Source of the DNA: Komagataeibacter sucrofermentans DSM 15973
GTDB taxonomy: Bacteria; Pseudomonadota; Alphaproteobacteria; Acetobacterales; Acetobacteraceae
DNA length: 64,000 bases
Direction: 5' to 3'
Assembly: GCF_040581405.1 (NCBI RefSeq)
Contig: NZ_CP137157.1
Coordinates: 1,368,001-1,432,000 of the forward strand
Both the position numbers and the translations under genes were made by a program. Below are positions 1-64,000 of this stretch, in pieces. Each line of letters begins with the position of its first letter. The first letter of the stretch is position 1. The notes beneath the pieces are model-generated. The model worked only from the letters and a program-made list of their open reading frames with translations, had not been told where the DNA came from and searched no databases.

Positions 1-1
1 C

Positions 2-1270
2 CTGGCGCCAGAACTCCTGAGCGCATTGGCCGAGGAAGGCTACGCCCGCCCTACCCCGATCCAGGCCGGGTCCATTCCGATGCTGCTGACAGGCCGTGAC
101 CTGCTGGGCATGGCCCAGACCGGCACGGGCAAGACCGCCTCGTTTGCGCTGCCGCTGCTCCATCGCCTTGCCATGAACCCCCGCCCTGCCCCCAAAGGTG
201 GCGCGCGCGTGCTGGTGCTGGCCCCCACGCGTGAACTGGTGTCGCAGATCGCTGATGGCTTTACGGGCTTCGGGCGGCATCTCAAGCCCAGCATCACGAC
301 CATTTTTGGCGGCGTCAGCCCGTTTCACCAGATCAATGCGCTCAAAGAAGGCGTGGACATCATCGTAGCCACACCCGGGCGGTTGCTGGACCTGATTACC
401 CAGGGTGCGTGCGACCTGTCGCAGCTTGAGGCCCTGGTGCTGGATGAGGCGGACCAGATGCTCGACATGGGCTTTGCCAAGCCCATCGAGCGTATTGTCG
501 CAACCCTGCCCGCAGCGCGGCAGACCGTGCTGTTTTCAGCCACCATGCCCAAATCCATTACGGCGCTGGCCGAGAGCCTGCTGCGCGATCCGGCCCGGGT
601 CGAGATTACGCCGCCCTCCACCACCGTGGAGCGGATTGAACAGTCGGTCATGTTTGTTGATGCGGCTGACAAGAAGGCCGCCCTGCTCGAACTGCTGCGC
701 ACGCCGGGCATGGGCCAGGCCGTGGTCTTTACCCTGCAGAAGAACATTGCCAACGAAGTCTGCGCCTTCATTACCGAGGCGGGCATCACGGCCGAGGCCC
801 TGCATGGCAACAAGTCACAGGGGCAGCGCGAGCGCGCGCTCGAGGCCTTCCGGTGTGGTACGGCGCAGGTTCTGGTGGCAACCGACATCGCGGCGCGTGG
901 CATTGATGTCGATACGGTGACGCATGTGTTCAACCATGATCTGCCCAGCCTGCCTGAAAGCTATGTCCACCGCATTGGCCGCACCGGGCGCGCGGGCCGC
1001 ACGGGCTTTGCCATAACGCTGTGCGATGCTGAGCAGCGCGCCTGGCTGCATGACGTGGAGCGTGAAATCGGTCGCCCGCTGGACGTGCAGGCCGACCATC
1101 CGTGGCATTCGGAGGCCGCGCGTAACTCCACCATGCGCGCCCCCGTGCTTGGGGGCGGCCCGGTCAAGCAGATCAAGCCGCCGAAAAAGCGCGAGCGCAA
1201 GGTCTGGACCGAGGAAGAGAAGAACGCGGCCCGTGCAGCTGCCGCTGCGGCCAAAGCTGCCAAAGCCTGA
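2..1270 (+). CDS. DEAD-box ATP-dependent RNA helicase, 5' end outside the window
   Basis: This is an RNA helicase of the RhlE/DeaD type that unwinds RNA duplexes in the cytoplasm using ATP. The frame stays open to the window edge and reads LAPELLSALAEEGY before the Q motif (PTPIQ), so the gene starts upstream and the in-frame TTG at 26 is not its start. Visible motifs in order are Walker A (AQTGTGKT), PTREL, the DEAD box (VLDEADQMLDMGF), SAT, and the C-terminal RecA lobe with ARGID and HRIGRTGRAGRTG. The tail is basic and alanine-rich (KPPKKRERK, then Ala/Lys), as in many proteobacterial RhlE proteins. The family is certain; the exact paralogue is not. A strong hairpin follows the stop codon. 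Confidence 0.95.
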   Translation: MAPELLSALAEEGYARPTPIQAGSIPMLLTGRDLLGMAQTGTGKTASFALPLLHRLAMNPRPAPKGGARVLVLAPTRELVSQIADGFTGFGRHLKPSITTIFGGVSPFHQINALKEGVDIIVATPGRLLDLITQGACDLSQLEALVLDEADQMLDMGFAKPIERIVATLPAARQTVLFSATMPKSITALAESLLRDPARVEITPPSTTVERIEQSVMFVDAADKKAALLELLRTPGMGQAVVFTLQKNIANEVCAFITEAGITAEALHGNKSQGQRERALEAFRCGTAQVLVATDIAARGIDVDTVTHVFNHDLPSLPESYVHRIGRTGRAGRTGFAITLCDAEQRAWLHDVEREIGRPLDVQADHPWHSEAARNSTMRAPVLGGGPVKQIKPPKKRERKVWTEEEKNAARAAAAAAKAAKA

Positions 1271-1289
1271 TCCGGCTGCCTGATGGCGC

Positions 1290-1328
1290 ATTGGCGCGGC
1301 TTGCGGTTCTGTCCGCTACCGCGCCAAT
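1290..1328. terminator. Hairpin between convergent genes, likely bidirectional terminator
   Basis: A perfect 10-bp inverted repeat (ATTGGCGCGG at 1290-1299 and its complement at 1319-1328) encloses a second small stem (GCGG at 1303-1306 with CCGC at 1313-1316). It sits between the helicase stop and the converging radical SAM gene. The T-run after it is weak, so a Rho-independent role is inferred from position and stem strength. Confidence 0.5.
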
Positions 1329-1340
1329 CGCACGCTTTGC

Positions 1341-2939
1341 TCAGGCAGGCACAAGAGCTTCCGGAATGGGCCTGAGAACTGGCGGCGCCTGCCAGCTTCC
1401 CGTATCAACATTCTCGATCTCTCCATCGATCTCGCTGACAACCTGCCGCGCAAACGGGCCAAGATGCAGGTAGAGCGCGCTGGTCATGACCACATAGGGC
1501 AATGCCCTGGGGTTATGCAGCGCGCAATCGAGCATCATCCGCCAGAATGGCCCAAGCGTGCCAGGTCCCGCGCGGTGAATGCGCAGCACAAGCCGCATGA
1601 AACTGCGCAGGTCGCCTTTCACCATCCGGTGGCTGCGTTTGCGCCCGAGCATGCGCCCCAGCCTGCGCACGCGGCCAAAATAGGCTTTTGGGTCATAAAT
1701 TGTCTTGAGTACTGTCCTGTAATCGCTCAGCACATCGCGGCGCGGCCGTTTTGTCTCGAAATTGAGGCCCGCGGTGCACTGGTCGCCCGACTGGGTCTGC
1801 TCACTGCCCGAAAACAGCCGCCCTTCGGCCAGCAGGCGGCGCGTCAACTGGGTTGTGGGCAGCGCATAAAGCAGGCCGACCATGCAGACCGGGATCGAGG
1901 TGTCCTCGATACATTCGATCATGCCAGGGGCGACGCTGCCCTTCTCGCTGTCAAACCCCACGATGAAGCCCGCATTCACGAAAATTCCGGCCTTGTGGAT
2001 CGTGTCGATGCTCTGTTGCAGGCTGCGCCTCGTATTCTGCTTTTTCTGCATCAGCACCAGCGAGTCCGTATCCGGGCTTTCGATGCCCACGAACACGGCG
2101 AAGAAATTCGTGTCGGCCAGGCTGCGCAGCAGGTCGGCGTCATCAGCGAGGTTGATGGAGGCCTCGGTTGAAAATTCGAAGGGAAATTTCTTCTCTTCCT
2201 GCCAGCGCTTCAGGTCGGGCAGGAATTTCTTGAGCGCCTTTTTGTTGCCAATCAGGTTGTCATCAACAAAATCGACATGGCCACGGTAGCCCAGCGCGTA
2301 AAGGGCATCGAGTTCAGCCATGACCTGCCCGTTGGTCTTGGTGCGCGGCACCCGGCCATACAGCTCGATAATATCGCAGAACTCGCAGCTGAACGGACAC
2401 CCGCGTGAAAACTGGATGCCCACATGCAGGTACTGGTCAAGCTTGAGCAGATCAAAGCGCGGCAATGGGCTTGTGGTGACATCCGTCTTGCCCATAGGCG
2501 CTTCAAACACGCCCTGCCGGGCCCCGCTGCGCCAGGCCGCGACGAAATCATCCATGATTTCCTCGGCCTCGCCCAGCACCTGAAAATTGGCGGCGCTGTA
2601 AAGTGGCGGGCTCGATGTTACATCGGGGCCGCCAACCACCACCGGCTTGCCGCGCTCATGGCATTGCGCGATGATGTGCAGCGCATCATTGCGCTGCGGC
2701 AGCATGCCGCCGGTCATGACCATGTCGGCCCAGTCAAGATCGGCATCCGTCAGGTCTTCGGTATTACGGTTGACCAGCCGTATTTCCCAGTGTTTGGGTA
2801 GCAGGGCCGCGACCGTGACCAGGCCAAGGGGGGCTGCAGGGTAACGTGCGCCCGCCAGATCGCAGGCTTCCTTATAGTTCCAGAATGAATTGGCGTTGAA
2901 AAGCGGGAAGATCATCAGGACCTTGCAGGGATCGGTCAT
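1341..2939 (-). CDS. B12-binding-domain radical SAM protein (DUF4070-type)
   Basis: A 532-residue cytoplasmic radical SAM enzyme with an N-terminal cobalamin-binding Rossmann-like domain (about residues 5-140, ending near VVGGPDVTSSP). The radical SAM core follows, with the [4Fe-4S] motif CPFSCEFC (CxxxCxxC) near residue 200 and the nearby RVPRTK. A C-terminal DUF4070-like region completes it. The start chosen is the ATG giving MTDPCKVLMIFPLF, because the B12 domain begins immediately; the frame is open farther upstream, but that extension does not look like protein. The hopanoid C-2 methylase HpnP is a relative, but this sequence carries a different signature, so I do not assign that function. 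The substrate is unknown. Confidence 0.85.
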   Translation of the reverse strand: MTDPCKVLMIFPLFNANSFWNYKEACDLAGARYPAAPLGLVTVAALLPKHWEIRLVNRNTEDLTDADLDWADMVMTGGMLPQRNDALHIIAQCHERGKPVVVGGPDVTSSPPLYSAANFQVLGEAEEIMDDFVAAWRSGARQGVFEAPMGKTDVTTSPLPRFDLLKLDQYLHVGIQFSRGCPFSCEFCDIIELYGRVPRTKTNGQVMAELDALYALGYRGHVDFVDDNLIGNKKALKKFLPDLKRWQEEKKFPFEFSTEASINLADDADLLRSLADTNFFAVFVGIESPDTDSLVLMQKKQNTRRSLQQSIDTIHKAGIFVNAGFIVGFDSEKGSVAPGMIECIEDTSIPVCMVGLLYALPTTQLTRRLLAEGRLFSGSEQTQSGDQCTAGLNFETKRPRRDVLSDYRTVLKTIYDPKAYFGRVRRLGRMLGRKRSHRMVKGDLRSFMRLVLRIHRAGPGTLGPFWRMMLDCALHNPRALPYVVMTSALYLHLGPFARQVVSEIDGEIENVDTGSWQAPPVLRPIPEALVPA

Positions 2940-3255
2940 TATGATGAAATCCTTTGACGTGCCTCCTTCGCATGATCGGAATGGCCTCCCCGATCGGGGG
3001 TGGAGCACAGGCGGATGTCTGGATCCCGCTGTGATGAAATGGCGATAGTCCGGCACACGGTCGTCATAGGGGTCTTCCATCAGGATGAAGGCCCGCTTGT
3101 ACACCTCCCTGCCCGCAATAGCGAGAAAAGAGCCTTTGCAATGCCGGATATCCCTCTTTCAAAGTGTAACAGCCCCTCATGATGCCTTGAAAAAACTTTT
3201 GCCCCGATCCCGCATTATCATGCCGATGGGGCTTGCATGGACGGGAGTATGGATC

Positions 3256-3435
3256 ATGCCGCGTGGTGACAAAACCGCCTATACAGGCAAGCAGAAGCGA
3301 CAGGCCGCCCATATTGAGGAAAGCTACGAGCAGCGCGGCATCAATGAGGATGAAGCGAAACGCCGCGCCTGGGCTACGGTCAATAAAGAAACCGGTGGCG
3401 GGCAGAAGAAGGGTTCGGGCAAAAACAGGGAATGA
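3256..3435 (+). CDS. Small conserved basic protein (59 aa)
   Basis: The ATG at 3256 is preceded by GGGAG about ten bases upstream. The product begins MPRGDKTAYTGKQKRQA and is rich in charged residues, with a motif of the form EAKRRAWATVNKETGGG and a basic Gly/Lys tail. I recognise this as a family of short alphaproteobacterial proteins often labelled hypothetical or plasmid-stabilisation-like. No enzymatic motif is visible and the label should not be taken as function. It diverges from the radical SAM gene. Confidence 0.75.
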   Translation: MPRGDKTAYTGKQKRQAAHIEESYEQRGINEDEAKRRAWATVNKETGGGQKKGSGKNRE

Positions 3436-3629
3436 AGGCGCCCTGCAGGCAGATCGGTCGCGCGTACCGTGCTCGCTTGAGTGTGCACGGAACAAAGATG
3501 AAATGCGATTGAATGGCGACCGGCCAGAACCCGACGAACAGGCCAAATGGGCAAAGCCTGCAACCTGTCCTTGAGTAAGTTCTGGTCTTTTAACAGCACC
3601 TGCGTTGACGGGCTGGCCGTAGGCAGGCT

Positions 3630-3790
3630 GCCTTTGCAATAGCCACCGAAATAGTTCTCATCGACTTCTCCTTCAAGAGTATCATGTTCGGCAATGATTT
3701 CCGCAGCACTGCGTGCAGGCGTGCCCGCCACGAAGTGCTCCAGAAGCCGTTTTTGCACGGCACGTTCCAGTCGGCTGCGACAATGTGCTT
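3630..3790 (-). pseudogene. IS1595-type transposase remnant
   Basis: Read leftward, the frame gives SRLERAVQKRLLEHFVAGT, ARSAAEI and then VDENYFGGYCKG. These match the N-terminal zinc-ribbon/HTH zone and the DDE-start motif (EVDESYFGG) of IS1595-family transposases. The usual segment between them is mostly missing and nothing recognisable follows, so this is an internally deleted fragment. It lies just downstream of the TonB receptor gene. Confidence 0.6.
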
Positions 3791-3802
3791 TCCAAAGTCG
3801 TG

Positions 3803-6430
3803 TTAGAAGTTGGCGTTTAGCCGCCCATAGTAGTACCCACCTGTAAAGGGAATCTGTGATGCCCTGTTATCATAAGGCATTGCACCCAGATAAGCTGCAG
3901 CAGCGGGGACAAGGCGCGGGCGCACATTGAAAACGTTATTCGCACCAACCGCCAGATGCCATTTTGAATTAAAACGATAACCAATTTCTATATCCGTCAG
4001 CCAGCGTGGAGACTGAATGAACTGATCAAACTGGGTGGTCGAATACCGTACGCTACTTGGTGCCCAGTCCTGATACGTCATCATGTCAGTTGTCTGCCCA
4101 TATCGTGTCTGTCTAATATTTACGTCCCATTTTCCTATATTGTAAAAAGCATTAAGTATGATCTTGCTACGGGGATAATCTGTTGTAATGCTTGTTATGT
4201 CATGCAGGTTCAGGTACTTCTCGCCAAGCGCATCAGTTCCGTTATGATGCAGCCTTGTGCGGTTCAGGTCGAGTGCCATGGTAAGGAACAGATTGCCATA
4301 TTTATGGAAATGGAAAGCATAATCAGCTTTGATATCCAGCCCTTGTGTTCGCGTGCTTCCGCCATTTGCAAGGTAACTGGCAAATACATCGCTATACCCG
4401 GTAAACCCGGCAGGGAGCGCCACGCCGATGCTCTTGAAAGCAGCTGCGGCATTTTCCCCTTCCGAGCAATCTCCATTATGGCATCCGCCGTAATTACTAT
4501 CTTCAACAATACGGTCACGCAAATTGATCTGGTAAACATCAGCTTCAACATGAAAACCATCGACAGGCTCCAGTACAAAGCCACCACTGACGGTTGTCGA
4601 GCGCTCGGGCTTCAACGGTGATGCGCCAATGGAGGCCGCCGCCGCCGATGCATTGGGCAGGATACCACTTGCCCCCGTTGGCGAACTGTTCAGGGCGCTG
4701 TAATGAGATTCTGCTAGGGTCGGTGCGCGGAATCCGGTACTGATGGTCGCCCGAACGGCTATGCGCCGGTTGAAGTTGTAACGGGTGGAAATCTTGCCAT
4801 TTTCTGTATTGCCAATATCTGTATAGTGTTCAAGCCGCCCTGCAAAATCCAGATCCCATTTTCTTGTCAGGTGGAAATCACCATCCAGATACCATGCCCA
4901 GATGTCGCGGTACCATGTTCCCGCAGATTGGGGAGATAGTCCGGAATAGGACTGAAAGCCGCCCAACTGGTAAGAATTGGGGTTTCCTGCCCTTATCTCA
5001 TATGACTCCATGCGTTCTTCAGCCCCGAAAGCAAGGGTCATGGGCACCTTGTGCCCAATATTGAAATGACGCCGGAAATCTACATTATTTGTCCACTGAA
5101 CTGACGTGAAGGTTTCGGCACGTGTCTTGCGCGGGCTATGTCCGCAACCGTCTGCCGAGTAAACATCAGATTGAGCATTTGTTGAGCAGATGCTTGGGTC
5201 TGTACTCAGCATACGAAGATTATAACTGTTATTTAATCCTATCCTGGCAATATCTTCACCATAAACAGAACTGATATCCCAGTTGAAGCCAAGGAAATCA
5301 TTACCCCGCAAGCCCAGCGTTGCAGCAAAATCGTTTTCTTCATCTACCTCCAATGGCGAGAACCCTTCGGGTGCGAGCGACTGGACGGCCGCATCTACCT
5401 GAGGGGAAACCGAAGAGCCAACGGTCGGCAGGCGGAACTGCTCATACGCTTCGGCATGACGGTGGGCATAGGTAATCAGGCCATAAAACTCGATGCCTGG
5501 TGTGAATTTCTTGCCCCATTCAATTGCAAGGTTTTCACGGGTTTCCTCCGGTGTGGATTCATATCGGTTGGAATGCACCGAAAGCGGTTGCGATCCGGTA
5601 TAGGACGCTGCCCCATGATCTGCTGGCTGGGCTTGCAAGCGATGATCGAGATCGACCTTGGGAACCATATGGTCGCTATGATACATCTGTCCACTGATGT
5701 GCAGAAAACCACCTTCCCCAAGTTTCATGCCGCCATCTGCATTGAGTTGGTATTGCCAGCCGTCGCCGTTATAGGCATTTGCCCCGGTCTGGCCACTTAG
5801 GTTCAAACCGTGATCCTGTTTTTTTGTAATAATATTGACAACGCCTGCCACCGCATCCGACCCGTACATGGCAGCGGCGCCATCTTCCAGCACTTCAATA
5901 TGGTCTATTGCATTTGCAGGGATCATATTCAGGTCGACTGGCGTGGATGCAAAGTCCGGGCCGCCGTCTGCATTAAAGTTCCCGGTTGTATGGCGTCGTT
6001 TGCCATCAACCAATACCAGAACCTCGTTTGGGCTTAACCCTCTCATACGGATTGATGATGTAAGGGCTGCCGTATCATTTCCCATCGGGGTCTGGGTAAT
6101 TGAGGCATAGGTATGGGTCAATGCATCGGCAAGGTTCATTTGCCCTGAGCGGCGCAATGTAGCAGAACTGATAACAGTAACTGGACTGAGGCTGTCACGC
6201 GCCTTGCGATTTCCAGAATGTGTGCCTGTTGTTACACTAATATTTTCAACGGCATTGCTGCGGATTGAATTATTATCAGCCGTTATGGCGGTTGGATATT
6301 TCCTGTTCTTGTTGTGAGGAATATCTGTTTTCCTCTCATTTTCAGATTTATCCGATGCTGCAAAAGCGCTTTCAGAATAAAAAAGAGAGAATGCCGCCCC
6401 TATCATCAGAAAAAATCGTATATTGGCCAT
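3803..6430 (-). CDS. TonB-dependent outer-membrane receptor (875 aa)
   Basis: An outer-membrane receptor that imports a scarce ligand using TonB energy. The start is supported by GGAGGA just upstream of the ATG. A signal peptide (about residues 1-24, ending AFA) precedes a plug domain. The plug contains SPVTVISSATLRRSGQMNLADAL, RMRGLSPNEVLVLVDGKRRH and IEVLEDGAAAMYGSDAVAGVVNIITKK. A large beta-barrel ends with an aromatic residue (Phe), as expected for BAM substrates. Base composition is clearly more AT-rich than the core genes, suggesting transfer. The ligand is unknown. It is one of four TBDRs in the window, and the plug resembles those at 23364 and 27205. Confidence 0.93.
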   Translation of the reverse strand: MANIRFFLMIGAAFSLFYSESAFAASDKSENERKTDIPHNKNRKYPTAITADNNSIRSNAVENISVTTGTHSGNRKARDSLSPVTVISSATLRRSGQMNLADALTHTYASITQTPMGNDTAALTSSIRMRGLSPNEVLVLVDGKRRHTTGNFNADGGPDFASTPVDLNMIPANAIDHIEVLEDGAAAMYGSDAVAGVVNIITKKQDHGLNLSGQTGANAYNGDGWQYQLNADGGMKLGEGGFLHISGQMYHSDHMVPKVDLDHRLQAQPADHGAASYTGSQPLSVHSNRYESTPEETRENLAIEWGKKFTPGIEFYGLITYAHRHAEAYEQFRLPTVGSSVSPQVDAAVQSLAPEGFSPLEVDEENDFAATLGLRGNDFLGFNWDISSVYGEDIARIGLNNSYNLRMLSTDPSICSTNAQSDVYSADGCGHSPRKTRAETFTSVQWTNNVDFRRHFNIGHKVPMTLAFGAEERMESYEIRAGNPNSYQLGGFQSYSGLSPQSAGTWYRDIWAWYLDGDFHLTRKWDLDFAGRLEHYTDIGNTENGKISTRYNFNRRIAVRATISTGFRAPTLAESHYSALNSSPTGASGILPNASAAAASIGASPLKPERSTTVSGGFVLEPVDGFHVEADVYQINLRDRIVEDSNYGGCHNGDCSEGENAAAAFKSIGVALPAGFTGYSDVFASYLANGGSTRTQGLDIKADYAFHFHKYGNLFLTMALDLNRTRLHHNGTDALGEKYLNLHDITSITTDYPRSKIILNAFYNIGKWDVNIRQTRYGQTTDMMTYQDWAPSSVRYSTTQFDQFIQSPRWLTDIEIGYRFNSKWHLAVGANNVFNVRPRLVPAAAAYLGAMPYDNRASQIPFTGGYYYGRLNANF

Positions 6431-6929
6431 TTTTCCTCCAGTGCAGATAGAAAATGATAAACTGTTGAAAACTAAAGTAATTTTGTATCAAAAATATGCA
6501 TTAAGTATATTGACTATTTTAAATGTATGAATTGAATATTTTTCTTATCATACACTAATGAAAATACGATTCTAATAGGGATGTGTAAGTTCATCCGTAG
6601 TGATTTATAATCTTTCAAATAATAGCGGCGCACACGTTTATCCATGATACTGGCTTATGCAGATAAAAGCCTGAATCATAACCCGCGGAAATCAATAAAC
6701 TGATTTCCGGTCAGATATTAAGGGCGGCGATCGCCATTCCACCACCAAAGCGCGTGGCAACTGCACACCGGGTCATGGCAGATAAAACCGCAGCCATGGT
6801 TTGGCGTAGATCAGACGATCGGGCCGCGCCATGATCGCTGGCCTCCATCCTGGCGATCTCGATGGATTTTATCCAATACCGGGCATAGTGAGGTCAGATG
6901 AGGCTCCAGTTTAGAGCCACTTTGATCGG
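6431..6929. other. AT-rich intergenic region
   Basis: The first half is AT-rich and probably contains the promoter of the leftward receptor gene. The second half (about 6720-6890) is GC-richer; on the minus strand it gives a short open frame (YWIKSIEIARMEASDHG, later RFGGGMAIAAL) that looks like a decayed gene fragment of unidentified family. I see no intact gene. Confidence 0.4.
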
Positions 6930-7445
6930 TTATGCTGCGTACCGGGTATGTTGATGGTCTGTCACACAACCCACGCCTATTCCGCGAGCCAACCGAATAA
7001 TCGACTCAAATTTTCGGCCCGTTGTGCCGAAATAAGTGAGGGTGGCACGAATGGTATTGATTTCATCAACAATGAATACCGCATGTTCCTCCAATGGGGC
7101 ATAGGCCGGCCCTGCATCAACGGCAATGCCTTGCCAGAGGGCGGCGATACTACCTGAAATATCCAGAACATTTGCGAAATTGGGCTCAGATACTATAGCA
7201 TTGCCAAAACCTGCAAAAATATCTTTTTCCTCCTGATATTCATGTCCGTGCAGCCCCAGGATCAAGATGGGAGAGAGGCAGTTACGCGCCCATTGGATAC
7301 CCGCTAAAAAATCACGAGGATCGTAGTCAGACGGATGCGTAACAACAATACGCCAGCAACCCGAACCCCATTTATGGAAACAAATGGGACCCGCAGTCGT
7401 ATCGGCGTTAAAGTCCGGTGCTTTCCACCCAGGGCATAGGGGCAT
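6930..7445 (-). CDS. Peroxiredoxin-like (Prx6-type) protein without peroxidatic Cys
   Basis: A 171-residue thioredoxin-fold protein. The start at MPLCPGWKAPDF has GGAG upstream; the longer frame adds a non-homologous leader. The sequence aligns by eye with 1-Cys peroxiredoxins: WKAPDFNADTTAGPICFHKW, then THPSDYDP where the family has HPADFTPVCTTE, and later FIVDEINTIRATLTYFGTTGRKFESIIR. The catalytic Cys after TP is absent, so peroxidase activity by the normal mechanism is unlikely. It sits near a TonB receptor in an AT-rich accessory block. It could be a binding or repurposed redoxin-fold protein. Confidence 0.7.
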   Translation of the reverse strand: MPLCPGWKAPDFNADTTAGPICFHKWGSGCWRIVVTHPSDYDPRDFLAGIQWARNCLSPILILGLHGHEYQEEKDIFAGFGNAIVSEPNFANVLDISGSIAALWQGIAVDAGPAYAPLEEHAVFIVDEINTIRATLTYFGTTGRKFESIIRLARGIGVGCVTDHQHTRYAA

Positions 7446-7685
7446 TGCATTTCTCCGTATGAGAATAGTATTTTTTATATTTGATGTAATATGTATAAAT
7501 GATTGTAATAAGAATATTGATATAGAAAAGATGCCCGGCATTAAGATGGCCGGAGCCTATTCCTGGCAGCCTGCAGCCAACCGGCGGATATGCTATCGGC
7601 TCAGGTCGTCGTCCTGACATGACTGCCACAAAGTAAAAATAATTCTATTTAATCTGCTTATTGAAACTGTATTTTTACGATACGG

Positions 7686-7889
7686 CTAACCAATCGTGGC
7701 AGATGCACGTGCGCAGCGATAATGACGGACGACCTGATTCATCAAGTCACCTGCTGCACTGACAGTATGGTTATGAAAGGTGCGCACGCTATCATGCGCG
7801 GCATAGAAGCGCCGGGTTTTACGGTCAGCTTCCAAAATGAGGGCACCGAGAAATGTGCCATCAATTTCTACAATCTGAGATTCAAGCAT
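7686..7889 (-). CDS. Small conserved-looking protein (67 aa)
   Basis: The ATG at 7889 follows an AGGA sequence. The product begins MLESQIVEIDGTFLGALILEAD and has a plausible alpha/beta composition with balanced charge, which argues for a real small protein. No motif or function is recognised. It lies between the peroxiredoxin-like gene and the divergent hydrolase. Confidence 0.55.
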   Translation of the reverse strand: MLESQIVEIDGTFLGALILEADRKTRRFYAAHDSVRTFHNHTVSAAGDLMNQVVRHYRCARASATIG

Positions 7890-8416
7890 GGAAATCCTGT
7901 CCCTATCTACACGCTTTCACGCGTGTCTCAAGGTCGACAGTCATTCTGCCGACCATTCTATCCGATTGCCGTCACGTATTGTGCGGCGGTCGTGGTGCTA
8001 CATCGATTCATGCAGCACATTCGTCTGATGGCATGGATCATATGATCTTAATCCCAAACTCTGGCACGCGGGTTAAGGGGAGAACGTGAGGCACCATACA
8101 CGACCCATATCGTAGGTCAACATATATATCACTTTTTATAGTGGTATAATTTTAATGCATCATTTTTATGTTTTTTATGAAAGGCGATCTCCATTATCGT
8201 ATAAAATGGACTCCTAACAGATTGTTATGGCGACGGTTTTCTCATGCGCCATGCCTGCTAATTTCTACGCCATGGAGCTGCTCTTTGCTACATCCGGGAG
8301 TAGATGGAGGTCAGCGTCTATCGGTTTGCAGACATCGATCATTGATGTCTAATTTCACGATATACAGTCGTTATATAAAAATGAAAACGTCATCGCTTGA
8401 TACGTCAGGAAATGCC
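7890..8416. other. Intergenic region with an inverted repeat
   Basis: This is the divergent upstream region of the 67-aa gene and the hydrolase. It holds an imperfect inverted repeat at 8125-8148 (TATATCACT, six-base spacer, AGTGGTATA; one mismatch), which could be an operator or a small stem-loop. The hydrolase frame is open back to 8168, but that extension does not resemble protein. Confidence 0.4.
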
Positions 8417-9112
8417 ATGTCTTCTTTCAATATGCCGCACTACGGCACAAGAACTGATCCCATGACGACATGCGATTTTTTGAGAACATCCGTTCAGGAC
8501 ATCGACCCGAGTGAAAAAGCAGCGGCAGCACTTGCCAGTTATGATGTCGTCATCGTGCCGGGTTTGGATGGATCAAATCCTCGGCACTGGCAGTCTCGCT
8601 GGGAAATATTGTTGCAGCAGCATGGAGCATCCGTATATCGGGTTCAGCAGGACGACTGGATGCATCCATTTTATCCTACGTGGAAGCAGGGATTATTATC
8701 TACACTGCGGCAGGCTCATCGGCATGTCATTCTTGTTGCGCACAGTCTGGGGGCAATACTGGTGGCTCGCGTGGCTGCTGAAGAGGGGTTGCCTGAAGTT
8801 GCGGGAGCTTTTCTGGTCGCGCCCGCTGATATTGAGCATTATGAAGGCCCTGCCATCACGCGCATAAAGGCATTCGAACCCCTGCCCAGAAAACCCCTGC
8901 CTTTTCCCGCTGTCATCATGGCGAGTGAGAATGATGAGTGGTTATCTTTATCCAGGGCACATGTCCTGGCCACTGAGTGGAAAGCAGAATTGGTCAATGC
9001 TGGTACAGTCGGGCATATTGGCAATGTTGCGAATATTGGCATGTGGCGTGACGGTCTGTCGGCGTTGACGCAATTTGCTGATAACCTGCCGTCCAGAACG
9101 CGGGCCTGTTAG
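8417..9112 (+). CDS. RBBP9/YdeN-type alpha/beta hydrolase (231 aa)
   Basis: A small serine hydrolase of the RBBP9 family. The ATG at 8417 was chosen because AGGAAA lies seven bases upstream. Motifs seen are VIVPGLDGSNPRHWQSRWE near the start of the domain, the nucleophile elbow VAHSLGAILVAR, the acidic residue in ASENDEWLS and the catalytic His in VGHIGNVAN. The natural substrate cannot be told. No neighbouring genes are fused or overlapping. It converges with the nitroreductase gene. Confidence 0.85.
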   Translation: MSSFNMPHYGTRTDPMTTCDFLRTSVQDIDPSEKAAAALASYDVVIVPGLDGSNPRHWQSRWEILLQQHGASVYRVQQDDWMHPFYPTWKQGLLSTLRQAHRHVILVAHSLGAILVARVAAEEGLPEVAGAFLVAPADIEHYEGPAITRIKAFEPLPRKPLPFPAVIMASENDEWLSLSRAHVLATEWKAELVNAGTVGHIGNVANIGMWRDGLSALTQFADNLPSRTRAC

Positions 9113-9171
9113 GTTTGTATGATCGAAAGGCATGATCCCGTCTGTCTTTACCTGATGAGACAACGCTCCGC

Positions 9172-9198
9172 GCCCGCCCTGAGCGCGCCAGGGCGGGC
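9172..9198. terminator. GC-rich hairpin between convergent genes
   Basis: A perfect 10-bp stem (GCCCGCCCTG with its complement CAGGGCGGGC) has a 7-base loop. It lies between the convergent hydrolase and nitroreductase genes. It is followed by A5 rather than T's on the plus strand, so it is not a canonical Rho-independent terminator; a transcription-ending or RNA-stabilising role is inferred from position. Confidence 0.4.
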
Positions 9199-9362
9199 AA
9201 AAAGGTAGATACAGCAATTGTGAGGCTCTCGGCCCCAGGATCGGTGTCGCCGCAGGTGGTTATGGGCTGGGCGCTCTTTCATCCTGCCAAGGAAAAACGA
9301 TCCTCAAGTCGCCTGTCCCCCATGGGCTTGCAGGCACCGGCATCTGACTGAAGACCTGTCAG

Positions 9363-9980
9363 CTATGCGATGTCCTGATCTTGTTGACTGACAGTAAAAC
9401 GTCCCTGAAAAGCCAGCTGGTGTAATGCCCGCCGTCCTGATGGCTGTTCGCGCTCCTGTAATGAATCGGGGAGGGTTTTTGTCTCTCCCTGCCGACCGAT
9501 GATGATAGCGGCATTGAGCGCGTAATCATCGGGTAACTCAAGCCCCGCACGTGCCAGATCCTGATCAAACCCACTGACGGGATGCGTGGCCCAACCTGCC
9601 TTGCTGGCCTGAAGCTGGATCAGCACCGAGGCTGCCCCCGCATCGAATGCATGGGTTGGCGCGGGCACGGGCTCGGCCTTTCCGCCCCCCATGACGGTGT
9701 GCGATGCGATATAGACCAGGGCGGATGCATGTTGCGCCCAGCCATGGTTGAACGGGATCAGCCATGACAGGAACCGCTCCCATTCCGGCGTATCGCGCCG
9801 GGCATAGATAAAACGCCAGGGCTGCGAATTATAGGCCGACGGTGCCCAGCGCCCGGCATCGAGAAAGGCCAGAAGCTCCGCCTCGGCAATCGGGGCAGGC
9901 GTAAAGGCGCGGGGCGACCAGCGGTCAAGGATCAGGCGCTCGACCGGGGTATCGGACAGGCGTTCGGGGGCTTGGGTCAT
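9363..9980 (-). CDS. Nitroreductase family FMN oxidoreductase (205 aa)
   Basis: An FMN-dependent NAD(P)H oxidoreductase. The start gives MTQAPERLSDTPVERL, with AGGACTT upstream. Family signatures include ILDRWSPRAF (the RRS/RWSPR flavin-phosphate region) near residue 20, then AGRWAPSAYNSQPWRFIYA, and AASVLIQLQASKAGWATHP in the second half. It is the last gene of the leftward operon that starts with the SsuD-like monooxygenase, 51 bp after the D-lactate-type dehydrogenase. It may supply reduced flavin or reduce an intermediate. The physiological substrate is unknown. Confidence 0.85.
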   Translation of the reverse strand: MTQAPERLSDTPVERLILDRWSPRAFTPAPIAEAELLAFLDAGRWAPSAYNSQPWRFIYARRDTPEWERFLSWLIPFNHGWAQHASALVYIASHTVMGGGKAEPVPAPTHAFDAGAASVLIQLQASKAGWATHPVSGFDQDLARAGLELPDDYALNAAIIIGRQGETKTLPDSLQEREQPSGRRALHQLAFQGRFTVSQQDQDIA

Positions 9981-10031
9981 GGAAGTCCTGTTTTCAATGC
10001 CGTGGAAATACGCGTTCGGGGCCAATGCCCC

Positions 10032-11453
10032 TTAACCCTGATAGAGCGGCCCCGGCGGCAGCAGCTTGCCGGGGTTGAGGATGTTGAGCGGGTCCATGGC
10101 GTGCTTGAGCGCGCGCATGACCGCGAGCGTGCCCGCGCCGTGCTCGGTCTCGAGAAATTCCAGCTTGCCCATGCCCACGCCGTGCTCGCCGCTGCATGAG
10201 CCACCAAGGGCCAGCGCCCGGTGCACGATCCTGCGGTCAAGCTCCAGCGCCCGGGCATGACCCGCGGGCGTATCATCGGTGATGATGAGGGAGTGGAAAT
10301 TGCCATCGCCCACATGCCCCAGCAGCGGCACGCGCAGGCCGGAAGCTGCAATATCCTCCCGCACGCCCGCGATCAGTTCGCCCAGCTTCGAGATCGGCAC
10401 GATGCAGTCGGTTGAAATGACGCGCGCGGTCGGCTCGATGGCCTTGGCGGCCCAGAAGGCATCGTGCCGGGCCTTCCACAGCCGGGTGCGTTCCTCCGCC
10501 GTATCGGCCCAGGCAAAGGCCAGCCCGTTATTGGACAGGGCAATGGCCTCGACCGCCGCCACCTGCTCCTGCACGCTTGCAGGCGCGCCGCCAAACTCGA
10601 AGAACAGCGTGGTGAGATCCTGATAGCCGTCCAGCTTCGAATACCGGATCGAGGCCGCCATCTGCACGTCATCGAGCAGTTCCACCCGGCTGATGGGAAT
10701 GCCGCACTGGATGATCTCGATCGCGGTCCGCACGGCGTCATTGAGGTCGGCAAACTGGCATACGGCGGCGGAAAGCGCCTCAGGGCGGCCATGCAGGCGC
10801 AGTTGCACCTCGGTGATGATGCCCAGCGTGCCTTCCGAGCCGATGAACAGCGATGTCAGGTCATAGCCGGTGGACGACTTGCGCACCCGCCCCCCGGTGC
10901 GGATCACCTCGCCCGTGGCCAGCACCACGGTCAGGCCCAGCACGTTCTCCTTCATGGTGCCATAGCGCACGGCGGCCGTGCCCGAGGCGCGCGTGGCGCA
11001 CATGCCGCCCAGCGTGGCCTCGCCACCCGGATCAACCGGAAAGAACAGCCCCGTATCACGGATCTGCGCATTGAGCGCCTGCCGCGTCAGCCCGGCCTGC
11101 ACGCGGCAGTCCAGGTCCTCGGGGTTCATCCCGACAATGGCGGTCATCTCGGACAGGTCGAGGCTGATGGCCTGTTCGGCCGGCGTGACATGCCCCTCGA
11201 CCGACGTGCCGGCGCCAAAGGCCACCAGCGGCACCGCATGGGCGTGGCAGGCACGCAGCACGGTGGCCACATCTTCCGTTTTACGGGCAAAGACCACGGC
11301 GGCGGGCAGGCAGGCGGTTTCCATGGCCTCGCCATGGCTGTGGGCCTCGAGCACCGAGGGCGATGTGCTGACCTGCCCGGCCAGCCCGCCTGCGCGGATG
11401 GCGCTCAGGGCGGCCTGAAGGCGGGCTGCAGCAGGCACGGAGATAATGTTCAT
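10032..11453 (-). CDS. FAD-linked D-2-hydroxyacid (D-lactate/glycolate-type) dehydrogenase
   Basis: A 473-residue flavoprotein of the D-lactate dehydrogenase/GlcD family that oxidises a D-2-hydroxyacid to the 2-oxoacid and passes electrons to a quinone or cytochrome. The PCMH-type FAD-binding domain spans about residues 45-225 (VPLVAFGAGTSVEGH; PVDPGGEATLGGM; SSTGYDLTSLFIGSEGTLGI). The C-terminal FAD-oxidase cap contains HVGDGNFHS, GSCSGEHGVGMGK and DPLNILNPGKLLP. The frame is open 37 codons farther upstream; I chose MNIISVPAA because homologous sequence begins there, although its ribosome site is weak. The sulfur-operon context suggests a sulfur-containing hydroxyacid substrate, which is inference. 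Confidence 0.88.
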   Translation of the reverse strand: MNIISVPAAARLQAALSAIRAGGLAGQVSTSPSVLEAHSHGEAMETACLPAAVVFARKTEDVATVLRACHAHAVPLVAFGAGTSVEGHVTPAEQAISLDLSEMTAIVGMNPEDLDCRVQAGLTRQALNAQIRDTGLFFPVDPGGEATLGGMCATRASGTAAVRYGTMKENVLGLTVVLATGEVIRTGGRVRKSSTGYDLTSLFIGSEGTLGIITEVQLRLHGRPEALSAAVCQFADLNDAVRTAIEIIQCGIPISRVELLDDVQMAASIRYSKLDGYQDLTTLFFEFGGAPASVQEQVAAVEAIALSNNGLAFAWADTAEERTRLWKARHDAFWAAKAIEPTARVISTDCIVPISKLGELIAGVREDIAASGLRVPLLGHVGDGNFHSLIITDDTPAGHARALELDRRIVHRALALGGSCSGEHGVGMGKLEFLETEHGAGTLAVMRALKHAMDPLNILNPGKLLPPGPLYQG

Positions 11454-11569
11454 CAAAAGAAGATCCCGGTCGCGGCCCGGAAGGCCAGTTACGATCATGC
11501 TGCGAGATGGCAGGGCGCGGGAAAAGTCATGTTCTTTTCCCGGTCCTGGCAAATGGCGTTGCAATCAGG

Positions 11570-13183
11570 TTATGGGCCATCTTCCAGCACGCTGAAGCCA
11601 TGTGTCCCGTCACGTTCCAGCTGGGCTACAAGTCCGAATTCCCAGTCCAGATAGGCCTGCATTGCGGCGGTGGCATTATCGGTGCCTTCATAAGGGCGCT
11701 TGTAGACATCGTCAGCCCGCGACAGGGCACGGCTTTCATCCAGCCCGGTTTCAAGCGGCAGGCCCGCGTTGCGCCATGACAGGGTGCCTCCCGCCAGTAC
11801 GCGTACGTGCAACCCCTGTTTGCGGAGTTCCGGCGCGGCAATGCGCGCGCCCAGCCCATCGGGAGAAGTCAGGACGATCTTGGCATTCTTCTCCCATGTC
11901 TGTGCAGGCAGATCGCTACGAATGGCGAAGACCGCGCCGGGCACATGACCGCGGCGGAACGTGGGGCTGGATGCGAGGTCAATCACAACCGGGGCATGCG
12001 GTGTGTCCAGTTCGGCCGCCAGTTCCCGCGCACCCACCGTTTCCACCTCCGGCAGTGGCGCCACCAGCGTGGCGGGTTCAGGCCCGCTGGCGCGCGGCAG
12101 CCCTGCCCAGTCATGCAGGACATAGACTTCCTGCCAGCCCAGCTGACGGAGCCAGTGGCCTGTCATGCGCGCGCGCACGCCGTCATCATCGGTCAGCACG
12201 ATGGTGCCATGGCGCACGCCCACCCATTCATCCGTGGCCTGTACCAGTTGCCCACCGGGCGCAGAACGGAAGCCCTTGAGGTGTTCCGTCACGTATTCCT
12301 CAGGTGAGCGGACATCAAGCCGATAAAGGGTGCGTCCTTCCCGTGCTTCCAGCTGGTCCAGTTCCGTGCGCCCGATTTCCCGCACACCCGTGCGGCGGGC
12401 AAGGGAGCGGGCTGTCTCGCGCGCCTTTGCCACATTATGGGCTGATGGGTCTCCCGCCTTCCGGGTCGCATCATGATCGAGTTGCAGGCCGGCCAGTGTC
12501 CAGCCGATCGTGCCGTTACGCAGCGCAAGGACCGGGTTGGGAATACCGGCATTGACCAGGGACTGCGTGCCGATGATCGAACGCGTGCGCCCGGCGCAGT
12601 TCACGACCACCGTTGTATCGGGCGATGGCGCGATATCGCGCACACGCAGCGCCAGTTCTCCCCCGGGCACGGAGCGGGCGGTCGGAATGGACATGGTATT
12701 GTATTCGCCAAACCGTCTGGCATCGAGGATGACAATATCCTCCCCCTGCTCCAGCCGCTCATGCAGGTCGCGCGCCGCGATCGAGGGTGTGCTGCGCACG
12801 TGTTCCACCAGTTCCCCGAATGCCTTGGAAGGGACGTTGACATCGATGAACAGCTCCCCCCCGGCCTCCCGCCAGCCATCCAGGCCGCCTTCGAGCACAC
12901 TGACATCGGTATAACCCAGCGCCGCCAGAACAGGCAGCGCACGGGCCACGCGCCCTTCCCCATTGTCATACAGCACAATGGGGGCATCGCGGCGGGGGAT
13001 CAGCCCCCCGATCCGCTCCTCGATGCGGCCGAGGGGCAGATTGACGGCAAACAGGGGGTGTGCCGAGGCAAACGGACCTTCCTCACGCAGGTCGAGCAGG
13101 GCGATTTCATGCCCTTCGCGCAGGCGATCGCGCACGAAACTGACGGAAGCAACGCGGGAAGCCGCAGGAATCTGGATATTCAT
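11570..13183 (-). CDS. Four-domain rhodanese-like sulfurtransferase (537 aa)
   Basis: Four consecutive rhodanese-like domains can be followed, at about residues 10-120, 140-255, 290-385 and 400-525. Only the second has a Cys active-site loop (NCAGRTRS). The equivalent loops in the others read YDNGEGR, TDDDGVR and TSPDGLG and lack Cys, so one domain is probably catalytic and three structural or ligand-binding. The reaction expected is sulfane-sulfur transfer. The ATG overlaps the stop of the upstream dioxygenase gene as ATGA, indicating translational coupling. Proteins pairing a multidomain rhodanese with a cysteine-dioxygenase-like cupin fit oxidation or release of sulfur from organic thiols. 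Confidence 0.85.
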   Translation of the reverse strand: MNIQIPAASRVASVSFVRDRLREGHEIALLDLREEGPFASAHPLFAVNLPLGRIEERIGGLIPRRDAPIVLYDNGEGRVARALPVLAALGYTDVSVLEGGLDGWREAGGELFIDVNVPSKAFGELVEHVRSTPSIAARDLHERLEQGEDIVILDARRFGEYNTMSIPTARSVPGGELALRVRDIAPSPDTTVVVNCAGRTRSIIGTQSLVNAGIPNPVLALRNGTIGWTLAGLQLDHDATRKAGDPSAHNVAKARETARSLARRTGVREIGRTELDQLEAREGRTLYRLDVRSPEEYVTEHLKGFRSAPGGQLVQATDEWVGVRHGTIVLTDDDGVRARMTGHWLRQLGWQEVYVLHDWAGLPRASGPEPATLVAPLPEVETVGARELAAELDTPHAPVVIDLASSPTFRRGHVPGAVFAIRSDLPAQTWEKNAKIVLTSPDGLGARIAAPELRKQGLHVRVLAGGTLSWRNAGLPLETGLDESRALSRADDVYKRPYEGTDNATAAMQAYLDWEFGLVAQLERDGTHGFSVLEDGP

Positions 13184-13779
13184 GCTGCCTCCGCACGGCG
13201 GGAGCGATCCCACAGGTTGGGCACTTCTTCGCTGGAATAGCCCGAGATGAAGGTTTTCTCCGCCCCCGTGGCCACATCATAAGTAGCGCGGGCAACGCCA
13301 CCGATATTATCGCCATAGACATGGATGGAAATGGAGGTCCGATCCGGCAGGGCGTTGGCCACGAGATGGTAGTCATTCACGCCCGGCGTAAGGGAGGCCA
13401 CCTGCCCCGGCTCAAGAAACGTGGTCTCTATGGCGCGGAACGTGCCATCAGGATCACGCGCGAACTGGGTCTCGCTCTCCCGCCCCCGCAACATGCCGAT
13501 CAACCCCCATACACGATGATCGTGCAATGGCGTTTTCTGCCCTGCTCCCCAAACAAAACTGACAACCGAAAAACGCTCCAGCGGGTCGCAGTGCAGCAGG
13601 TACTGGCTGTACCGCGCCGGGTTGGGGCGGGTAAAGGGTTCGGGCAGCCAGTTATCGTGCTGGACCAGCCTGCGCAGCAGATCGGCGCCTTGAGCCTGAA
13701 TGGCGGCCGGTGAGAGACCGCGATCATACAGCCTTGTAAAATCGGTTACAAAATCGCGTAGCGGTGAAATGGTGCTCAT
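13180..13779 (-). CDS. Cysteine dioxygenase-family thiol dioxygenase
   Basis: A 199-residue cupin of the cysteine dioxygenase family, expected to be a non-heme iron enzyme that adds O2 to a thiol to give a sulfinate. The iron ligands are seen in PLHDHRVWG (two His, about residues 84-86) and SISIHVYGDN (third His). The residue that would be the cross-linking Cys of mammalian cysteine dioxygenase is not a Cys (GLIGMLRG), as in bacterial 3-mercaptopropionate-type dioxygenases. The substrate could therefore be cysteine, 3-mercaptopropionate or another small thiol. The gene overlaps the rhodanese gene by four bases and follows the class II aldolase by five. Confidence 0.85.
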   Translation of the reverse strand: MSTISPLRDFVTDFTRLYDRGLSPAAIQAQGADLLRRLVQHDNWLPEPFTRPNPARYSQYLLHCDPLERFSVVSFVWGAGQKTPLHDHRVWGLIGMLRGRESETQFARDPDGTFRAIETTFLEPGQVASLTPGVNDYHLVANALPDRTSISIHVYGDNIGGVARATYDVATGAEKTFISGYSSEEVPNLWDRSRRAEAA

Positions 13780-13784
13780 GTCAT

Positions 13785-14585
13785 TCAGTCCAGTAAATCG
13801 GGTTCAAGGGCCACGATCCAGTCCCACAGGGGCTGGAAGCAGAAATACCCGCCCTGCTGGGTGCCCACCTGGCTTGCGGTCAGGCGTGCGATGTCGGGGG
13901 CAATGGGTTTGACCTTCCCGGCGGCTTCGGCAAGGAGCTGGGTGTGGGCGGCGTTGTCCATGGTCAGGAACCACCACGCCGCCGCTTCCACCGTCGGGCC
14001 AACGGTCAGCAGGCCGTGATTTTGCAGGATCAGCGCCTTGCGCGGGCCAAGGGCGTGGGCCAGACGCTCGCCTTCGCTGTCATCGAGCACAACGCCACTG
14101 AAAGGATCAAACAGCTCATGATCCTCATAGAACGCGCAGGAATCCTGCGTGATTGGCAGCAGCTTTTTACCCAGCGCGGAAAAAGCCTTGCCATAGGTGG
14201 AATGGGTGTGGGCCGCCGCAATAACGTCGGGCCGCGCCCGGTGCAGGGCGGAATGGATGGTAAAACCCGCCGTATTGATGGGCCGGTCCCCCTGCAGGAT
14301 CGTGCCGTCGTGATCCACCAGTTGCAGATCGGATACCCTGATCTGGGAGAAATGAACCGCCAGCGGGTTGATCCAGTACTGATCGGGAAACTCCGGATCG
14401 CGCGCGGTCACGTGCCCGGCCAGCCCCTGATCGAACCCATAGCGGGCAAACAGCCGGAATGTTGCGGCCAGCCGCTGCTTGCGGTGCAGGCGCTCGGCTT
14501 CAAACGATGCGGCTGCCGGGCGTGGTTGCAGCCTGCGTGCCCGTGCCTGCGCCTGATTGTGCCGGGAAGAGGGTAATACGTTCAT
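13785..14585 (-). CDS. Class II aldolase/adducin-family protein
   Basis: A 266-residue zinc-dependent aldolase/epimerase-fold protein. The zinc ligands are visible in AAHTHSTYG (two His) and LQNHGLLT (third His), in the usual order. The N-terminal 25 residues are basic and Arg/Gln-rich and lie outside the domain. Members of this family cleave or decarboxylate phosphorylated or non-phosphorylated hydroxy-carbonyl compounds. Here it sits between a thiol dioxygenase and a hydroxyacid dehydrogenase in one tight leftward operon. A C-C cleavage or decarboxylation step on an organosulfur-derived carbon chain is a reasonable but unproven role. Confidence 0.85.
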   Translation of the reverse strand: MNVLPSSRHNQAQARARRLQPRPAAASFEAERLHRKQRLAATFRLFARYGFDQGLAGHVTARDPEFPDQYWINPLAVHFSQIRVSDLQLVDHDGTILQGDRPINTAGFTIHSALHRARPDVIAAAHTHSTYGKAFSALGKKLLPITQDSCAFYEDHELFDPFSGVVLDDSEGERLAHALGPRKALILQNHGLLTVGPTVEAAAWWFLTMDNAAHTQLLAEAAGKVKPIAPDIARLTASQVGTQQGGYFCFQPLWDWIVALEPDLLD

Positions 14586-14610
14586 GAAGAAGGCTCCCTG
14601 TCAGGAAAGA

Positions 14611-15588
14611 TCAGTAACCACGGTCCGCATCCACCACATCAAGGAGCGGACGATCGCTAAGGAAACGGTTCAGATTGTCCGCGATGCGGCGGGCGAGGTT
14701 CTGGCTCACGGCAGGCCCTGTCCATGACAGGTGCGGCGTCAGCCGTATGGCGGGATGGCTGTAAAACGGGTGCCCGCGGGGCAATGGCTCAGGCGTGGTG
14801 ACATCAAGGGTGGCAAACCCGACCTGCCCGCGATCAAGCGCATCGAGCAGCGCGTCCTGATCGACCAGGCCACCCCGGGCGACGTTGATCAGGTGGAGGC
14901 CGGTCCTGGCACGCGCCAGCAGGGCGGCGTTGACGCATAATGCCGTCTGGGCCGTCAGCGGCAGGGCGAGGACAAGGTGATCGGACTGCCCGGCCAGCGC
15001 CTCGAGTGTGGCAACGGGCTGCACATCCGTATCCGCATGGTCCCAGGCGCCACGCCGCCATGCCAGCACCCGCATGCCAAACGCCCGCGCACGCACTGCC
15101 ACCGCCCGCCCGATCGCCCCATACCCCGCCAGCCCCAGCGTCTGGCCTGCCAGACTGGCCAGCGGCGGCATGGCCTTGGCCTCCAGCCACCCCTCCGGCC
15201 CATCCGGCGCAATCGCATCAAGCCGTTTGGCGCGCAGCAGAATGGCCGCAAGCACGTATTCGGCAATGGGGATGGCCGCATCACCACGACCACATGTTAC
15301 CGTGCGCCCGCGCAGCAGCCATTGCGGAAACCCGTCCACGCCAGCGGAAGCAAGCTGTACCCATCGCGGGCCGTGCCGTTGCCATGCCTCTGGCGGATGA
15401 CGGGGCGCGTTGCGCCATGCTGGCGTGGGTGCGGTCAGCAGAATATCCGCATGCCCGACATCCCACGGCGCCGCGCATTCACGCTCAGCCGCCACGACTT
15501 CTATCCTCTCCGCGAACTCAGCCAGCGCTGGCGCCAGAAACGCGCCAATCTGGTTGACCACGACCGGAGCCCGGGCGATTACGGCCAT
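14611..15588 (-). CDS. NAD-dependent D-2-hydroxyacid dehydrogenase family protein
   Basis: A 325-residue dehydrogenase interconverting a 2-hydroxyacid and 2-oxoacid with NAD(P). The Rossmann dinucleotide motif GYGAIGRAVAVRARAFGMRV (written GxGxxG) lies near residue 155. The catalytic Arg is in NVARGGLVDQDAL, the Glu in TTPEPLPRGHP and the His in LTPHLSWTG. The gene is in the sulfur operon between the monooxygenase and the aldolase with short gaps. It is one of three unrelated hydroxyacid oxidoreductases in the island, with those at 10032 and 25909. Confidence 0.87.
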   Translation of the reverse strand: MAVIARAPVVVNQIGAFLAPALAEFAERIEVVAAERECAAPWDVGHADILLTAPTPAWRNAPRHPPEAWQRHGPRWVQLASAGVDGFPQWLLRGRTVTCGRGDAAIPIAEYVLAAILLRAKRLDAIAPDGPEGWLEAKAMPPLASLAGQTLGLAGYGAIGRAVAVRARAFGMRVLAWRRGAWDHADTDVQPVATLEALAGQSDHLVLALPLTAQTALCVNAALLARARTGLHLINVARGGLVDQDALLDALDRGQVGFATLDVTTPEPLPRGHPFYSHPAIRLTPHLSWTGPAVSQNLARRIADNLNRFLSDRPLLDVVDADRGY

Positions 15589-15599
15589 CCCCCTGCTCC

Positions 15600-16691
15600 T
15601 CAGGCTGCCGCAGTCCGGCCTTGCCCATCCTCGGCCGCAATCAGGGCGCGGACGCGCGGGATCAGGTCGCGCCCGTATTCATAGGCATCCTCCAGCGGAT
15701 CAAAGCCGCGGATCAGGAAGGTGCTGATCCCGATACGGTAGTAATCCAGCAGCGCCTCCGCCACCTGATCGGGCGTGCCAACCAGCGACGTCGAGTTTCC
15801 GCGCGCGCCGGTCAGGGCGGCGATGCCGGTCCATAAGCGCTTGTCGAGGCGTGACCCCTGTTCAGCGGCAGCCAGCAGGCGGCGCGAGCCTTCGTTCGGG
15901 ATATCGGCGGCACGGGCATAGCCGGTTTCAGCCTGCAGGGCGCGGGCGGTTTCAAGGATCCGGTCGGCCTTGGCCCAGGCGGCCTCTTCCGTATCCGCCA
16001 GGATCGGGCGCAGGGAGAGCGAAAAGCGCGGGGAGCGTCCATGCCTTGCGGCGGCGGCCCGTACGCGCGCCACGGTTTCACTCACCTGTTCATAGGTTTC
16101 GCCCCACAGGGCATAGACATCGGCATGCTTGCCCGCCACCACGATCGCCTCATCAGAAGAGCCGCCGAAATAAACGGGAATGCCACTTTCACGGTAGGGA
16201 CGAACCAGCGAGCTGGCCCCGCGCACATTGTAGAAATCCCCCGTATAGTCAAAGGGGACGCGACTGCCCCACTCCGAGCGGACGATATCCAGATATTCGC
16301 TGGTGCGGGCATAGCGGCGGGCCTTGGTCGTATGATCGCCATCGGCCTGCAGTTCGACATCACTGCCGCCGGTGATGATATGCACCGCAACGCGCCCCCG
16401 GCTCAGATTATCAAGCGTTGCCAGTTGTCGTGCCGCGATGGTGGGGGCGTTGAAGCCGGGCCGGTGCGCGATCAAAACCCCGAGATCGCGCGTAACCGAA
16501 GTGACATGCTGCGCCAGAAGAATACTTTCGGGCGAGTTGGAATGAAACGCGATCAACGTACGGTCAAAACCGGCGTTTTCATGGATCTTGGCCGAAGCCT
16601 CGATGTGGTTGAGATCAACAGCCGCTCCCTGCGGAGGAATGGTTTCCGACTGATTGCGACTGCCGATAAAGCCGATAAATTCCACAGGCAT
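15600..16691 (-). CDS. SsuD-like FMNH2-dependent alkanesulfonate monooxygenase (LLM family)
   Basis: A bacterial-luciferase-like monooxygenase of about 363 residues that uses reduced FMN and O2 to release sulfite from a sulfonate. The protein begins MPVEFIGFIGSRNQSE and shows AGFDRTLIAFHSNSPES, HRPGFNAPTIAARQLATLD, GRVAVHIITGGSD and VYFGGSSDEA, all typical of SsuD/MsuD/SfnG relatives. An alternative ATG lies five codons upstream; I prefer 16691 because GGGGA precedes it and homologues start there. It is first in the leftward operon and divergent from the LysR gene. FMNH2 probably comes from the flavin reductase at 18524. The exact sulfonate is unknown. Confidence 0.88.
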   Translation of the reverse strand: MPVEFIGFIGSRNQSETIPPQGAAVDLNHIEASAKIHENAGFDRTLIAFHSNSPESILLAQHVTSVTRDLGVLIAHRPGFNAPTIAARQLATLDNLSRGRVAVHIITGGSDVELQADGDHTTKARRYARTSEYLDIVRSEWGSRVPFDYTGDFYNVRGASSLVRPYRESGIPVYFGGSSDEAIVVAGKHADVYALWGETYEQVSETVARVRAAAARHGRSPRFSLSLRPILADTEEAAWAKADRILETARALQAETGYARAADIPNEGSRRLLAAAEQGSRLDKRLWTGIAALTGARGNSTSLVGTPDQVAEALLDYYRIGISTFLIRGFDPLEDAYEYGRDLIPRVRALIAAEDGQGRTAAA

Positions 16692-16772
16692 TGCTGCTAT
16701 CCCCATATTGCACGATGATGATTCGTCGTTTAGATAAATCTATCACTAGAATAATGTTAATTGGCAATTTAA

Positions 16773-16792
16773 AAACCGTTATATACCGGTTT
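16773..16792. promoter_or_regulatory. Candidate LysR-family operator
   Basis: An inverted repeat AAACCG, eight-base AT spacer, CGGTTT lies in the 151-bp gap between the SsuD-like operon and the divergent LysR gene, 50 bp before the regulator start. LysR proteins typically bind such interrupted dyads between divergent promoters. Binding is inferred. Confidence 0.5.
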
Positions 16793-16842
16793 AATGTCGT
16801 TAATATGAGATGCTCTTTCCTGCCTTATGGAGATAAGTCATC

Positions 16843-17736
16843 GTGTCACATCCCCCTCCCCCCCGCGCGCCACAGCGGATGGCGCGCAATGTGCAGACTG
16901 AACTGCTGCGTTCGTTTGTTGCCATTGTGGAGGCGGGCTCCATGGCGCAGGCGACGGAAACAATCTTCCTGACCCAATCCGCACTGAGCCTGCAGATGAA
17001 GCGACTTGAAGACATGCTGCAGCAGAAGTTGTTCCGGCGTGACGGGCGCAGGCTGCTGCTGACCGCAACGGGCGAGGAACTGGTCACCTATGCCCGCCAG
17101 TTGCTGGCGCTGAATGACCGGATCATGCAGAATCTGGGCCAGCAGTCCGACCCCGAGCCGATTACGGTCGGCATGGTCCAGGATTTTGCGGATACCATCC
17201 TGCCTGACGTTCTGGGTCGTTTCCGGCTGGAGCATCCGCGCGCGCGGTTGATCGTGCGCGTGGGGGGCTCAATGGAACTGCTTGAAATGTTTGACCGTTC
17301 TCGCCTTGATCTGGTGCTCTGCCTTGGCCAGCATGGCGACCGGGCCGGTGCATCATGGGATGTCGTGGGGCATGACCAGATGGTCTGGCTAGGCGATCCC
17401 GCCAATATCGAACGCGAGGAACTGCCCCTCGTGCTGCTCGAGCCCCCCTGCCGTTTTCGTGATGCAGCCCTGCGCACCCTGACGGAAGCGCGGCGGGATT
17501 ATCGTATCGTCATGGAGACACCCAACCTGCCCGCCTTGCGCGCAGGCGTGCGCGGTGGGATCGGAATCAGTTGCCGCACGCGCCGGTTCGCCGCCGCCGA
17601 AGGCCTGCCGGTCATAACCGCCAGTTCCCTGCCCCCCGTACCTGATATCGAAACCATTCTGGTCCGGCGTGATGGGCTGATGGACAGTGCCCATGATTTT
17701 GGCGACCTGCTCGCCGATGCGGCGGGGAACCGATGA
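16843..17736 (+). CDS. LysR-family transcriptional regulator (297 aa)
   Basis: A LysR regulator with the winged helix-turn-helix at about residues 18-77 (LRSFVAIVEAGSMAQATE, then LTQSALSLQMKRLED) and a C-terminal effector-binding domain. The start is GTG, preceded by GGAG; the extreme N-terminus is proline-rich (SHPPPPRAP). It stands between the leftward sulfur-metabolism operon and the rightward uptake operon, the classical position for a CysB/Cbl/SsuR-like local activator. The effector is unknown. Confidence 0.9.
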   Translation: MSHPPPPRAPQRMARNVQTELLRSFVAIVEAGSMAQATETIFLTQSALSLQMKRLEDMLQQKLFRRDGRRLLLTATGEELVTYARQLLALNDRIMQNLGQQSDPEPITVGMVQDFADTILPDVLGRFRLEHPRARLIVRVGGSMELLEMFDRSRLDLVLCLGQHGDRAGASWDVVGHDQMVWLGDPANIEREELPLVLLEPPCRFRDAALRTLTEARRDYRIVMETPNLPALRAGVRGGIGISCRTRRFAAAEGLPVITASSLPPVPDIETILVRRDGLMDSAHDFGDLLADAAGNR

Positions 17737-17835
17737 ATAATCCTCACATGCAGGTTGAGGGAAACTCTTTTGTCGGTTGGGCGAGTGTTAATTCATAATA
17801 GCGACTTCTGATCGTGATTTCGCAGGAATCGAGAC

Positions 17836-18534
17836 ATGAATGCCGACCATTTCACTACCGGCGCCTCGCTACGAAACCGTTTTCTTGAGCTGGAAAACGA
17901 GCGCAAACGCAGTTGGGCGCCTGAAGCGCTGGCCGTAAACGCCAACCAGCGTGCAGCATTGGTTGCCGGGCATGGGCTTCAGCCGCATGTCGTCGTGGGT
18001 GACACCTTGCCACCGGCAAGTCTGGCCACCGTGGATGGTCACACGATCACGCTGGATGAGCTGAGTGCGCAGGGGCCAGCGGTTCTGGTCTTTTTCCGCT
18101 TTGCGGGGTGTCCCGCCTGCAATATTGCACTGCCGCACTATCGCGATACGCTGTGGCCCGCGCTGCGGGCGGCCCATATCCCGCTTGTCGCGATTTCGCC
18201 GCAGCCCCCTGCCCTGCTCAAGGAAATTGTCAGTCGGCATGACCTGCCTTTCCCCGTTGCAACCGACAGCAACCTCGCCCTCTCCCGGGCATTGGGGATC
18301 ACCTATGTGTTTGATGCGCCATCCCGTAGTGCCGCACAGGCAAAAGGCGGCACCAGCCACGGCCTGAACGGCACCGATGCGTGGGAGCTGCCCAAGCCCG
18401 CCGTGATCGTAATCGGGCCCGGCCGGATCGTGCAGTTTGCCGATATTTCACCCGACTGGATGGACCGCACGGAAACACCGGCGATCCTGTCCGCTCTGGG
18501 GTTGCCCATTAAGGAAAGTCTTCATGCAGTCTGA
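17836..18534 (+). CDS. AhpC/TSA-family redoxin
   Basis: A 232-residue peroxiredoxin/thioredoxin-fold protein. The redox motif is FAGCPACNIALPHYR (CxxC) near residue 95, after an N-terminal helical extension of about 50 residues typical of the YP_-type redoxin subfamily. Expected role is thiol-dependent reduction of peroxide or an oxidised partner in the cytoplasm; no signal peptide is seen. It leads the rightward operon and its 3' end overlaps the flavin reductase start. It may protect against peroxide and sulfite by-products of the flavin monooxygenase, which is inference. Confidence 0.82.
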   Translation: MNADHFTTGASLRNRFLELENERKRSWAPEALAVNANQRAALVAGHGLQPHVVVGDTLPPASLATVDGHTITLDELSAQGPAVLVFFRFAGCPACNIALPHYRDTLWPALRAAHIPLVAISPQPPALLKEIVSRHDLPFPVATDSNLALSRALGITYVFDAPSRSAAQAKGGTSHGLNGTDAWELPKPAVIVIGPGRIVQFADISPDWMDRTETPAILSALGLPIKESLHAV

Positions 18535-19057
18535 TACGATCATGCCCGTAAAAGAGGTGCCGGGTGTAACGGGCGATCTCTTCCGTAACGCCATGAGCCG
18601 ACTGGGCGCGCCTGTTACCGTCGTAACCACCAGCGGCCCGGCTGGCCGGCAGGGATTGACCGTTTCCGCCATAACCAGCGTCAGTGATTCACCGCCCACA
18701 GTGCTGGTCTGCCTTAACCGCGACAACCGCTCCCATACGGCGTTCATTCAGAACGGTGTGGTCGGGATCAGCCTTCTTTCGCGGGGGCATGAAGACCTTG
18801 CGGGCATATTTGCCAGCAGCCGTCGCACGCCGGATGAAAAATTCGCGGCGGCGGAGTGGCGTACCGATGTAACCGGCGCGCCTTTGCTGGCAGATGCCCT
18901 GGTCACGCTCGATTGTACCATTGCCCTCATCCATGCCTCCAGCACGCATGACGTTCTGTTCTGCACGGTAGAGGCCATTCACGTTCATCCCACCGGCGAG
19001 ACCGGGCTGACCTGGTTCAACCGTCAGTTCCATACCCTGCCGCTGCTTCCGGCCTGA
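18524..19057 (+). CDS. NAD(P)H:FMN flavin reductase
   Basis: A 177-residue flavin reductase of the HpaC/SsuE-substitute type (flavin reductase-like split-barrel domain). The start at MQSDTIMPVKEV has a strong AAGGAAAG site and overlaps the redoxin stop by 11 bases. Motifs: RNAMSRLGAPVTVVTTSG, GLTVSAITSVSDSPPTVLVCLNRDNRSH and VGISLLSRGHEDLA. It probably provides reduced FMN to the luciferase-like monooxygenases of this region. The longer reading frame to 18437 lies inside the redoxin gene and is rejected. Confidence 0.88.
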   Translation: MQSDTIMPVKEVPGVTGDLFRNAMSRLGAPVTVVTTSGPAGRQGLTVSAITSVSDSPPTVLVCLNRDNRSHTAFIQNGVVGISLLSRGHEDLAGIFASSRRTPDEKFAAAEWRTDVTGAPLLADALVTLDCTIALIHASSTHDVLFCTVEAIHVHPTGETGLTWFNRQFHTLPLLPA

Positions 19058-19082
19058 AACCGGCCCAGAACAAGGTTCTCCG

Positions 19083-20165
19083 ATGTCCACATTCTCCCCA
19101 ATTTCCCGACGGACGGCCCTGACTTCCCTCACCGGGCTGACAGTTTCAGCATTCGTGTCTGGCCGCCGGCAGTCAGCCCGTGCGGCAGATGAAATGCCCG
19201 GCATGGACGCTCATGGGGCCTGTGTGGGCGCAGAAGGGAACAGGGACATCGCGCCGCTGCCTGGAGCACCACGCAAACTGACCATTGCGTGGAATGAAAC
19301 GGCATTGTGTGTCGCGGCCATACCGGTTGCCAGGGAGAAGGGTTTTTTCGCCCGGTACAATCTTGATGTTGACTATGTCAATTTTGGTGGGGCGACCGAC
19401 CAGCTGCTCGAGGCCCTGTCAACCGGAAAGGCGGATGCAGCCCCCGGCATGGCGCTGCGCTGGCTCAAGCCATTGCAGCAGGGTTTTGATGTCAAGCTGG
19501 TGGGTGGCCTGCATGCGGGCTGCATGTACATGCTTGTGCCCCCGGGCAGCGCCATCCGGCAACTGACCGATCTGCGCGGCAAGACCGTGGGGGTTACGGA
19601 TATCGGCGGGCCTGACCGCAATTTCTTTGGCATCCGCCTCAAACAGGCTGGCGTGGACCCGGAAACCGAGGTGCAGTGGCGGCAGTATCCCGCCGACCTG
19701 TTGCCGTTAGCGCTCCAGCGTGGGGATGTGCAGGTCATCACGGATTCCGATCCGTTTACCTATGTGCAGAAACGGCAGTTCGGGCTTGTCGAGATCGACA
19801 ACAACATGAAAGACGCCTGGGCCCATGCGGCATGCTGCGTGATCGGCCTGCGGGGCAGCCTGATCCGTAATGATCCGCAGGTGGCCGTGGCCGTAACCCG
19901 CGCCATACTGGATGCGGGTGCGTGGCTGGCGTGCAACCCCGATGAAGCCGGGCGCATCTTCAAGCCCTATGCCCCAAAGGTCAGCGCCGAGGACCTGGCG
20001 CAGATGATCAGGATTGAAGGCCATCATCACCAGAGCGTGGGGCCGAAATTCCATGACGAAATTGTCCAGTATGCCAATGCGTTAAAGGATATCGGCGTCT
20101 TCCGCCCTTCCCTTGATAGCGCACGTTACGCCAACCGTGTCACACAGGACCTGTTCAGCGCATGA
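19083..20165 (+). CDS. Sulfonate-type ABC transporter substrate-binding protein
   Basis: A 360-residue periplasmic binding protein of the SsuA/NMT1 family. The N-terminus (SRRTALTSLTGLTVSAF) looks like a twin-arginine signal, ending near ARA. The mature part has KLTIAWNETALCVAAIPVA, REKGFFARYNLDVDYVNF and a lobe-binding stretch LRGKTVGVTDIGGPDRNF. A Met/His/Cys-containing insert follows the signal (MPGMDAHGACVG), which is unusual. It is first in an ABC set and overlaps the permease gene by four bases. The ligand is likely a small organosulfur anion. Confidence 0.88.
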   Translation: MSTFSPISRRTALTSLTGLTVSAFVSGRRQSARAADEMPGMDAHGACVGAEGNRDIAPLPGAPRKLTIAWNETALCVAAIPVAREKGFFARYNLDVDYVNFGGATDQLLEALSTGKADAAPGMALRWLKPLQQGFDVKLVGGLHAGCMYMLVPPGSAIRQLTDLRGKTVGVTDIGGPDRNFFGIRLKQAGVDPETEVQWRQYPADLLPLALQRGDVQVITDSDPFTYVQKRQFGLVEIDNNMKDAWAHAACCVIGLRGSLIRNDPQVAVAVTRAILDAGAWLACNPDEAGRIFKPYAPKVSAEDLAQMIRIEGHHHQSVGPKFHDEIVQYANALKDIGVFRPSLDSARYANRVTQDLFSA

Positions 20166-21157
20166 CCCAGACAACGTCCTTCTCCATGCATGATATTGCA
20201 ACCGTGCCGGAAACCGCCATCTCTGCGCGCAAGGCGTGGCTGCCTGGCCTTCTGCCCTGGCTGGCGGGACCCGCGTGGTTCCTCGCTGCTTTTGTGACAT
20301 GGTTCTGGCCGGATGCTGATGATTTTCCGGCCACTGACACGCTTGCCATTGCATTCGCAATCATGGGTGCCGTTCTTTTGCCAGCGGCGCTGCTACGGCG
20401 TTTTTCGGCAAAAGCGCCCTGGATGATTGCCCTCGGCCTCGGCTTTGCGGCATGGGAAGGCGTTCAGGCCAAACTGCTGCTGCTGCCCCGCCCCTTTTTT
20501 GGCACGCCACAGGATCTGCTGGATGTGTTCATGACGGACTGGCGCAAACTGGGGGATAGCCTGCTCCATTCACTGGGCCTGCTCGCGGTTGGTTACATCG
20601 CGGGGTCTGTGCTGGGGATTGCCATCGGGGTCGGACTGGGTCGTTCGGCACGGTTCCGATACTGGGTGCAGCCCATCATAAGGCTGGTTGGCCCGCTCCC
20701 GCCTGTTGCCCTGCTGCCTCTGGCTTTCGTGATCATTCCCTCAAGCTGGGCGGCAAGCGAGGCGCTGATGGCGCTGGCCTCGGCCTTTCCGGTCATTGTG
20801 CTGACATGGTCAGGCATCTCGGCGGTGGACCCTGCCTATTATGACGTGGCCCGCACCATGGGGGCACGTGACCGCTTTCTGGTTTTTCGCGTCGCACTGC
20901 CTGCGGCGGCCCCGCAGATATTCGTGGGCCTGTTCATGGGGCTGGGCATGTCTTTTGCCATGCTGGTCGTGGCTGAAATGCTGGGCGTCAAATCAGGACT
21001 TGGCTTTTACATGCAATGGGCACAGGGGTGGGCGGCCTACCCCAACATGTATGCCGCCCTTGTGGTCATGTCGCTTATGTGCACCGGCCTGATTACCATT
21101 TTGTTTCGTATACGTGACCGTATTCTTGGCTGGCAGAAGGATGGACTGAAATGGTAA
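20162..21157 (+). CDS. ABC transporter permease (SsuC/TauC type)
   Basis: A 331-residue inner-membrane permease. The BPD_transp_1 domain spans about residues 120-315, with VGYIAGSVLGIAIGVGLG, RLVGPLPPVALLPLAFVI and the EAA coupling loop ARTMGARDRFLVFRVALPAAAP. It is longer than usual for the family because of two extra N-terminal hydrophobic segments (about residues 28-50 and 60-80). Overlaps with the binding-protein gene (ATGA) and the ATPase gene (7 bp) indicate one translation-coupled operon. Confidence 0.9.
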   Translation: MTQTTSFSMHDIATVPETAISARKAWLPGLLPWLAGPAWFLAAFVTWFWPDADDFPATDTLAIAFAIMGAVLLPAALLRRFSAKAPWMIALGLGFAAWEGVQAKLLLLPRPFFGTPQDLLDVFMTDWRKLGDSLLHSLGLLAVGYIAGSVLGIAIGVGLGRSARFRYWVQPIIRLVGPLPPVALLPLAFVIIPSSWAASEALMALASAFPVIVLTWSGISAVDPAYYDVARTMGARDRFLVFRVALPAAAPQIFVGLFMGLGMSFAMLVVAEMLGVKSGLGFYMQWAQGWAAYPNMYAALVVMSLMCTGLITILFRIRDRILGWQKDGLKW

Positions 21158-21918
21158 ACGCCACCATGCCCCCGCTGGGTATCCAGCTTCATAATGTAAG
21201 TCACGGCTATGATATCGGGGGGCGTTTTACGCCGGTTCTGGACAATGTGAACCTGAACATTGCGCCGGGTGAGTTCGTTGCCCTGCTCGGCCCTTCGGGC
21301 TGCGGCAAATCCACCCTGCTGCGGCTGGTCGCAGGCCTTGAAATACCGCATGATGGCCGCATACTGGCCGATGGTGTTCCTGTCATCGGTCCTGGCCCGG
21401 ACCGGATTGTCATGTTTCAGGACCCGACCCTGTACCCATGGCGCAGCGTGCGGGCCAATGTTGCGCTCAGTCAGGATATTTCTGGCAGGGTGGACAATGC
21501 CGCGGTGGATGCCGCCATTGCCATGGTCGGGCTGCAGGGGTTTGAACGTGCCTGGCCGCACCAGCTTTCTGGTGGCATGGCGCAGCGGGCTGCACTTGCG
21601 CGGGCACTGGTCAATAATCCACGCCTGCTCATTCTTGATGAACCGCTAGGCAAGCTGGATAGCCTGACACGGCTGACCATGCAGACCGAACTGCTTCGCC
21701 TGTGGCAGGACCGGGGCTTCACCGTCATCATGGTCACGCATGACGTGGAAGAAGCATTATTGCTGGCCACGCGCGTCGTGACCTTTGGTGCCCGCCCGGC
21801 CAGCGTGATATCGGATATCAGTATCGACCTGCCTTATCACCGTCATCGCGATGATCCGCACCTGCTTGCATTGCGCCGCGATATTCTGGTCCAGCTTGGA
21901 CACAGTGCGGACTGGTAA
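21151..21918 (+). CDS. ABC transporter ATPase (SsuB/TauB type)
   Basis: A 255-residue ATP-binding subunit that powers the permease encoded just upstream. Walker A is GPSGCGKST, the Q-loop VMFQDPTLYPW, the signature LSGGMAQRAALARAL, Walker B LLILDEP and the switch His in MVTHDVEEA. All catalytic motifs are intact. It overlaps the permease by 7 bp and is followed by a short GC stem, then the next binding protein. Confidence 0.92.
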   Translation: MVNATMPPLGIQLHNVSHGYDIGGRFTPVLDNVNLNIAPGEFVALLGPSGCGKSTLLRLVAGLEIPHDGRILADGVPVIGPGPDRIVMFQDPTLYPWRSVRANVALSQDISGRVDNAAVDAAIAMVGLQGFERAWPHQLSGGMAQRAALARALVNNPRLLILDEPLGKLDSLTRLTMQTELLRLWQDRGFTVIMVTHDVEEALLLATRVVTFGARPASVISDISIDLPYHRHRDDPHLLALRRDILVQLGHSADW

Positions 21919-22011
21919 GCAAAAAAGCCGCAAACGGCCCGGCATCCTTTTTTGATATTCCCCGTGCCTTGAATATCTCAGCGGTGGCCCGACTGTTGAT
22001 AAGGAACATCA

Positions 22012-22977
22012 ATGTCCGAATTTCTCAAAACCCGGCTGCTGTCGCATCCATCACGCCGGACCATGGTGAAAGGCCTGGCAGGCATGGGGCTGCTGGCTTC
22101 CGTACGCACCGCCTCTGCGCAGGACAGCCTGCTTATAGGAGACCAGAAAGGCGGAACGCATGCCTTATTGAGCGCGGCAACATCCGGGCATATTGATAAT
22201 GCCATGATAACATGGAGCCTGTTTGCTGGCGCACCGATGTTGATCCAGGCACTTGCGGCCAACGCGGTGGACACTGGCGCCATCGGGGACGCCCCGCTTG
22301 CGTTTGCCCAGGACGGAACCAGTACGATTCGCGCCATAGCTGGCATTCAGAGCGATGGGACGACAACCGCCATCATCACGCGGCGTGATAGTCCGATCCA
22401 TACGGTTGGCGACTTGAAAGGCAGGTCCATCGCCACCCTTCGTGCCCAGACCGGGCATTACCTGACCCTGGCCGCACTCCGTGCCGCTGGAATGCATGAT
22501 GATGACGTACACTTTGTCTTCCTGCCGCCCGTTTCTGCACGGGCGGCGTTGCAGACAGGAGCCGTTGACGCATGGGCAACCTGGGGGCCGTATGTTTCTG
22601 CGGCCATCATCACCGATGGTGCACGGGAAATCGTGAACGGCGGGCAACTGATGAGTGGCCTGAGCTATGTTGTCGCAACGGTCGATGCCCTGCATGCAAA
22701 AAAGGATGCCCTGGCTGCTTATGTACGCCAGTTGAAAGCGGCCCATGAATGGGGTCGTGCCAACCCGGACGAATATGCCGCCGCCTGGGCTACTGACGTC
22801 GGGTTGCCCCTGGCCGTTGCCCGACGTGTCGTGCCGACCATGCTGGGTGATGTTGTTACCCTGAATCCGCACGTCATACAGAAGCAGCAGGACGTATGTG
22901 ACTTCATGTATGATACCCGCATGCTTTCTCATCGACTGGATGCACGTGCTATTATGGATACTGGCTTTATTTTCTAA
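22012..22977 (+). CDS. Second ABC-type substrate-binding protein
   Basis: A 321-residue SsuA-like periplasmic binding protein with a likely Tat signal (SRRTMVKGLAGMGLLASV, cleavage near ASA). The mature protein starts QDSLLIGDQKGGTHALL and shows QALAANAVDTGAIGDAPLAFA, DLKGRSIATLRAQTGHYL and AVDAWATWGPYVSA, all standard for aliphatic-sulfonate binding proteins. It lies 93 bp after the ATPase and could share that transporter with the first binding protein. Confidence 0.88.
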   Translation: MSEFLKTRLLSHPSRRTMVKGLAGMGLLASVRTASAQDSLLIGDQKGGTHALLSAATSGHIDNAMITWSLFAGAPMLIQALAANAVDTGAIGDAPLAFAQDGTSTIRAIAGIQSDGTTTAIITRRDSPIHTVGDLKGRSIATLRAQTGHYLTLAALRAAGMHDDDVHFVFLPPVSARAALQTGAVDAWATWGPYVSAAIITDGAREIVNGGQLMSGLSYVVATVDALHAKKDALAAYVRQLKAAHEWGRANPDEYAAAWATDVGLPLAVARRVVPTMLGDVVTLNPHVIQKQQDVCDFMYDTRMLSHRLDARAIMDTGFIF

Positions 22978-23363
22978 TAATGGACTGTTTTACAGGTCGT
23001 TTTTCTTGAAAAAAATAATAGCAATGCTGTTTTCAAGGACTTTTGGGGCGCACCGCAAAGGATAATCCCTCTTCACCAGGCCGGTATTAGCGATAAGCCC
23101 GATCGCCAATTCATGCCGGCATCTGCCAAATTACGTTGCTGGAACCTGGTTTGCCGCGCGTTGCAGCGAATGGATGGAAGCTTGAATACCAACATATAAC
23201 ATTCCATGAAATTACTCATTATATTTAAAGAAAACATGATAATATTTCCATTTATAATATAACATTACAAAATATAACATCATGATTTAAAATTATTTAT
23301 TATTTTATTCCCTCATTCGGGCATATGCAACGCATGAAAACCAGAGGAAATGATACGTTGTAC
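22978..23363 (+). other. AT-rich leader before a TonB receptor gene
   Basis: The region turns sharply AT-rich after about 23200. It probably holds the promoter of the receptor gene. I see no gene. The reading frame of the receptor is open from 23325, but the signal peptide fits a start at 23364. Confidence 0.4.
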
Positions 23364-25814
23364 ATGAGATATATTTCTACATATCTATCCTTCGTGGGCG
23401 TTCTGCTTTCCACTACCGCTTATGCAGCCGACCGTCCTTCCTGGCAGGCAGATAACATAAAAAATACAGAGAGCCTCACACCTTTCCGGCACCACGTACG
23501 CAGTCTTCATCACGACAACAAAGAACAGGACAGTTCCGAGCAGATCATCGTAACTGGTACGCGCGACCCGTCACAGACGGCTCGCAAAAGTTCAAGCCCC
23601 ATTACCGTGATCAATGGAGATAAACTGCGTTCCACTGGCATGACAGATATTCGCGAAGCCCTTGTACAACTTTCACCGTCCATCAGTCGTGAAGTTAATG
23701 GCTCCGATCAGGGCTCCATCGTTGATTCCCTCAGCCTGCGCGGCCTGAATGCCGACCAGACACTCGTGCTTGTAAACGGTAAAAGACGCCACACAACAGC
23801 AGCTCTCAATTTTGACGGTGGTTCCCAACAGGGCACAACACCGGTCGATCTTGATATGCTGCCCATATCATCAATCGATCATATTGAAATTCTTCAGGAT
23901 GGCGCAGCCGCGCAATATGGATCCGATGCGATTGCCGGTGTTATCAACATTATTCTCAAATCGAATAATAAAGGTGTTAATCTACAATCCACCAATGGTG
24001 GTTATTATGCGGGAGATGGCTTTACTACAGGAGAAAATATCAATGCTGGATTCAACCTCGGAAATCGTGGTTTTTTTAATCTGAGTGCGGAATACAAGCA
24101 TCAGGACCGAACGCAACGCACCGGCATTGACCCACGCACCGGCCGCGATAACGACCTTGCAACGGGTCAGCCGCAGGTCACACGGGAGGCTATTGAGGGC
24201 AATTTTAGCTACCACATCACGAATAAGATTGAAGTTTATGCCTTTGGCACCTTTACCCATCGTGATGCTGAACGATGGGCCTATCTTCGCGCGCCCAGCA
24301 CAACAGCGGCTGACGGATTATCTGCTGTCTATCCCACCGGGTTTGAACCGGTCGAGACGCTACCTGAAAATGATTACGGCGTTACCGCAGGTGTAAAGGG
24401 CAAGCGGTTTGCCAGCTTTGACTGGGATATCAGCTCAACCATTGGGAGCGACCATGATAATCTGAGCGACTACAATTCCGCAAACGCCACCGAATATGCC
24501 GAGACCGGCTATACAAAAAAACGTTTCTATTTAGGCACTTACAGCAATCAACAATGGACGAATAATCTCGATGTTAGGAGACCTGTAGATATAGCCCCCC
24601 TCTATAAACCACTTAATATAGCCTTTGGTGCGGAATATCGACATGAAACATATGCCATGCATACAGGGGAGCCATGGTCATATATTGGCTCTGGAGCCCA
24701 GGGCTACCAGGGCATTACGCCGACATCCCGTGTAGATGCAGCCCGACATGTTGCTGCTGCCTATGTCGATTTTTCCACCCAATTCCTGCGCGGATGGCAA
24801 TTTGATCTTGCTGGCCGGTTTGAACATTATTCTGACGTGGGTAATGCACACACCGGAAAGATTTCAACACGATATGATGTAAACAGATATATCGGGTTCC
24901 GTGGCACCGCAAGCACAGGGTTCCGCGCACCGACCCTGGCCGAGGAAAACTTTGCCAACCTCACAGTAAGCCCCAATTATGCCAATGGACAGATTTCTCC
25001 AAATTCTGCCGCAGCGCGTTATCTCGGCTCAACGGGCCTGCATCCCGAAACATCCACCAACTTCAGTGTCGGCATGATCCTCAATCCATTGCCGCGACTT
25101 CATGTTAATGTTGATGCCTATACCATAAAAATAAAACACCGTGTGGTTGATGGAGGCGTCTATAACGGTCAAATGGCCATAAATGCTTACAAGTTCAATG
25201 GTATTGACGTGAGTGGTTTCGGGGCCGATCCCAATTCCGTCAGCGCCCAGTTCTTTACAAATGGTGCCAACACACGCACGACCGGACTGGACATTACCGC
25301 GAGCTATGATACCGATTTTGGGCGTATTGGTCATTTTACCTGGGACGCCGCAGTCAATTTCAATCATACAAATGTTAGTGACATACAGAAAGATGGCAAT
25401 GGCAATCCTGTTCTGAATGCCCAGCAGATCAATTACATATCAACGGAAAACCCAGCCAATAAACTGATTTTTGGTGGTACATGGCGCAAGGGAAAATGGA
25501 ATGTGTCCGTGCATGAGATCCGCTATGGTCATAGTACATCCAACCTGACCTATGTCTCGGGCCCTAATGCATGGTCAAACAGTGTCTTTTATGAACAGGT
25601 TAATAAACCGCGTTTCGTAACAAATCTCGAAATTGGTTACCAGGTTCTTCCGCAACTGCATCTAGCACTCGGAGGCAATAATATCGGGAATACGTATCCC
25701 AGCCGCGTGCCGGTCAACACATCTGACTACAATAACAACAAATATGATACTGGCAGTCAGCAATTATCGGAAGAAGGTGGCTTTTACTATATTCGTGCTG
25801 ATTTCAGAATATAA
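23364..25814 (+). CDS. TonB-dependent outer-membrane receptor
   Basis: An outer-membrane receptor of about 816 residues. From the ATG at 23364 a clean signal peptide is read (MRYISTYLSFVGVLLSTTAYA). In-frame ATGs exist at 23325 and 23334 and a TTG at 23358 better spaced from AGAGGA, so the start is uncertain by a few codons. The plug includes EQIIVTGTRDPSQTARKSSS, LRGLNADQTLVLVNGKRRH and IEILQDGAAAQYGSDAIAGVINIILK. The barrel ends FRI. It lies between the sulfonate ABC genes and an FMN hydroxyacid oxidase, implying the same substrate system. Composition is AT-richer than the ABC genes. Confidence 0.92.
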   Translation: MRYISTYLSFVGVLLSTTAYAADRPSWQADNIKNTESLTPFRHHVRSLHHDNKEQDSSEQIIVTGTRDPSQTARKSSSPITVINGDKLRSTGMTDIREALVQLSPSISREVNGSDQGSIVDSLSLRGLNADQTLVLVNGKRRHTTAALNFDGGSQQGTTPVDLDMLPISSIDHIEILQDGAAAQYGSDAIAGVINIILKSNNKGVNLQSTNGGYYAGDGFTTGENINAGFNLGNRGFFNLSAEYKHQDRTQRTGIDPRTGRDNDLATGQPQVTREAIEGNFSYHITNKIEVYAFGTFTHRDAERWAYLRAPSTTAADGLSAVYPTGFEPVETLPENDYGVTAGVKGKRFASFDWDISSTIGSDHDNLSDYNSANATEYAETGYTKKRFYLGTYSNQQWTNNLDVRRPVDIAPLYKPLNIAFGAEYRHETYAMHTGEPWSYIGSGAQGYQGITPTSRVDAARHVAAAYVDFSTQFLRGWQFDLAGRFEHYSDVGNAHTGKISTRYDVNRYIGFRGTASTGFRAPTLAEENFANLTVSPNYANGQISPNSAAARYLGSTGLHPETSTNFSVGMILNPLPRLHVNVDAYTIKIKHRVVDGGVYNGQMAINAYKFNGIDVSGFGADPNSVSAQFFTNGANTRTTGLDITASYDTDFGRIGHFTWDAAVNFNHTNVSDIQKDGNGNPVLNAQQINYISTENPANKLIFGGTWRKGKWNVSVHEIRYGHSTSNLTYVSGPNAWSNSVFYEQVNKPRFVTNLEIGYQVLPQLHLALGGNNIGNTYPSRVPVNTSDYNNNKYDTGSQQLSEEGGFYYIRADFRI

Positions 25815-25908
25815 AAATATTTAAATATTAATAACTAAAATTACAATACGAATCTATTCTTCGCTCATACCCGAAATATCGTAACCTAAAAAGTAGGACA
25901 GTGGTCAA

Positions 25909-27054
25909 ATGACACGATATGCATATAATATCTCTGATTACAGGAAACTGGCAAAAAAGCGTATCCCAAAAGGTATTTTTGAATATATTGACCGAGGCTC
26001 CGAGAATGAAATTGCTCTAAATAGAAATAGGGAAGATTTTGACTGTATAGAAATTATACCACGTTTTCTAAGAGATGTACATTCAGTCGATACTGCAACC
26101 TGCATACTCGGATGCACATATCAAACGCCTCTTATTGTTGCGCCTACGGCATTCTCTGGTCTTGTGTGGAACAATGGAGAACAGCTTATTGCCCGTGCGG
26201 CAGGGCATCTTGGCGTGCCTACCTGCGTTGCAATGATGTCCATTACCCCATTGGAAATGATAGCTCAGGGTACAACCGTCCCGCCATGGTTCCAGCTTTA
26301 TTTCTGGAAGAACCGCGAAAAGACTTACAATCTGATTAAACGTGTGGAAACTGCCGGTATCGATAAACTCATCATAACCGTTGATGGACCCGTGCGGGCG
26401 AACCGGGAATATAACGGGCGCAATGGTTTTGGCATGCCATTTCGCTTTTCATGTCGTTCCATTCTGGATCTGGCCCGGCATCCGTCATGGCTTGTCTCAA
26501 CCATCCTGCCACATCTGTGGGAAACCGGCCTCCCCTCACTGGTACATTACCCTACGAACGCTCAACCCAATATATTGCATGCCCCTAATGACGGCTCTAT
26601 CGGCCTTGCAAATGACCTAACATGGGAAGACATCAAGACATTGCGGGACAAATGGCGAGGCAAAATCCTCCTTAAAGGTATTCTAGACGTGGAGGATGCC
26701 CTTTTGGCTAAATCCATTGGGGTAGATGGCCTTGTACTATCAAATCATGGTGGGAGAAACCTGGATTCATCCCCCTCTGCTTTATCTGTTTTGGCACAGA
26801 TATTACAACATGTCGGAAAGGACATGACCCTTCTTGTTGATGGCGGAATCATGCGGGGAAGCGATATCTTTAAGGCCGTTGCGCTGGGAGCATCGGGAGT
26901 ACTTGCTGGTCGCGCACCATTATGGGGTCTTGCCGCAAAGGGAGAAGAAGGCGCGCGTGCTGCCATTTCCATCCTGATACAGGAATTCAAAACGACCATG
27001 GCTCTAGCCGGGTGCAGGAATATATCAGAAGCTAAAAAGATCCATATTACGTAA
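25909..27054 (+). CDS. FMN-dependent alpha-hydroxyacid oxidase/dehydrogenase (L-lactate type)
   Basis: A 381-residue TIM-barrel flavoenzyme oxidising an L-2-hydroxyacid. Signatures: DYRKLAKKRIPKGIFEYIDRG (N-terminal, about residues 8-30), PLIVAPTAFSGLVW, the active-site segment VLSNHGGRNLDSSPSAL with catalytic His near residue 280, and LLVDGGIMRGSDIFKAVALGA for FMN phosphate. It is between two TonB receptor genes, 94 bp after the first. Together with the D-specific FAD enzyme at 10032 it would allow both enantiomers of a hydroxyacid to be oxidised. The specific substrate is unknown. Confidence 0.88.
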   Translation: MTRYAYNISDYRKLAKKRIPKGIFEYIDRGSENEIALNRNREDFDCIEIIPRFLRDVHSVDTATCILGCTYQTPLIVAPTAFSGLVWNNGEQLIARAAGHLGVPTCVAMMSITPLEMIAQGTTVPPWFQLYFWKNREKTYNLIKRVETAGIDKLIITVDGPVRANREYNGRNGFGMPFRFSCRSILDLARHPSWLVSTILPHLWETGLPSLVHYPTNAQPNILHAPNDGSIGLANDLTWEDIKTLRDKWRGKILLKGILDVEDALLAKSIGVDGLVLSNHGGRNLDSSPSALSVLAQILQHVGKDMTLLVDGGIMRGSDIFKAVALGASGVLAGRAPLWGLAAKGEEGARAAISILIQEFKTTMALAGCRNISEAKKIHIT

Positions 27055-27204
27055 TAACAATATTTGTTTTACTCAAAAATTACATGATAAAATCAAAACT
27101 ATTGAAAATATGAAAACAGATGATTTGATATATTTCTAAAAACTATTATAGACATTTATACGAAATATAGAAAAAATAGCATCAGAAAAAATGATGGTGT
27201 TATT

Positions 27205-29811
27205 ATGAAAATAATTTCCGATCGCAATATGTATAAATATTTATCATTCCTGTTCCTGATAAATATCGCATACGAAAAATCCCACGCCCAATCGGTTTCA
27301 TCGACCTCGGTGAAACCAGCGCGGCCCCGTGCACATAAATCCGTTAATACAGAAGGCGCTCTTGTCCATCCATACAGCGCCGCGCGCCCTCCTCAGGCCG
27401 AACAGGTCATTGTAACTGGTACGCGCAGTAATGTACGAGCATCTCACAGCATGTCGCCTATTGTAGTTCTGTCGCACGCGGATCTTACCCGGACAGGTCA
27501 GCCTAACCTGCGCAATGCCCTGGCTACGCTTGATCCATCCATTAATAATACGCCTGGTTATCCGGGACAGTTGGGTTTTACAACTAAAACAGCGTCCTTA
27601 CGTGGTTTGCCAGCAAACGAAACGCTGGTACTGGTTAATGGCAAACGCCGTCATACCATGTCGTCTATTTTTTACGGTGGTGCCATGGAGGCTCAGTCTC
27701 CCGTGGATTTGGACCTTATTCCCATGAGTGCCATTGACCATATAGAGATCCTTAAAGATGGTGCCGCCGCACAGTATGGGTCCGATGCAATTGCAGGCGT
27801 TATCAACATTATCCTGAAAAAATCCGACCATGGTGGATCAGCAGAACTGAGCTATAATCAATATGGCTCAACCGTTGGTACACTGGGTGATTATGGTCGT
27901 GGTGGCAATCTGTTTTTTAACGATGGATTCAAAATCGGTCATGATGGCGGATATATAAATATCAGTGCAGACATTACCGGAAACCAATGGACCAATACCG
28001 CAGGTTATGCCCCCCTTCGGAAGGGAGGTGTCACCACGCAGCTTTACCCCCTGCAGGCAAATGGGCAGCTTGACCCACGCGAATATGGCAACCGATACAG
28101 ACAGCTTTATGGTGTTCCCGAAACGGAAAAGCAGGCCGTATCCTATGATATGGCGGTGCCATTGGGGAAATGGGCCGAATTCTATTCATTTGCCACATAT
28201 GCGCACCGCACGGCATATGAGCCAGGCTGGTACCGCCCTGCCAATTCATCACAGAACATCGCCAGCGTATATCCTGAGGGCTACCTACCCATCATATCAA
28301 CGAAAGATCAGGATTTTCAGGTCACGGCTGGTTTGCGGGGGCGAAACTTTTTCGGGTGGGGCTGGGATCTCAGTGTAAATTATGGACGCGATCAGACAAC
28401 GCCCGGGCTGAGTAATTCGATCAATGTATCCATGGGGCCTGAAAGTCCTCATAATTTCAATCTTGGCACATTGATTAATTCTGAACTTACAGTTGATTAC
28501 GATATACATAGAAAATTCGATACAGGTATTTTAAAATATCCACTGTCAGTCGCGGCCGGCGTGGAATATCGCTATAACGAATATCAGATCGTTGCAGGCG
28601 AAACGGCTGCCTGGGAAGATGGCGGTTACGTTTTTCCCAATGGTACCAAGGCACTTCCCAGTGCTGCCGGGCTCGGGGCCTATTATCCTTCTGCCGCAGG
28701 CACCTATTCACGTATGAACGGAGCTTTTTATCTTGAACTTGACCAGCGCCTGACCAAAAAACTGTCCGTACAGTTGTCTGGACGGAATGAAACCTATAGT
28801 GACTTTGGCAATACGCTTAATGGCAAGGTATCAGCGCGCTATCAGGTTACGCCATGGCTGGCCCTTCGCGGGTCGGCAAGTAACGGGTTTCATGCGCCAA
28901 CCTTACAGCAGGAATATTTCCAGAGCGCGGCAACATTTTACACAACACTGTCACAGCAGAACAACGCCCTCGTTACAACGACAAACGAGTATTCCTCAGT
29001 CAACAGTGTAGGGGCAAGGGCACTGGGGGCATCAAATCTCAAGCCAGAGACATCACATAACTTCGGAGCAGGCTTTGTCTTAACTCCGATCAAGAATCTT
29101 GATATTTCGGTTGATGTTTATCGAATTGACATTTTCAATCAGATTGTTCCCCTTAATGTATCTGGCAATGGCGTAACCGGTGCGCAGGTCATGAATATAC
29201 TCCATCAGAGCGGTGCCGTGCCTGATGATGGAAATTATTATCAATACACGTTCATGCGCAATGCGGCACATACCGAAACCGAAGGCCTTGATCTGCAGGC
29301 CCATTACCTGTCCCGTTTTGGACGGGCGGGCACGGTCAACTGGACTATAATGATGAATCAGCAACAACATATGATAAAGCGGATCAACCCGCTTGCGCTT
29401 AATCTTGGGTCTGCGGTGCAGCCTCTTTTCCGTAACGAGATTGGTAACCTGACAACTATCTACCCGCGCAACACCCTGCGCATGACGGGCACGTGGAACT
29501 TTGGCCCCCTTTCTACTACGGTACGTATATCGCGTTATTCATCCACGACAATCCTGTCCAACCTGGGTTCTACCTATGATGAAAAGGTTGAACCAGCATG
29601 GCTCATGGACTTTGATATTGCGTACCGCTTCAAGAAAAGATGGATTGTCTCGGTAGGGGGCAACAATGTATTCAACAAACGGCCCAATGTTCTTAGCAGC
29701 AAGGCACAATCAGCATCATCATTGTATCAGATCAATCCGAATTACAGCACGGCATCTATTTATGGCGCTGAAGGCTCCTATTTCTATGGAAAGATGCGAT
29801 ATACATGGTAA
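27205..29811 (+). CDS. TonB-dependent outer-membrane receptor (868 aa)
   Basis: A receptor with a signal peptide (MYKYLSFLFLINIAYEKSHA after a short alternative leader), a plug with EQVIVTGTRSNVRASHSMSP, LRGLPANETLVLVNGKRRH and IEILKDGAAAQYGSDAIAG, and a C-terminal barrel ending RYTW. Its closest relative in the window by eye is the receptor at 23364. Its stop overlaps the start of a binding-protein gene by 7 bp, an unusual direct coupling of outer-membrane receptor and periplasmic binding protein. The ribosome site is weak (ATG at 27205; in-frame ATG at 27229). Confidence 0.92.
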   Translation: MKIISDRNMYKYLSFLFLINIAYEKSHAQSVSSTSVKPARPRAHKSVNTEGALVHPYSAARPPQAEQVIVTGTRSNVRASHSMSPIVVLSHADLTRTGQPNLRNALATLDPSINNTPGYPGQLGFTTKTASLRGLPANETLVLVNGKRRHTMSSIFYGGAMEAQSPVDLDLIPMSAIDHIEILKDGAAAQYGSDAIAGVINIILKKSDHGGSAELSYNQYGSTVGTLGDYGRGGNLFFNDGFKIGHDGGYINISADITGNQWTNTAGYAPLRKGGVTTQLYPLQANGQLDPREYGNRYRQLYGVPETEKQAVSYDMAVPLGKWAEFYSFATYAHRTAYEPGWYRPANSSQNIASVYPEGYLPIISTKDQDFQVTAGLRGRNFFGWGWDLSVNYGRDQTTPGLSNSINVSMGPESPHNFNLGTLINSELTVDYDIHRKFDTGILKYPLSVAAGVEYRYNEYQIVAGETAAWEDGGYVFPNGTKALPSAAGLGAYYPSAAGTYSRMNGAFYLELDQRLTKKLSVQLSGRNETYSDFGNTLNGKVSARYQVTPWLALRGSASNGFHAPTLQQEYFQSAATFYTTLSQQNNALVTTTNEYSSVNSVGARALGASNLKPETSHNFGAGFVLTPIKNLDISVDVYRIDIFNQIVPLNVSGNGVTGAQVMNILHQSGAVPDDGNYYQYTFMRNAAHTETEGLDLQAHYLSRFGRAGTVNWTIMMNQQQHMIKRINPLALNLGSAVQPLFRNEIGNLTTIYPRNTLRMTGTWNFGPLSTTVRISRYSSTTILSNLGSTYDEKVEPAWLMDFDIAYRFKKRWIVSVGGNNVFNKRPNVLSSKAQSASSLYQINPNYSTASIYGAEGSYFYGKMRYTW

Positions 29812-30767
29812 GGAATTCCCTGCCCCTCTCACGTCGCAAGTGCCTGATGACCATGATGGCAACAGGCATGACCGCGTTTTCCGATCCATCGTGGTCTGAT
29901 GACCGGACGGTTCTGTCCGTAGGGGACCAGAATGAAAGTCTCCGTTCATTGCTGGAAGCCGCGGGGGAGGCAACAACTTTTCCATATCACATCGAATGGA
30001 AACAGTTTTCCCAGGCGCAACCGCTCCTGCAGGCACAAAACGCCGGTGTGATTGATTTCTGTCATGCGGGGGATGTCGCCTTTCTGTTTGCCTATGCTGC
30101 GGGTGCGCCCATCGTCGCCATTGGCGGCAGTGTGGATGGCGGTCGAAGCGCAGCCATTGTGGTAAGGAACAAATCTGCAATACATGCGGTCCAGGACCTA
30201 AGGGGAAAACGCGTTGCGCTGAGCCGGGCGGGGCTTGGCGAACCCCTGCTATATGGTGCGCTCGCTCAAAGCGGCGTTGACCGGACTGATGTGCAGGTCG
30301 TCAATGTGCCGCAGAGTGTAGCCAGAATGGCTCTTGCAACCGGCCAAGTTGATGCGTGGGTTACCTGGCAACCCTATGTGGCCCTTGCAACGGGGATGGA
30401 TGACGCACGCATTCTGCGTGATGCAAAGGGAATTCTATCATTTTATGTGTTTGCACTTGCGCATCAGGCCGTACTGGAAAATCCTCTCAAGCGGGCCGCC
30501 ATCATCGACCTTGAAAAACGCGTGGGCCGGGCACTGGAATGGGCACGCACGCATAAGGATGCCTATTGTGAAACCTATGCGAGGATATCTCACCTCCCGC
30601 ACAACATCGCTGCACTTGCCATCGAAGAAAGTGATCGCCGTTCGATCGTTATTGATGAAAATGTCATAAAAGGAACCAAAGAGTTATACGATAACCTACG
30701 CTCATATGGGCTGCTAAAAAATGGTATTGATATCAGCCACGCATTTGACCTGGCCGTGTTGGACTGA
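29805..30767 (+). CDS. SsuA-like substrate-binding protein coupled to a TonB receptor
   Basis: A 320-residue periplasmic binding protein. The N-terminus LPLSRRKCLMTMMATG resembles a Tat signal. Mature features: VLSVGDQNESLRSLLEAAGE, QPLLQAQNAGVIDFCHAGDV, DLRGKRVALSRAGLGEPLLY and QVDAWVTWQPYVALA. It has no permease or ATPase of its own nearby and probably feeds the ABC set at 20162-21918. The 7-bp overlap with the receptor gene implies co-translation. Downstream lies the insertion-sequence region, which may have removed further genes. Confidence 0.87.
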   Translation: MVRNSLPLSRRKCLMTMMATGMTAFSDPSWSDDRTVLSVGDQNESLRSLLEAAGEATTFPYHIEWKQFSQAQPLLQAQNAGVIDFCHAGDVAFLFAYAAGAPIVAIGGSVDGGRSAAIVVRNKSAIHAVQDLRGKRVALSRAGLGEPLLYGALAQSGVDRTDVQVVNVPQSVARMALATGQVDAWVTWQPYVALATGMDDARILRDAKGILSFYVFALAHQAVLENPLKRAAIIDLEKRVGRALEWARTHKDAYCETYARISHLPHNIAALAIEESDRRSIVIDENVIKGTKELYDNLRSYGLLKNGIDISHAFDLAVLD

Positions 30768-30952
30768 CTGCCTCCGGCGGGAGTGAGTAACGGCGTGCCT
30801 CCCCGGTTATGAAGGTCATTTCGGGGAAACAGCATCAGATAACCATCTGTTTGTGTATCGCTATCGCGCAGGCGCTCCGCGGCGTGATCTGCCTGCCCGC
30901 TCTGGTGACTGGCAGAATGTTTACAAAACCTCAGCTGCTGGAGCGAAAGCGA

Positions 30953-31415
30953 CGTGACCAAACAGATTTTCCGCCATCTGGCCGCTGATCACGACAATGA
31001 ATATATGGATGATTGACAGCACAATCGTCCAAGCACATTAGCATAGCGCGGGAGTTCGTAGAAAAAGCTGCGGATCAGGTCATCGTACGGTCCCTTAACG
31101 GACGGGCCTTGGGAATCTGCACGATCGTCGATGCTCCAGGAAAGACGATCGCCCTGTTACTGACACCTGGTCAGAAAGCGAACATTGCAGAAAGAGAACC
31201 CTTGCTGGATGACGCGGATCCTCTCATCACATCACCCATCCCTTCAAGGAAAAACCGCTGCAACACACGAAGAGTCTGCTGTCTGCCATATAAAAAGAGA
31301 AACGGAATCGAACGATTCTTCGCCAGATTGCAGCAGAACAGAGCATCGCAACATGCTCAGATCAACTTTCCGCAATCCTTTTCAACTCGCCGCAGCTCTC
31401 ATTGGGTTTACCTGA
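30953..31415 (+). pseudogene. IS5-family transposase remnant
   Basis: Fragments in shifting frames match an IS5-type transposase: IFRHLAADHDNEY, then WMIDSTIVQAH followed by a stop, later LLLTPGQKANIAEREPLLDD, PSRKNRC and ERFFARLQQNRA, and finally FQLAAALIGF. At least two frameshifts and internal stops are present. No terminal repeats are recognised. It is an older, decayed element beside the younger cluster. Confidence 0.7.
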
Positions 31416-31465
31416 CGACGCACCTCATGCGCCAGCGAGTGGCAGGAATCGCGCTGGGTCATAAG

Positions 31466-31655
31466 GTAGACTTGTGGCACGGAGCAATCTCTGGCGGTTG
31501 GAGATTGCACCCCATGTCATGCACTGTGCCCGGCGCGTCCGCCTCATCATCACGTCGGCCAACCCATGGCAGTACGAATTCGGATTCGCTCATGCATGCT
31601 CACGAGTGCAACTCGCCATAAAGCGACCGTCGCGAGAGTATGCCCTGGATTCTGA
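31466..31655 (+). pseudogene. Transposase C-terminal fragment (possibly IS1380 type)
   Basis: The frame reads LVARSNLWRLEIAPHVMHC, RRVRLIITSANPWQYEF and then basic residues. This resembles the C-terminal end of IS1380-type DDE transposases. The upstream catalytic part is missing. Assignment is tentative. Confidence 0.4.
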
Positions 31656-31752
31656 TTGCCGTCACACGACAACAGATCCGTTCCCGCCATCATCAGATGG
31701 CAGTGCCCGCTCAGTCGGAGCCATGTCATTGCATAAGAGCCTGTTTGGAAAA

Positions 31753-32507
31753 TCACGGATGTGCGTTTCTGCGCATAAAATTGGCTCCCATGGCGACGAG
31801 AATCGTGCCCTTTGACACATCGATGCGACGTTCGTAATCCCGAACCAGGCGCCGCCATCTGATCATCCAGCCGAAGGTTCGCTTCACGACCCATCGGCGC
31901 GGCAGTACCTCAAAACTTTTCGCGCCCTCGCGGCCGCGGATGAGTTCAAGGACGAAGTCGAAATACACCGCCTGGTCCATGAGCCTGAGCCGATCGTAGG
32001 CGCCATCGGCGAACAGGTGCTTCACCCAAGGCGGCGTTTGCGGATGGCAGCAAGGATCATCTGCGCACCTGCACTTTTCGAGATGTCGGCAGAGGTAAGA
32101 TTGATCATCAACAGGCATCCATCCGTATCGACGGCAATGTGGCGCCTGCGGCTGACGATCTTCATACCGGCGTCGTCGCCTCTTGTTTGCGCGTGAGACG
32201 CCTTGATGCTCCGGCTGTCGGTCACTGCTGCCATAAGGCTGGCGTCGCGGCCTGCCTGAGCCCGATCCATCATCAGTTCCACGTCATGGATGGTCTGGAA
32301 CAGGACGCGTCGGGCCACTTCACCGAACCAGCCGTCAACAGTCCGGCAGTGCCCGAAGTGGATCGGCAGCATCCGCCAGCCACAGCCCGAACCCACCAGA
32401 TAGCGCACCGCGTTGATAACCTCGCAGAACTCAATTTCGTGCGGCTTTCCCCGACGTCCGGGGCGTGGCATCAAAGGCGCGTTCCGCTCCCATTCCTCGT
32501 CCGTCAT
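31753..32507 (-). pseudogene. IS5-family transposase, frameshifted and with catalytic Glu lost
   Basis: Two overlapping frames together give a full-length IS5 transposase. The first runs MTDEEWERNAPLMPRPGRRG to AAIRKRRLG and carries the first Asp (TDSRSIKA). The second resumes at PPWVKHLFADGAYDRL with the second Asp. Between them the frame is lost near 32030. The third catalytic residue, normally Glu in RRWVVERTFGW, is Lys here (RRWVVKRTFGW). The element is therefore inactive by itself. Confidence 0.8.
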
Positions 32508-32587
32508 GTCAGACGGATAACGTCTTGTCTTTCATCTGATCCTGGCCACCCGGCCCCTGTGCTCGGGCGTCCACATTCTGAGCTTTA

Positions 32588-33429
32588 GGGCCTGTTAGGC
32601 CTTGATATAGTCTGCTGTAGCCGCGATGAGGATGACAGAGAGAAAGGACGCGGCTTTCTTTTCGTATCGGGTCGCGACAGCCCGCCACTCCTTGAGCCTT
32701 GCCCACAGGTTTCCGACCAGGTGCCGGTGTCTGTAAGCCCATTTGGGACAGGCGACTTCTGGATCATTCCTCCTTGGCGGGATGACAGGACGAGATCCAC
32801 GGTTCCAAAGATCTTCACGGAATTTATTTGAAGCATACCCACGATCGCAAACGACATAGATTGGTGGGTGTGGCAGAGCGTCAAGCAGGGCGTAGGCACA
32901 CGGCAGTTCGTGCGCCTGTCCGGGTGACAGCGTGAAGGACAGTGCCCTGCCATGACTGTCCGCAGCTACACAGACCTTGCTGCCAAATCCTCCACGTGAG
33001 CGGCCACGAGCCTCACGATCCTTTCGGCGTTCTCTGTGCCCCCTTTTTTAGCCGCTCCGGCTGCCTTGTGATGGGCACGGATCGTCGTGCCATCGAGAAA
33101 GACCATGCCGAGGGCCTGATCCCTGTCTTTGACCTTTTCAAAGAGGCGCTCCCACACCCAAGCTTCGACCAGCGAATGAACAACTGTGCGGCAATCCACC
33201 AGGGACCAAACTCAGATGGCAGGGCGCGCTACTTCGCGCCGTTTTGATGGCGCCAGAAAATCGCGGATATCGTCCGTCGAAGATTCTTCGGCGGGGTCTT
33301 GCCCTTCGGGCGGACGTCCTCGATCAAAGGCCCCCAGACGGAACATGCGGTATCGGAAAAAACAGACTGCATCATGCTCATCATAAACAGCTATGCAGTC
33401 CGTTCTGTCATTCAAGGTCTAACAGGCCC
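32588..33429 (-). mobile_element. IS5/IS427-like element (842 bp) nested in the preceding IS
   Basis: Ends GGGCCTGTTAGGCCTTGA (32588-32605) and the complement of GGGCCTGTTAGACCTTGA (33412-33429) match at 17 of 18. The flanks show TA on both sides (32586-32587, 33430-33431), as expected for the IS427 group. Joining the flanks rebuilds the outer IS sequence upstream of its transposase start, proving nested insertion. Confidence 0.8.
32595..33375 (-). pseudogene. IS5-family transposase of the nested element, degenerate
   Basis: Pieces in order are MMQSVFSDTACSVWGPLIE and NLRRTISAIFWRHQNGAK followed by a stop where Trp is expected. Next come VWERLFEKVKDRDQ and FLDGTTIRAHHKAAGAAKKGG, then after an A6G5 run RKDREARGRSRGGFGSK. 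The end reads VVCDRGYASNKFRE and WARLKEWRAVATRYEKKAAS. The catalytic Glu position reads LVGNLW instead of the usual E-containing motif. There is one nonsense codon and at least two frameshifts, so the gene is dead. Confidence 0.75.
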
Positions 33430-33465
33430 TAATCACATCAGACCGATTTTTCAAACAGGCTCTAA

Positions 33466-34915
33466 CAGCCTGTCGGGTTGGGGTAACCTGTGAAGGGGTG
33501 AGGTTGTAAGGTTATGAGATGAGCAGCTTTATCCCGTTTGACCGGTCTCAGCCGTATCTTCTGCCGCCTGATTTGAAGTCGTGGCTTCCGGCTGACGATA
33601 TGGCGCATTTCATTGTTACCGCTGTTGAGCGGGTTCCGATGAATGCGTTTTGTGTGCCAGTACGCACGGGAGGCAAGGCACAGTATCATCCGCGGCTGAT
33701 GCTGGCCCTTCTGATTTTCAGTTACGCGAACGGAATTTTTTCCTCACGGCGGATCGAGCGGGCGACATATCGTGACATCGGGGTGCGCTTCGTGGCGGCG
33801 AACCTGCATCCGGATCACGACACGATTGCCGCCTTTCGCCGAACGAACCGGACGGCCATTGAAGCTGCATTTGCGCAGGTCCTGCTTCTGGCGCGCGAGA
33901 CGGGCCTGCTGCGTCTGGGTGTGGTGTCGATCGACGGCACGAAGATTGATGCCGACGCCTCGAAATACCGCTCCCTGCGCTACGACCGGATCAGGGCCCT
34001 GCGTGAACAGTTGGGGGTGGATATCGCGAAACTGATGGAACAGGCGGAGCACGCGGACGCCACAGACAGTGATCCGCAGGCATTGCCGGAAGAACTTGCC
34101 CGCCGGGAAACGCTGAAAGCGAAGCTGGATGAAGCCTGCGCCCGGCTGGAAGCCGACGCGAAGGCTCAGGCCGAGGCGGCGCGACCGGCATACGAGAAAA
34201 AGAAAGCCGTCTATGACGCAAAAACAGGGCGTCGCGGCCGGGCGCCGAAACCGCCTGATGAGGAACCGCCACCCGACCGGCAGATCAGCCTGACTGATCC
34301 CGACAGCCGCCTCATGCGGCGTTCGGACGCCCATGAGTTCCGGCAGGCTTACAAATGCCCAGGCTGTGGTCTGCGCTGAAGGCAGCCAGCTGATCGTGAC
34401 AACCGGCGTTGTCGCCACGTCAGCGGACGCGCCATCCTTTGCCGACACGGTGCTGTCGATGGAAGACACAATCGGTCTCCCGGAGAAGGTGCTTGCTGAC
34501 ACCGGTTACGCCAGCGGGCAGGCGGTCCGGAAACTGCGGGAAAAGGGCATTGATCCGCTGGTCGCCATTGGACGGCCCTGTGCCCGTAGACCTTACGACT
34601 TCCGACCCCGGCCCGCAGAAAGGGAGCCACGCCGGATAACCGAACCCTGGCGGCTTGCCATGAAGGACAGGCTGGAAACTACAGAAGCCGGAGATGTTTA
34701 CAGACTACGAAAACAGACCGTTGAACCGGTCTTTGGAATTATCAAAAGCATCATGGGGTTCAGAAGATTCAGTCTGCGCAGCCTTGCAAAAGTTACGACC
34801 GAATGGACACTCGTCGCTCTCGCATACAACTGCAAAAGAATGGCTCGGCTTCACGCAGCATAAGCCGGGTCAGCCTCAGCGGTATCAGCCGCAAAATGCC
34901 CAACCCGACAGGCTG
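33466..34915 (+). mobile_element. IS1182-family element (1450 bp)
   Basis: Seventeen-base perfect terminal inverted repeats, CAGCCTGTCGGGTTGGG at 33466-33482 and its complement at 34899-34915, bound the element. CTAA is duplicated on both sides (33462-33465, 34916-34919). The left CTAA includes the last base of the preceding IS5 element plus its TAA duplication, so this element inserted exactly at that element's end. Confidence 0.85.
33519..34863 (+). pseudogene. IS1182-family transposase with one frameshift
   Basis: The frame from MSSFIPFDRSQPYLLPPDL carries the IS1182 N-terminal domain, the first Asp (VSIDGTKIDADASKY) and a charged coiled region. It shifts at an extra A near 34353-34355, in QAYNAQAVV read as QAYKCPGC. 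The second frame continues with the second Asp (KVLADTGYAS) and the Glu (KQTVEPVFGIIKS). Only one base separates it from an intact gene, so this is the youngest element here. Programmed frameshifting is possible but not supported by a clear slippery site. Confidence 0.8.
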
Positions 34916-34919
34916 CTAA

Positions 34920-35768
34920 GTGTCTGACCGAAAATGAGTTGAGTGATTTCAGCGGGTTATGATTCATGGGTTTGCGAGAACCTAATGAGATCAAGATGGC
35001 CTGGACTGAAATCACCCGCGCGCAGTATCGCCGGGACGACCTGGAATATGCAAGCGACCTTCGCGATGCGGAGTGGGCGCTGATTGCGCCTCTGATGCCC
35101 GAGAGGAAACGACTGGGGAGACCACGACGTACGGATTTGCGCCGGGTCATGGAGGCGATCCTCTATATCGTCACGACCGGTTGCCAGTGGCGACAATTGC
35201 CTCGTAACTTTCCCGCTTTCACGACCGTGCAGGGCTATTTCTACCGTTGGATCCGCGAGGGACGATGGGAAGCGCTGAACCATATTCTCGTGATCCTGTC
35301 GCGTGAGCAGGACGGGCGAGACGCCACACCTTCGGTAGGCATTATTGACAGCAGTCGGTTAAAACTGCTGAAAACGGCGGTCCACGCGGTTATGACGCGG
35401 GCAAGAAGATCAGGGGCCGCAAGCGGCATATCACGACCGACACGCAGGGTCATGTCGTGGCAGCTGTCGTGCATCCCGCCAACATTCAGGATCGTGACGG
35501 CGGGTATGCTGGCGAGAAGTTGCGTAATGCGCTGGCTGAACTCGGCCGATGGACGATCGAAATCGTCAAGCGTAGTGACCGGACCGAAGGCTTCGTCGTC
35601 CTGCCCAAACGCTGGATCGTGGAGCGCAGCTTTGCATGGCTCGGACGCTGCCGTCGCCTTACGAAGGATGTCGAGGCAACACTCTCGTCATCCTGCGCGT
35701 GGTTGATGATCGCCCATATCCGCAGAGTTCTGCGGAAAATCAATCAAACCGTTTTCTGATTCAGGCTC
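34920..35768 (+). mobile_element. IS5-family element (about 849 bp)
   Basis: The right end is the complement of GAGCCTGAATCAGAAAAC and the left end GTGTCTGACCGAAAATGAG is an imperfect partner. TAA flanks both sides (34917-34919 and 35769-35771). It abuts the IS1182 element through their shared CTAA. Confidence 0.65.
34996..35759 (+). pseudogene. IS5-family transposase with frameshift and internal deletion
   Basis: The first frame begins MAWTEITRAQYRRDDLEYAS and contains GCQWRQLPRNFPAFTTVQGY and the first catalytic Asp (GIIDSSR). It then frameshifts near 35370. The second frame gives [20 protein letters not shown] and [19 protein letters not shown] with the Glu. The segment normally present between DRDG and GYAG, which includes the second Asp (FADGGYAG), is deleted. 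Confidence 0.8.
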
Positions 35769-35781
35769 TAAGAAATGCGGG

Positions 35782-36807
35782 TTAAAGAACACTCACCTTT
35801 CGCCACAGATCTACATTTCCATCGCGAGCATGATGATCAATTTTGTTCAGCTCATCAGGCGTAAAGCTGGTATTTTTCAATGCATCAAGCGAATTATCCA
35901 ACTGTTGAACATTACGGGCGCCGATCAATGCCGAAGTAATGCCGGGAATACGTAACACCCATGCAATGGCCATCTGCGCAAGTGTCTGCCCACGCGCCGC
36001 CGCAATATCGTTTAATGCCCGAACGTGACGGAGATTCTCGTCATTCAGCATTGTGTTGGCAAAAGAAGTGCCTGCCGCTGCACGAGACGCCGCAGGCATG
36101 CCATCAAGATATTTGCTGGTAAGCAGACCCTGCGCAAGGGGCGAGAAGGCTATACAGCCCACGCCCAGTTCTTCAAGTGTTTCAAGAAGTGAGACTTCTA
36201 TCCAGCGATTGAGCAGGGAATATGAAGGCTGATGGATCAGCAGCGGCACACCTTCAGCTTTCAACAATTCAGCTGTCTGGCGTGTGCGATCCGGACTGTA
36301 GGAGGAAATGCCGATATAGAGGGCTTTGCCCTGCCGGACCAGTTGCGCGAGAGCACTGACAGTCTCCTCCAGTGGCACATCTGGCGTGGGACGGTGAGAA
36401 TAGAAAATATCGACATAATCCACGCCCATACGGCGTAAACTCTGTTCTGCTGATGCCAGGATATGTTTGCGCGACCCACCAGAACCATATGGACCGGACC
36501 ACATATTCCACCCTGCCTTGGACGAAATAATGAGTTCATCCCGGTGATAGGCAAAATCTTTTTTCAGGATCGTGCCAAAGTTTTCTTCTGCCGACCCATG
36601 CGGTGGCCCATAGTTATTTGCCAGATCGAAATGCGTTACGCCTCGGTCAAATGCACGCCGGATGACCGCACGGCCTGTTTCAAACACGTCCGTTCCGCCA
36701 AAATTATGCCATAACCCAAGCGAAACTGGTGGCAACCAGAGGCCAGAATGACCACAGCGACGAAATTCCATTCCATCATAACGTTGCTCTGCAGGGAACC
36801 AGGTCAT
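35782..36807 (-). CDS. Aldo/keto reductase (YghZ/GprL type)
   Basis: A 341-residue NADPH-dependent aldehyde reductase, AKR fold. The start has GGAGAG upstream. The catalytic tetrad is visible: Asp and Tyr in FDLANNYGPPHGSAEENFG, Lys in IISSKAGWNMW, and His in FYSHRPTPDVP. The GYGSGGSRKH-like segment (YGSGGSRKHIL) is typical of the L-glyceraldehyde-3-phosphate reductase/YghZ group. It would detoxify an aldehyde, possibly one released by sulfonate cleavage, which is inference. It lies directly beside the IS block and leftward like the receptor and monooxygenase genes behind it. Confidence 0.87.
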   Translation of the reverse strand: MTWFPAEQRYDGMEFRRCGHSGLWLPPVSLGLWHNFGGTDVFETGRAVIRRAFDRGVTHFDLANNYGPPHGSAEENFGTILKKDFAYHRDELIISSKAGWNMWSGPYGSGGSRKHILASAEQSLRRMGVDYVDIFYSHRPTPDVPLEETVSALAQLVRQGKALYIGISSYSPDRTRQTAELLKAEGVPLLIHQPSYSLLNRWIEVSLLETLEELGVGCIAFSPLAQGLLTSKYLDGMPAASRAAAGTSFANTMLNDENLRHVRALNDIAAARGQTLAQMAIAWVLRIPGITSALIGARNVQQLDNSLDALKNTSFTPDELNKIDHHARDGNVDLWRKVSVL

Positions 36808-36931
36808 ACTCTCTCCTTATTGAAAAACGATAAGACGCAAACTGTCAGCCATATACAAATCAAAAAGTGTCATTATATTACAGGCGATAAACAATATCGT
36901 ATATATCGCCTATATTATTTCATGTCTGATA

Positions 36932-39202
36932 TCAATTGAAACCAATATCAATCCCGGCAAAGACACTCAGCCCATCACCAGGCAACATGGCGGCTACTTC
37001 CTTACCCGCAGCCTGATAGGATGGAATGACTGCAGTGGCGTAATGCTTATTGGCAAGGTTGTGCAGGTCAACATATATCATGCGGTGTTTGCCTGGCCAT
37101 TGATAGCCCATCTGGAAATTATAGATATGATAGGGCGCCGCTCTATACGTGTTATCATATGATGCTTCAACAGAAGAAGAGACCTGTGCATCCGCAGCAA
37201 TATAGAACCCGTTTTTCATATCAAGGTGCAATTGACCCTGATAGAAATGAGAGGGAATTCCGGGAAGTTTATTATGCCCGAATGTCGGATCATTATTGAA
37301 TCGAAAGTCCTGATAGGTATAGGCCTGCCGCAGGGAAACAACCCCGCCAGCCCACTGATATAGTACGGAATGTGTTGAGAATTCAACGCCCTGATGCGTG
37401 GTTGGCGATGCATTTGCATTCAGCACTTCATTGTAAAGCTGTGATTCCGGGGTCATCACTGACAGCAGCTCATTCCGTATCGCGCTATGATAATAGGTGA
37501 GGCTCCAGTCCGTGCCGCGCCAGTTGCCTTCCGTGCCTACTTCAAATGTAGTTGAGGTCGAAGGCTTGATATTGGTTCCACCTGCATTCTGTCCTTTTGC
37601 AAGGCCGGAAGTATAGAGTGGCCCCGTGAGGTAGCGCCATATTGTCTGTGGTTCCTCACCTCTTGTTACATTGCCATAAAACTGGATGTGAGGATTGACG
37701 ACATATCGAAAACCCGCCCGGGGCTGAAAATAGAGGGATTGGGTGTGGAGATCAGAATACGTTGGATAGGTTACAGCGATCTGTCGCGGCGCATAGGTAA
37801 GCGCACCTGCCGTTGTCAGCCAGAAGTTATGAAAAATTTCGTAATTATTACTTATATGAAAAGTCGTGGTGCTCCCACCAAAAGTATCGTGTGAGATAAG
37901 CTGGCCTACATGCGCACCATAGCTTGCATAATGAGCAAGATCCTTGACTTTCTGCGTTTCCCACAGGCTAAGGATCGCTGTGGTGTAAACCCCTACATGC
38001 GTATCACTTTTACGGCCGAACAACGTATCAGACCGGGTATAGTCCAGCATGCCGGATGCGTTCTGGATACCATACTGAAGGCGGGTAAACTGCAGGCGAT
38101 GATCCATCGGGGTATTCTGGTAATCAAATCCAAGCGTGAATTTTGAACCATCGTTAAAATGGATATTTGTCTTGTCGCCTACAAAATAGCTGCCAGGTTC
38201 AAGCGTGTGCGTACCATAGCCATTAGTGCTGGTGTTGCCGTAACCTTTCTGGGCCTGCGTAGGGTCCTGCGCAATCTGGCTACGGGTCAGGTAGCCCGGA
38301 TACCCTTCATCCGTCTGACGATAGCGAACGAACAGGCGCGTATCCACATGATCGTTGAATTTGTAACCAAAATTGAAATTGACACCAAAGCTGGATGTTT
38401 TTGTGTTTTGCTGGTACCCCCCACGATAGGCATTGGTCACGCTGAGGTAATAGTCAGCCTTGCCGTAAACCCCGCCTGAACTCAGCTGTTCCTTGACGTA
38501 ACCAAAACTGCCCGCCTCTACGCGGGCATGATAGCGATCGGCATCATGGCCCGTCTTGGACACATAGTTGATGGCCCCGCCAAGCAGTGTGCTGCCCATA
38601 TCGATTGCGTTGCCGCCACGCAATACTTCGGTATACTGTACACCCAGCGGTTCCTGCAATTCATTAACGGCACCGGCTGTTGTTGTCAGCGGCAGGCCAT
38701 CAAAGAAGAAATTAATCCCATAACGTGTTGCTGACAGACCATCCTGCACACCAGAGCCGCGTACTGAAATACGCAGGTCATCACCGCCGCACACAGCCTG
38801 GGCAAACAGGCCGGGCTGAAATTTGAAGATATCCGCATTCGTTGCGTTACTACGCTTTGCCGTGTCTTTTGAATCAATAATACTCGTACCACCCGGTATT
38901 TTCTTCAGATTGTTCCATGCCGCTTCAACCTTGCCCGAACGATGATGATGCACCATGATCTTTTCGCTGGATGCGGCAGTCATTCCCGCCTGAGCTTCAT
39001 GCTCATGCTCATGCTCATGCTCATGCTCATGCGCCATGTGGCCGGTATGGTTCCTGTCAGATCCGGTCTTTCCTGCAGGGAGATTATGTACGGGTTCATC
39101 CGCCCACGCCTTTCCATGGATCAGTGTTGAGCATGACAGGATAACCATGAAAGAAAAATGCGAAAAAGCAGGCGCAGCAGCGCGCAGGGGGCGATAATAC
39201 AT
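36932..39202 (-). CDS. TonB-dependent receptor with N-terminal His-Glu repeat (756 aa)
   Basis: A FecA-like outer-membrane receptor. The signal peptide runs to about residue 35 (GKAWA), with AGGATTT upstream of the ATG. The mature N-terminus contains HMAHEHEHEHEHEHEAQAG and then VHHHRSG, a strongly metal-binding-looking stretch. The plug follows with TSIIDSKDTAKRSNATNADI, ISVRGSGVQDGLSATRYGIN and RGGNAIDMGSTLLGGAINYV. The barrel ends GIDIGFN. It differs from the other three receptors in length and plug. It is downstream of the DszA/NtaA-like monooxygenase (53 bp), suggesting one operon. The ligand could be an organosulfur compound or a metal complex. Confidence 0.9.
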   Translation of the reverse strand: MYYRPLRAAAPAFSHFSFMVILSCSTLIHGKAWADEPVHNLPAGKTGSDRNHTGHMAHEHEHEHEHEHEAQAGMTAASSEKIMVHHHRSGKVEAAWNNLKKIPGGTSIIDSKDTAKRSNATNADIFKFQPGLFAQAVCGGDDLRISVRGSGVQDGLSATRYGINFFFDGLPLTTTAGAVNELQEPLGVQYTEVLRGGNAIDMGSTLLGGAINYVSKTGHDADRYHARVEAGSFGYVKEQLSSGGVYGKADYYLSVTNAYRGGYQQNTKTSSFGVNFNFGYKFNDHVDTRLFVRYRQTDEGYPGYLTRSQIAQDPTQAQKGYGNTSTNGYGTHTLEPGSYFVGDKTNIHFNDGSKFTLGFDYQNTPMDHRLQFTRLQYGIQNASGMLDYTRSDTLFGRKSDTHVGVYTTAILSLWETQKVKDLAHYASYGAHVGQLISHDTFGGSTTTFHISNNYEIFHNFWLTTAGALTYAPRQIAVTYPTYSDLHTQSLYFQPRAGFRYVVNPHIQFYGNVTRGEEPQTIWRYLTGPLYTSGLAKGQNAGGTNIKPSTSTTFEVGTEGNWRGTDWSLTYYHSAIRNELLSVMTPESQLYNEVLNANASPTTHQGVEFSTHSVLYQWAGGVVSLRQAYTYQDFRFNNDPTFGHNKLPGIPSHFYQGQLHLDMKNGFYIAADAQVSSSVEASYDNTYRAAPYHIYNFQMGYQWPGKHRMIYVDLHNLANKHYATAVIPSYQAAGKEVAAMLPGDGLSVFAGIDIGFN
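38997..39032. repeat. Hexanucleotide tandem repeat, six copies of TCATGC
   Basis: Six exact copies of TCATGC encode the His-Glu run of the TonB receptor. Because the unit is six bases, copy-number change keeps the frame and would only lengthen or shorten the HE tract. Confidence 0.95.
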
Positions 39203-39255
39203 AAGAAATCCTTAATGGCTAATGCCGGGCAAATAGCCATGAACAGAAATGGTTT

Positions 39256-40590
39256 TTATACTGTGGGCAGCCCAAGGTTGGTGCGCAGATACGGACTGGC
39301 ATAATCTTTTTTGAACAGGCCACGGCGCTGCAGTTCAGGCACGACCAGATCGACAAAGTCCTCCATGCCGGTCGGCGCGGATGTGAACATGATGTTAAAA
39401 CCGTCTACTGCCCCAGCCTCGAACCAGTCCTGTATATGATCGGCAATATCGGTCGCACTCCCCACAATCAGGCGATGACCGCCGGCAATAAAGAAGCGCA
39501 GGATGTCATCCGTCGTGGCCTGCCGTTCCCTGATCCATCTCGCAATCAGGCTCTGCCGGCTTTTGTGTGAATTGGTCTGCGCCAGATTGTCCGGCAGGGT
39601 AACAGGCTTGCCCTTGGGCCAGTTTGCCAGGTCAATGCCAAGGCTGGCGTAGTTGGCCAGGCCATTCAGTGTTGCGCCATGATCGAGATAGGAAAGGTAG
39701 CGTTCGAATTTTCTTTGCGCATCCTCACGCGTTTTACCAACAATCGGCGCCAGGCCTGGCAATACACGCAGATTGGCGGCCCCGCGACCGTATTTCTGCG
39801 CACGCTCGATCAGTTCATTACGGAACGCCAAGGCGTGTTCACGGTCATATTCCGCTGTATAGATCACTTCCCCGATGCGGGCGGCCAGTTCCTTGCCATC
39901 ATCGGATGAACCGGCCTGGGCAATGACCGGCTGGCCAGCCTGCGCGATACGGGGCGGCGCATTGAGCGGCCCCTGCACGGCATAGAATTCACCCTTATGA
40001 TTGAGCGGATGGACCTTGGCAGGATCAAGCCACTGCCCGGTTACCTTATTGCGTACGATCGCATCAGGCTCGACACTATGCCACAGTCCCGTCACGACAT
40101 CATAAAACTCATGTGCGCGCCTGTAACGTTCGGCATGGCCGACATGCTCGGGCAGGTTGAAGTTTTCGCCTCCCCCCGTTGCCGTAACAACATTCCAGCC
40201 TGCCCGGCCGTTACTCAGGTGATCAAGCGAGAGAACTTTGCGGGCAATGTTATAAGGCTCGTTGAATGTGGTACTGGCGGTGCCGATCAGGCCAATCCGT
40301 TTTGTTACAACCGCGAGTGCAGCCAGCAGCGTGAACGTATCCCACCGCGGAAAGCCGGGGCGATACTCCAGTACTTCAGGGTTGGGTACTGGCAATACAT
40401 TATCATAGAGAAAGATACTGTCGAATTTGCCACGCTCGAGAATGTGGACATAATGACTGTATCGTTCAAAATTGATATCAGCATCTACATCTGCCTCAGG
40501 CAGGCGCCAGGCATCCCCGTTTGTACCGCCACCACCCAGATACGCGCCCAATACCAGATGCTCACGCGGGCGACCGATGCGAGATGTCAT
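39256..40590 (-). CDS. FMNH2-dependent monooxygenase of the NtaA/SnaA/DszA family
   Basis: A 444-residue luciferase-like flavin monooxygenase. Features include the N-terminal LVLGAYLGGGGTNGDAWRLP, the strand DSIFLYDNVLPVP, EPYNIARKVLSLDHLSNGRA, GWNVVTATGGGENFNLPEH and GQPVIAQAGSSDDGKELAA. These are hallmarks of the nitrilotriacetate/dibenzothiophene-sulfone monooxygenase subfamily, which often cleaves C-S or C-N bonds. It requires a separate flavin reductase (one is at 18524). It starts a leftward unit with the HE-repeat receptor and diverges from the binding protein at 40839. Confidence 0.88.
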   Translation of the reverse strand: MTSRIGRPREHLVLGAYLGGGGTNGDAWRLPEADVDADINFERYSHYVHILERGKFDSIFLYDNVLPVPNPEVLEYRPGFPRWDTFTLLAALAVVTKRIGLIGTASTTFNEPYNIARKVLSLDHLSNGRAGWNVVTATGGGENFNLPEHVGHAERYRRAHEFYDVVTGLWHSVEPDAIVRNKVTGQWLDPAKVHPLNHKGEFYAVQGPLNAPPRIAQAGQPVIAQAGSSDDGKELAARIGEVIYTAEYDREHALAFRNELIERAQKYGRGAANLRVLPGLAPIVGKTREDAQRKFERYLSYLDHGATLNGLANYASLGIDLANWPKGKPVTLPDNLAQTNSHKSRQSLIARWIRERQATTDDILRFFIAGGHRLIVGSATDIADHIQDWFEAGAVDGFNIMFTSAPTGMEDFVDLVVPELQRRGLFKKDYASPYLRTNLGLPTV

Positions 40591-40838
40591 TTAATGGTTC
40601 CTTGGTGAATAATTAATCTTGTTTCACGATATACATCCTGTTTTTTATTGACGATAAAATAATACAAAAGTGCATCGTTAATTTATTTAATGAATTAAAT
40701 ATTATGTATGACCCGCATTTCACGGTTCACGTCAGATCGTAAACACTTGGTTATACATGACATGACTGATTTTTATGAACAGACAGCAGACCGATCATGC
40801 CAGCATGACAGGAATTTCCAGTTTCTACGGAGGCCTCC

Positions 40839-41825
40839 ATGTCGATCTTCGATACATCGTTTTCCCGGCGCCGGTTTTCCCTGGCCGCGACCAGTATGCT
40901 GGGGCTTGCCCTGACCGGGCAGCGCAGCCGTGCCGCTGATCTTTCTGCGGTAACGCTCCGTGTCGCCAGCTTCCGGGGCATGGACTCGACACTGCTTCCC
41001 GCCCTCGGGCTCAATGATTTCCCCTATCAGGTGACATTCAGCGAGTTCAATTCGGGCAATCTCATCGCGCAGGCCATCAGTGCCAACGCAGTGGATCTTG
41101 GGGGATGGAGTGAAATTCCACTCGTATTCATCGCAGCGTCCAGCGCCCGCGTTTCGGTCATCGCGACAATGGATGGCCCCACGACCGACCAGGCGCTGCT
41201 GGTGCCCATATCCTCCGACACGAAGTCGATAAAAGATCTACGCGGAAAACGTGTCGGATATATTCGCTCAACAACCGCGCATTACTTCCTTATCCGACTA
41301 CTTGAACAATCCGGCATGCGTTTTTCCGACATTACGCCGGTAGCACTGAACATGAGCCAGGGGTTGACCGCCATGCGCGCTGGCAGCCTTGATGCCTGGG
41401 CAACCTATGGCTACGCCATTCAGATGCTTCAGGCCGATCATTCGGCCCGCATTCTTGCAAGCGCCGCTGATATTCTCTCCGGTCATTACTTCATCGGGGC
41501 AAACCCGTTGCGACTTGGCGACGACGCCTTCCGTCATGCTGCCGCGGATTATATTCATCGCCTTGGCAAGGCCTATGCCATTCTCGCCGCCGACAAGCCG
41601 CGCTGGGCGAAGATCGTTTCACCGGTCATCCAGGTGCCGGAAAGGGACGTTCTGAATTATCTTGAAAACCAGAACCGCCCCTATCATCCGCGCGCATGGG
41701 TTGACAGTGACATCAAAGGTGCGGAATCCGTCGCGCAGGTCTTTGAAAAAGCAGGGCTGAGTCCACATAATGTGAATATCGGAAAGGTATTTTCCAATGT
41801 CCTGAACCCGCTGCTACCGGCATAG
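40839..41825 (+). CDS. Sulfonate-type substrate-binding protein
   Basis: A 328-residue periplasmic binding protein with a good Tat signal (SRRRFSLAATSMLGLALTG, cleavage near SRA). The ribosome site is GGAGG. Mature features: VTLRVASFRGMDSTLLPALG, GNLIAQAISANAVDLGGWSE, DLRGKRVGYIRSTTAHYF and SLDAWATYGYAIQML. It converges tail-to-tail with the ABC ATPase gene at 41841 (15-bp gap) and probably serves that transporter. Confidence 0.87.
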   Translation: MSIFDTSFSRRRFSLAATSMLGLALTGQRSRAADLSAVTLRVASFRGMDSTLLPALGLNDFPYQVTFSEFNSGNLIAQAISANAVDLGGWSEIPLVFIAASSARVSVIATMDGPTTDQALLVPISSDTKSIKDLRGKRVGYIRSTTAHYFLIRLLEQSGMRFSDITPVALNMSQGLTAMRAGSLDAWATYGYAIQMLQADHSARILASAADILSGHYFIGANPLRLGDDAFRHAAADYIHRLGKAYAILAADKPRWAKIVSPVIQVPERDVLNYLENQNRPYHPRAWVDSDIKGAESVAQVFEKAGLSPHNVNIGKVFSNVLNPLLPA

Positions 41826-41840
41826 GGCAACGGACCGCGT

Positions 41841-42593
41841 TCAGTCGTCATGAACCCCGAGCGCATCCAGAAGCACGGAGCGCAGGCGGGCAAAACGAGG
41901 ATCCGCATGATGACGCGGCCGATCAGGCTCAATGGCAATATCCGTGCGGATACGCCCGGCATCCAGCACCACCGCGCGATCTGCCAGAAGAAGCGCCTCA
42001 TCAACATCATGCGTCACCAGCAGCACAGCGCAGCCATGCCGCGTCCATAGTCCCGCCACCAGTTGCTGCATTTTCAGGCGCGTGAGTGCATCCAGCGCCG
42101 CAAAAGGCTCATCCAGCATAAGAAATTCAGGCTCCCGCACAAGCGCGCGTGCCAGCGCCGCCCGTTGTGCCTCGCCCCCGGACAGTGTCATCGGCCAGGC
42201 GTCGATCCGGTGAGACAGCCCGACTTCTTGCAGAACTGCCTCTGCCCTGCGGCGGCCCGCATCGCCACCAGCCTGACCCAGAACTATGTTTTTCCAGACC
42301 CGCTTCCACGGCAGCAGCCGGCTTTCCTGAAACACGACCGCCACATCTTGCGGGCAGGACACATGGCCCTCGTTCACCGGGTCCAGCCCGGACAACGTGC
42401 GCAGCAGCGTCGATTTTCCGGAACCGCTGCGGCCAAGAAGAGCAACGAACTCTCCCGGCGCAATCGTCAGATCGAGATGGTTCAGTACCGGCGGTCCCTT
42501 GCCAAAACGCCGCGTCAGACCCTGCACGCATACGGCAGCCCCTTCCCGGGGCAAGGGCCGCGTCTGGGGTGCAGACTGCACGCGCGGGTTCAT
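41841..42593 (-). CDS. ABC transporter ATPase (SsuB-like)
   Basis: A 250-residue ATPase with Walker A GRSGSGKST, Q-loop VVFQESRLLPW, signature LSGGEAQRAALARAL, Walker B FLMLDEP and the switch His in LVTHDVDEA. The start at MNPRVQSAP overlaps the permease stop as ATGA. All motifs are intact. It energises the permease at 42590 and belongs to the second sulfonate-type importer of the window. Confidence 0.92.
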   Translation of the reverse strand: MNPRVQSAPQTRPLPREGAAVCVQGLTRRFGKGPPVLNHLDLTIAPGEFVALLGRSGSGKSTLLRTLSGLDPVNEGHVSCPQDVAVVFQESRLLPWKRVWKNIVLGQAGGDAGRRRAEAVLQEVGLSHRIDAWPMTLSGGEAQRAALARALVREPEFLMLDEPFAALDALTRLKMQQLVAGLWTRHGCAVLLVTHDVDEALLLADRAVVLDAGRIRTDIAIEPDRPRHHADPRFARLRSVLLDALGVHDD

Positions 42594-43444
42594 GCCGGCT
42601 GCCCTTTGCCGCGCTGCACCGGGCGCCACGCAAGAAAATGATGCTCCAGGGTGCGAACAAGCTGATCGGAGCCCAGACCCAGCAGCCCATAGACAAACAG
42701 CCCGACGAGAATGATGTCGGTGCGCAAAAAATCCTGTGCATCCATCATCATATGTCCGATCCCGCTATCAGCGTTGATCTGCTCCGCCACCACCAGCATC
42801 AGCCACGAAATCCCGACAGCGAAACGCACGCCGGTCAGCAGATCAGGCAACGCGCCGGGCAAAATGACATCGCGCACCGTCTGCCCACGCGAAAGCCCGA
42901 GCGTTCGCGCCATTTCCAGCAGCTTCGGGTCAATCGACCGGATGCCCTTGTGCAGGTTCAGGTAGATCGGGAATGTCGAGCCCAGAGCGACCAGCAGGAT
43001 CTTCGGTGTCTCCCCGATCCCGAACCAGAGAATGAACAGCGGCACCAGCGCCAGAACTGGCAGCGTGCGCATGATCTGCAATGGCGCGTCCACAATGTCC
43101 TCGCCGATACGGGACAATCCCGCGATCAGCGCCAGACTCACCCCGGCGACAACCGCAATGGCAAGGCCCGACACGGCCCGCATAAGGGAAACACCGAGGT
43201 TGGAGAACAGCGTGCCGTCATGCGCCAGTGACCAGCCCGTGGCGATAATCTGCCCTGGAGATGCCACCAGCCGTGTCGAGAGGAGTCCTGTTGAACAGCC
43301 CACCTGCCAGAAAATCACCAGCAGTACCGGCGATAGGAAGCGTGAGAAATGACGCCAGCCGGGCAACTGTATCATGCCCCGCGATCGGGAGGATGAAGAC
43401 GGACGAACGGCGCGGACCGGCGTCCGGAGGATGGTCTCGGACAT
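42590..43444 (-). CDS. ABC transporter permease (SsuC-like)
   Basis: A 284-residue inner-membrane permease. The start at MSETILRTPV has GGAG upstream. Membrane segments include FLSPVLLVIFWQVGCSTG and SGLAIAVVAGVSLALIAG. RTLPVLALVPLFILWFGIG follows, and the EAA loop is ARTLGLSRGQTVRDVILPGA. It is translationally coupled to the ATPase. It diverges from a binding-protein gene at 43589, so the transporter's probable binding proteins are encoded on the opposite strand on both sides. Confidence 0.9.
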   Translation of the reverse strand: MSETILRTPVRAVRPSSSSRSRGMIQLPGWRHFSRFLSPVLLVIFWQVGCSTGLLSTRLVASPGQIIATGWSLAHDGTLFSNLGVSLMRAVSGLAIAVVAGVSLALIAGLSRIGEDIVDAPLQIMRTLPVLALVPLFILWFGIGETPKILLVALGSTFPIYLNLHKGIRSIDPKLLEMARTLGLSRGQTVRDVILPGALPDLLTGVRFAVGISWLMLVVAEQINADSGIGHMMMDAQDFLRTDIILVGLFVYGLLGLGSDQLVRTLEHHFLAWRPVQRGKGQPA

Positions 43445-43588
43445 AAGGACTCCGTGGGTTATTCTTCTCCAGTCCGTTCTCCCATATTTCACGATTATCC
43501 GTCTGGTGATTTATATTCATGCCACAGTTTTGCGTGATTTAATTGTATTACCGGGAACTCGATGCTGGTTTAAGGCAGGTCTTCCGCC

Positions 43589-44566
43589 ATGAAAGCTGCC
43601 TGCCGCATGCGTCATCCCCAGCCCCGGTGCTTTGTCTGTTCCCTGTTTCTGCTGTTTGCAGCCCTGCTTCATCCCCTGCCCGGCCTTGCCGCCGACGTGC
43701 CGGATGAACTGGTTGTCGCCGACCAGAAAGGACAGCAGCGGGCTCTCATGGAAGCGGCTGGCGTGGAGCAGGATCTTCCCTTCAGGGTACGCTGGGTCGA
43801 GTTCGAGGCCGCATCTCCCCTTCTCCAGGCCCTCGGGGCCGGGGCGGTTGACACCGGCATTGCTGGTGATGGCCCTTTTTTCTTCGCATGGGGTGCGGGC
43901 ATGCCGGTTAAAGCCGCGTATCTGATCCCGCCCCGTGGTGGCGGCCATGCCACCGCCATCGTCGTCGCGCCCGGATCGACCATCACATCCCCCGCACAGC
44001 TTTCGGGCAAACGGATCGCCACCGGGCGCGGTTCGATTGGTCACCTGCTCCTGCTCAGGCTGATCGCAACCGGCGGCATTCCCGCCCCGGCCCCGCAGAT
44101 CGTTTTCCTGCAACCGGCCCAGGCAAAAGCGGCGCTGGATACAGGCCGCGTCGACGCCTGGTCCACCTGGGAACCCTACATCGCGCTGGAAACGATCGGA
44201 CACAAAGGCCATATCGTCGTTGACGCGGCCGGCCTGACGCCAAATAACAGTTTTTTCGTCGCAACCACGGCCGCGCTGGCCCAAAAACGTCGGCTGCTGG
44301 CTACGTTTTACCAACGGGTTGCCCTGGCCTATGCATGGGGGCAGGCGCATCAGGCGCAGTATGCCCATATTCTTGCGCAGCAGACCGGGCTGCCTGAGGA
44401 TGTTGCGGTCTCTGTCGCCCGGCAACTGATCGCCTCGCCAGTCCCGATCAGCGATGCCGTGGAACAGGCGGAGCTAATCACGCTCGATACTTACCGCAAC
44501 GCTGGTCTCATCCAGCCCTCCGCGCCGCTGTCCGAGGCATTTGACAAGGATATCCTGAAACCATGA
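43589..44566 (+). CDS. SsuA-like substrate-binding protein
   Basis: A 325-residue binding protein with a Sec-type signal (CFVCSLFLLFAALLHPLPGLA) rather than the Tat-like signals of the other four. Mature features: ELVVADQKGQQRALMEAAG, SPLLQALGAGAVDTGIAGDG, QLSGKRIATGRGSIGHLLLL and GRVDAWSTWEPYIALE. It diverges from the permease gene. The fold family is clear; ligand unknown. Confidence 0.87.
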   Translation: MKAACRMRHPQPRCFVCSLFLLFAALLHPLPGLAADVPDELVVADQKGQQRALMEAAGVEQDLPFRVRWVEFEAASPLLQALGAGAVDTGIAGDGPFFFAWGAGMPVKAAYLIPPRGGGHATAIVVAPGSTITSPAQLSGKRIATGRGSIGHLLLLRLIATGGIPAPAPQIVFLQPAQAKAALDTGRVDAWSTWEPYIALETIGHKGHIVVDAAGLTPNNSFFVATTAALAQKRRLLATFYQRVALAYAWGQAHQAQYAHILAQQTGLPEDVAVSVARQLIASPVPISDAVEQAELITLDTYRNAGLIQPSAPLSEAFDKDILKP

Positions 44567-44631
44567 GCAGGGATCAGACACTGAACTGCCCCGGGTTTAC
44601 CGGAGAGTAAAACTCCCGGAGGATGAAGCCC

Positions 44632-44901
44632 ATGGTAGAGAAGCAGAAAACATCGCGTTATTCGCCTGAGTTCCGTGAGTGCAGCGTGCGTCCTGTGGTA
44701 GGGCATTGATCGATTACCCGAGCATATCGGTGGCCTGTCATGGATTGGTGGCAAGCCTGGCTGTTCGGGCGGCAGGGGGAAACACTCCATTGGGTGGATT
44801 AATACAATCACCGATTCCTGCTCGCACCTGTCGGCTACAGGCCTTCCGCGGAAGCCGAATGCGTTTTCCATGCAGATCAGAATAATCCTGATATCGCAGC
44901 C
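44632..44901 (+). pseudogene. IS3-family transposase remnant, middle deleted
   Basis: The 5' piece reads MVEKQKTSRYSPEFRE, the start of an IS3 OrfA. The 3' piece reads VD, stop, YNHRFLLAPVGYRPSAEAE and HADQNNPDIAA before a stop, the end of an IS3 OrfB (usual WVDWYNHHRLL...PAEAE). Only about 270 of some 1200 bp remain, with an in-frame stop. Confidence 0.7.
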
Positions 44902-44997
44902 TGAGTGCTGAACAAATTGCTCTCCAGCCGACAATAAAAACGCTAGGCTCTTCTTCCGTAACACGTACGGTATTTTTATTTTTCGGTCCGGGTAATG

Positions 44998-45798
44998 CTA
45001 TATGACAAGACGCGTTCCGCCACAGAACAGCGTCTGTTCATCCTGACGGGCAATGGCGATCAGGGTCTGGTTCATTGTTTCAGCCGTCCGGAACGCGCGG
45101 TAGGTCGGGGCGGAAATTGCAACCACGACGGCAATACCTGCCCGCACGGTCTTGAGCGCCATCTCGAATGAATACCGGCTTGTCAGTAGACAGAAACCCT
45201 CATGGAAAACTTCCGGGTTGCAAGCCCGCGCACCGATCAGTTTATCGAGCGCATTGTGCCGCCCCACGTCCTCCCGGATCACGTGGATATTGCCATTATG
45301 GTCTGCCCACGCGGCTGCGTGCACCATGCGTGTTGCTGCATTCAGCGTCTGCCACTTGCGCAGTTCATGTAACGCATTGCGTATTGCTGCCACCGACAGG
45401 CGCGGCCCTTCCCCCAACGGGGCGGCTGCGACCGCATCATGTTCCGGCACGGTCTCGCTGCCGCATATGCCACAGCTTGAATGGCCGGTCTGCAGGCGGG
45501 CATTACGGCGCATGAGTTGCGTCAGCGCCCTGCCCTTTATGGAAATATCAAGGATCAGCCCATCATCCGCTTCTGCAATGTTCACTGAACGGATCTCTGC
45601 AACCGAGCCGACGATCTGTTCGGTTATACAATACCCATAGGCGAAATCTTTCAGGTCTGCAGGCGTCATCATCATCGTGCCATACGGAAAAATCCCGTTG
45701 AACAGGAGACTGACCGGCACTTCTTCTGCCACATTCAGGCTGAATTTCTCATACGGGCGAGACAGGGAACTCACATCCAGCGGGTAAAAGAGAGCAGA
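44998..45798 (-). CDS. fdhD: Formate dehydrogenase accessory sulfurtransferase FdhD
   Basis: FdhD transfers sulfur to the molybdenum cofactor of formate dehydrogenases, making them active. The 266-residue protein has the conserved double-Cys loop SSCGICGSE near residue 110, plus EVPVSLLFNGIFPYGTMMMT and REDVGRHNALDKLIG. I chose MSALFYPLDVSS as the start because GAGG lies about nine bases upstream; the frame is open eleven codons farther. It is the last gene of the leftward molybdenum/bd-oxidase run. Its target is likely the FdhF/YdeP-type enzyme at 48257. Confidence 0.92.
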   Translation of the reverse strand, partial: SALFYPLDVSSLSRPYEKFSLNVAEEVPVSLLFNGIFPYGTMMMTPADLKDFAYGYCITEQIVGSVAEIRSVNIAEADDGLILDISIKGRALTQLMRRNARLQTGHSSCGICGSETVPEHDAVAAAPLGEGPRLSVAAIRNALHELRKWQTLNAATRMVHAAAWADHNGNIHVIREDVGRHNALDKLIGARACNPEVFHEGFCLLTSRYSFEMALKTVRAGIAVVVAISAPTYRAFRTAETMNQTLIAIARQDEQTLFCGGTRLVI

Positions 45799-45841
45799 CA
45801 TCACGGTAGCCTCAGGCATCAAGGGGGGCATTGTTCAATGG

Positions 45842-46264
45842 TCAGAGGGTGTGGCACGGCACCCATCCGGCCTCGCCGCTTGCATAATGTTCATGTTTCC
45901 AGATCGGGACGCGCTGCTTGATCTCATCAATAATGTAACGACAGGCGCCAAAAGCCGCATCGCGATGTGCTGCGGAGACGCCAATCCACACTGCCGTTTC
46001 ACCTATGGGCAGGTAGCCCGTCCGGTGCATGGCGGTCGCACGGCAGATGGCAAAACGCTGTTTGGCCTCCTGCACGATCGCCTGCCCTTCCGTCAGCGCC
46101 AGTGGCACGAACGCACTATAGTCAATGCCGGAAACGGCGCGACCTTCATTCGTCTGCCTGACCCACCCTTCAAAGGAACAGAACCCGCCCGCTTCAGGAA
46201 TAACGAGCCCCTTGCGCAGGGCGCTGATGTCCACCGGCGTTTCCGCCATGATGAAGTCGCTCAT
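45842..46264 (-). CDS. moaE: Molybdopterin synthase catalytic subunit MoaE
   Basis: MoaE forms molybdopterin from precursor Z with sulfur carried by MoaD. The 140-residue protein has AGGFCSFEGWVRQTNEG, HRTGYLPIGETAVWIGVSA and the KxxxPIWKHE catalytic region (EIKQRVPIWKHEHYASGE). Its ATG overlaps the MoaD stop as ATGA, matching their one-to-one complex. Confidence 0.93.
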   Translation of the reverse strand: MSDFIMAETPVDISALRKGLVIPEAGGFCSFEGWVRQTNEGRAVSGIDYSAFVPLALTEGQAIVQEAKQRFAICRATAMHRTGYLPIGETAVWIGVSAAHRDAAFGACRYIIDEIKQRVPIWKHEHYASGEAGWVPCHTL

Positions 46265-46503
46265 CCGCCTGTCACCGGCGGAATGAAGGCGACGTGATCG
46301 CCTTCGCGGAGCGGCTGATCCCATGGCGCGAATGCCGAATTGATCGCGACCCGCATGCGGGCCGGTTCAAGCGCAAAACCATAGGCGTCACGGAGTTCAT
46401 CATACAATATGGCTGCCGTAGGGGCCGGGGTCTGTCGTATTTCGTGCGCCCGTCCGGCTTCATCCTGAAGCTGGGCGAAATACTGCAACTCTATAGTGAG
46501 CAT
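46261..46503 (-). CDS. moaD: Molybdopterin synthase sulfur carrier MoaD
   Basis: An 80-residue ubiquitin-like protein that carries the thiocarboxylate for molybdopterin synthesis. It begins MLTIELQYFAQLQDEAG and ends with the required Gly-Gly (FIPPVTGG). The start overlaps the end of mobA by 13 bases and the stop overlaps moaE, so mobA-moaD-moaE are coupled. Confidence 0.92.
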   Translation of the reverse strand: MLTIELQYFAQLQDEAGRAHEIRQTPAPTAAILYDELRDAYGFALEPARMRVAINSAFAPWDQPLREGDHVAFIPPVTGG

Positions 46504-47120
46504 TTTAGGTCCTGTTCAGAACATCCGAGGCGTTGCAACACCCGGTTGCGTTCATCAGGTGCATTTACATTTTCCAGTGCACCTGGTTTTTTTACTTCAA
46601 GGAGGCGAACCGCAGAACCGCCGAGCATCTGGCGCGGCCGAATTTTCTGGTCCGCCGCCTGCCTGTTCAGGGCGGCCAGTGTCGCCGGCTCCCATATCGT
46701 GCAGAGCGGCTCAGGCAGTCCGTCGCTTTCACTCACATAAGCCGTGGCGGCCTGATCCGCATTGCGTTCATGTGCAAGGGTGGCAAGCGTCGTATCATCC
46801 AGCATTGGCAGGTCGCAGGCGACGACAAGCCACGCCACATCCGGGTAAGCGATATGAGCGGACAGCACGCCGACCATTGGCCCGCCCCCGAGCATGTCCT
46901 TTGTCTCCCGCCTGTCCACAATGCAGGGATAGGACGCCCGGAGCGGGTCAAACTGCTGATCGGGACGTATCGAGACAAAACAACGCTTTACATGCCGCGC
47001 CACGAGGTCAAAAGCGCGGGCAAGCTGCGGGCGACCACCATAAGGCAGCGCCGCCTTGTCGTGCCCCATGCGCCGACTTTCGCCGCCGGCCAGCACCAGC
47101 CCATACAGGAACGCTGTCAT
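46491..47120 (-). CDS. mobA: Molybdenum cofactor guanylyltransferase MobA
   Basis: MobA attaches GMP to Mo-molybdopterin to give the bis-MGD form used by DMSO-reductase-family enzymes such as the one at 48257. The 209-residue protein has the nucleotide loop LAGGESRRMGHDKAALPYGG at its start and WLVVACDLPML in the middle. MTAFLYGLVL was chosen as start because the glycine-rich loop follows at once. Confidence 0.9.
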   Translation of the reverse strand: MTAFLYGLVLAGGESRRMGHDKAALPYGGRPQLARAFDLVARHVKRCFVSIRPDQQFDPLRASYPCIVDRRETKDMLGGGPMVGVLSAHIAYPDVAWLVVACDLPMLDDTTLATLAHERNADQAATAYVSESDGLPEPLCTIWEPATLAALNRQAADQKIRPRQMLGGSAVRLLEVKKPGALENVNAPDERNRVLQRLGCSEQDLKCSL

Positions 47121-47165
47121 GGCTCGTGCCCCGGTAAATATTGGGGTGTGCACAGAAAATCCACG

Positions 47166-48242
47166 TTATCCCCCGATATAATGCATTTCGATTTTTTCCG
47201 GCGCGGACGCCTTTTCCCCGCCTCCCGATAATGCGGGCGGGTGCGTGCGCTCCTCACTGTAGCGATCGCTCCGGTGGCGCCACACCCGTGAGAGGGTTGC
47301 CCGCAGCCGTTCATCAATATCGTCATTCCCACGCAGGAGCGGGCGCAGGTCCGTGCCTGCTGTGGCGAAAAGGCAGGTGTAGAGCTTCCCATCAGAAGAC
47401 AGGCGTGCACGCGAGCACGCCCCACAGAATGGCGCGCTGACGGATGAGACGAACCCGATCTCCCCTGCCCCATCCACATAGCGATAACGACGGGCCACCT
47501 CGCCGCGATAGCGGGGCGGCAGCGGCTCAAGGGGCCAGCGTGCCGCGATGCGGGCGCGCAGTTCGCTGGAGGGCACGACATCGGCACGGTCCCACCCGTT
47601 GCGATTGCCCACGTCCATATATTCGATAAGCCGGACCGTCACGCCGGTATGCCGGAAGCGTGCCAGAATATCAGGCACGCCCGCGTCATTCACGCCCCGC
47701 TGGACCACGGTGTTGATCTTGACGCCGCCCTCAAAGCCTGCGGCACATGCAGCATCGATGCCCTTCAGCACGGCGGACAGGTCTCCCCTGCCGCCGCTCA
47801 TATGGGCAAAAACGGCGGGGTCAAGACTATCGAGGCTGACTGTCACGCGCCGCAGCCCCGCCTGCCGGAGTGCTGGTGCAAAACGGGGCAGCAGGACGCC
47901 ATTGGTTGTCAGTGCGACATCCTCAATGCCCGGCAGGGAGCTCAGGCGCTGCACCAGATCAGGCAGGCCGGCCCGCAGGAGAGGTTCCCCGCCGGTCAGC
48001 CGTATTTTGGTCACGCCCAGTTCGGCAGCCATGCGCGCGACCCGTTCGATTTCGTCAAAATCCAGCCGTTCCTTTGGTCCCAGAAACCGGAAGCCCTCGT
48101 GATAGGTGGCTTCGGGCATGCAGTAGGGGCACCGGAAGTTGCAGCGGTCCATGACCGAAATGCGCAGGTCGCGCAGCGGGCGGCCAAGCCGGTCAACAGG
48201 CGGCGCGGAACGGACCGCGCGGCTGTTCTGAGCGTCATCCAT
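47166..48242 (-). CDS. moaA: GTP 3',8-cyclase MoaA
   Basis: The radical SAM enzyme that starts molybdenum cofactor synthesis from GTP. The 358-residue protein has the N-terminal cluster motif CNFRCPYCMPE (about residue 35), LTGGEPLLR and the C-terminal cluster ligands in PFCGACSRARLSSDGKLYTC. It ends in Gly-Gly (MHYIGG), which is essential for MoaA activity. moaC, the partner gene, is not in this window. It is 14 bp after the molybdoenzyme gene. Confidence 0.95.
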   Translation of the reverse strand: MDDAQNSRAVRSAPPVDRLGRPLRDLRISVMDRCNFRCPYCMPEATYHEGFRFLGPKERLDFDEIERVARMAAELGVTKIRLTGGEPLLRAGLPDLVQRLSSLPGIEDVALTTNGVLLPRFAPALRQAGLRRVTVSLDSLDPAVFAHMSGGRGDLSAVLKGIDAACAAGFEGGVKINTVVQRGVNDAGVPDILARFRHTGVTVRLIEYMDVGNRNGWDRADVVPSSELRARIAARWPLEPLPPRYRGEVARRYRYVDGAGEIGFVSSVSAPFCGACSRARLSSDGKLYTCLFATAGTDLRPLLRGNDDIDERLRATLSRVWRHRSDRYSEERTHPPALSGGGEKASAPEKIEMHYIGG

Positions 48243-48256
48243 GGCCGCCTGCCCTG

Positions 48257-50560
48257 TCAGCCTGCAATCCGGATTGGCGGGGCGGATGCAACACTTTCCA
48301 CCACTTTTACCGGGATGGATTTGGCTGCGGGCGTTCCGCTGATCTCGTCAAAATAGTCGAGCGGCAGCAGCGGGTTCAACTCGGGGTAGTATCCGGCAAT
48401 GGCGCCACGCGGCATGGGGTAGTCGAGCACGTTCAGCCCATCGACATAGCGCCTGATCCCGTCATCGCTATAGGTTTCCAGCCCGATCACGTCCCCATTC
48501 GACAGGCCACGTTCGGCCATATCGTCCTTGTTCATGAACACGACAAGGCGGGTATTGTACACCCCACGATAGCGGTCGCTGTTGCTGTAGATGGTCGTAT
48601 TGTACTGGTCATGCGAACGGATGGTGGCCAGGCGCAGCATGGCCGCATCCTTCACCGGCACGTTGACTTCCAGCCCCGGCAGCACAAGGAAATTCGCCTT
48701 GCCATTGGGCGTCTTCCATACCCGGCGACGGGGCGGGATATCGAGGTGAAAACCATGCGGATCTTTGATCTTCTCGGAAAAATCAGCATAGATTTCAGGA
48801 TAGACCGCGGCAATCCTGTCCCGGATCAGGGTATAATCGACCATGTACTCCGCCCAGGGCGTGCGGGAGTTGGGCAGTGTTGCCATGGCCATGCGGCAGA
48901 CGATTTCTGTTTCCGGCAATACGTGTTCGGTTACGGGTTCGAACACGCCGCGCGATGCCGTCACGTTTGACATCGCATCCTCAATGGTCACGAACTGCTC
49001 GCCAGCCTGCGTGCGGATGATTTCCGAGCGGGCGACAACCGGCAGGATCAGCGCGTCCCTGCCATGCACCAGATGCCCCCGGTTCAGTTTCGTGGCCACG
49101 CCAACCGTGAGGTTGAGGTTGCGCATGGCGGCGTAGGAGCGCTCCGTATCGGGCACGGCGCGGATGAAATTGCCCCCCATGCCGAAGAACACCTTTGCGG
49201 TGCCCGCTTCCATGGCCTCGACCGCTTCCAGAACGTGGTGGCCGTGTTCGCGTGGCGGTTCAAACCCGAACACATCGCGCACGCGGTCCAGATAGGCCTC
49301 GGTCGGTTTTTCATCAATGCCCACCGTGCGGTCGCCCTGCACGTTGGAATGCCCACGGATCGGCGCGATACCGGCGCCCGGCTTGCCAAAATTGCCGCGC
49401 AGCAGAAGCAGGTTGGCGACCTGCTGGATCAGGCGGGATCCTTCCTGATGCTGCGTCAGCCCCATGCCGTAACAGATGATCGTGGCATTGGACTTCATGT
49501 AGATATCCGCAATTTTGCGGATCTGTGCCTCGGTTATGCCCGAGATGCGGGTAATCTCGTCCCAGCTACAGCCCATGGCATCATCACGCAGGGCGTCCAG
49601 CCCGGCGGTGTGTTCATGGATGAAGTCAAGGTCCAGCACCTTTTCGCCACGTGCTTCGGCCTCAAACAGCGCCTTCATCATGCCTTTGAATATGGCCAGG
49701 TCACCACCGATGCGCACATGCACAAATTCGCTGGAAATCGGGGTCGAGCCGAACGTGCCCATCTGCAGCACATCCTGCGGCTCGGTAAAGCGGATCAGCG
49801 CACGCTCCGGCATCGGGTTGATCAGCACGATCGGCACGCCGCGTTTGCGGGCTTCAACCAGGTTGGTCATCATGCGCGGCGAATTGGTGCCCGTATTCTG
49901 CCCTATGACAAAGATCGCCTCGGCATGCTCGAAATCGCCCATGACGATCGTGCCCTTGCCAATGCCGATGGCAGGTGCCAGGCCACGGCTGGTCGGCTCG
50001 TGGCACATGTTCGAGCAGTCGGGGAAATTGTTGGTGCCGAATTCGCGTACGAAGATTGAATAGAGGAACGCGGTCTCGTTCGCCGTGCGGCCCGATGTAT
50101 AGAACTCGGCCTGATGCGGGCTGTCGAGGGCGCGCAGGTGCTTGCCGATCAGGGCAAATGCGTCATCCCACGCCACTGGCACGTAGCGATCACTTTGGGC
50201 ATCGTAACGCATCGGCTCGGTCAGGCGGCCCTGCATTTCCAGCCAGTAATCGCTTTTCTGCATCAGTTCGGTGACGGTGTATTTTTCAAAGAACTCGCGT
50301 GTCACACGCCCCTTTGTCGCTTCATGCGCCAGTGCCTTGGCCCCGTTTTCACAGAACTCAAGCGTCTTGCGATGATCGGGGTCAGGGAATGCGCAACTGG
50401 GGCATTTGAAACCGCCGGGCTGGTTCATGGCCAGCAGCCCGCGTGATCCCTTGACCAGCACGCTCTGTTCCATCAGCACTTTTGCGGTCGCCCCGGCCGC
50501 ACCCCACCCGCCTGCCGGATGATGATAGGGTTTGTATTCGGGTGTTTTTTCGTTGCTCAT
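48257..50560 (-). CDS. FdhF/YdeP-family molybdopterin oxidoreductase (767 aa)
   Basis: A cytoplasmic bis-MGD oxidoreductase related to formate dehydrogenase alpha subunits and to E. coli YdeP. The N-terminus has GFKCPSCAFPDP, a cluster-type Cys pair, and FCENGAK. The molybdopterin domain includes YTSGRTANETAFLYSIFVRE, the possible Mo-ligand Cys region CSNMCHEPTSRG, FVIGQNTGTNSPRMM and LLLLRGNFGKPGAGIAP. The C-terminal molydop-binding domain begins near RLATIRSHDQYNTT. No signal peptide is present. Formate oxidation is suggested by fdhD next door, but YdeP-type enzymes have uncertain substrates. Confidence 0.9.
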   Translation of the reverse strand: MSNEKTPEYKPYHHPAGGWGAAGATAKVLMEQSVLVKGSRGLLAMNQPGGFKCPSCAFPDPDHRKTLEFCENGAKALAHEATKGRVTREFFEKYTVTELMQKSDYWLEMQGRLTEPMRYDAQSDRYVPVAWDDAFALIGKHLRALDSPHQAEFYTSGRTANETAFLYSIFVREFGTNNFPDCSNMCHEPTSRGLAPAIGIGKGTIVMGDFEHAEAIFVIGQNTGTNSPRMMTNLVEARKRGVPIVLINPMPERALIRFTEPQDVLQMGTFGSTPISSEFVHVRIGGDLAIFKGMMKALFEAEARGEKVLDLDFIHEHTAGLDALRDDAMGCSWDEITRISGITEAQIRKIADIYMKSNATIICYGMGLTQHQEGSRLIQQVANLLLLRGNFGKPGAGIAPIRGHSNVQGDRTVGIDEKPTEAYLDRVRDVFGFEPPREHGHHVLEAVEAMEAGTAKVFFGMGGNFIRAVPDTERSYAAMRNLNLTVGVATKLNRGHLVHGRDALILPVVARSEIIRTQAGEQFVTIEDAMSNVTASRGVFEPVTEHVLPETEIVCRMAMATLPNSRTPWAEYMVDYTLIRDRIAAVYPEIYADFSEKIKDPHGFHLDIPPRRRVWKTPNGKANFLVLPGLEVNVPVKDAAMLRLATIRSHDQYNTTIYSNSDRYRGVYNTRLVVFMNKDDMAERGLSNGDVIGLETYSDDGIRRYVDGLNVLDYPMPRGAIAGYYPELNPLLPLDYFDEISGTPAAKSIPVKVVESVASAPPIRIAG

Positions 50561-50578
50561 GATCTTGACCCTCTTCCT

Positions 50579-51091
50579 TCAGTTGGGCTGGCGGGCGTGG
50601 GCGTGCGATATGGCTGCGGCACCGGGGGCAGAACCCACATCATGCAGCAGGCCAAACTCCAGCATCGCTGGCACGAAATTTTCGTTTTCATGCTTCGAGC
50701 GGGCCAGCTTAACCAAAGCAAATCGCTGGAGCGGCAGCAGGGCAGCCCATTGCGTGGCCGTAGGCGGCGCTATGCCATCAGCCTGTGCCTGTATTTTGAC
50801 TGCCTCGGGCATCCGGCCTTCTTCGCGCCAGTCTTCCAGTCCGCGCACAGCGAGCGGGCGCAGCGGCTCGTCGCTGCGGGTTGCGATCAGGTGGGCGACC
50901 AGTTCGCGGTAGGTGGCCTGTTCGGGCACGGTTTCGCACGGCAGGTCGGTAAGCTTGCCCCTTTCCTCGCGCGTAAACCGGCTCCACTGGCGCAGGCTCA
51001 GTTTGATGCCGACGATGTCGAGCTTCTGCCGCGCGATCATGGGAATGCACCGCAGGGAGCCCGCGAAGTCACGTTCAAAGTCAAAAAGCAT
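50579..51091 (-). CDS. Nitrate-reductase-associated-type protein
   Basis: A 170-residue protein beginning MLFDFERDFAGSLRCIPMIA and containing KLDIVGIKLSLRQWSRFTRE. I recognise this as the family named for association with assimilatory nitrate reductases (PF09655 type). Biochemical function is unknown. It sits 18 bp before the molybdoenzyme gene. The frame is open 23 codons upstream of the chosen ATG, but the homologous part begins at MLFDF. Confidence 0.75.
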   Translation of the reverse strand: MLFDFERDFAGSLRCIPMIARQKLDIVGIKLSLRQWSRFTREERGKLTDLPCETVPEQATYRELVAHLIATRSDEPLRPLAVRGLEDWREEGRMPEAVKIQAQADGIAPPTATQWAALLPLQRFALVKLARSKHENENFVPAMLEFGLLHDVGSAPGAAAISHAHARQPN

Positions 51092-51146
51092 TGGACCAGA
51101 TCCCGTATTGGAGGGAGGGAAATGTCGGGCAGCCATGCCGCCCGGT

Positions 51147-51296
51147 TTATTTGGGAACAATCAGGTGCAGCAGCGACGCCGCCCCGAAAAACACGCTGGT
51201 GCTCAGCGACCAGATCGCAACGAACCATGCAATCCGCACGCCGGTGCGCGAGGGTGCGTCATCGCCATTGCCCCGGACGATCTCAGTGGTACCCAT
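51147..51296 (-). CDS. Small membrane protein next to cydB (DUF2474-like, 49 aa)
   Basis: The ATG lies inside the end of cydB (14-bp overlap). The product reads MGTTEIVRGNGDDAPSRTG and then one hydrophobic helix (IAWFVAIWSLSTSVFFGAAS) ending LIVPK. Short single-helix proteins of the DUF2474 type commonly follow cydAB/cioAB genes and are thought to act like CydX, stabilising the oxidase. Too short for most gene callers. Confidence 0.7.
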   Translation of the reverse strand: MGTTEIVRGNGDDAPSRTGVRIAWFVAIWSLSTSVFFGAASLLHLIVPK

Positions 51297-52302
51297 CGGT
51301 TTCCGTCACCTTTCCGCGAAAGACGTGGTAGGAATAGATCGTGTAGGTCAGGATGATCGGCAGCAGGATGGCGGTGCCAATCAACTGGAAGAACTGGCTC
51401 GATGGTGGGGATGATACATCCCACAGCGTCAGGCCCGGCGGCACGGCATAGGGCCACACCGTAATGCCCAGACCGGACAGGCACAGGAAGAACCAGCCCA
51501 GCGCGCACAGGAATGGCCCCTTCGAGTGCCCCCGGCGCAGCCCCATGACAAACAGCCTGCCCAGCACGACAACCAGAACCGGCACGGGGGCGACGAATGC
51601 GATGTTGGGCCAGTCGGTCCAGCGGCGCAGGTAGGGTGCGTGCAGCAGCGGCGTCCACAGGCTGACCGCCACGATGCCGATGAACAGGCCCACGGCCAGC
51701 CGGGCGGCCCAGCGGCGGCATGATGCCTCCAGCACGCCGGTGGTGCGCCAGATCAGCCACGTCGCCCCTAGCAGGGCATAACCGCACATGACCGACAGGC
51801 CACACAGGATGCTGAACGGCGTGAGCCAGTCGAGCGGGCCACCGGCAAAGGCGCCATCCACAACCTTGATGCCCTGCACCACGCCACCGAGGATCGTGCC
51901 CTGACAGAAGGCGGCGATGGCAGAGCCAGCCATGAAACCGGCATTCCACATCCCTTCCCTGCCCGTGCCGCGTGTCATGACACGGAATTCAAACGCCACG
52001 CCGCGAAAGATCAGTGCCAGCAGCATCAGCACGATCGGCAGGTAGAAGGCTGGCAGCAGGGTGGCGTAGGCACCGGGAAAGACGCCGTACAGCACGGCCC
52101 CGCCCAGCACCATCCACGTCTCGTTGCCATCCCATACGGGGGCGATGGTGTTGACCATCACATCCCGGCGGTCCGGGTGGCGTTCAAGCGCGAACAGCAT
52201 CCCGATGCCAAGGTCAAAGCCATCAAGCACCACATAGATCGAAATGGCGGCCACCAGAATCACGGCCCAGATTATGGGGAGCCAGTATGCGAAGTCCATC
52301 AT
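51283..52302 (-). CDS. cydB: Cytochrome bd-type quinol oxidase subunit II
   Basis: The 339-residue membrane subunit of a bd oxidase. It begins MMDFAYWLPIIWAVILVAAI and has YVVLDGFDLGIGMLFALE, PVWDGNETWMVLGGAVLY and FPGAYATLLPAFYLPIVLML. The last helices carry GTAILLPIILTYTIYSYHVF. All are typical, with about eight membrane segments. It starts three bases after the cydA stop. It resembles the cyanide-insensitive (CioB) group. Confidence 0.92.
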   Translation of the reverse strand: MMDFAYWLPIIWAVILVAAISIYVVLDGFDLGIGMLFALERHPDRRDVMVNTIAPVWDGNETWMVLGGAVLYGVFPGAYATLLPAFYLPIVLMLLALIFRGVAFEFRVMTRGTGREGMWNAGFMAGSAIAAFCQGTILGGVVQGIKVVDGAFAGGPLDWLTPFSILCGLSVMCGYALLGATWLIWRTTGVLEASCRRWAARLAVGLFIGIVAVSLWTPLLHAPYLRRWTDWPNIAFVAPVPVLVVVLGRLFVMGLRRGHSKGPFLCALGWFFLCLSGLGITVWPYAVPPGLTLWDVSSPPSSQFFQLIGTAILLPIILTYTIYSYHVFRGKVTETDGYH

Positions 52303-52305
52303 GCC

Positions 52306-53739
52306 TCAGGCTCCTTTGCCAGTAGAGGGATCAATCACGCCCGGATGCATGCGGGCTGCCAGAATCTCGGTCGCGAGGGAGGGCGGGGTATCGTGCTCAC
52401 CTTCCTGCGGCGCACGGCCCAGCATACGGACCAGAATGCCCAGGCCGGAGCCAAACACGAGCACATAGACCACCACGAACGCCGTCATTGAAAACGCCAT
52501 GGAGGACAGGGCAACCGGCGATACGCTGTCAGACGTGCGCAGCAGGCCATAGACGGTCCATGGCTGGCGGCCGACTTCCGTCGTGATCCAGCCGCACAGC
52601 AGGGCCAGGAAGCCCGCAGGCGCCATGCAGAGTGCGACACGGTGGAAGACCGGGTTGGTGAACAGGGTGCTGTTGCGCCGCAGCCACAAAGACCACAGTC
52701 CCACCAGCATCATCAGCATGCCAAGTGCGACCATGATGCGGAAGGAGAAGAAGATGACTGGCGAAGGCGGCCGCTGGTCACGCGGAAAGTCCTTCATGCC
52801 CGGTACCTTGCCGTTCAGGCTGTGTGTCAGGATCAGCGACCCGGCCAGCGGCAGTTTCACGGCATAATCCGTGTGTTCGGTCTTCATGTTGGGAATGCCG
52901 AACAGCAGTTCGGGCGCATGATCTTCCGAGACCCAGTCCCCTTCCATCGCGGCGATCTTGGCGGGCTGGTATTTGAGCGTGTTAAGCCCATGCGCGTCGC
53001 CTGCAAGGATCTGCAGCGGGGCCACGATCGCCGCCATCCACATGGCCATGGAGAACATGACCCGTACCGGCTCGCTGGAAAACTTCCCGGCCTTGCGGGC
53101 CTTCAGCATATGCCACGCCCCCGTGGCCCCCACGATGAAGGCAACCGACAGGAAAGCCGCCAGACCCATATGCACCAGGCGGAACGGAAAGGACGGGTTG
53201 AAGATGATGGCCAGCCAGTCAGCTGGCATGAAGCGCCCGGTGACCGGGTCTATGGTGTAGCCGCGCGGCGTCTGCATCCATGAATTGGAGGACAGGATCC
53301 ATGTCATGGAAATCAGGGTGCCGACCGATACGCAGCATGTGGCGGCAAAATGCAGTTTGCGCCCCACCTTGTTCATGCCGAACAGCATGACGCCGAGGAA
53401 GCCTGCCTCAAGGAAAAAGGCGGTCATGACTTCATAGGACAGCAGCACGCCGGTAATCGGCCCGGCCTTTTTGGAAAAGATCGACCAGTTGGTGCCAAAT
53501 TCATACGACATGACCAGTCCCGACACGACGCCCATGCCAAAGACGATGGAGAACACCTTGATCCAGTATCGGTAAAGGTCAAGGAATACGGGCCGTCCGG
53601 TCTTGAGCCACAGCCCTTCCAGCACGGCCAGATAGGCCGCCAGCCCGATGGAGAAGGCCGGAAAGATGATATGAACGCCTACGGTAAAGGCGAACTGAAA
53701 GCGCGCCAGAAGGAGTGCGGGGTCATGTGCGTACTGCAT
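52306..53739 (-). CDS. cydA: Cytochrome bd-type quinol oxidase subunit I
   Basis: The 477-residue heme-carrying subunit that oxidises quinol and reduces O2 at the inner membrane. The start MQYAHDPALLLARFQFAFTV has GGAAAG upstream. Heme-ligand regions are visible in VGVHIIFPAFSIG (His near residue 22) and RLVHMGLAAF (His near 187), and the quinol side shows GWITTEVGRQPWTVYG. The quinol-binding loop is short, as in CioA-type cyanide-insensitive oxidases. It is first in the leftward run with cydB, the DUF2474-like gene and the molybdenum genes. Such oxidases are the terminal oxidases favoured at low oxygen or in acid. Confidence 0.94.
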   Translation of the reverse strand: MQYAHDPALLLARFQFAFTVGVHIIFPAFSIGLAAYLAVLEGLWLKTGRPVFLDLYRYWIKVFSIVFGMGVVSGLVMSYEFGTNWSIFSKKAGPITGVLLSYEVMTAFFLEAGFLGVMLFGMNKVGRKLHFAATCCVSVGTLISMTWILSSNSWMQTPRGYTIDPVTGRFMPADWLAIIFNPSFPFRLVHMGLAAFLSVAFIVGATGAWHMLKARKAGKFSSEPVRVMFSMAMWMAAIVAPLQILAGDAHGLNTLKYQPAKIAAMEGDWVSEDHAPELLFGIPNMKTEHTDYAVKLPLAGSLILTHSLNGKVPGMKDFPRDQRPPSPVIFFSFRIMVALGMLMMLVGLWSLWLRRNSTLFTNPVFHRVALCMAPAGFLALLCGWITTEVGRQPWTVYGLLRTSDSVSPVALSSMAFSMTAFVVVYVLVFGSGLGILVRMLGRAPQEGEHDTPPSLATEILAARMHPGVIDPSTGKGA

Positions 53740-54368
53740 CGATACTTTCCAAAACTTATGCGAGAGAAATAGAAAATAGAAATAACTTCTCGGCATAGTG
53801 GTCCCGCAGGCATTGTACCGGCCTGAAAGGCTGGTATTGTGCTGCGGTGTCGTGGAAATGGTAGTAGATCAATCAGGCATATGACGTCCAAGAGGCATTA
53901 TACATAAGATCATAAGCAGTGCTTATGATCGCATCATTTATAGGAGATGTATGGTTATATCAAAATATAGACAATCAGAAATATTGATAACCGATCACGC
54001 GATATTTGGCGGATATCCCCTGTTTTCAGGCAGGAGGCAGTCTCCTCCCGCGACCTGATTATTCATTCTGGATATAATGTGGGTTAGGCAGGCCTGATCC
54101 AAAGACCTGTTATGTCTGCATCCCTGAGCAGATGAAATTGAATACGAAAGCCTGTTTGATAGCATCAAGACATCATCTGGCGGTTTTGTTCCGATCCGAA
54201 CTTCCGGAAGAGTGAGTGCCCGCACGCGACTTTTTTCGCCACGTCCGCGTTCGGTGTTCCGTCGATCGATCAGGGTCAGACCACTTTACGGCATGATCCT
54301 GATGTCATGCCAGTTCTCTATGGAGGATTGGAATGAGCAGGCTGCCGATGCTGAGCCGCGAGAAGCCA
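53740..54368. other. cydA upstream region and flank of a converging gene
   Basis: The first 260 bp are AT-rich and contain the 23-bp palindrome described separately; the cyd promoter should be here. The remainder (to 54368) contains short open frames on both strands with no ribosome site or protein-like character. I see no gene. Confidence 0.5.
53908..53930. promoter_or_regulatory. Perfect 23-bp palindrome upstream of cydA
   Basis: Arms GATCATAAGCA and TGCTTATGATC are perfect complements around a single central G, 169 bp upstream of the cydA start. No T-run follows, so an operator for a dimeric regulator is more likely than a terminator. Confidence 0.6.
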
Positions 54369-55439
54369 TTATGCCAGAAGACAGCGTGCCTCTTGCAGTT
54401 CTTCCTTCAGTTTGCCCATAAGCTGATCTACTGGCATGGCCCGCGCCATAGGGGCGCCCTGACCGGCCCAATAAGCACCAAAACCACTTTCACCACAGTT
54501 TCTGGCAGCTTTGTTGAGTGTTTTCCCCGCATCATAAGTAATGGGATAATCGGGAGCCGGTGGAATACCGACACTGTCATTCAGGCTCGTAAACCGGTTT
54601 TGAAGACAGCGCGCCGGCCGTCCTGAAATGAGGTCGGTCATGCGTGTATGAAACGCGGCAGGCCCTGCCAAAGCCGTTCGGTAATCTTCATCCGCGCCTG
54701 TCTCCGGGCAGAGAATGAAAGCCGTGCCCATCTGTGCCGCGACGGCCCCCAGGCCAAGGGCAGCCGCCATGCCTGCTCCATCCATGATCCCGCCCGCGGC
54801 AATCACCGGAATGCGGCATTGGCGCACAAGGAGGCGGGTCAGGGCAAATGTTCCCAGAGCATCGTCGTGACCCGCGGGATCGAAAATGCCACGATGGCCG
54901 CCCGCCTCGATCCCCTGCGCTACAATCGCATCCATTCCTGCGGTCTCGGCGGCGCGGGCTTCGTCCAGGCTGGTTACTGTTGCCAGCAAAACAGCGCCTG
55001 TTGCCTTCAGGGCCGAAACCGTCTCAGGCGAAGGAAGCCCGAAATGGAAACTGACGACCGGCGGCTTCATATGCAAAAGCATATCGAGCATGTCCGGATC
55101 ATCATTGAAGCTTCGGTAAATGGGATGCAGTTCGGCTGGCGGAACCGCACTGAACTCGGTAAACAGCGGTTTCAGCCAATCCAGCCATGCTTTGTTGCGG
55201 ACAGGGTCGATTTCCGGCGTCTTGTGCGCGAACAGGTTAACGTTGAAGGGAGCGGTCGTCTGCTGTCGTATCTGGCAGATCATCTCACGCGCGGCGGTGG
55301 CGCTGGCAGCCCCTACTCCGACTGAACCAAGCGCCCCGGCCTGAGACACCGCAGCGGCAAGGGCCGGAGTGGACACGCCTGCCATCGGCGCCTGCACCAA
55401 TGGAATTGTAAGGCCTAGCTGTTCAGGCCAGTTCATCAT
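54369..55439 (-). CDS. Nitronate monooxygenase-like FMN oxidoreductase
   Basis: A 356-residue TIM-barrel flavoprotein of the 2-nitropropane dioxygenase family. It opens with LGLTIPLVQAPMAGVSTPAL, then GALGSVGVGAAS, the FMN-binding GIEAGGHRGIFDPAGHDD and AAGGIMDGAGMAAALGLGA and the substrate-side MGTAFILCPETGAD. It would oxidise nitronates or act as an enoyl reductase or quinone reductase; these cannot be distinguished here. GGGAAAC lies just before the ATG. No operon partner is obvious. Confidence 0.88.
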   Translation of the reverse strand: MMNWPEQLGLTIPLVQAPMAGVSTPALAAAVSQAGALGSVGVGAASATAAREMICQIRQQTTAPFNVNLFAHKTPEIDPVRNKAWLDWLKPLFTEFSAVPPAELHPIYRSFNDDPDMLDMLLHMKPPVVSFHFGLPSPETVSALKATGAVLLATVTSLDEARAAETAGMDAIVAQGIEAGGHRGIFDPAGHDDALGTFALTRLLVRQCRIPVIAAGGIMDGAGMAAALGLGAVAAQMGTAFILCPETGADEDYRTALAGPAAFHTRMTDLISGRPARCLQNRFTSLNDSVGIPPAPDYPITYDAGKTLNKAARNCGESGFGAYWAGQGAPMARAMPVDQLMGKLKEELQEARCLLA

Positions 55440-55752
55440 CGTTTCCCATCGCGCGAGCCGGTTATCTTCCTGTCCTGATTGTAGTCCATAGCGTTGATTC
55501 CGGTATTCAAAACCATATCATCACGCCTTTTTCCCAGCCCGGCTTCATGCGCCATGAAGTTCTGGTCCGGCAAGCCATGCCGCGATGGCACGAAAAAAGA
55601 GGCCGCATCTTGCACGACGGCCATACTCTGCATGCCCCCAATGTCAGAAACAAACCCATTTGCCTGATCAAAGCGTATAATGTCCTTTTTGGGAGCCAGC
55701 CTGCCTGTGTCATAAAGGCACAGGCCTCCTCTATCCTGGATTATATGCCCAG
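55440..55752. other. Divergent intergenic region
   Basis: This separates the leftward flavoprotein gene and the rightward phosphatase gene and should contain both promoters. Open frames exist on both strands, but none has protein character or a ribosome site. I see no further feature. Confidence 0.4.
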
Positions 55753-57018
55753 ATGCGCCATCTGTTTCGCTGCCTTGTCGCCATATCGTACATCATGTTG
55801 CACACTACAGTCGCGCAGGCGGCATCATTGCCACCACAGGCTTCCAGTCCCGTGCTGGAGCGCGTGGTGCTGATCGCCCGGCACGGCATACGCAGCCCCA
55901 CCCACCCCATTGCGGAACTGGATGCCCGAACGCACCGGCAATGGCAGGCATGGCCGGTGGCACCAGGTGAACTGACCGAACACGGCCAGCGTGACCTGTC
56001 GCTGATGGGGATGGCGTTGGGGCAGTATTATCGGGAGGCGGGCGTGCTGCCCGCGCAGGGATGCAGGGCCGGGGAACTGGCGGTCTGGTCTGATGCGGCC
56101 GACCGGCGCACGCTGCAGACCGGTGACATCATGGGTCATGCCATGATACCGGGTTGCCCCGTCACGCCCGGTAGCCTGCCGCCTGGCGTGCATGACCCGG
56201 TTTTCAACGACCTGCCCGGACAGGCCAGTTCCACCTTGCGGCAAGCTATCATGACCGACCTGTCAACCGCACTGGCGCGGGACAGGAACACACGCCCCCC
56301 CAGCGTACGTCTGGCGCAGGAAATGGCTCAGGCCATAATCCAGCCTGCCGGATGCACCTCCGGCCTGCCCTGCTATACCGCGCCGGACCGGGCTGTATGG
56401 TCCAACAATGCGCCGCACCTGTCTGGCGGCCTGTCACAATCTGCCGAGGTGGCAGAAAACATGCTGCTGGAATATGCGCAGGGCATGCCGTGCGCGCATA
56501 TCGGCTGGGGACATCCCGCCATGCGCCATGCCATTGATACCTTGCAGCCCGCCCATACCTATGCCAGCCAGCTTCTCCGTCGCCTGCCTGCCGTGGCGTT
56601 CCCACGGGGTCATATTCTGGCTGGCATGATCATGGATCTGGTGACAGGCAAGGCCGTGCGCGAACCCAATGGCGACATGATCGCTGCCACCACGCCAGTT
56701 ATCCTGTTTGCCGGGCATGACAGCACACTGGACATGCTGGCAGCGATTTTTGGCCTGAACTGGTCGTTTGCGGATATGCCAGACCCAACCGGTCCCGACA
56801 CCACGCTGGGGTTCGAGACGTGGCGCATGCCGAACGGGCAGCGTCAGGTAAGGGTCGTCATATTTCATCAGGCATTGGATGCACTGCGCATGGAACAGTT
56901 CGTGGCGATAAAGCCCGACATACTGACGCTGCAGGCGTGTCATCATGAACAGGATGATCGTTGCACGATGGACAATTTCACACGGATTTTTAACGACCGC
57001 TTTAAAACCGGCAACTGA
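55753..57018 (+). CDS. Periplasmic histidine acid phosphatase (AppA/glucose-1-phosphatase type)
   Basis: A 421-residue secreted phosphatase. The signal peptide (RCLVAISYIMLHTTVAQAA) is followed by the catalytic RHGIRSPTHP near residue 45 and by the proton-donor motif FAGHDSTLDML near residue 325. Both are diagnostic of the branch-2 histidine phosphatase family, whose members hydrolyse phytate, glucose 1-phosphate or other phosphomonoesters. Several Cys residues in the mature part could form disulfides. It would scavenge phosphate in the periplasm. No operon partner is seen. Confidence 0.92.
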   Translation: MRHLFRCLVAISYIMLHTTVAQAASLPPQASSPVLERVVLIARHGIRSPTHPIAELDARTHRQWQAWPVAPGELTEHGQRDLSLMGMALGQYYREAGVLPAQGCRAGELAVWSDAADRRTLQTGDIMGHAMIPGCPVTPGSLPPGVHDPVFNDLPGQASSTLRQAIMTDLSTALARDRNTRPPSVRLAQEMAQAIIQPAGCTSGLPCYTAPDRAVWSNNAPHLSGGLSQSAEVAENMLLEYAQGMPCAHIGWGHPAMRHAIDTLQPAHTYASQLLRRLPAVAFPRGHILAGMIMDLVTGKAVREPNGDMIAATTPVILFAGHDSTLDMLAAIFGLNWSFADMPDPTGPDTTLGFETWRMPNGQRQVRVVIFHQALDALRMEQFVAIKPDILTLQACHHEQDDRCTMDNFTRIFNDRFKTGN

Positions 57019-57393
57019 AATGAAGCTGATTTTTCAATGCCGACGGGGAGTGAGCAGGACCTGAAGGGATAAGCAGACGGCAAGCGTGTCCTTCACACAC
57101 TGCCATGCGATCCCCTCCCCTTTCTTCTCGATAAATGCCGCCGACGTGACGCCCCGTAAGGCGGACATTCCTGAGGTCAAGCCGTAAACCATTGCCTGCA
57201 CATAAAGAATTTGACATTGCTTTCTTGTATAGCGTAGTGCATATTTTTGGGTATATATCGGCGAACACGAGCAGGTGGAAACCTTACCAAGCTCCTGAAA
57301 AGTCGGTCGTAGATTGTCTGGAGATATGGCCGGTTAAAGCAAAAGATTTCTGGAATTGATAAAGATGCGCGCATAAGTCAGGAGAGGAAAAAA
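57019..57393. other. Intergenic region after the phosphatase gene
   Basis: About 375 bp with short frames only. No terminator with a clear T-run is seen. The last part leads into a strong ribosome site (AGGAGAGG at 57380-57387) serving the small ORF at 57394. Confidence 0.4.
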
Positions 57394-57480
57394 TTGTACT
57401 CCCAGTTTATTACTGTTCCAAATATTGTTCGACTTATAGCCATAATTCTTATCTCTGCAGGTTTATGGACCAAATGGTGA
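57394..57480 (+). CDS. Possible 28-aa membrane peptide
   Basis: A TTG start follows a very strong ribosome site (AGGAGAGG, spacing six). The peptide reads YSQFITVPNIVRLIAIILIS after the initiator and then AGLWTKW, a single hydrophobic helix with a charged end. This pattern is that of small membrane proteins missed by gene callers. Family and function are unknown. Confidence 0.4.
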   Translation: MYSQFITVPNIVRLIAIILISAGLWTKW

Positions 57481-57548
57481 ATACATATTTTATATTCCCA
57501 TAGGATGATTTTTATAGAAATCATCCTCAAAAAGTATATTTTTGGGCG

Positions 57549-57821
57549 CTATAAACATTTCCCGGCCAGTTTTCGGCGCAATTTCTGGCCACTGGCTGTC
57601 AGGCGGGCGCGCTCCATACCCCAGCGCGCGGAACAGCCACCTGCAACAAACCCCATCAATACGAGGGATGCGCGCACACTTCCTTCATTCAGCAAGGTTC
57701 CGTAGCCGCCATCCTCCGGCAAAGACAGGATTGCCTGCTTTTGGAAAGGGGTCAGGGTTTCCGATCCGAAATAGGACCGACTGCCCGCCATGTGCTGATC
57801 GCCGATAGTATATGATCTCAT
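57549..57821 (-). CDS. Hypothetical protein (90 aa)
   Basis: The ATG at 57821 has GGGAGA upstream and the product begins MRSYTIGDQHMAGSRSYFG. The second half (ARLTASGQKLRRKLAGK) looks like the end of a winged-helix-type domain. An alternative ATG at 57869, also with a fair ribosome site (AAGGTG), would extend it to 106 residues. It is the first substantial frame downstream of the leftward cobalamin riboswitch at 58022, so B12 may control it. No family recognised. Confidence 0.6.
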   Translation of the reverse strand: MRSYTIGDQHMAGSRSYFGSETLTPFQKQAILSLPEDGGYGTLLNEGSVRASLVLMGFVAGGCSARWGMERARLTASGQKLRRKLAGKCL

Positions 57822-57915
57822 TGTCCAGTCTCCCGCTAAACGCATTTTGCGGAATTTCATCCGCAGCATGTGTCGTCACCTTGTGAATTTTTATAGGCTG
57901 ACAGAAAAACGGGAG

Positions 57916-57966
57916 TCAGGTTGCGAAACGCGAAGAGATCAGGGCAGCGTGTGAAACAGATGACAT
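57916..57966 (-). CDS. 16-aa ORF directly downstream of a cobalamin riboswitch
   Basis: The ATG is preceded by CGGAG at good spacing and lies about 55 bases after the riboswitch. The peptide is MSSVSHAALISSRFAT. It occupies the place where the riboswitch-controlled gene should begin, so it is either a leader peptide or the stub of a truncated gene. Confidence 0.3.
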   Translation of the reverse strand: MSSVSHAALISSRFAT

Positions 57967-58021
57967 GATCGATACTCCGTCTACCGGGCACCCCGCCCGA
58001 CAGAACTGGCTGGATCACAAA

Positions 58022-58225
58022 GGCAGGTCTCCTGACTTGCGGGTCAATGACAGCGGTTCCATCTTCCCAGCCTGTTCCCCAGGCCAGTGACCGGTCCTGT
58101 TTCAATCAGGACGCACGATCCGCTCTCTCTCCGCTCACAGTTGCGGGGGCAGTCGACGACTTGTTCCCGGGCTCCGATCAGCCCTGCCGGAACGCACGGC
58201 GTTCCCTATTAACCCGTTCGCACGG
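58022..58225 (-). promoter_or_regulatory. Cobalamin riboswitch (leftward)
   Basis: Read leftward, the RNA has GGGTTAATAGGGAACGCC, then GCCCCCGCAACTGTGAGCGG, CACTGGCCTGGGGAACAGG, GGGAAGATGG and the B12 box CGCAAGTCAGGAGACCTGCC. These elements occur in the order of the adenosylcobalamin riboswitch core. A GGGCGGGG...CGGAG segment follows, which could sequester the ribosome site. Downstream are a 16-aa ORF and the 90-aa hypothetical gene. Confidence 0.9.
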
Positions 58226-58389
58226 GGCCTTTGAGGTAGCGCAGTCTGACGTATGGCTGACTGTAGTGCAAGTCTGGCAGCTTCCCGCCAGGGTGATGGC
58301 CACCATGCCTTTCGGATCGCTCAAAAATCTGTATTGCATAAGTCCTGTAACCTGTCGCATAGTCCATCCGACTATCAAGTCGATGGTGC

Positions 58390-58594
58390 CGTGCAAGCGG
58401 ATTAATAGGGAACGCCGTATGCTCTGGCGGGGTCTGTGATGATCCGGGAGCCAGTCGGTGGCTGCGCCCGCAACTGTAGGCGGTATGTAGCTGGATCCGG
58501 TCATCTGATGAGAATCAGGTGAGTCACTGCGTGCAAGAAAGCAGGCGGGAAGACAGGACCATGCTGCCATGACCCGCAAGCCAGGAAACCTGCC
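58390..58594 (+). promoter_or_regulatory. Cobalamin riboswitch (rightward), variant B12 box
   Basis: The RNA shows CGGATTAATAGGGAACGCC, GCGCCCGCAACTGTAGGCGG, GAGTCACTG, GCGGGAAGACAGG and GACCCGCAAGCCAGG followed by AAACCTGCC. The B12 box has GGAAACC where the other three copies have GGAGACC. It lies head-to-head with the riboswitch at 58022, with about 165 bp between them. No full-length gene follows immediately. Confidence 0.85.
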
Positions 58595-59025
58595 ATCGTC
58601 GCAAATCAGGCCAACCGGGCGGGACCGACCGGTAGCAGGAGAACGTCAGTGACCTGTCCATCCGCAGATTGGTGCCACCGCAATTGCGGCATCATATCCG
58701 AAACATTTTTCCGTTTTCGGATGCATGCCGGATATATAACAAAAAAACTTCTATAATGCCGTCATAATGCAGCAGGTAGTCAGTGTGCTCTACTGCCGAT
58801 TATCGCTTTTTCGTCAAAGCCAAAGCGGAAAAGTTGATGGCAACCATGTACGAAACAGATCCCGTCGGCGCGATACACACACTTGCGCCCATCTGTCCCG
58901 AACAATCCCATGGCTTGCAGTTGCGCACACGTACCAGTCCATTGGCTTCCAGCTGAACGCGGTAATCCGGTTATGACGCAATGCGTGAATGCATTGCCTC
59001 CCAATTAAGTCCATGTCCGTTTGCA
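58595..59025 (+). other. Region downstream of a riboswitch with hairpins but no clear gene
   Basis: It contains AGGAGAA followed by a GTG (58649) that opens a 35-codon frame, a 12-bp palindrome CCGCAATTGCGG (58678-58689) and a hairpin at 58696-58722 (ATCCGAAAC with GTTTTCGGAT, one bulge). The hairpins fall inside the short frame, so an expression platform or terminator is more likely than a gene. Confidence 0.4.
58696..58722 (+). terminator. Hairpin after riboswitch 2
   Basis: Nine-base stem with one bulged T and an eight-base T-rich loop. A run of A's and T's follows farther on (58739-58747), so it may stop transcription of the riboswitch leader. Weak support. Confidence 0.35.
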
Positions 59026-59475
59026 ATGGTCAAAAAGATGACGTCTCCCGTTCCATCGCCCGAATTCATTCTGATACAGCAGCGTCGGCGCCGCCGATCA
59101 ATTTCCATGTCCCGCCTTATGGAATGCGCACCCCGTCGCGAGGACGTGCTGAAAGCGGTCGCTGGCACGCCCGTTTGCGTTCCCAACCCTGAAGAAGCGA
59201 TCCGTGCAGATGGGTTTTCCACATTCCTGCATATAGCCCCGCCAGTCAGCGGACTGCCGATCGTTTTACGGGATCGGGGCGACTATCTGGAGGAACTCTT
59301 CTCGCCCCTGCTGCTGGAGGCTCTGGCCCATGTCGATGCAGCTTGCGCAATATCAGACTTCCACGAGCCAGAAGCGCCAATGACTTTGCTGCAAGCCTAT
59401 ATTTCCGCGCAATGGACTATCGGCGCGCGTGATGCCGCCATGCACCTCTATGGTTTGCCGGGTTCAACCGCATAA
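59026..59475 (+). CDS. Hypothetical protein (about 150 aa)
   Basis: The frame is long for its position and the sequence has a protein-like composition, with FSTFLHIAPPVSGLPIVLRD, ELFSPLLLEALAHVD and LQAYISAQWTIGARDAAMHL. The start is uncertain: ATGs at 58981, 59026, 59038 and 59107 all lack a strong ribosome site. No family is recognised. It is the first sizeable gene after the rightward riboswitch at 58390, 430 bp downstream, and converges with the ArsR-type regulator. Confidence 0.45.
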   Translation: MVKKMTSPVPSPEFILIQQRRRRRSISMSRLMECAPRREDVLKAVAGTPVCVPNPEEAIRADGFSTFLHIAPPVSGLPIVLRDRGDYLEELFSPLLLEALAHVDAACAISDFHEPEAPMTLLQAYISAQWTIGARDAAMHLYGLPGSTA

Positions 59476-59539
59476 GGCCTGCCCCCGGGCAGTATTTTAC
59501 GCATGCCCGGGTCATTAAATGTGCTTCGTAAGGGTCACA

Positions 59540-60463
59540 TCAGAAACGGCCACCACTCCAGAGCCCAACTGTCAGTTCCCCTTCGAGATAGGTCGTTTCC
59601 GTACACGTCAGGCCTGCTTCGGCAAACCAGTTCCGCATCTGGCTATCATTGAAACCCAGATGAAGATGTGCGTTCAGGTCCCGCAGTTCGGTGCGGCCAT
59701 GTTGCGCGAAATCCACGACCAGTAATCGGCCATCGGGAGACAGAATCCTTGCGGCCTCGGCAATTGCGGCGGCTGGATGCTGCACGTAATGAAGAACCTG
59801 GTGCATCACCGCCAGATCAACACTTCCGCTCGCCTGTGGCAGGGAATAGATATCCCCCTGTCGCAATGCCGCCCGTTCCAGCCCGGCGGCTGCCAGATTG
59901 GTCCGGGCCACGCGCAGCATGGCAGGACTTCTGTCAAACCCGGTGATCAGTTGCGCCTGGGGCGCCAGCAGTTCGATCATGCGACCTGTGCCGGTACCGA
60001 TATCGACCAGATGATGGATTACGCCCTTGCCGACTATGCGGCGTATTGCGCTTTCCACGTCCTGCTCCGACACATGCAATGAACGGATGGCATCCCATTC
60101 GACGGCATGGGTTTCGAAATATTCCTCAGCGGCTGCCGCCCGGACTGAACGCACCGCCCTGAGCCGTTCGGAGTCAGCCATGATTTCAGGATCGCTGCCC
60201 GACGGCCAACTGGCCACGGCATCGTAAACGGGCGCCATTTCGGTTTTATGGTCAAGGGTCAGAAACACCCAGTTTCCTTCCTTGCGCCGGGCTATGAGTC
60301 CTGCCTGCACCAACGTTTTGATATGCCGGGAAACCCGCGGCTGGCTCTGCCCCAGCACCTGGGCAATCTCCCCCACGGACAATTCCATATTCCGCAATAG
60401 CGCAAGGATACGCAGGCGCGTCTGGTCGGCCAGGGCCTGAAAGATAATGACCGGCGTTTGCAT
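59540..60463 (-). CDS. ArsR-family regulator fused to a SAM-dependent methyltransferase
   Basis: A 307-residue two-domain protein. The N-terminal ArsR winged helix (about residues 1-90) has FQALADQTRLRILALLRN and the recognition helix QSQPRVSRHIKTLVQAGLIA. The C-terminal class I methyltransferase has VDIGTGTGRMIELLAPQAQL as its SAM-binding loop, then DLAVMHQVLHYVQHP and ILSPDGRLLVVDFAQ. Proteins of this architecture are encoded beside methionine-cycle genes in alphaproteobacteria and resemble the SahR group, so it probably senses SAM or S-adenosylhomocysteine and controls metE. This role is inferred from context. A dyad sits directly before its start. Confidence 0.85.
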   Translation of the reverse strand: MQTPVIIFQALADQTRLRILALLRNMELSVGEIAQVLGQSQPRVSRHIKTLVQAGLIARRKEGNWVFLTLDHKTEMAPVYDAVASWPSGSDPEIMADSERLRAVRSVRAAAAEEYFETHAVEWDAIRSLHVSEQDVESAIRRIVGKGVIHHLVDIGTGTGRMIELLAPQAQLITGFDRSPAMLRVARTNLAAAGLERAALRQGDIYSLPQASGSVDLAVMHQVLHYVQHPAAAIAEAARILSPDGRLLVVDFAQHGRTELRDLNAHLHLGFNDSQMRNWFAEAGLTCTETTYLEGELTVGLWSGGRF

Positions 60464-60470
60464 GAAAATA

Positions 60471-60496
60471 TCTATATAACGAAATTCGCATATAGA
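60471..60496. promoter_or_regulatory. Candidate operator before the ArsR-methyltransferase gene
   Basis: TCTATAT and ATATAGA form a perfect dyad with a 12-base spacer, and the spacer holds CGAAATTCG. It starts seven bases upstream of the regulator ATG and about 10 bp from the divergent metE promoter, so one protein could control both genes. Confidence 0.5.
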
Positions 60497-60505
60497 CAAT
60501 AATAA

Positions 60506-60534
60506 TTGACAGACTGATGAAATCTCTTTCTACT
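60506..60534 (+). promoter_or_regulatory. Candidate sigma-70 promoter of metE
   Basis: TTGACA (60506-60511), 17-base spacer and TCTACT (60529-60534) lie directly ahead of the riboswitch leader. The -35 element is consensus; the -10 is imperfect. Confidence 0.5.
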
Positions 60535-60549
60535 CTCACCCTGTCATGG

Positions 60550-60715
60550 TTCTGCACCCGGGTTTTTGGCGTGTAGCTAAGAGGGAAACCGGTATAAGCC
60601 GGTGCTGCCCCCGCAACTGTAAGCGGCGAGTGATGGTCCGTTCAGGCCACTGGAATGTATCCACATTCCGGGAAGGCAGGCCCATTGTGTCGACCCGCAA
60701 GCCAGGAGACCTGCC
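60550..60715 (+). promoter_or_regulatory. Cobalamin riboswitch controlling metE
   Basis: The leader contains GCTAAGAGGGAAACCGGT, GCCCCCGCAACTGTAAGCGG, GGCCACTGG, CCGGGAAGGC and GACCCGCAAGCCAGGAGACC before TGCC. All core segments of the class-I cobalamin riboswitch are present. metE starts 141 bp farther on. Repression of the B12-independent methionine synthase when B12 is available is the established logic for this pairing. Confidence 0.93.
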
Positions 60716-60855
60716 ATGGCCGCATAAAATCCTCCGGCGGGGTGTCCGGGCGGGTCGCTACCCTGCCGTGCTGGACCTGGCCTGCTGCCGTGTTCGTGTG
60801 GATGATGCGTGGCACCTGCCCTGTTAGCCTCGCCCAACCTGAGTTTGAGGCTATC

Positions 60856-63150
60856 ATGACTGTTTCTGTCGCCACCCTCGGCTTCCCGCGGATCGGGGCG
60901 CGCCGCGAGCTGAAAATCGCTCTTGAAAACTACTGGTCCGGTAAAAGCGATGCCGCTACCCTGCTGGCCACCGCGCGCGACCTGCGTGCTGCCGCGTGGG
61001 CGCGCCAGCGCGATCTGGGCGCGGATATCATTCCGTCAAACGACTTTTCGCTTTACGATCATGTGCTCGACACGACCGCCATGGTTGGCGCGGTGCCTGC
61101 CATTTACGAATGGGATGGGGACAAGGTCGATATCACGACCTATTTCGCCATGGCACGCGGCAATGGCCACCAGCATGACACATGCAACTGCGCTGGCGCA
61201 CCAGCGGCGGAAATGACCAAGTGGTTTGATACCAATTACCATTACCTGGTACCGGAATTCACGCCCGACCAGACATTCCGCCTCGCCTCAGGCAAGATCG
61301 TGGACGAATACCTCGAAGCCCGGAAGCTTGGCATCGACACCCGCCCGGTCCTGCTCGGGCCTGTCAGCTACCTGTTGCTGGGCAAGGCCCGTGGCGGGGC
61401 GTTCAATGTCCTGACCCTGCTGCCACGCCTGTTGCCGGTTTATGTGGAAGTACTCAATACGCTTGCGGCGGCGGGCGCCACATGGGTGCAGATCGACGAG
61501 CCATGCCTGGTGCTGGACCTGCCCGACGGGGCCGATGACGCCTATGCCCGCGCCTATGCCGAACTGATCCGTGATGTTCCTGCCATCCGCTTCATGCTGA
61601 CGACCTATTTCGGTGCGCTGGGCGATAATCTGGCAACTGCGCTGGGCCTGCCTGTCCACGGCCTTCATGTTGACCTGGTCCGCGCGCCCGAGCAGCTTGC
61701 GGATGTTGTGGCCGGAGCACGGCCGGACCTTGTGCTGTCACTGGGTGTGCTGGATGGACGCAATGTGTGGAAAGCGGACCTGAACGCCATCCTTGACCGG
61801 GTGGAACCCATCGTTGCAGCCGGTCGCAAGGTCATTCTTGCGCCGTCGTGCTCCCTGCTGCATACGCCGATCGACCTTGAGCGCGAAACCGAACTTGATG
61901 CCGACATCCGTTCGTGGCTGGCGTTCGCGGTGCAGAAGGTTGCTGAACTGGCCGTCCTCGCCAGGGCGCTGAATAACGGGCGCGACAGCGTGCGGCAGGT
62001 GCTCGATGCCTCCAGCGCTGCCGTGGCTTCCCGTCGCACATCGCCACGGATCAATAACCCGGCCGTTCAGGCACGCGCGGCAAAGGCGGACGCAACGCTC
62101 GCCCGTCGGGCATCGCCTTTCAGCCAGCGCCGCCCGCGCCAGCAGGCCAGACTGCGCCTTCCCGCCTACCCCACCACCACGATCGGTTCCTTTCCCCAGA
62201 CCCCGGAAATCCGCAAGGCGCGCGCAGCGCATGCCCGGGGCGCGCTTTCGACCGAGGCCTATAATACCTTCCTGCGCGAACAGACCGCCCGGGTTGTGAA
62301 ATGGCAGGAGGAGGTCGCGCTTGATGTGCTGGTCCATGGCGAGTTCGAGCGCAATGACATGGTCCAGTATTTTGGCGAACAGTTGGCAGGCTTTGCATTC
62401 ACCAGGCATGCATGGGTTCAGTCCTATGGCTCCCGTTATGTCCGCCCACCCATCATTTATGGTGATGTATCGCGCCCCAAACCCATGACAGTCGAATGGT
62501 GGCGGTATGCGCAGTCACTGACCAGCCGCCCCATGAAGGGCATGCTGACCGGGCCGGTCACGATCCTGAACTGGTCTTTCGTGCGGGATGACCAGCCCCG
62601 CAACGTCACCTGCCGCCAGATCGCCTTTGCCATTCGCGATGAGGTTGTCGATCTGGAAAAAGCCGGGGCGGCGATCATCCAGATTGATGAGGCAGCCCTG
62701 CGCGAAGGCCTGCCGCTGCGCCATCGGGATTGGCAGCATTACCTTGACTGGGCTGTGGAAAGCTTCCGCATCGCGGCATGGGGCGTGGCAGATGCAACCC
62801 AGATCCATACCCACATGTGCTACTCGGAGTTCAACGACATCATTGCCGCCATTGCGGCGATGGATGCAGATGTCATTTCCATCGAGACGGCGCGCTCCAG
62901 GATGGAACTGCTCGAAGTCTTTGCCGATTACCATTACCCGGCGGAAATCGGGCCGGGCGTGTATGACATCCACTCCCCCCGCATCCCCACCGTGCAGGAG
63001 ATGGTTGAACTCCTGAAACTTGCGACCGAACGCCTGAGCGCCGATCAGTTGTGGGTCAACCCGGATTGCGGACTCAAGACCCGCAAATGGGAAGAAGTCA
63101 GGCCCGCGATCGAGAACATGGTAGCTGCCGCGCGGACCATGCGCGACTGA
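60856..63150 (+). CDS. metE: Cobalamin-independent methionine synthase MetE
   Basis: MetE transfers the methyl group of methyltetrahydrofolate-triglutamate to homocysteine. The 764-residue protein begins [20 protein letters not shown], with GAGG upstream; the open frame extends back to 60655 through the riboswitch and is not coding there. The N-terminal domain has [14 protein letters not shown]. The catalytic C-terminal barrel starts near [19 protein letters not shown] and shows zinc ligands in [12 protein letters not shown] (His, Cys) and [12 protein letters not shown] (Cys). Length matches the family. It diverges from the ArsR-methyltransferase regulator. Confidence 0.96.
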
Positions 63151-63324
63151 CCTCCGCCCTCCCTTCCCTTCATATGACACGCCTCCGCCCCTGCCGGGTG
63201 GGGGCAACCGGCCTGCCTGCCCACGGCCAGCCCTTCGCTGCGTGCACACCGGCATCGCGTTTAGGGGAATTGGGCGTTGCCTTCGCTTCGCGCATAATCA
63301 GCACGACCCTTGATTGGCGATGGC

Positions 63325-63521
63325 CCCGCGCGAGCGGGTTAAAAGGGAACGCTGTAACGCCCCGGCCGGATCATCATGTTCCGGGGGCCAGTCAGCGGCT
63401 GCTCCCGCAACTGTATGCGGTATGCCACCGGTTCGTTCACCTGCGGGTGAGCCACTGTTTCCGGCAGGAAATGGGAAGGCGGGAACCGGCAGGCCATGAC
63501 TCGCGAGCCAGGAGACCTGCC
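63325..63521 (+). promoter_or_regulatory. Cobalamin riboswitch downstream of metE
   Basis: The RNA has GGGTTAAAAGGGAACGCTG, GCTCCCGCAACTGTATGCGG, GAGCCACTG, GGGAAGGCGGG and GACTCGCGAGCCAGGAGACC before TGCC. It is the fourth copy in 5.5 kb. A strong ribosome site and 23-aa ORF follow at 63576, and the DUF2147-type gene begins 320 bp later. Confidence 0.9.
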
Positions 63522-63575
63522 TTCGTCTGTGAACCACGTCGTCGGGCGGGATGCACCGAAGGCAGGAGATTTCCC

Positions 63576-63647
63576 ATGCTGTATGGGAAACGCAGTCGCT
63601 TTGTGACCCGGCCTGATGGCCACAAGCCCATACCCGCAATTCCATGA
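63576..63647 (+). CDS. 23-aa ORF after the fourth riboswitch
   Basis: The ATG has a textbook ribosome site (AGGAG, spacing seven). The peptide is MLYGKRSRFVTRPDGHKPIP plus AIP, strongly basic. It could be a riboswitch-controlled leader peptide or the remnant of a lost gene. No homologue is known to me. Confidence 0.35.
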   Translation: MLYGKRSRFVTRPDGHKPIPAIP

Positions 63648-63841
63648 GCCAGCCATCAGGACCGGCGTGTTTTCGCCATCGGGCCTGCACGGCCTGAGCA
63701 CGCCAGGCCGATGTTCCCATTCATTACAGGGCCATGGCCACAATGCCGGGATAGGCGCCCTGCGCCCCGGCATAAAAATTCTCCGTTATATCCGTCAAAT
63801 TTTACAACTTGCGGCAAGCACGGAACCACGAAAGAGACATC

Positions 63842-64000
63842 ATGCATACTGCGCAAAAAGCAACCGGCGTCTCGCTGCTTCTGAGCGCCCTGATCGCAGG
63901 CGTGGCCGTTCATGCACAGGTCCCGCCAGCGTCAACCCTTCCCCCTGCCGTGCTGGGGCAATGGGTCACGAAAAATCACAAGGGTGTTTTTGAAATCGCG
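63842..64000 (+). CDS. Secreted DUF2147-type protein, truncated by the window end
   Basis: The ATG at 63842 has AAAGAGA upstream. A signal peptide (ATGVSLLLSALIAGVAVHA) is followed by PPAVLGQWVTKNHKGVFEIA, where the window stops. The G-x-W ... G-V-F/I-E-I-A pattern is how DUF2147 proteins begin. Only 53 codons are visible. It is a periplasmic protein of unknown function. Confidence 0.6.
   Translation, partial: MHTAQKATGVSLLLSALIAGVAVHAQVPPASTLPPAVLGQWVTKNHKGVFEIA

Follow-up and report, generated by a model that had tools for sequence, protein, structure and literature searches.

The window, a 64,000-nucleotide stretch of the Komagataeibacter sucrofermentans DSM 15973 genome (3.44 Mb, 5 contigs), carries what we read as a cluster for scavenging sulfur, of a type that recurs among proteobacteria, with glcD and lldD as later passengers, a reading to which, cluster type and passenger verdict taken jointly, we assign a probability of roughly 0.65. 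The cluster probably imports and oxidises small organic sulfur compounds. The island is a mosaic, consisting of a recurring core plus later passengers, and its two gene arms diverge from lysR (16843-17736), with the minus arm running to 9363 and the plus arm to 30767. Scans of 20 ORFs with Pfam and NCBIfam models recover every gene type named in the first-pass annotation in its place, confirming that inventory and the two divergent directions around lysR. Two genes come in addition to the inventory, encoding a nitroreductase-family protein (9363-10025) and an AhpC/TSA-like redoxin (17836-18534). The genes of the island are as follows.

9363..10025, minus strand: nitroreductase-family protein (PF00881), belonging to the Acetobacteraceae version of the cluster
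10032..11564, minus strand: glcD, FAD D-lactate-dehydrogenase-like, passenger
11570..13213, minus strand: four-domain rhodanese (four Pfam stretches), whose only Cys loop, CAGRTR, is in domain 2
13180..13779, minus strand: cdo, thiol dioxygenase, matching the 3-mercaptopropionate dioxygenase type
13785..14585, minus strand: aldII, 'class II aldolase' (Aldolase_II), predicted iron-dependent oxygenase/decarboxylase
14611..15588, minus strand: NAD-dependent 2-hydroxyacid dehydrogenase (2HADH; 2-Hacid_dh_C), facultative core member
15600..16706, minus strand: LLM (luciferase-like) flavin-dependent monooxygenase (Pfam Bac_luciferase), distant from SsuD
16843..17736, plus strand: LysR-type regulator (domain scan)
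17836..18534, plus strand: AhpC/TSA-like redoxin (domain scan)
18437..19057, plus strand: flavin reductase, RutF/HpaC-like (Flavin_Reduct; 177 bits to the RutF model, below its cut-off of 254.75), with its true start probably downstream of 18534
19083..20165, plus strand: periplasmic binding protein 1 (domain scan; 83.6 bits against an SsuA family cut-off of 163.5)
20162..21157, plus strand: ABC permease (domain scan)
21151..21918, plus strand: ABC ATPase (domain scan)
22012..22977, plus strand: SsuA-family binding protein 2 (TIGR01728, 188.5 bits, above cut-off)
23325..25814, plus strand: TonB receptor 1 (domain scan), in a low-GC block, probably a separate acquisition
25909..27054, plus strand: lldD, FMN alpha-hydroxyacid oxidase (domain scan), in the low-GC block and not conserved with the core
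27205..29811, plus strand: TonB receptor 2 (domain scan), in the low-GC block
29805..30767, plus strand: SsuA-family binding protein 3 (TIGR01728, 171.8 bits, above cut-off)

The named genome collection was scanned once with an alignment of 11 rhodanese sequences, and the best 80 of 581 confirmed loci were kept. These loci, chosen via the rhodanese and in some cases ending at contig edges, were searched with the window proteins as queries, each with a separate identity threshold. Among the best 80 of 581, the rhodanese is present in 80 loci, cdo in 71 and LLM in 53, followed by binding protein 2 (35), aldII (26), binding protein 3 (20), the ATPase (18), the permease (17), binding protein 1 and 2HADH (16 each), lysR and the AhpC-like redoxin (15 each), the flavin reductase (9), the nitroreductase (6, all in Acetobacteraceae), tonB1 (4) and tonB2 (3), and both glcD and lldD are found in 0 of 80 at the thresholds used. 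The best rhodanese matches within this set come from Gluconacetobacter and other Acetobacteraceae. A by-eye count over the 12 Acetobacteraceae loci (L041-L052) gives cdo and rhodanese in 12, LLM and aldII in 11, lysR in 10, the redoxin in 9, the flavin reductase in 8, 2HADH in 7 and the nitroreductase in 6; with 7 of 12 loci among the best 80 of 581, 2HADH is facultative even in this family.

A second approach, in which the locus ORFs were clustered without the window as a guide, agrees with these counts. In this clustering, LLM is present in 22 of the 23 aldII-bearing loci, at a distance of at most about 1 kb in 19 and of 6-8 kb in 3, while cdo and rhodanese lie no more than 69 bp apart in all 59 loci where both clustered. 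2HADH is linked with aldII in 9 of the 13 loci that hold it, and an acyl-CoA-dehydrogenase-family protein, related to SfnB at 101 bits (below the cut-off of 430.9), occurs in 41 loci, LLM being present in 38 of these. The Azospirillum B510 plasmid record holds LLM, 2HADH, aldII, cdo and rhodanese, the Klebsiella plasmid record LLM, cdo and rhodanese, and the Sodalis plasmid record cdo and rhodanese only. The core (LLM, 2HADH, aldII, cdo and rhodanese on one arm; lysR, the AhpC-like redoxin, the flavin reductase and the SsuA-type importer on the other) thus recurs in Acetobacteraceae and recurs partially in alpha-, beta- and gammaproteobacteria. Because many genera carry these genes, frequently in matching order, this linkage is more than chance. 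The results support the organosulfur-type cluster with thiol oxidation that the first-pass annotation had proposed, and its gene set co-occurs elsewhere, in Acetobacteraceae and other proteobacteria, as far as the core is concerned but not for glcD and lldD. Of the single island that it had described, the linkage of the core holds, but the GC break, the copied glcD and the unlinked glcD and lldD leave the whole unconfirmed as one unit.

Less biased genome samples show how far the core extends. Among 120 genomes of the family, aldII is found at an identity of at least 67% in 9, with LLM no more than 1.2 kb away in all 9 and with cdo and rhodanese beside the aldII-LLM pair in 5 of them. Two other results speak against a tightly linked system. 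When family-sample cdo loci are viewed with about 1.5 kb on each side, other core genes appear in only 5 of 30. In the phylum sample, 13 of 398 genomes contain aldII at E<=1e-80; LLM, cdo and rhodanese all lie near it in 5 of the 13 (the window, L034 and L173-L175), and LLM is absent nearby in the remaining 8. In the candidate scoring of this sample, which took the best 4 to 6 per genome, absences are not strict; 11 fetched aldII neighbourhoods were inspected directly. At one of these 8 loci (L169:8421-10196), 2HADH adjoins aldII without LLM, cdo or rhodanese, a hint that the two belong together. In the only genome of the same genus in the sample (G060), searches for cdo, LLM, aldII and rhodanese gave no match at the cut-offs applied, indicating that the core is unevenly distributed even between close relatives.

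The cdo product aligns over nearly its full length with four PDB sequences at 208-222 bits, and two of these are named 3-mercaptopropionate dioxygenase. It scores 211.9 bits to 3uss/4tlf, compared to 32.1 bits to mercaptosuccinate dioxygenase and 24.1 bits to 9t7v (cysteine dioxygenase type 1). The alignment shows the S-x-H-x-Y triad and the carboxylate-binding Arg to be conserved with 3-mercaptopropionate dioxygenases, whose Ser-His-Tyr triad and carboxylate-binding Arg168 are described in the cited parts of PMC10966181 and PMC8050391, respectively. Judged by its sequence, the window 'CDO' matches the 3-mercaptopropionate dioxygenase type. Its gene overlaps the start of the rhodanese gene. 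Cys206 of the rhodanese, in the CAGRTR loop of domain 2, is invariant in all 11 aligned sequences, and the other three domains, as read from the sequence, lack a Cys loop. Of the 120 family genomes, 54 carry another, more distant type of rhodanese (41-51% identity). A low-identity CDO-family gene lies beside it in 19 of the 54 by a by-eye count, and the pairing of rhodanese and thiol dioxygenase seems to recur there with another dioxygenase subfamily.

The first-pass annotation knew of no described pathway with this gene set. Our search of the open-access literature likewise brought up no description of the whole set, but the dioxygenase-sulfurtransferase pair is already known in Pseudomonas. 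In P. protegens, as reported in the part of PMC12947264 cited here, 3mdo (PA2602 homologue) and the next gene (PA2603 homologue) seemingly form one transcription unit, PA2603 is annotated as a thiosulfate sulfurtransferase, and 3-mercaptopropionate rises upon deletion of 3mdo. The same part of that paper reports no significant effect of tst deletion, which speaks against a simple joint role of the dioxygenase and the sulfurtransferase. The 3mdo-tst pair (PA2602-PA2603; c14110-c14100 in P. protegens) resembles the window in dioxygenase family and in order, dioxygenase then sulfurtransferase, the sulfurtransferases being likened by name and position; the window adds LLM, the NovR-like gene, 2HADH and the importer. 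Pseudomonas loci among the best 80 of 581 hold the same adjacent cdo-rhodanese pair. The thiol dioxygenase step is also common to the window and Variovorax paradoxus TBEA6, in which Mdo, Act and AcdA serve the catabolism of 3-mercaptopropionate and 3,3'-thiodipropionate according to the cited part of PMC6370202. The CoA transferase and the acyl-CoA-dehydrogenase-type desulfinase of that pathway are absent from the 20 window proteins scanned; a 56% homologue of the SfnB-like acyl-CoA-dehydrogenase-family protein is encoded elsewhere in the genome, with no other cluster gene within 20 kb around it.

The nearest solved relative of aldII is NovR (256 bits), followed by 4xxf (247 bits; named fuculose-1-phosphate aldolase), and FucA reaches at most 54 bits. 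A true aldolase role is doubted on these scores, in spite of the 4xxf match. The window protein (430.1 bits) and the NovR fragment (319.6 bits) both pass the cut-off of the NCBIfam model PRK06208 (255 bits), and the TqaM fragment lies below it at 239.1 bits. Residues were compared in 24 sequences, of which 2 were dropped for length. H126, H128 and H190 are present in 22 of 22 homologues, yet also in 12 of 12 members of a sister aldolase group, so the three His, as aligned, do not establish a NovR-like function. Y131, D148 and D155 are common to NovR and all 22 aldII proteins and are missing from the 12-member sister group. From these comparisons, aldII is predicted to be an iron-dependent oxygenase/decarboxylase of the CloR/NovR family. 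CloR and NovR are described as 3-His iron oxygenases that perform two oxidative decarboxylations via a hydroxyacid, with a prenylated hydroxyphenylpyruvate as substrate (PMC13111500, cited in part). NovR shares with aldII the NCBIfam model and the three aligned His and is its nearest solved relative; CloR and NovR themselves act in antibiotic synthesis. In the literature on the NovR-like family, nothing to the point appears in titles among the matches listed.

The glcD gene is a recent within-genome copy and lies outside the conserved system. Positions 10027-11428 of the window are identical to G000:C1:1652561-1653962 of the same genome save for 6 mismatches in 1402 bp, all within 11058-11391. 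With genome G073, the other locus has many neighbouring ORFs in common and the window locus glcD alone, indicating that the window glcD is the derived copy; genome G030 is uninformative on the direction, with glcD alone common to either locus. Relative to the original frame, the copy lacks about the first 8 codons and extends 5 bp past the stop; it is gene-sized and has a new start region. No insertion element was noticed at its edges. In 82 of the 120 family genomes, glcD has a match at E<=1e-90, and among solved structures it is closest to mitochondrial D-lactate dehydrogenases (429 bits). In L042, L043, L046 and L049, the place of glcD, between rhodanese and nitroreductase, is taken by a gene of the acyl-CoA-dehydrogenase family together with genes for a binding protein, a permease and an ATPase. 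The glcD case shows that co-location can mislead, as the gene for one of the three 'hydroxyacid' enzymes is a recent arrival, copied from another place in the same genome.

The lldD gene is not part of the conserved system either. The genes between 9363 and 22977 have a GC content of 0.58-0.68, compared with 0.47-0.48 for tonB1-lldD-tonB2 and 0.54 for binding protein 3. Across the 120 genomes of the family sample, the best match to lldD other than itself reaches 45%, and no match at E<=1e-112 is found in the 397 other phylum genomes, for which few candidates per genome were scored; a source of the TonB-lldD block was sought in both samples and not found. The glcD copy, together with the non-conservation and GC break of lldD, places two of the three hydroxyacid oxidoreductases outside the conserved set. 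These results bear on the earlier model, which has the FAD (D), FMN (L) and NAD enzymes share the oxidation of a racemic sulfur-bearing hydroxyacid. All three enzyme types are indeed in the window, and the link of 2HADH to aldII is consistent with the model. However, glcD and lldD are each missing from all of the best 80 of 581 loci, glcD is a recent copy and lldD stands in a block of different GC, and we reject the model as extremely improbable.

LLM, which the first-pass annotation had taken for an SsuD-like, C-S-cleaving monooxygenase, is of the gene type named, but SsuD-type sulfonate cleavage by it is doubtful. It reaches 229.4 bits against a cut-off of 510 and 227.8 bits against a cut-off of 518.2 for the SsuD models, missing both by more than half. 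Of Cys54, Arg226, His228, Arg297 and Tyr331, which we take to be active-site residues of SsuD, the window protein retains none. Of 59 cluster members, 3 were dropped for length; S226, R228 and F331 stand at the SsuD positions in 56 of the 56 remaining proteins, C54 and R297 occur in none of them, and Trp196 is kept in 55. Since the examined SsuD residues except Trp196 are replaced in all 56 proteins, SsuD-type cleavage is thought unlikely, and so is plain alkanesulfonate assimilation, in which import and SsuD-type desulfonation would feed sulfite to cysteine. SsuA-type importers with LLM enzymes are a known combination, and the window shares with ssuEADCB an ABC importer with SsuA-family binding proteins, a separate flavin reductase and an LLM monooxygenase, which in the PDB comes closest to alkanesulfonate monooxygenases (7jv3, 201 bits). 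It differs from ssuEADCB in the replaced SsuD residues, the RutF/HpaC-like flavin reductase and the extra thiol and decarboxylase-like steps, and a thiol dioxygenase and a NovR-like protein would be superfluous for a simple sulfonate. Detoxification of thiols or reactive sulfur, with the thiol dioxygenase, rhodanese and redoxin clearing toxic thiols, would fit the AhpC-like redoxin and the dioxygenase-rhodanese pair that stands alone in Sodalis. The importer, LLM and flavin reductase point instead to uptake and use, making detoxification a quite improbable reading.

For the sulfur-scavenging cluster, which we read as oxygen-dependent, we infer the following working. Upon sulfate shortage, the LysR regulator would switch on both arms, and the ABC importer would take up a small sulfur-bearing acid. 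The flavin reductase would supply reduced flavin to LLM, which would oxygenate the acid and split a C-S bond. The NovR-like aldII could catalyse oxidative decarboxylation of a 2-oxo or 2-hydroxy acid, with 2HADH interconverting the two, and the thiol dioxygenase would convert a 3-mercaptopropionate-like thiol to a sulfinate. The rhodanese would deal with sulfane sulfur, and sulfite or sulfide would enter cysteine synthesis. That the cluster substrate is a 2-oxo or 2-hydroxy acid bearing sulfur is a tentative suggestion. We also consider it possible, though doubtful, that LLM, the NovR-like aldII, 2HADH and the dioxygenase-rhodanese pair constitute an undescribed O2-dependent pathway, in which a class II aldolase-fold iron oxygenase would shorten sulfur-bearing 2-oxo or 2-hydroxy acids (for example, methionine- or homocysteine-derived) to a 3-mercaptopropionate-like acid and the atypical LLM would break a C-S bond. 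The labels 'SsuD-like', 'class II aldolase' and 'cysteine dioxygenase' may mislead on the central enzymes of the cluster, and this recurring cluster is a good place to seek a new route by which sulfur is released from organic matter.

An inverted CTTG...CAAG pair, about 15 bases apart, precedes lysR in 8 of 15 relatives (L031, L032, L033, L041, L042, L044, L050 and L052, with L031 and L042 seemingly one locus) and is a possible regulator site. The pair is absent upstream of the window's lysR, which counts against our reading of the cluster, and no operator common to the window and its relatives emerged.

Beyond the plus arm, a run of ORFs at 31013-35759 resembles transposase fragments by eye, and its ORF 31013-31621 shows a weak IS5 match (31.8 bits, below cut-off). 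The island is flanked on both sides by an 84-bp repeat, at 9276-9359 and 32705-32788, with the two copies inverted and about 80% alike. Further copies of the repeat, which looks like an insertion-sequence remnant, lie on contig C2.
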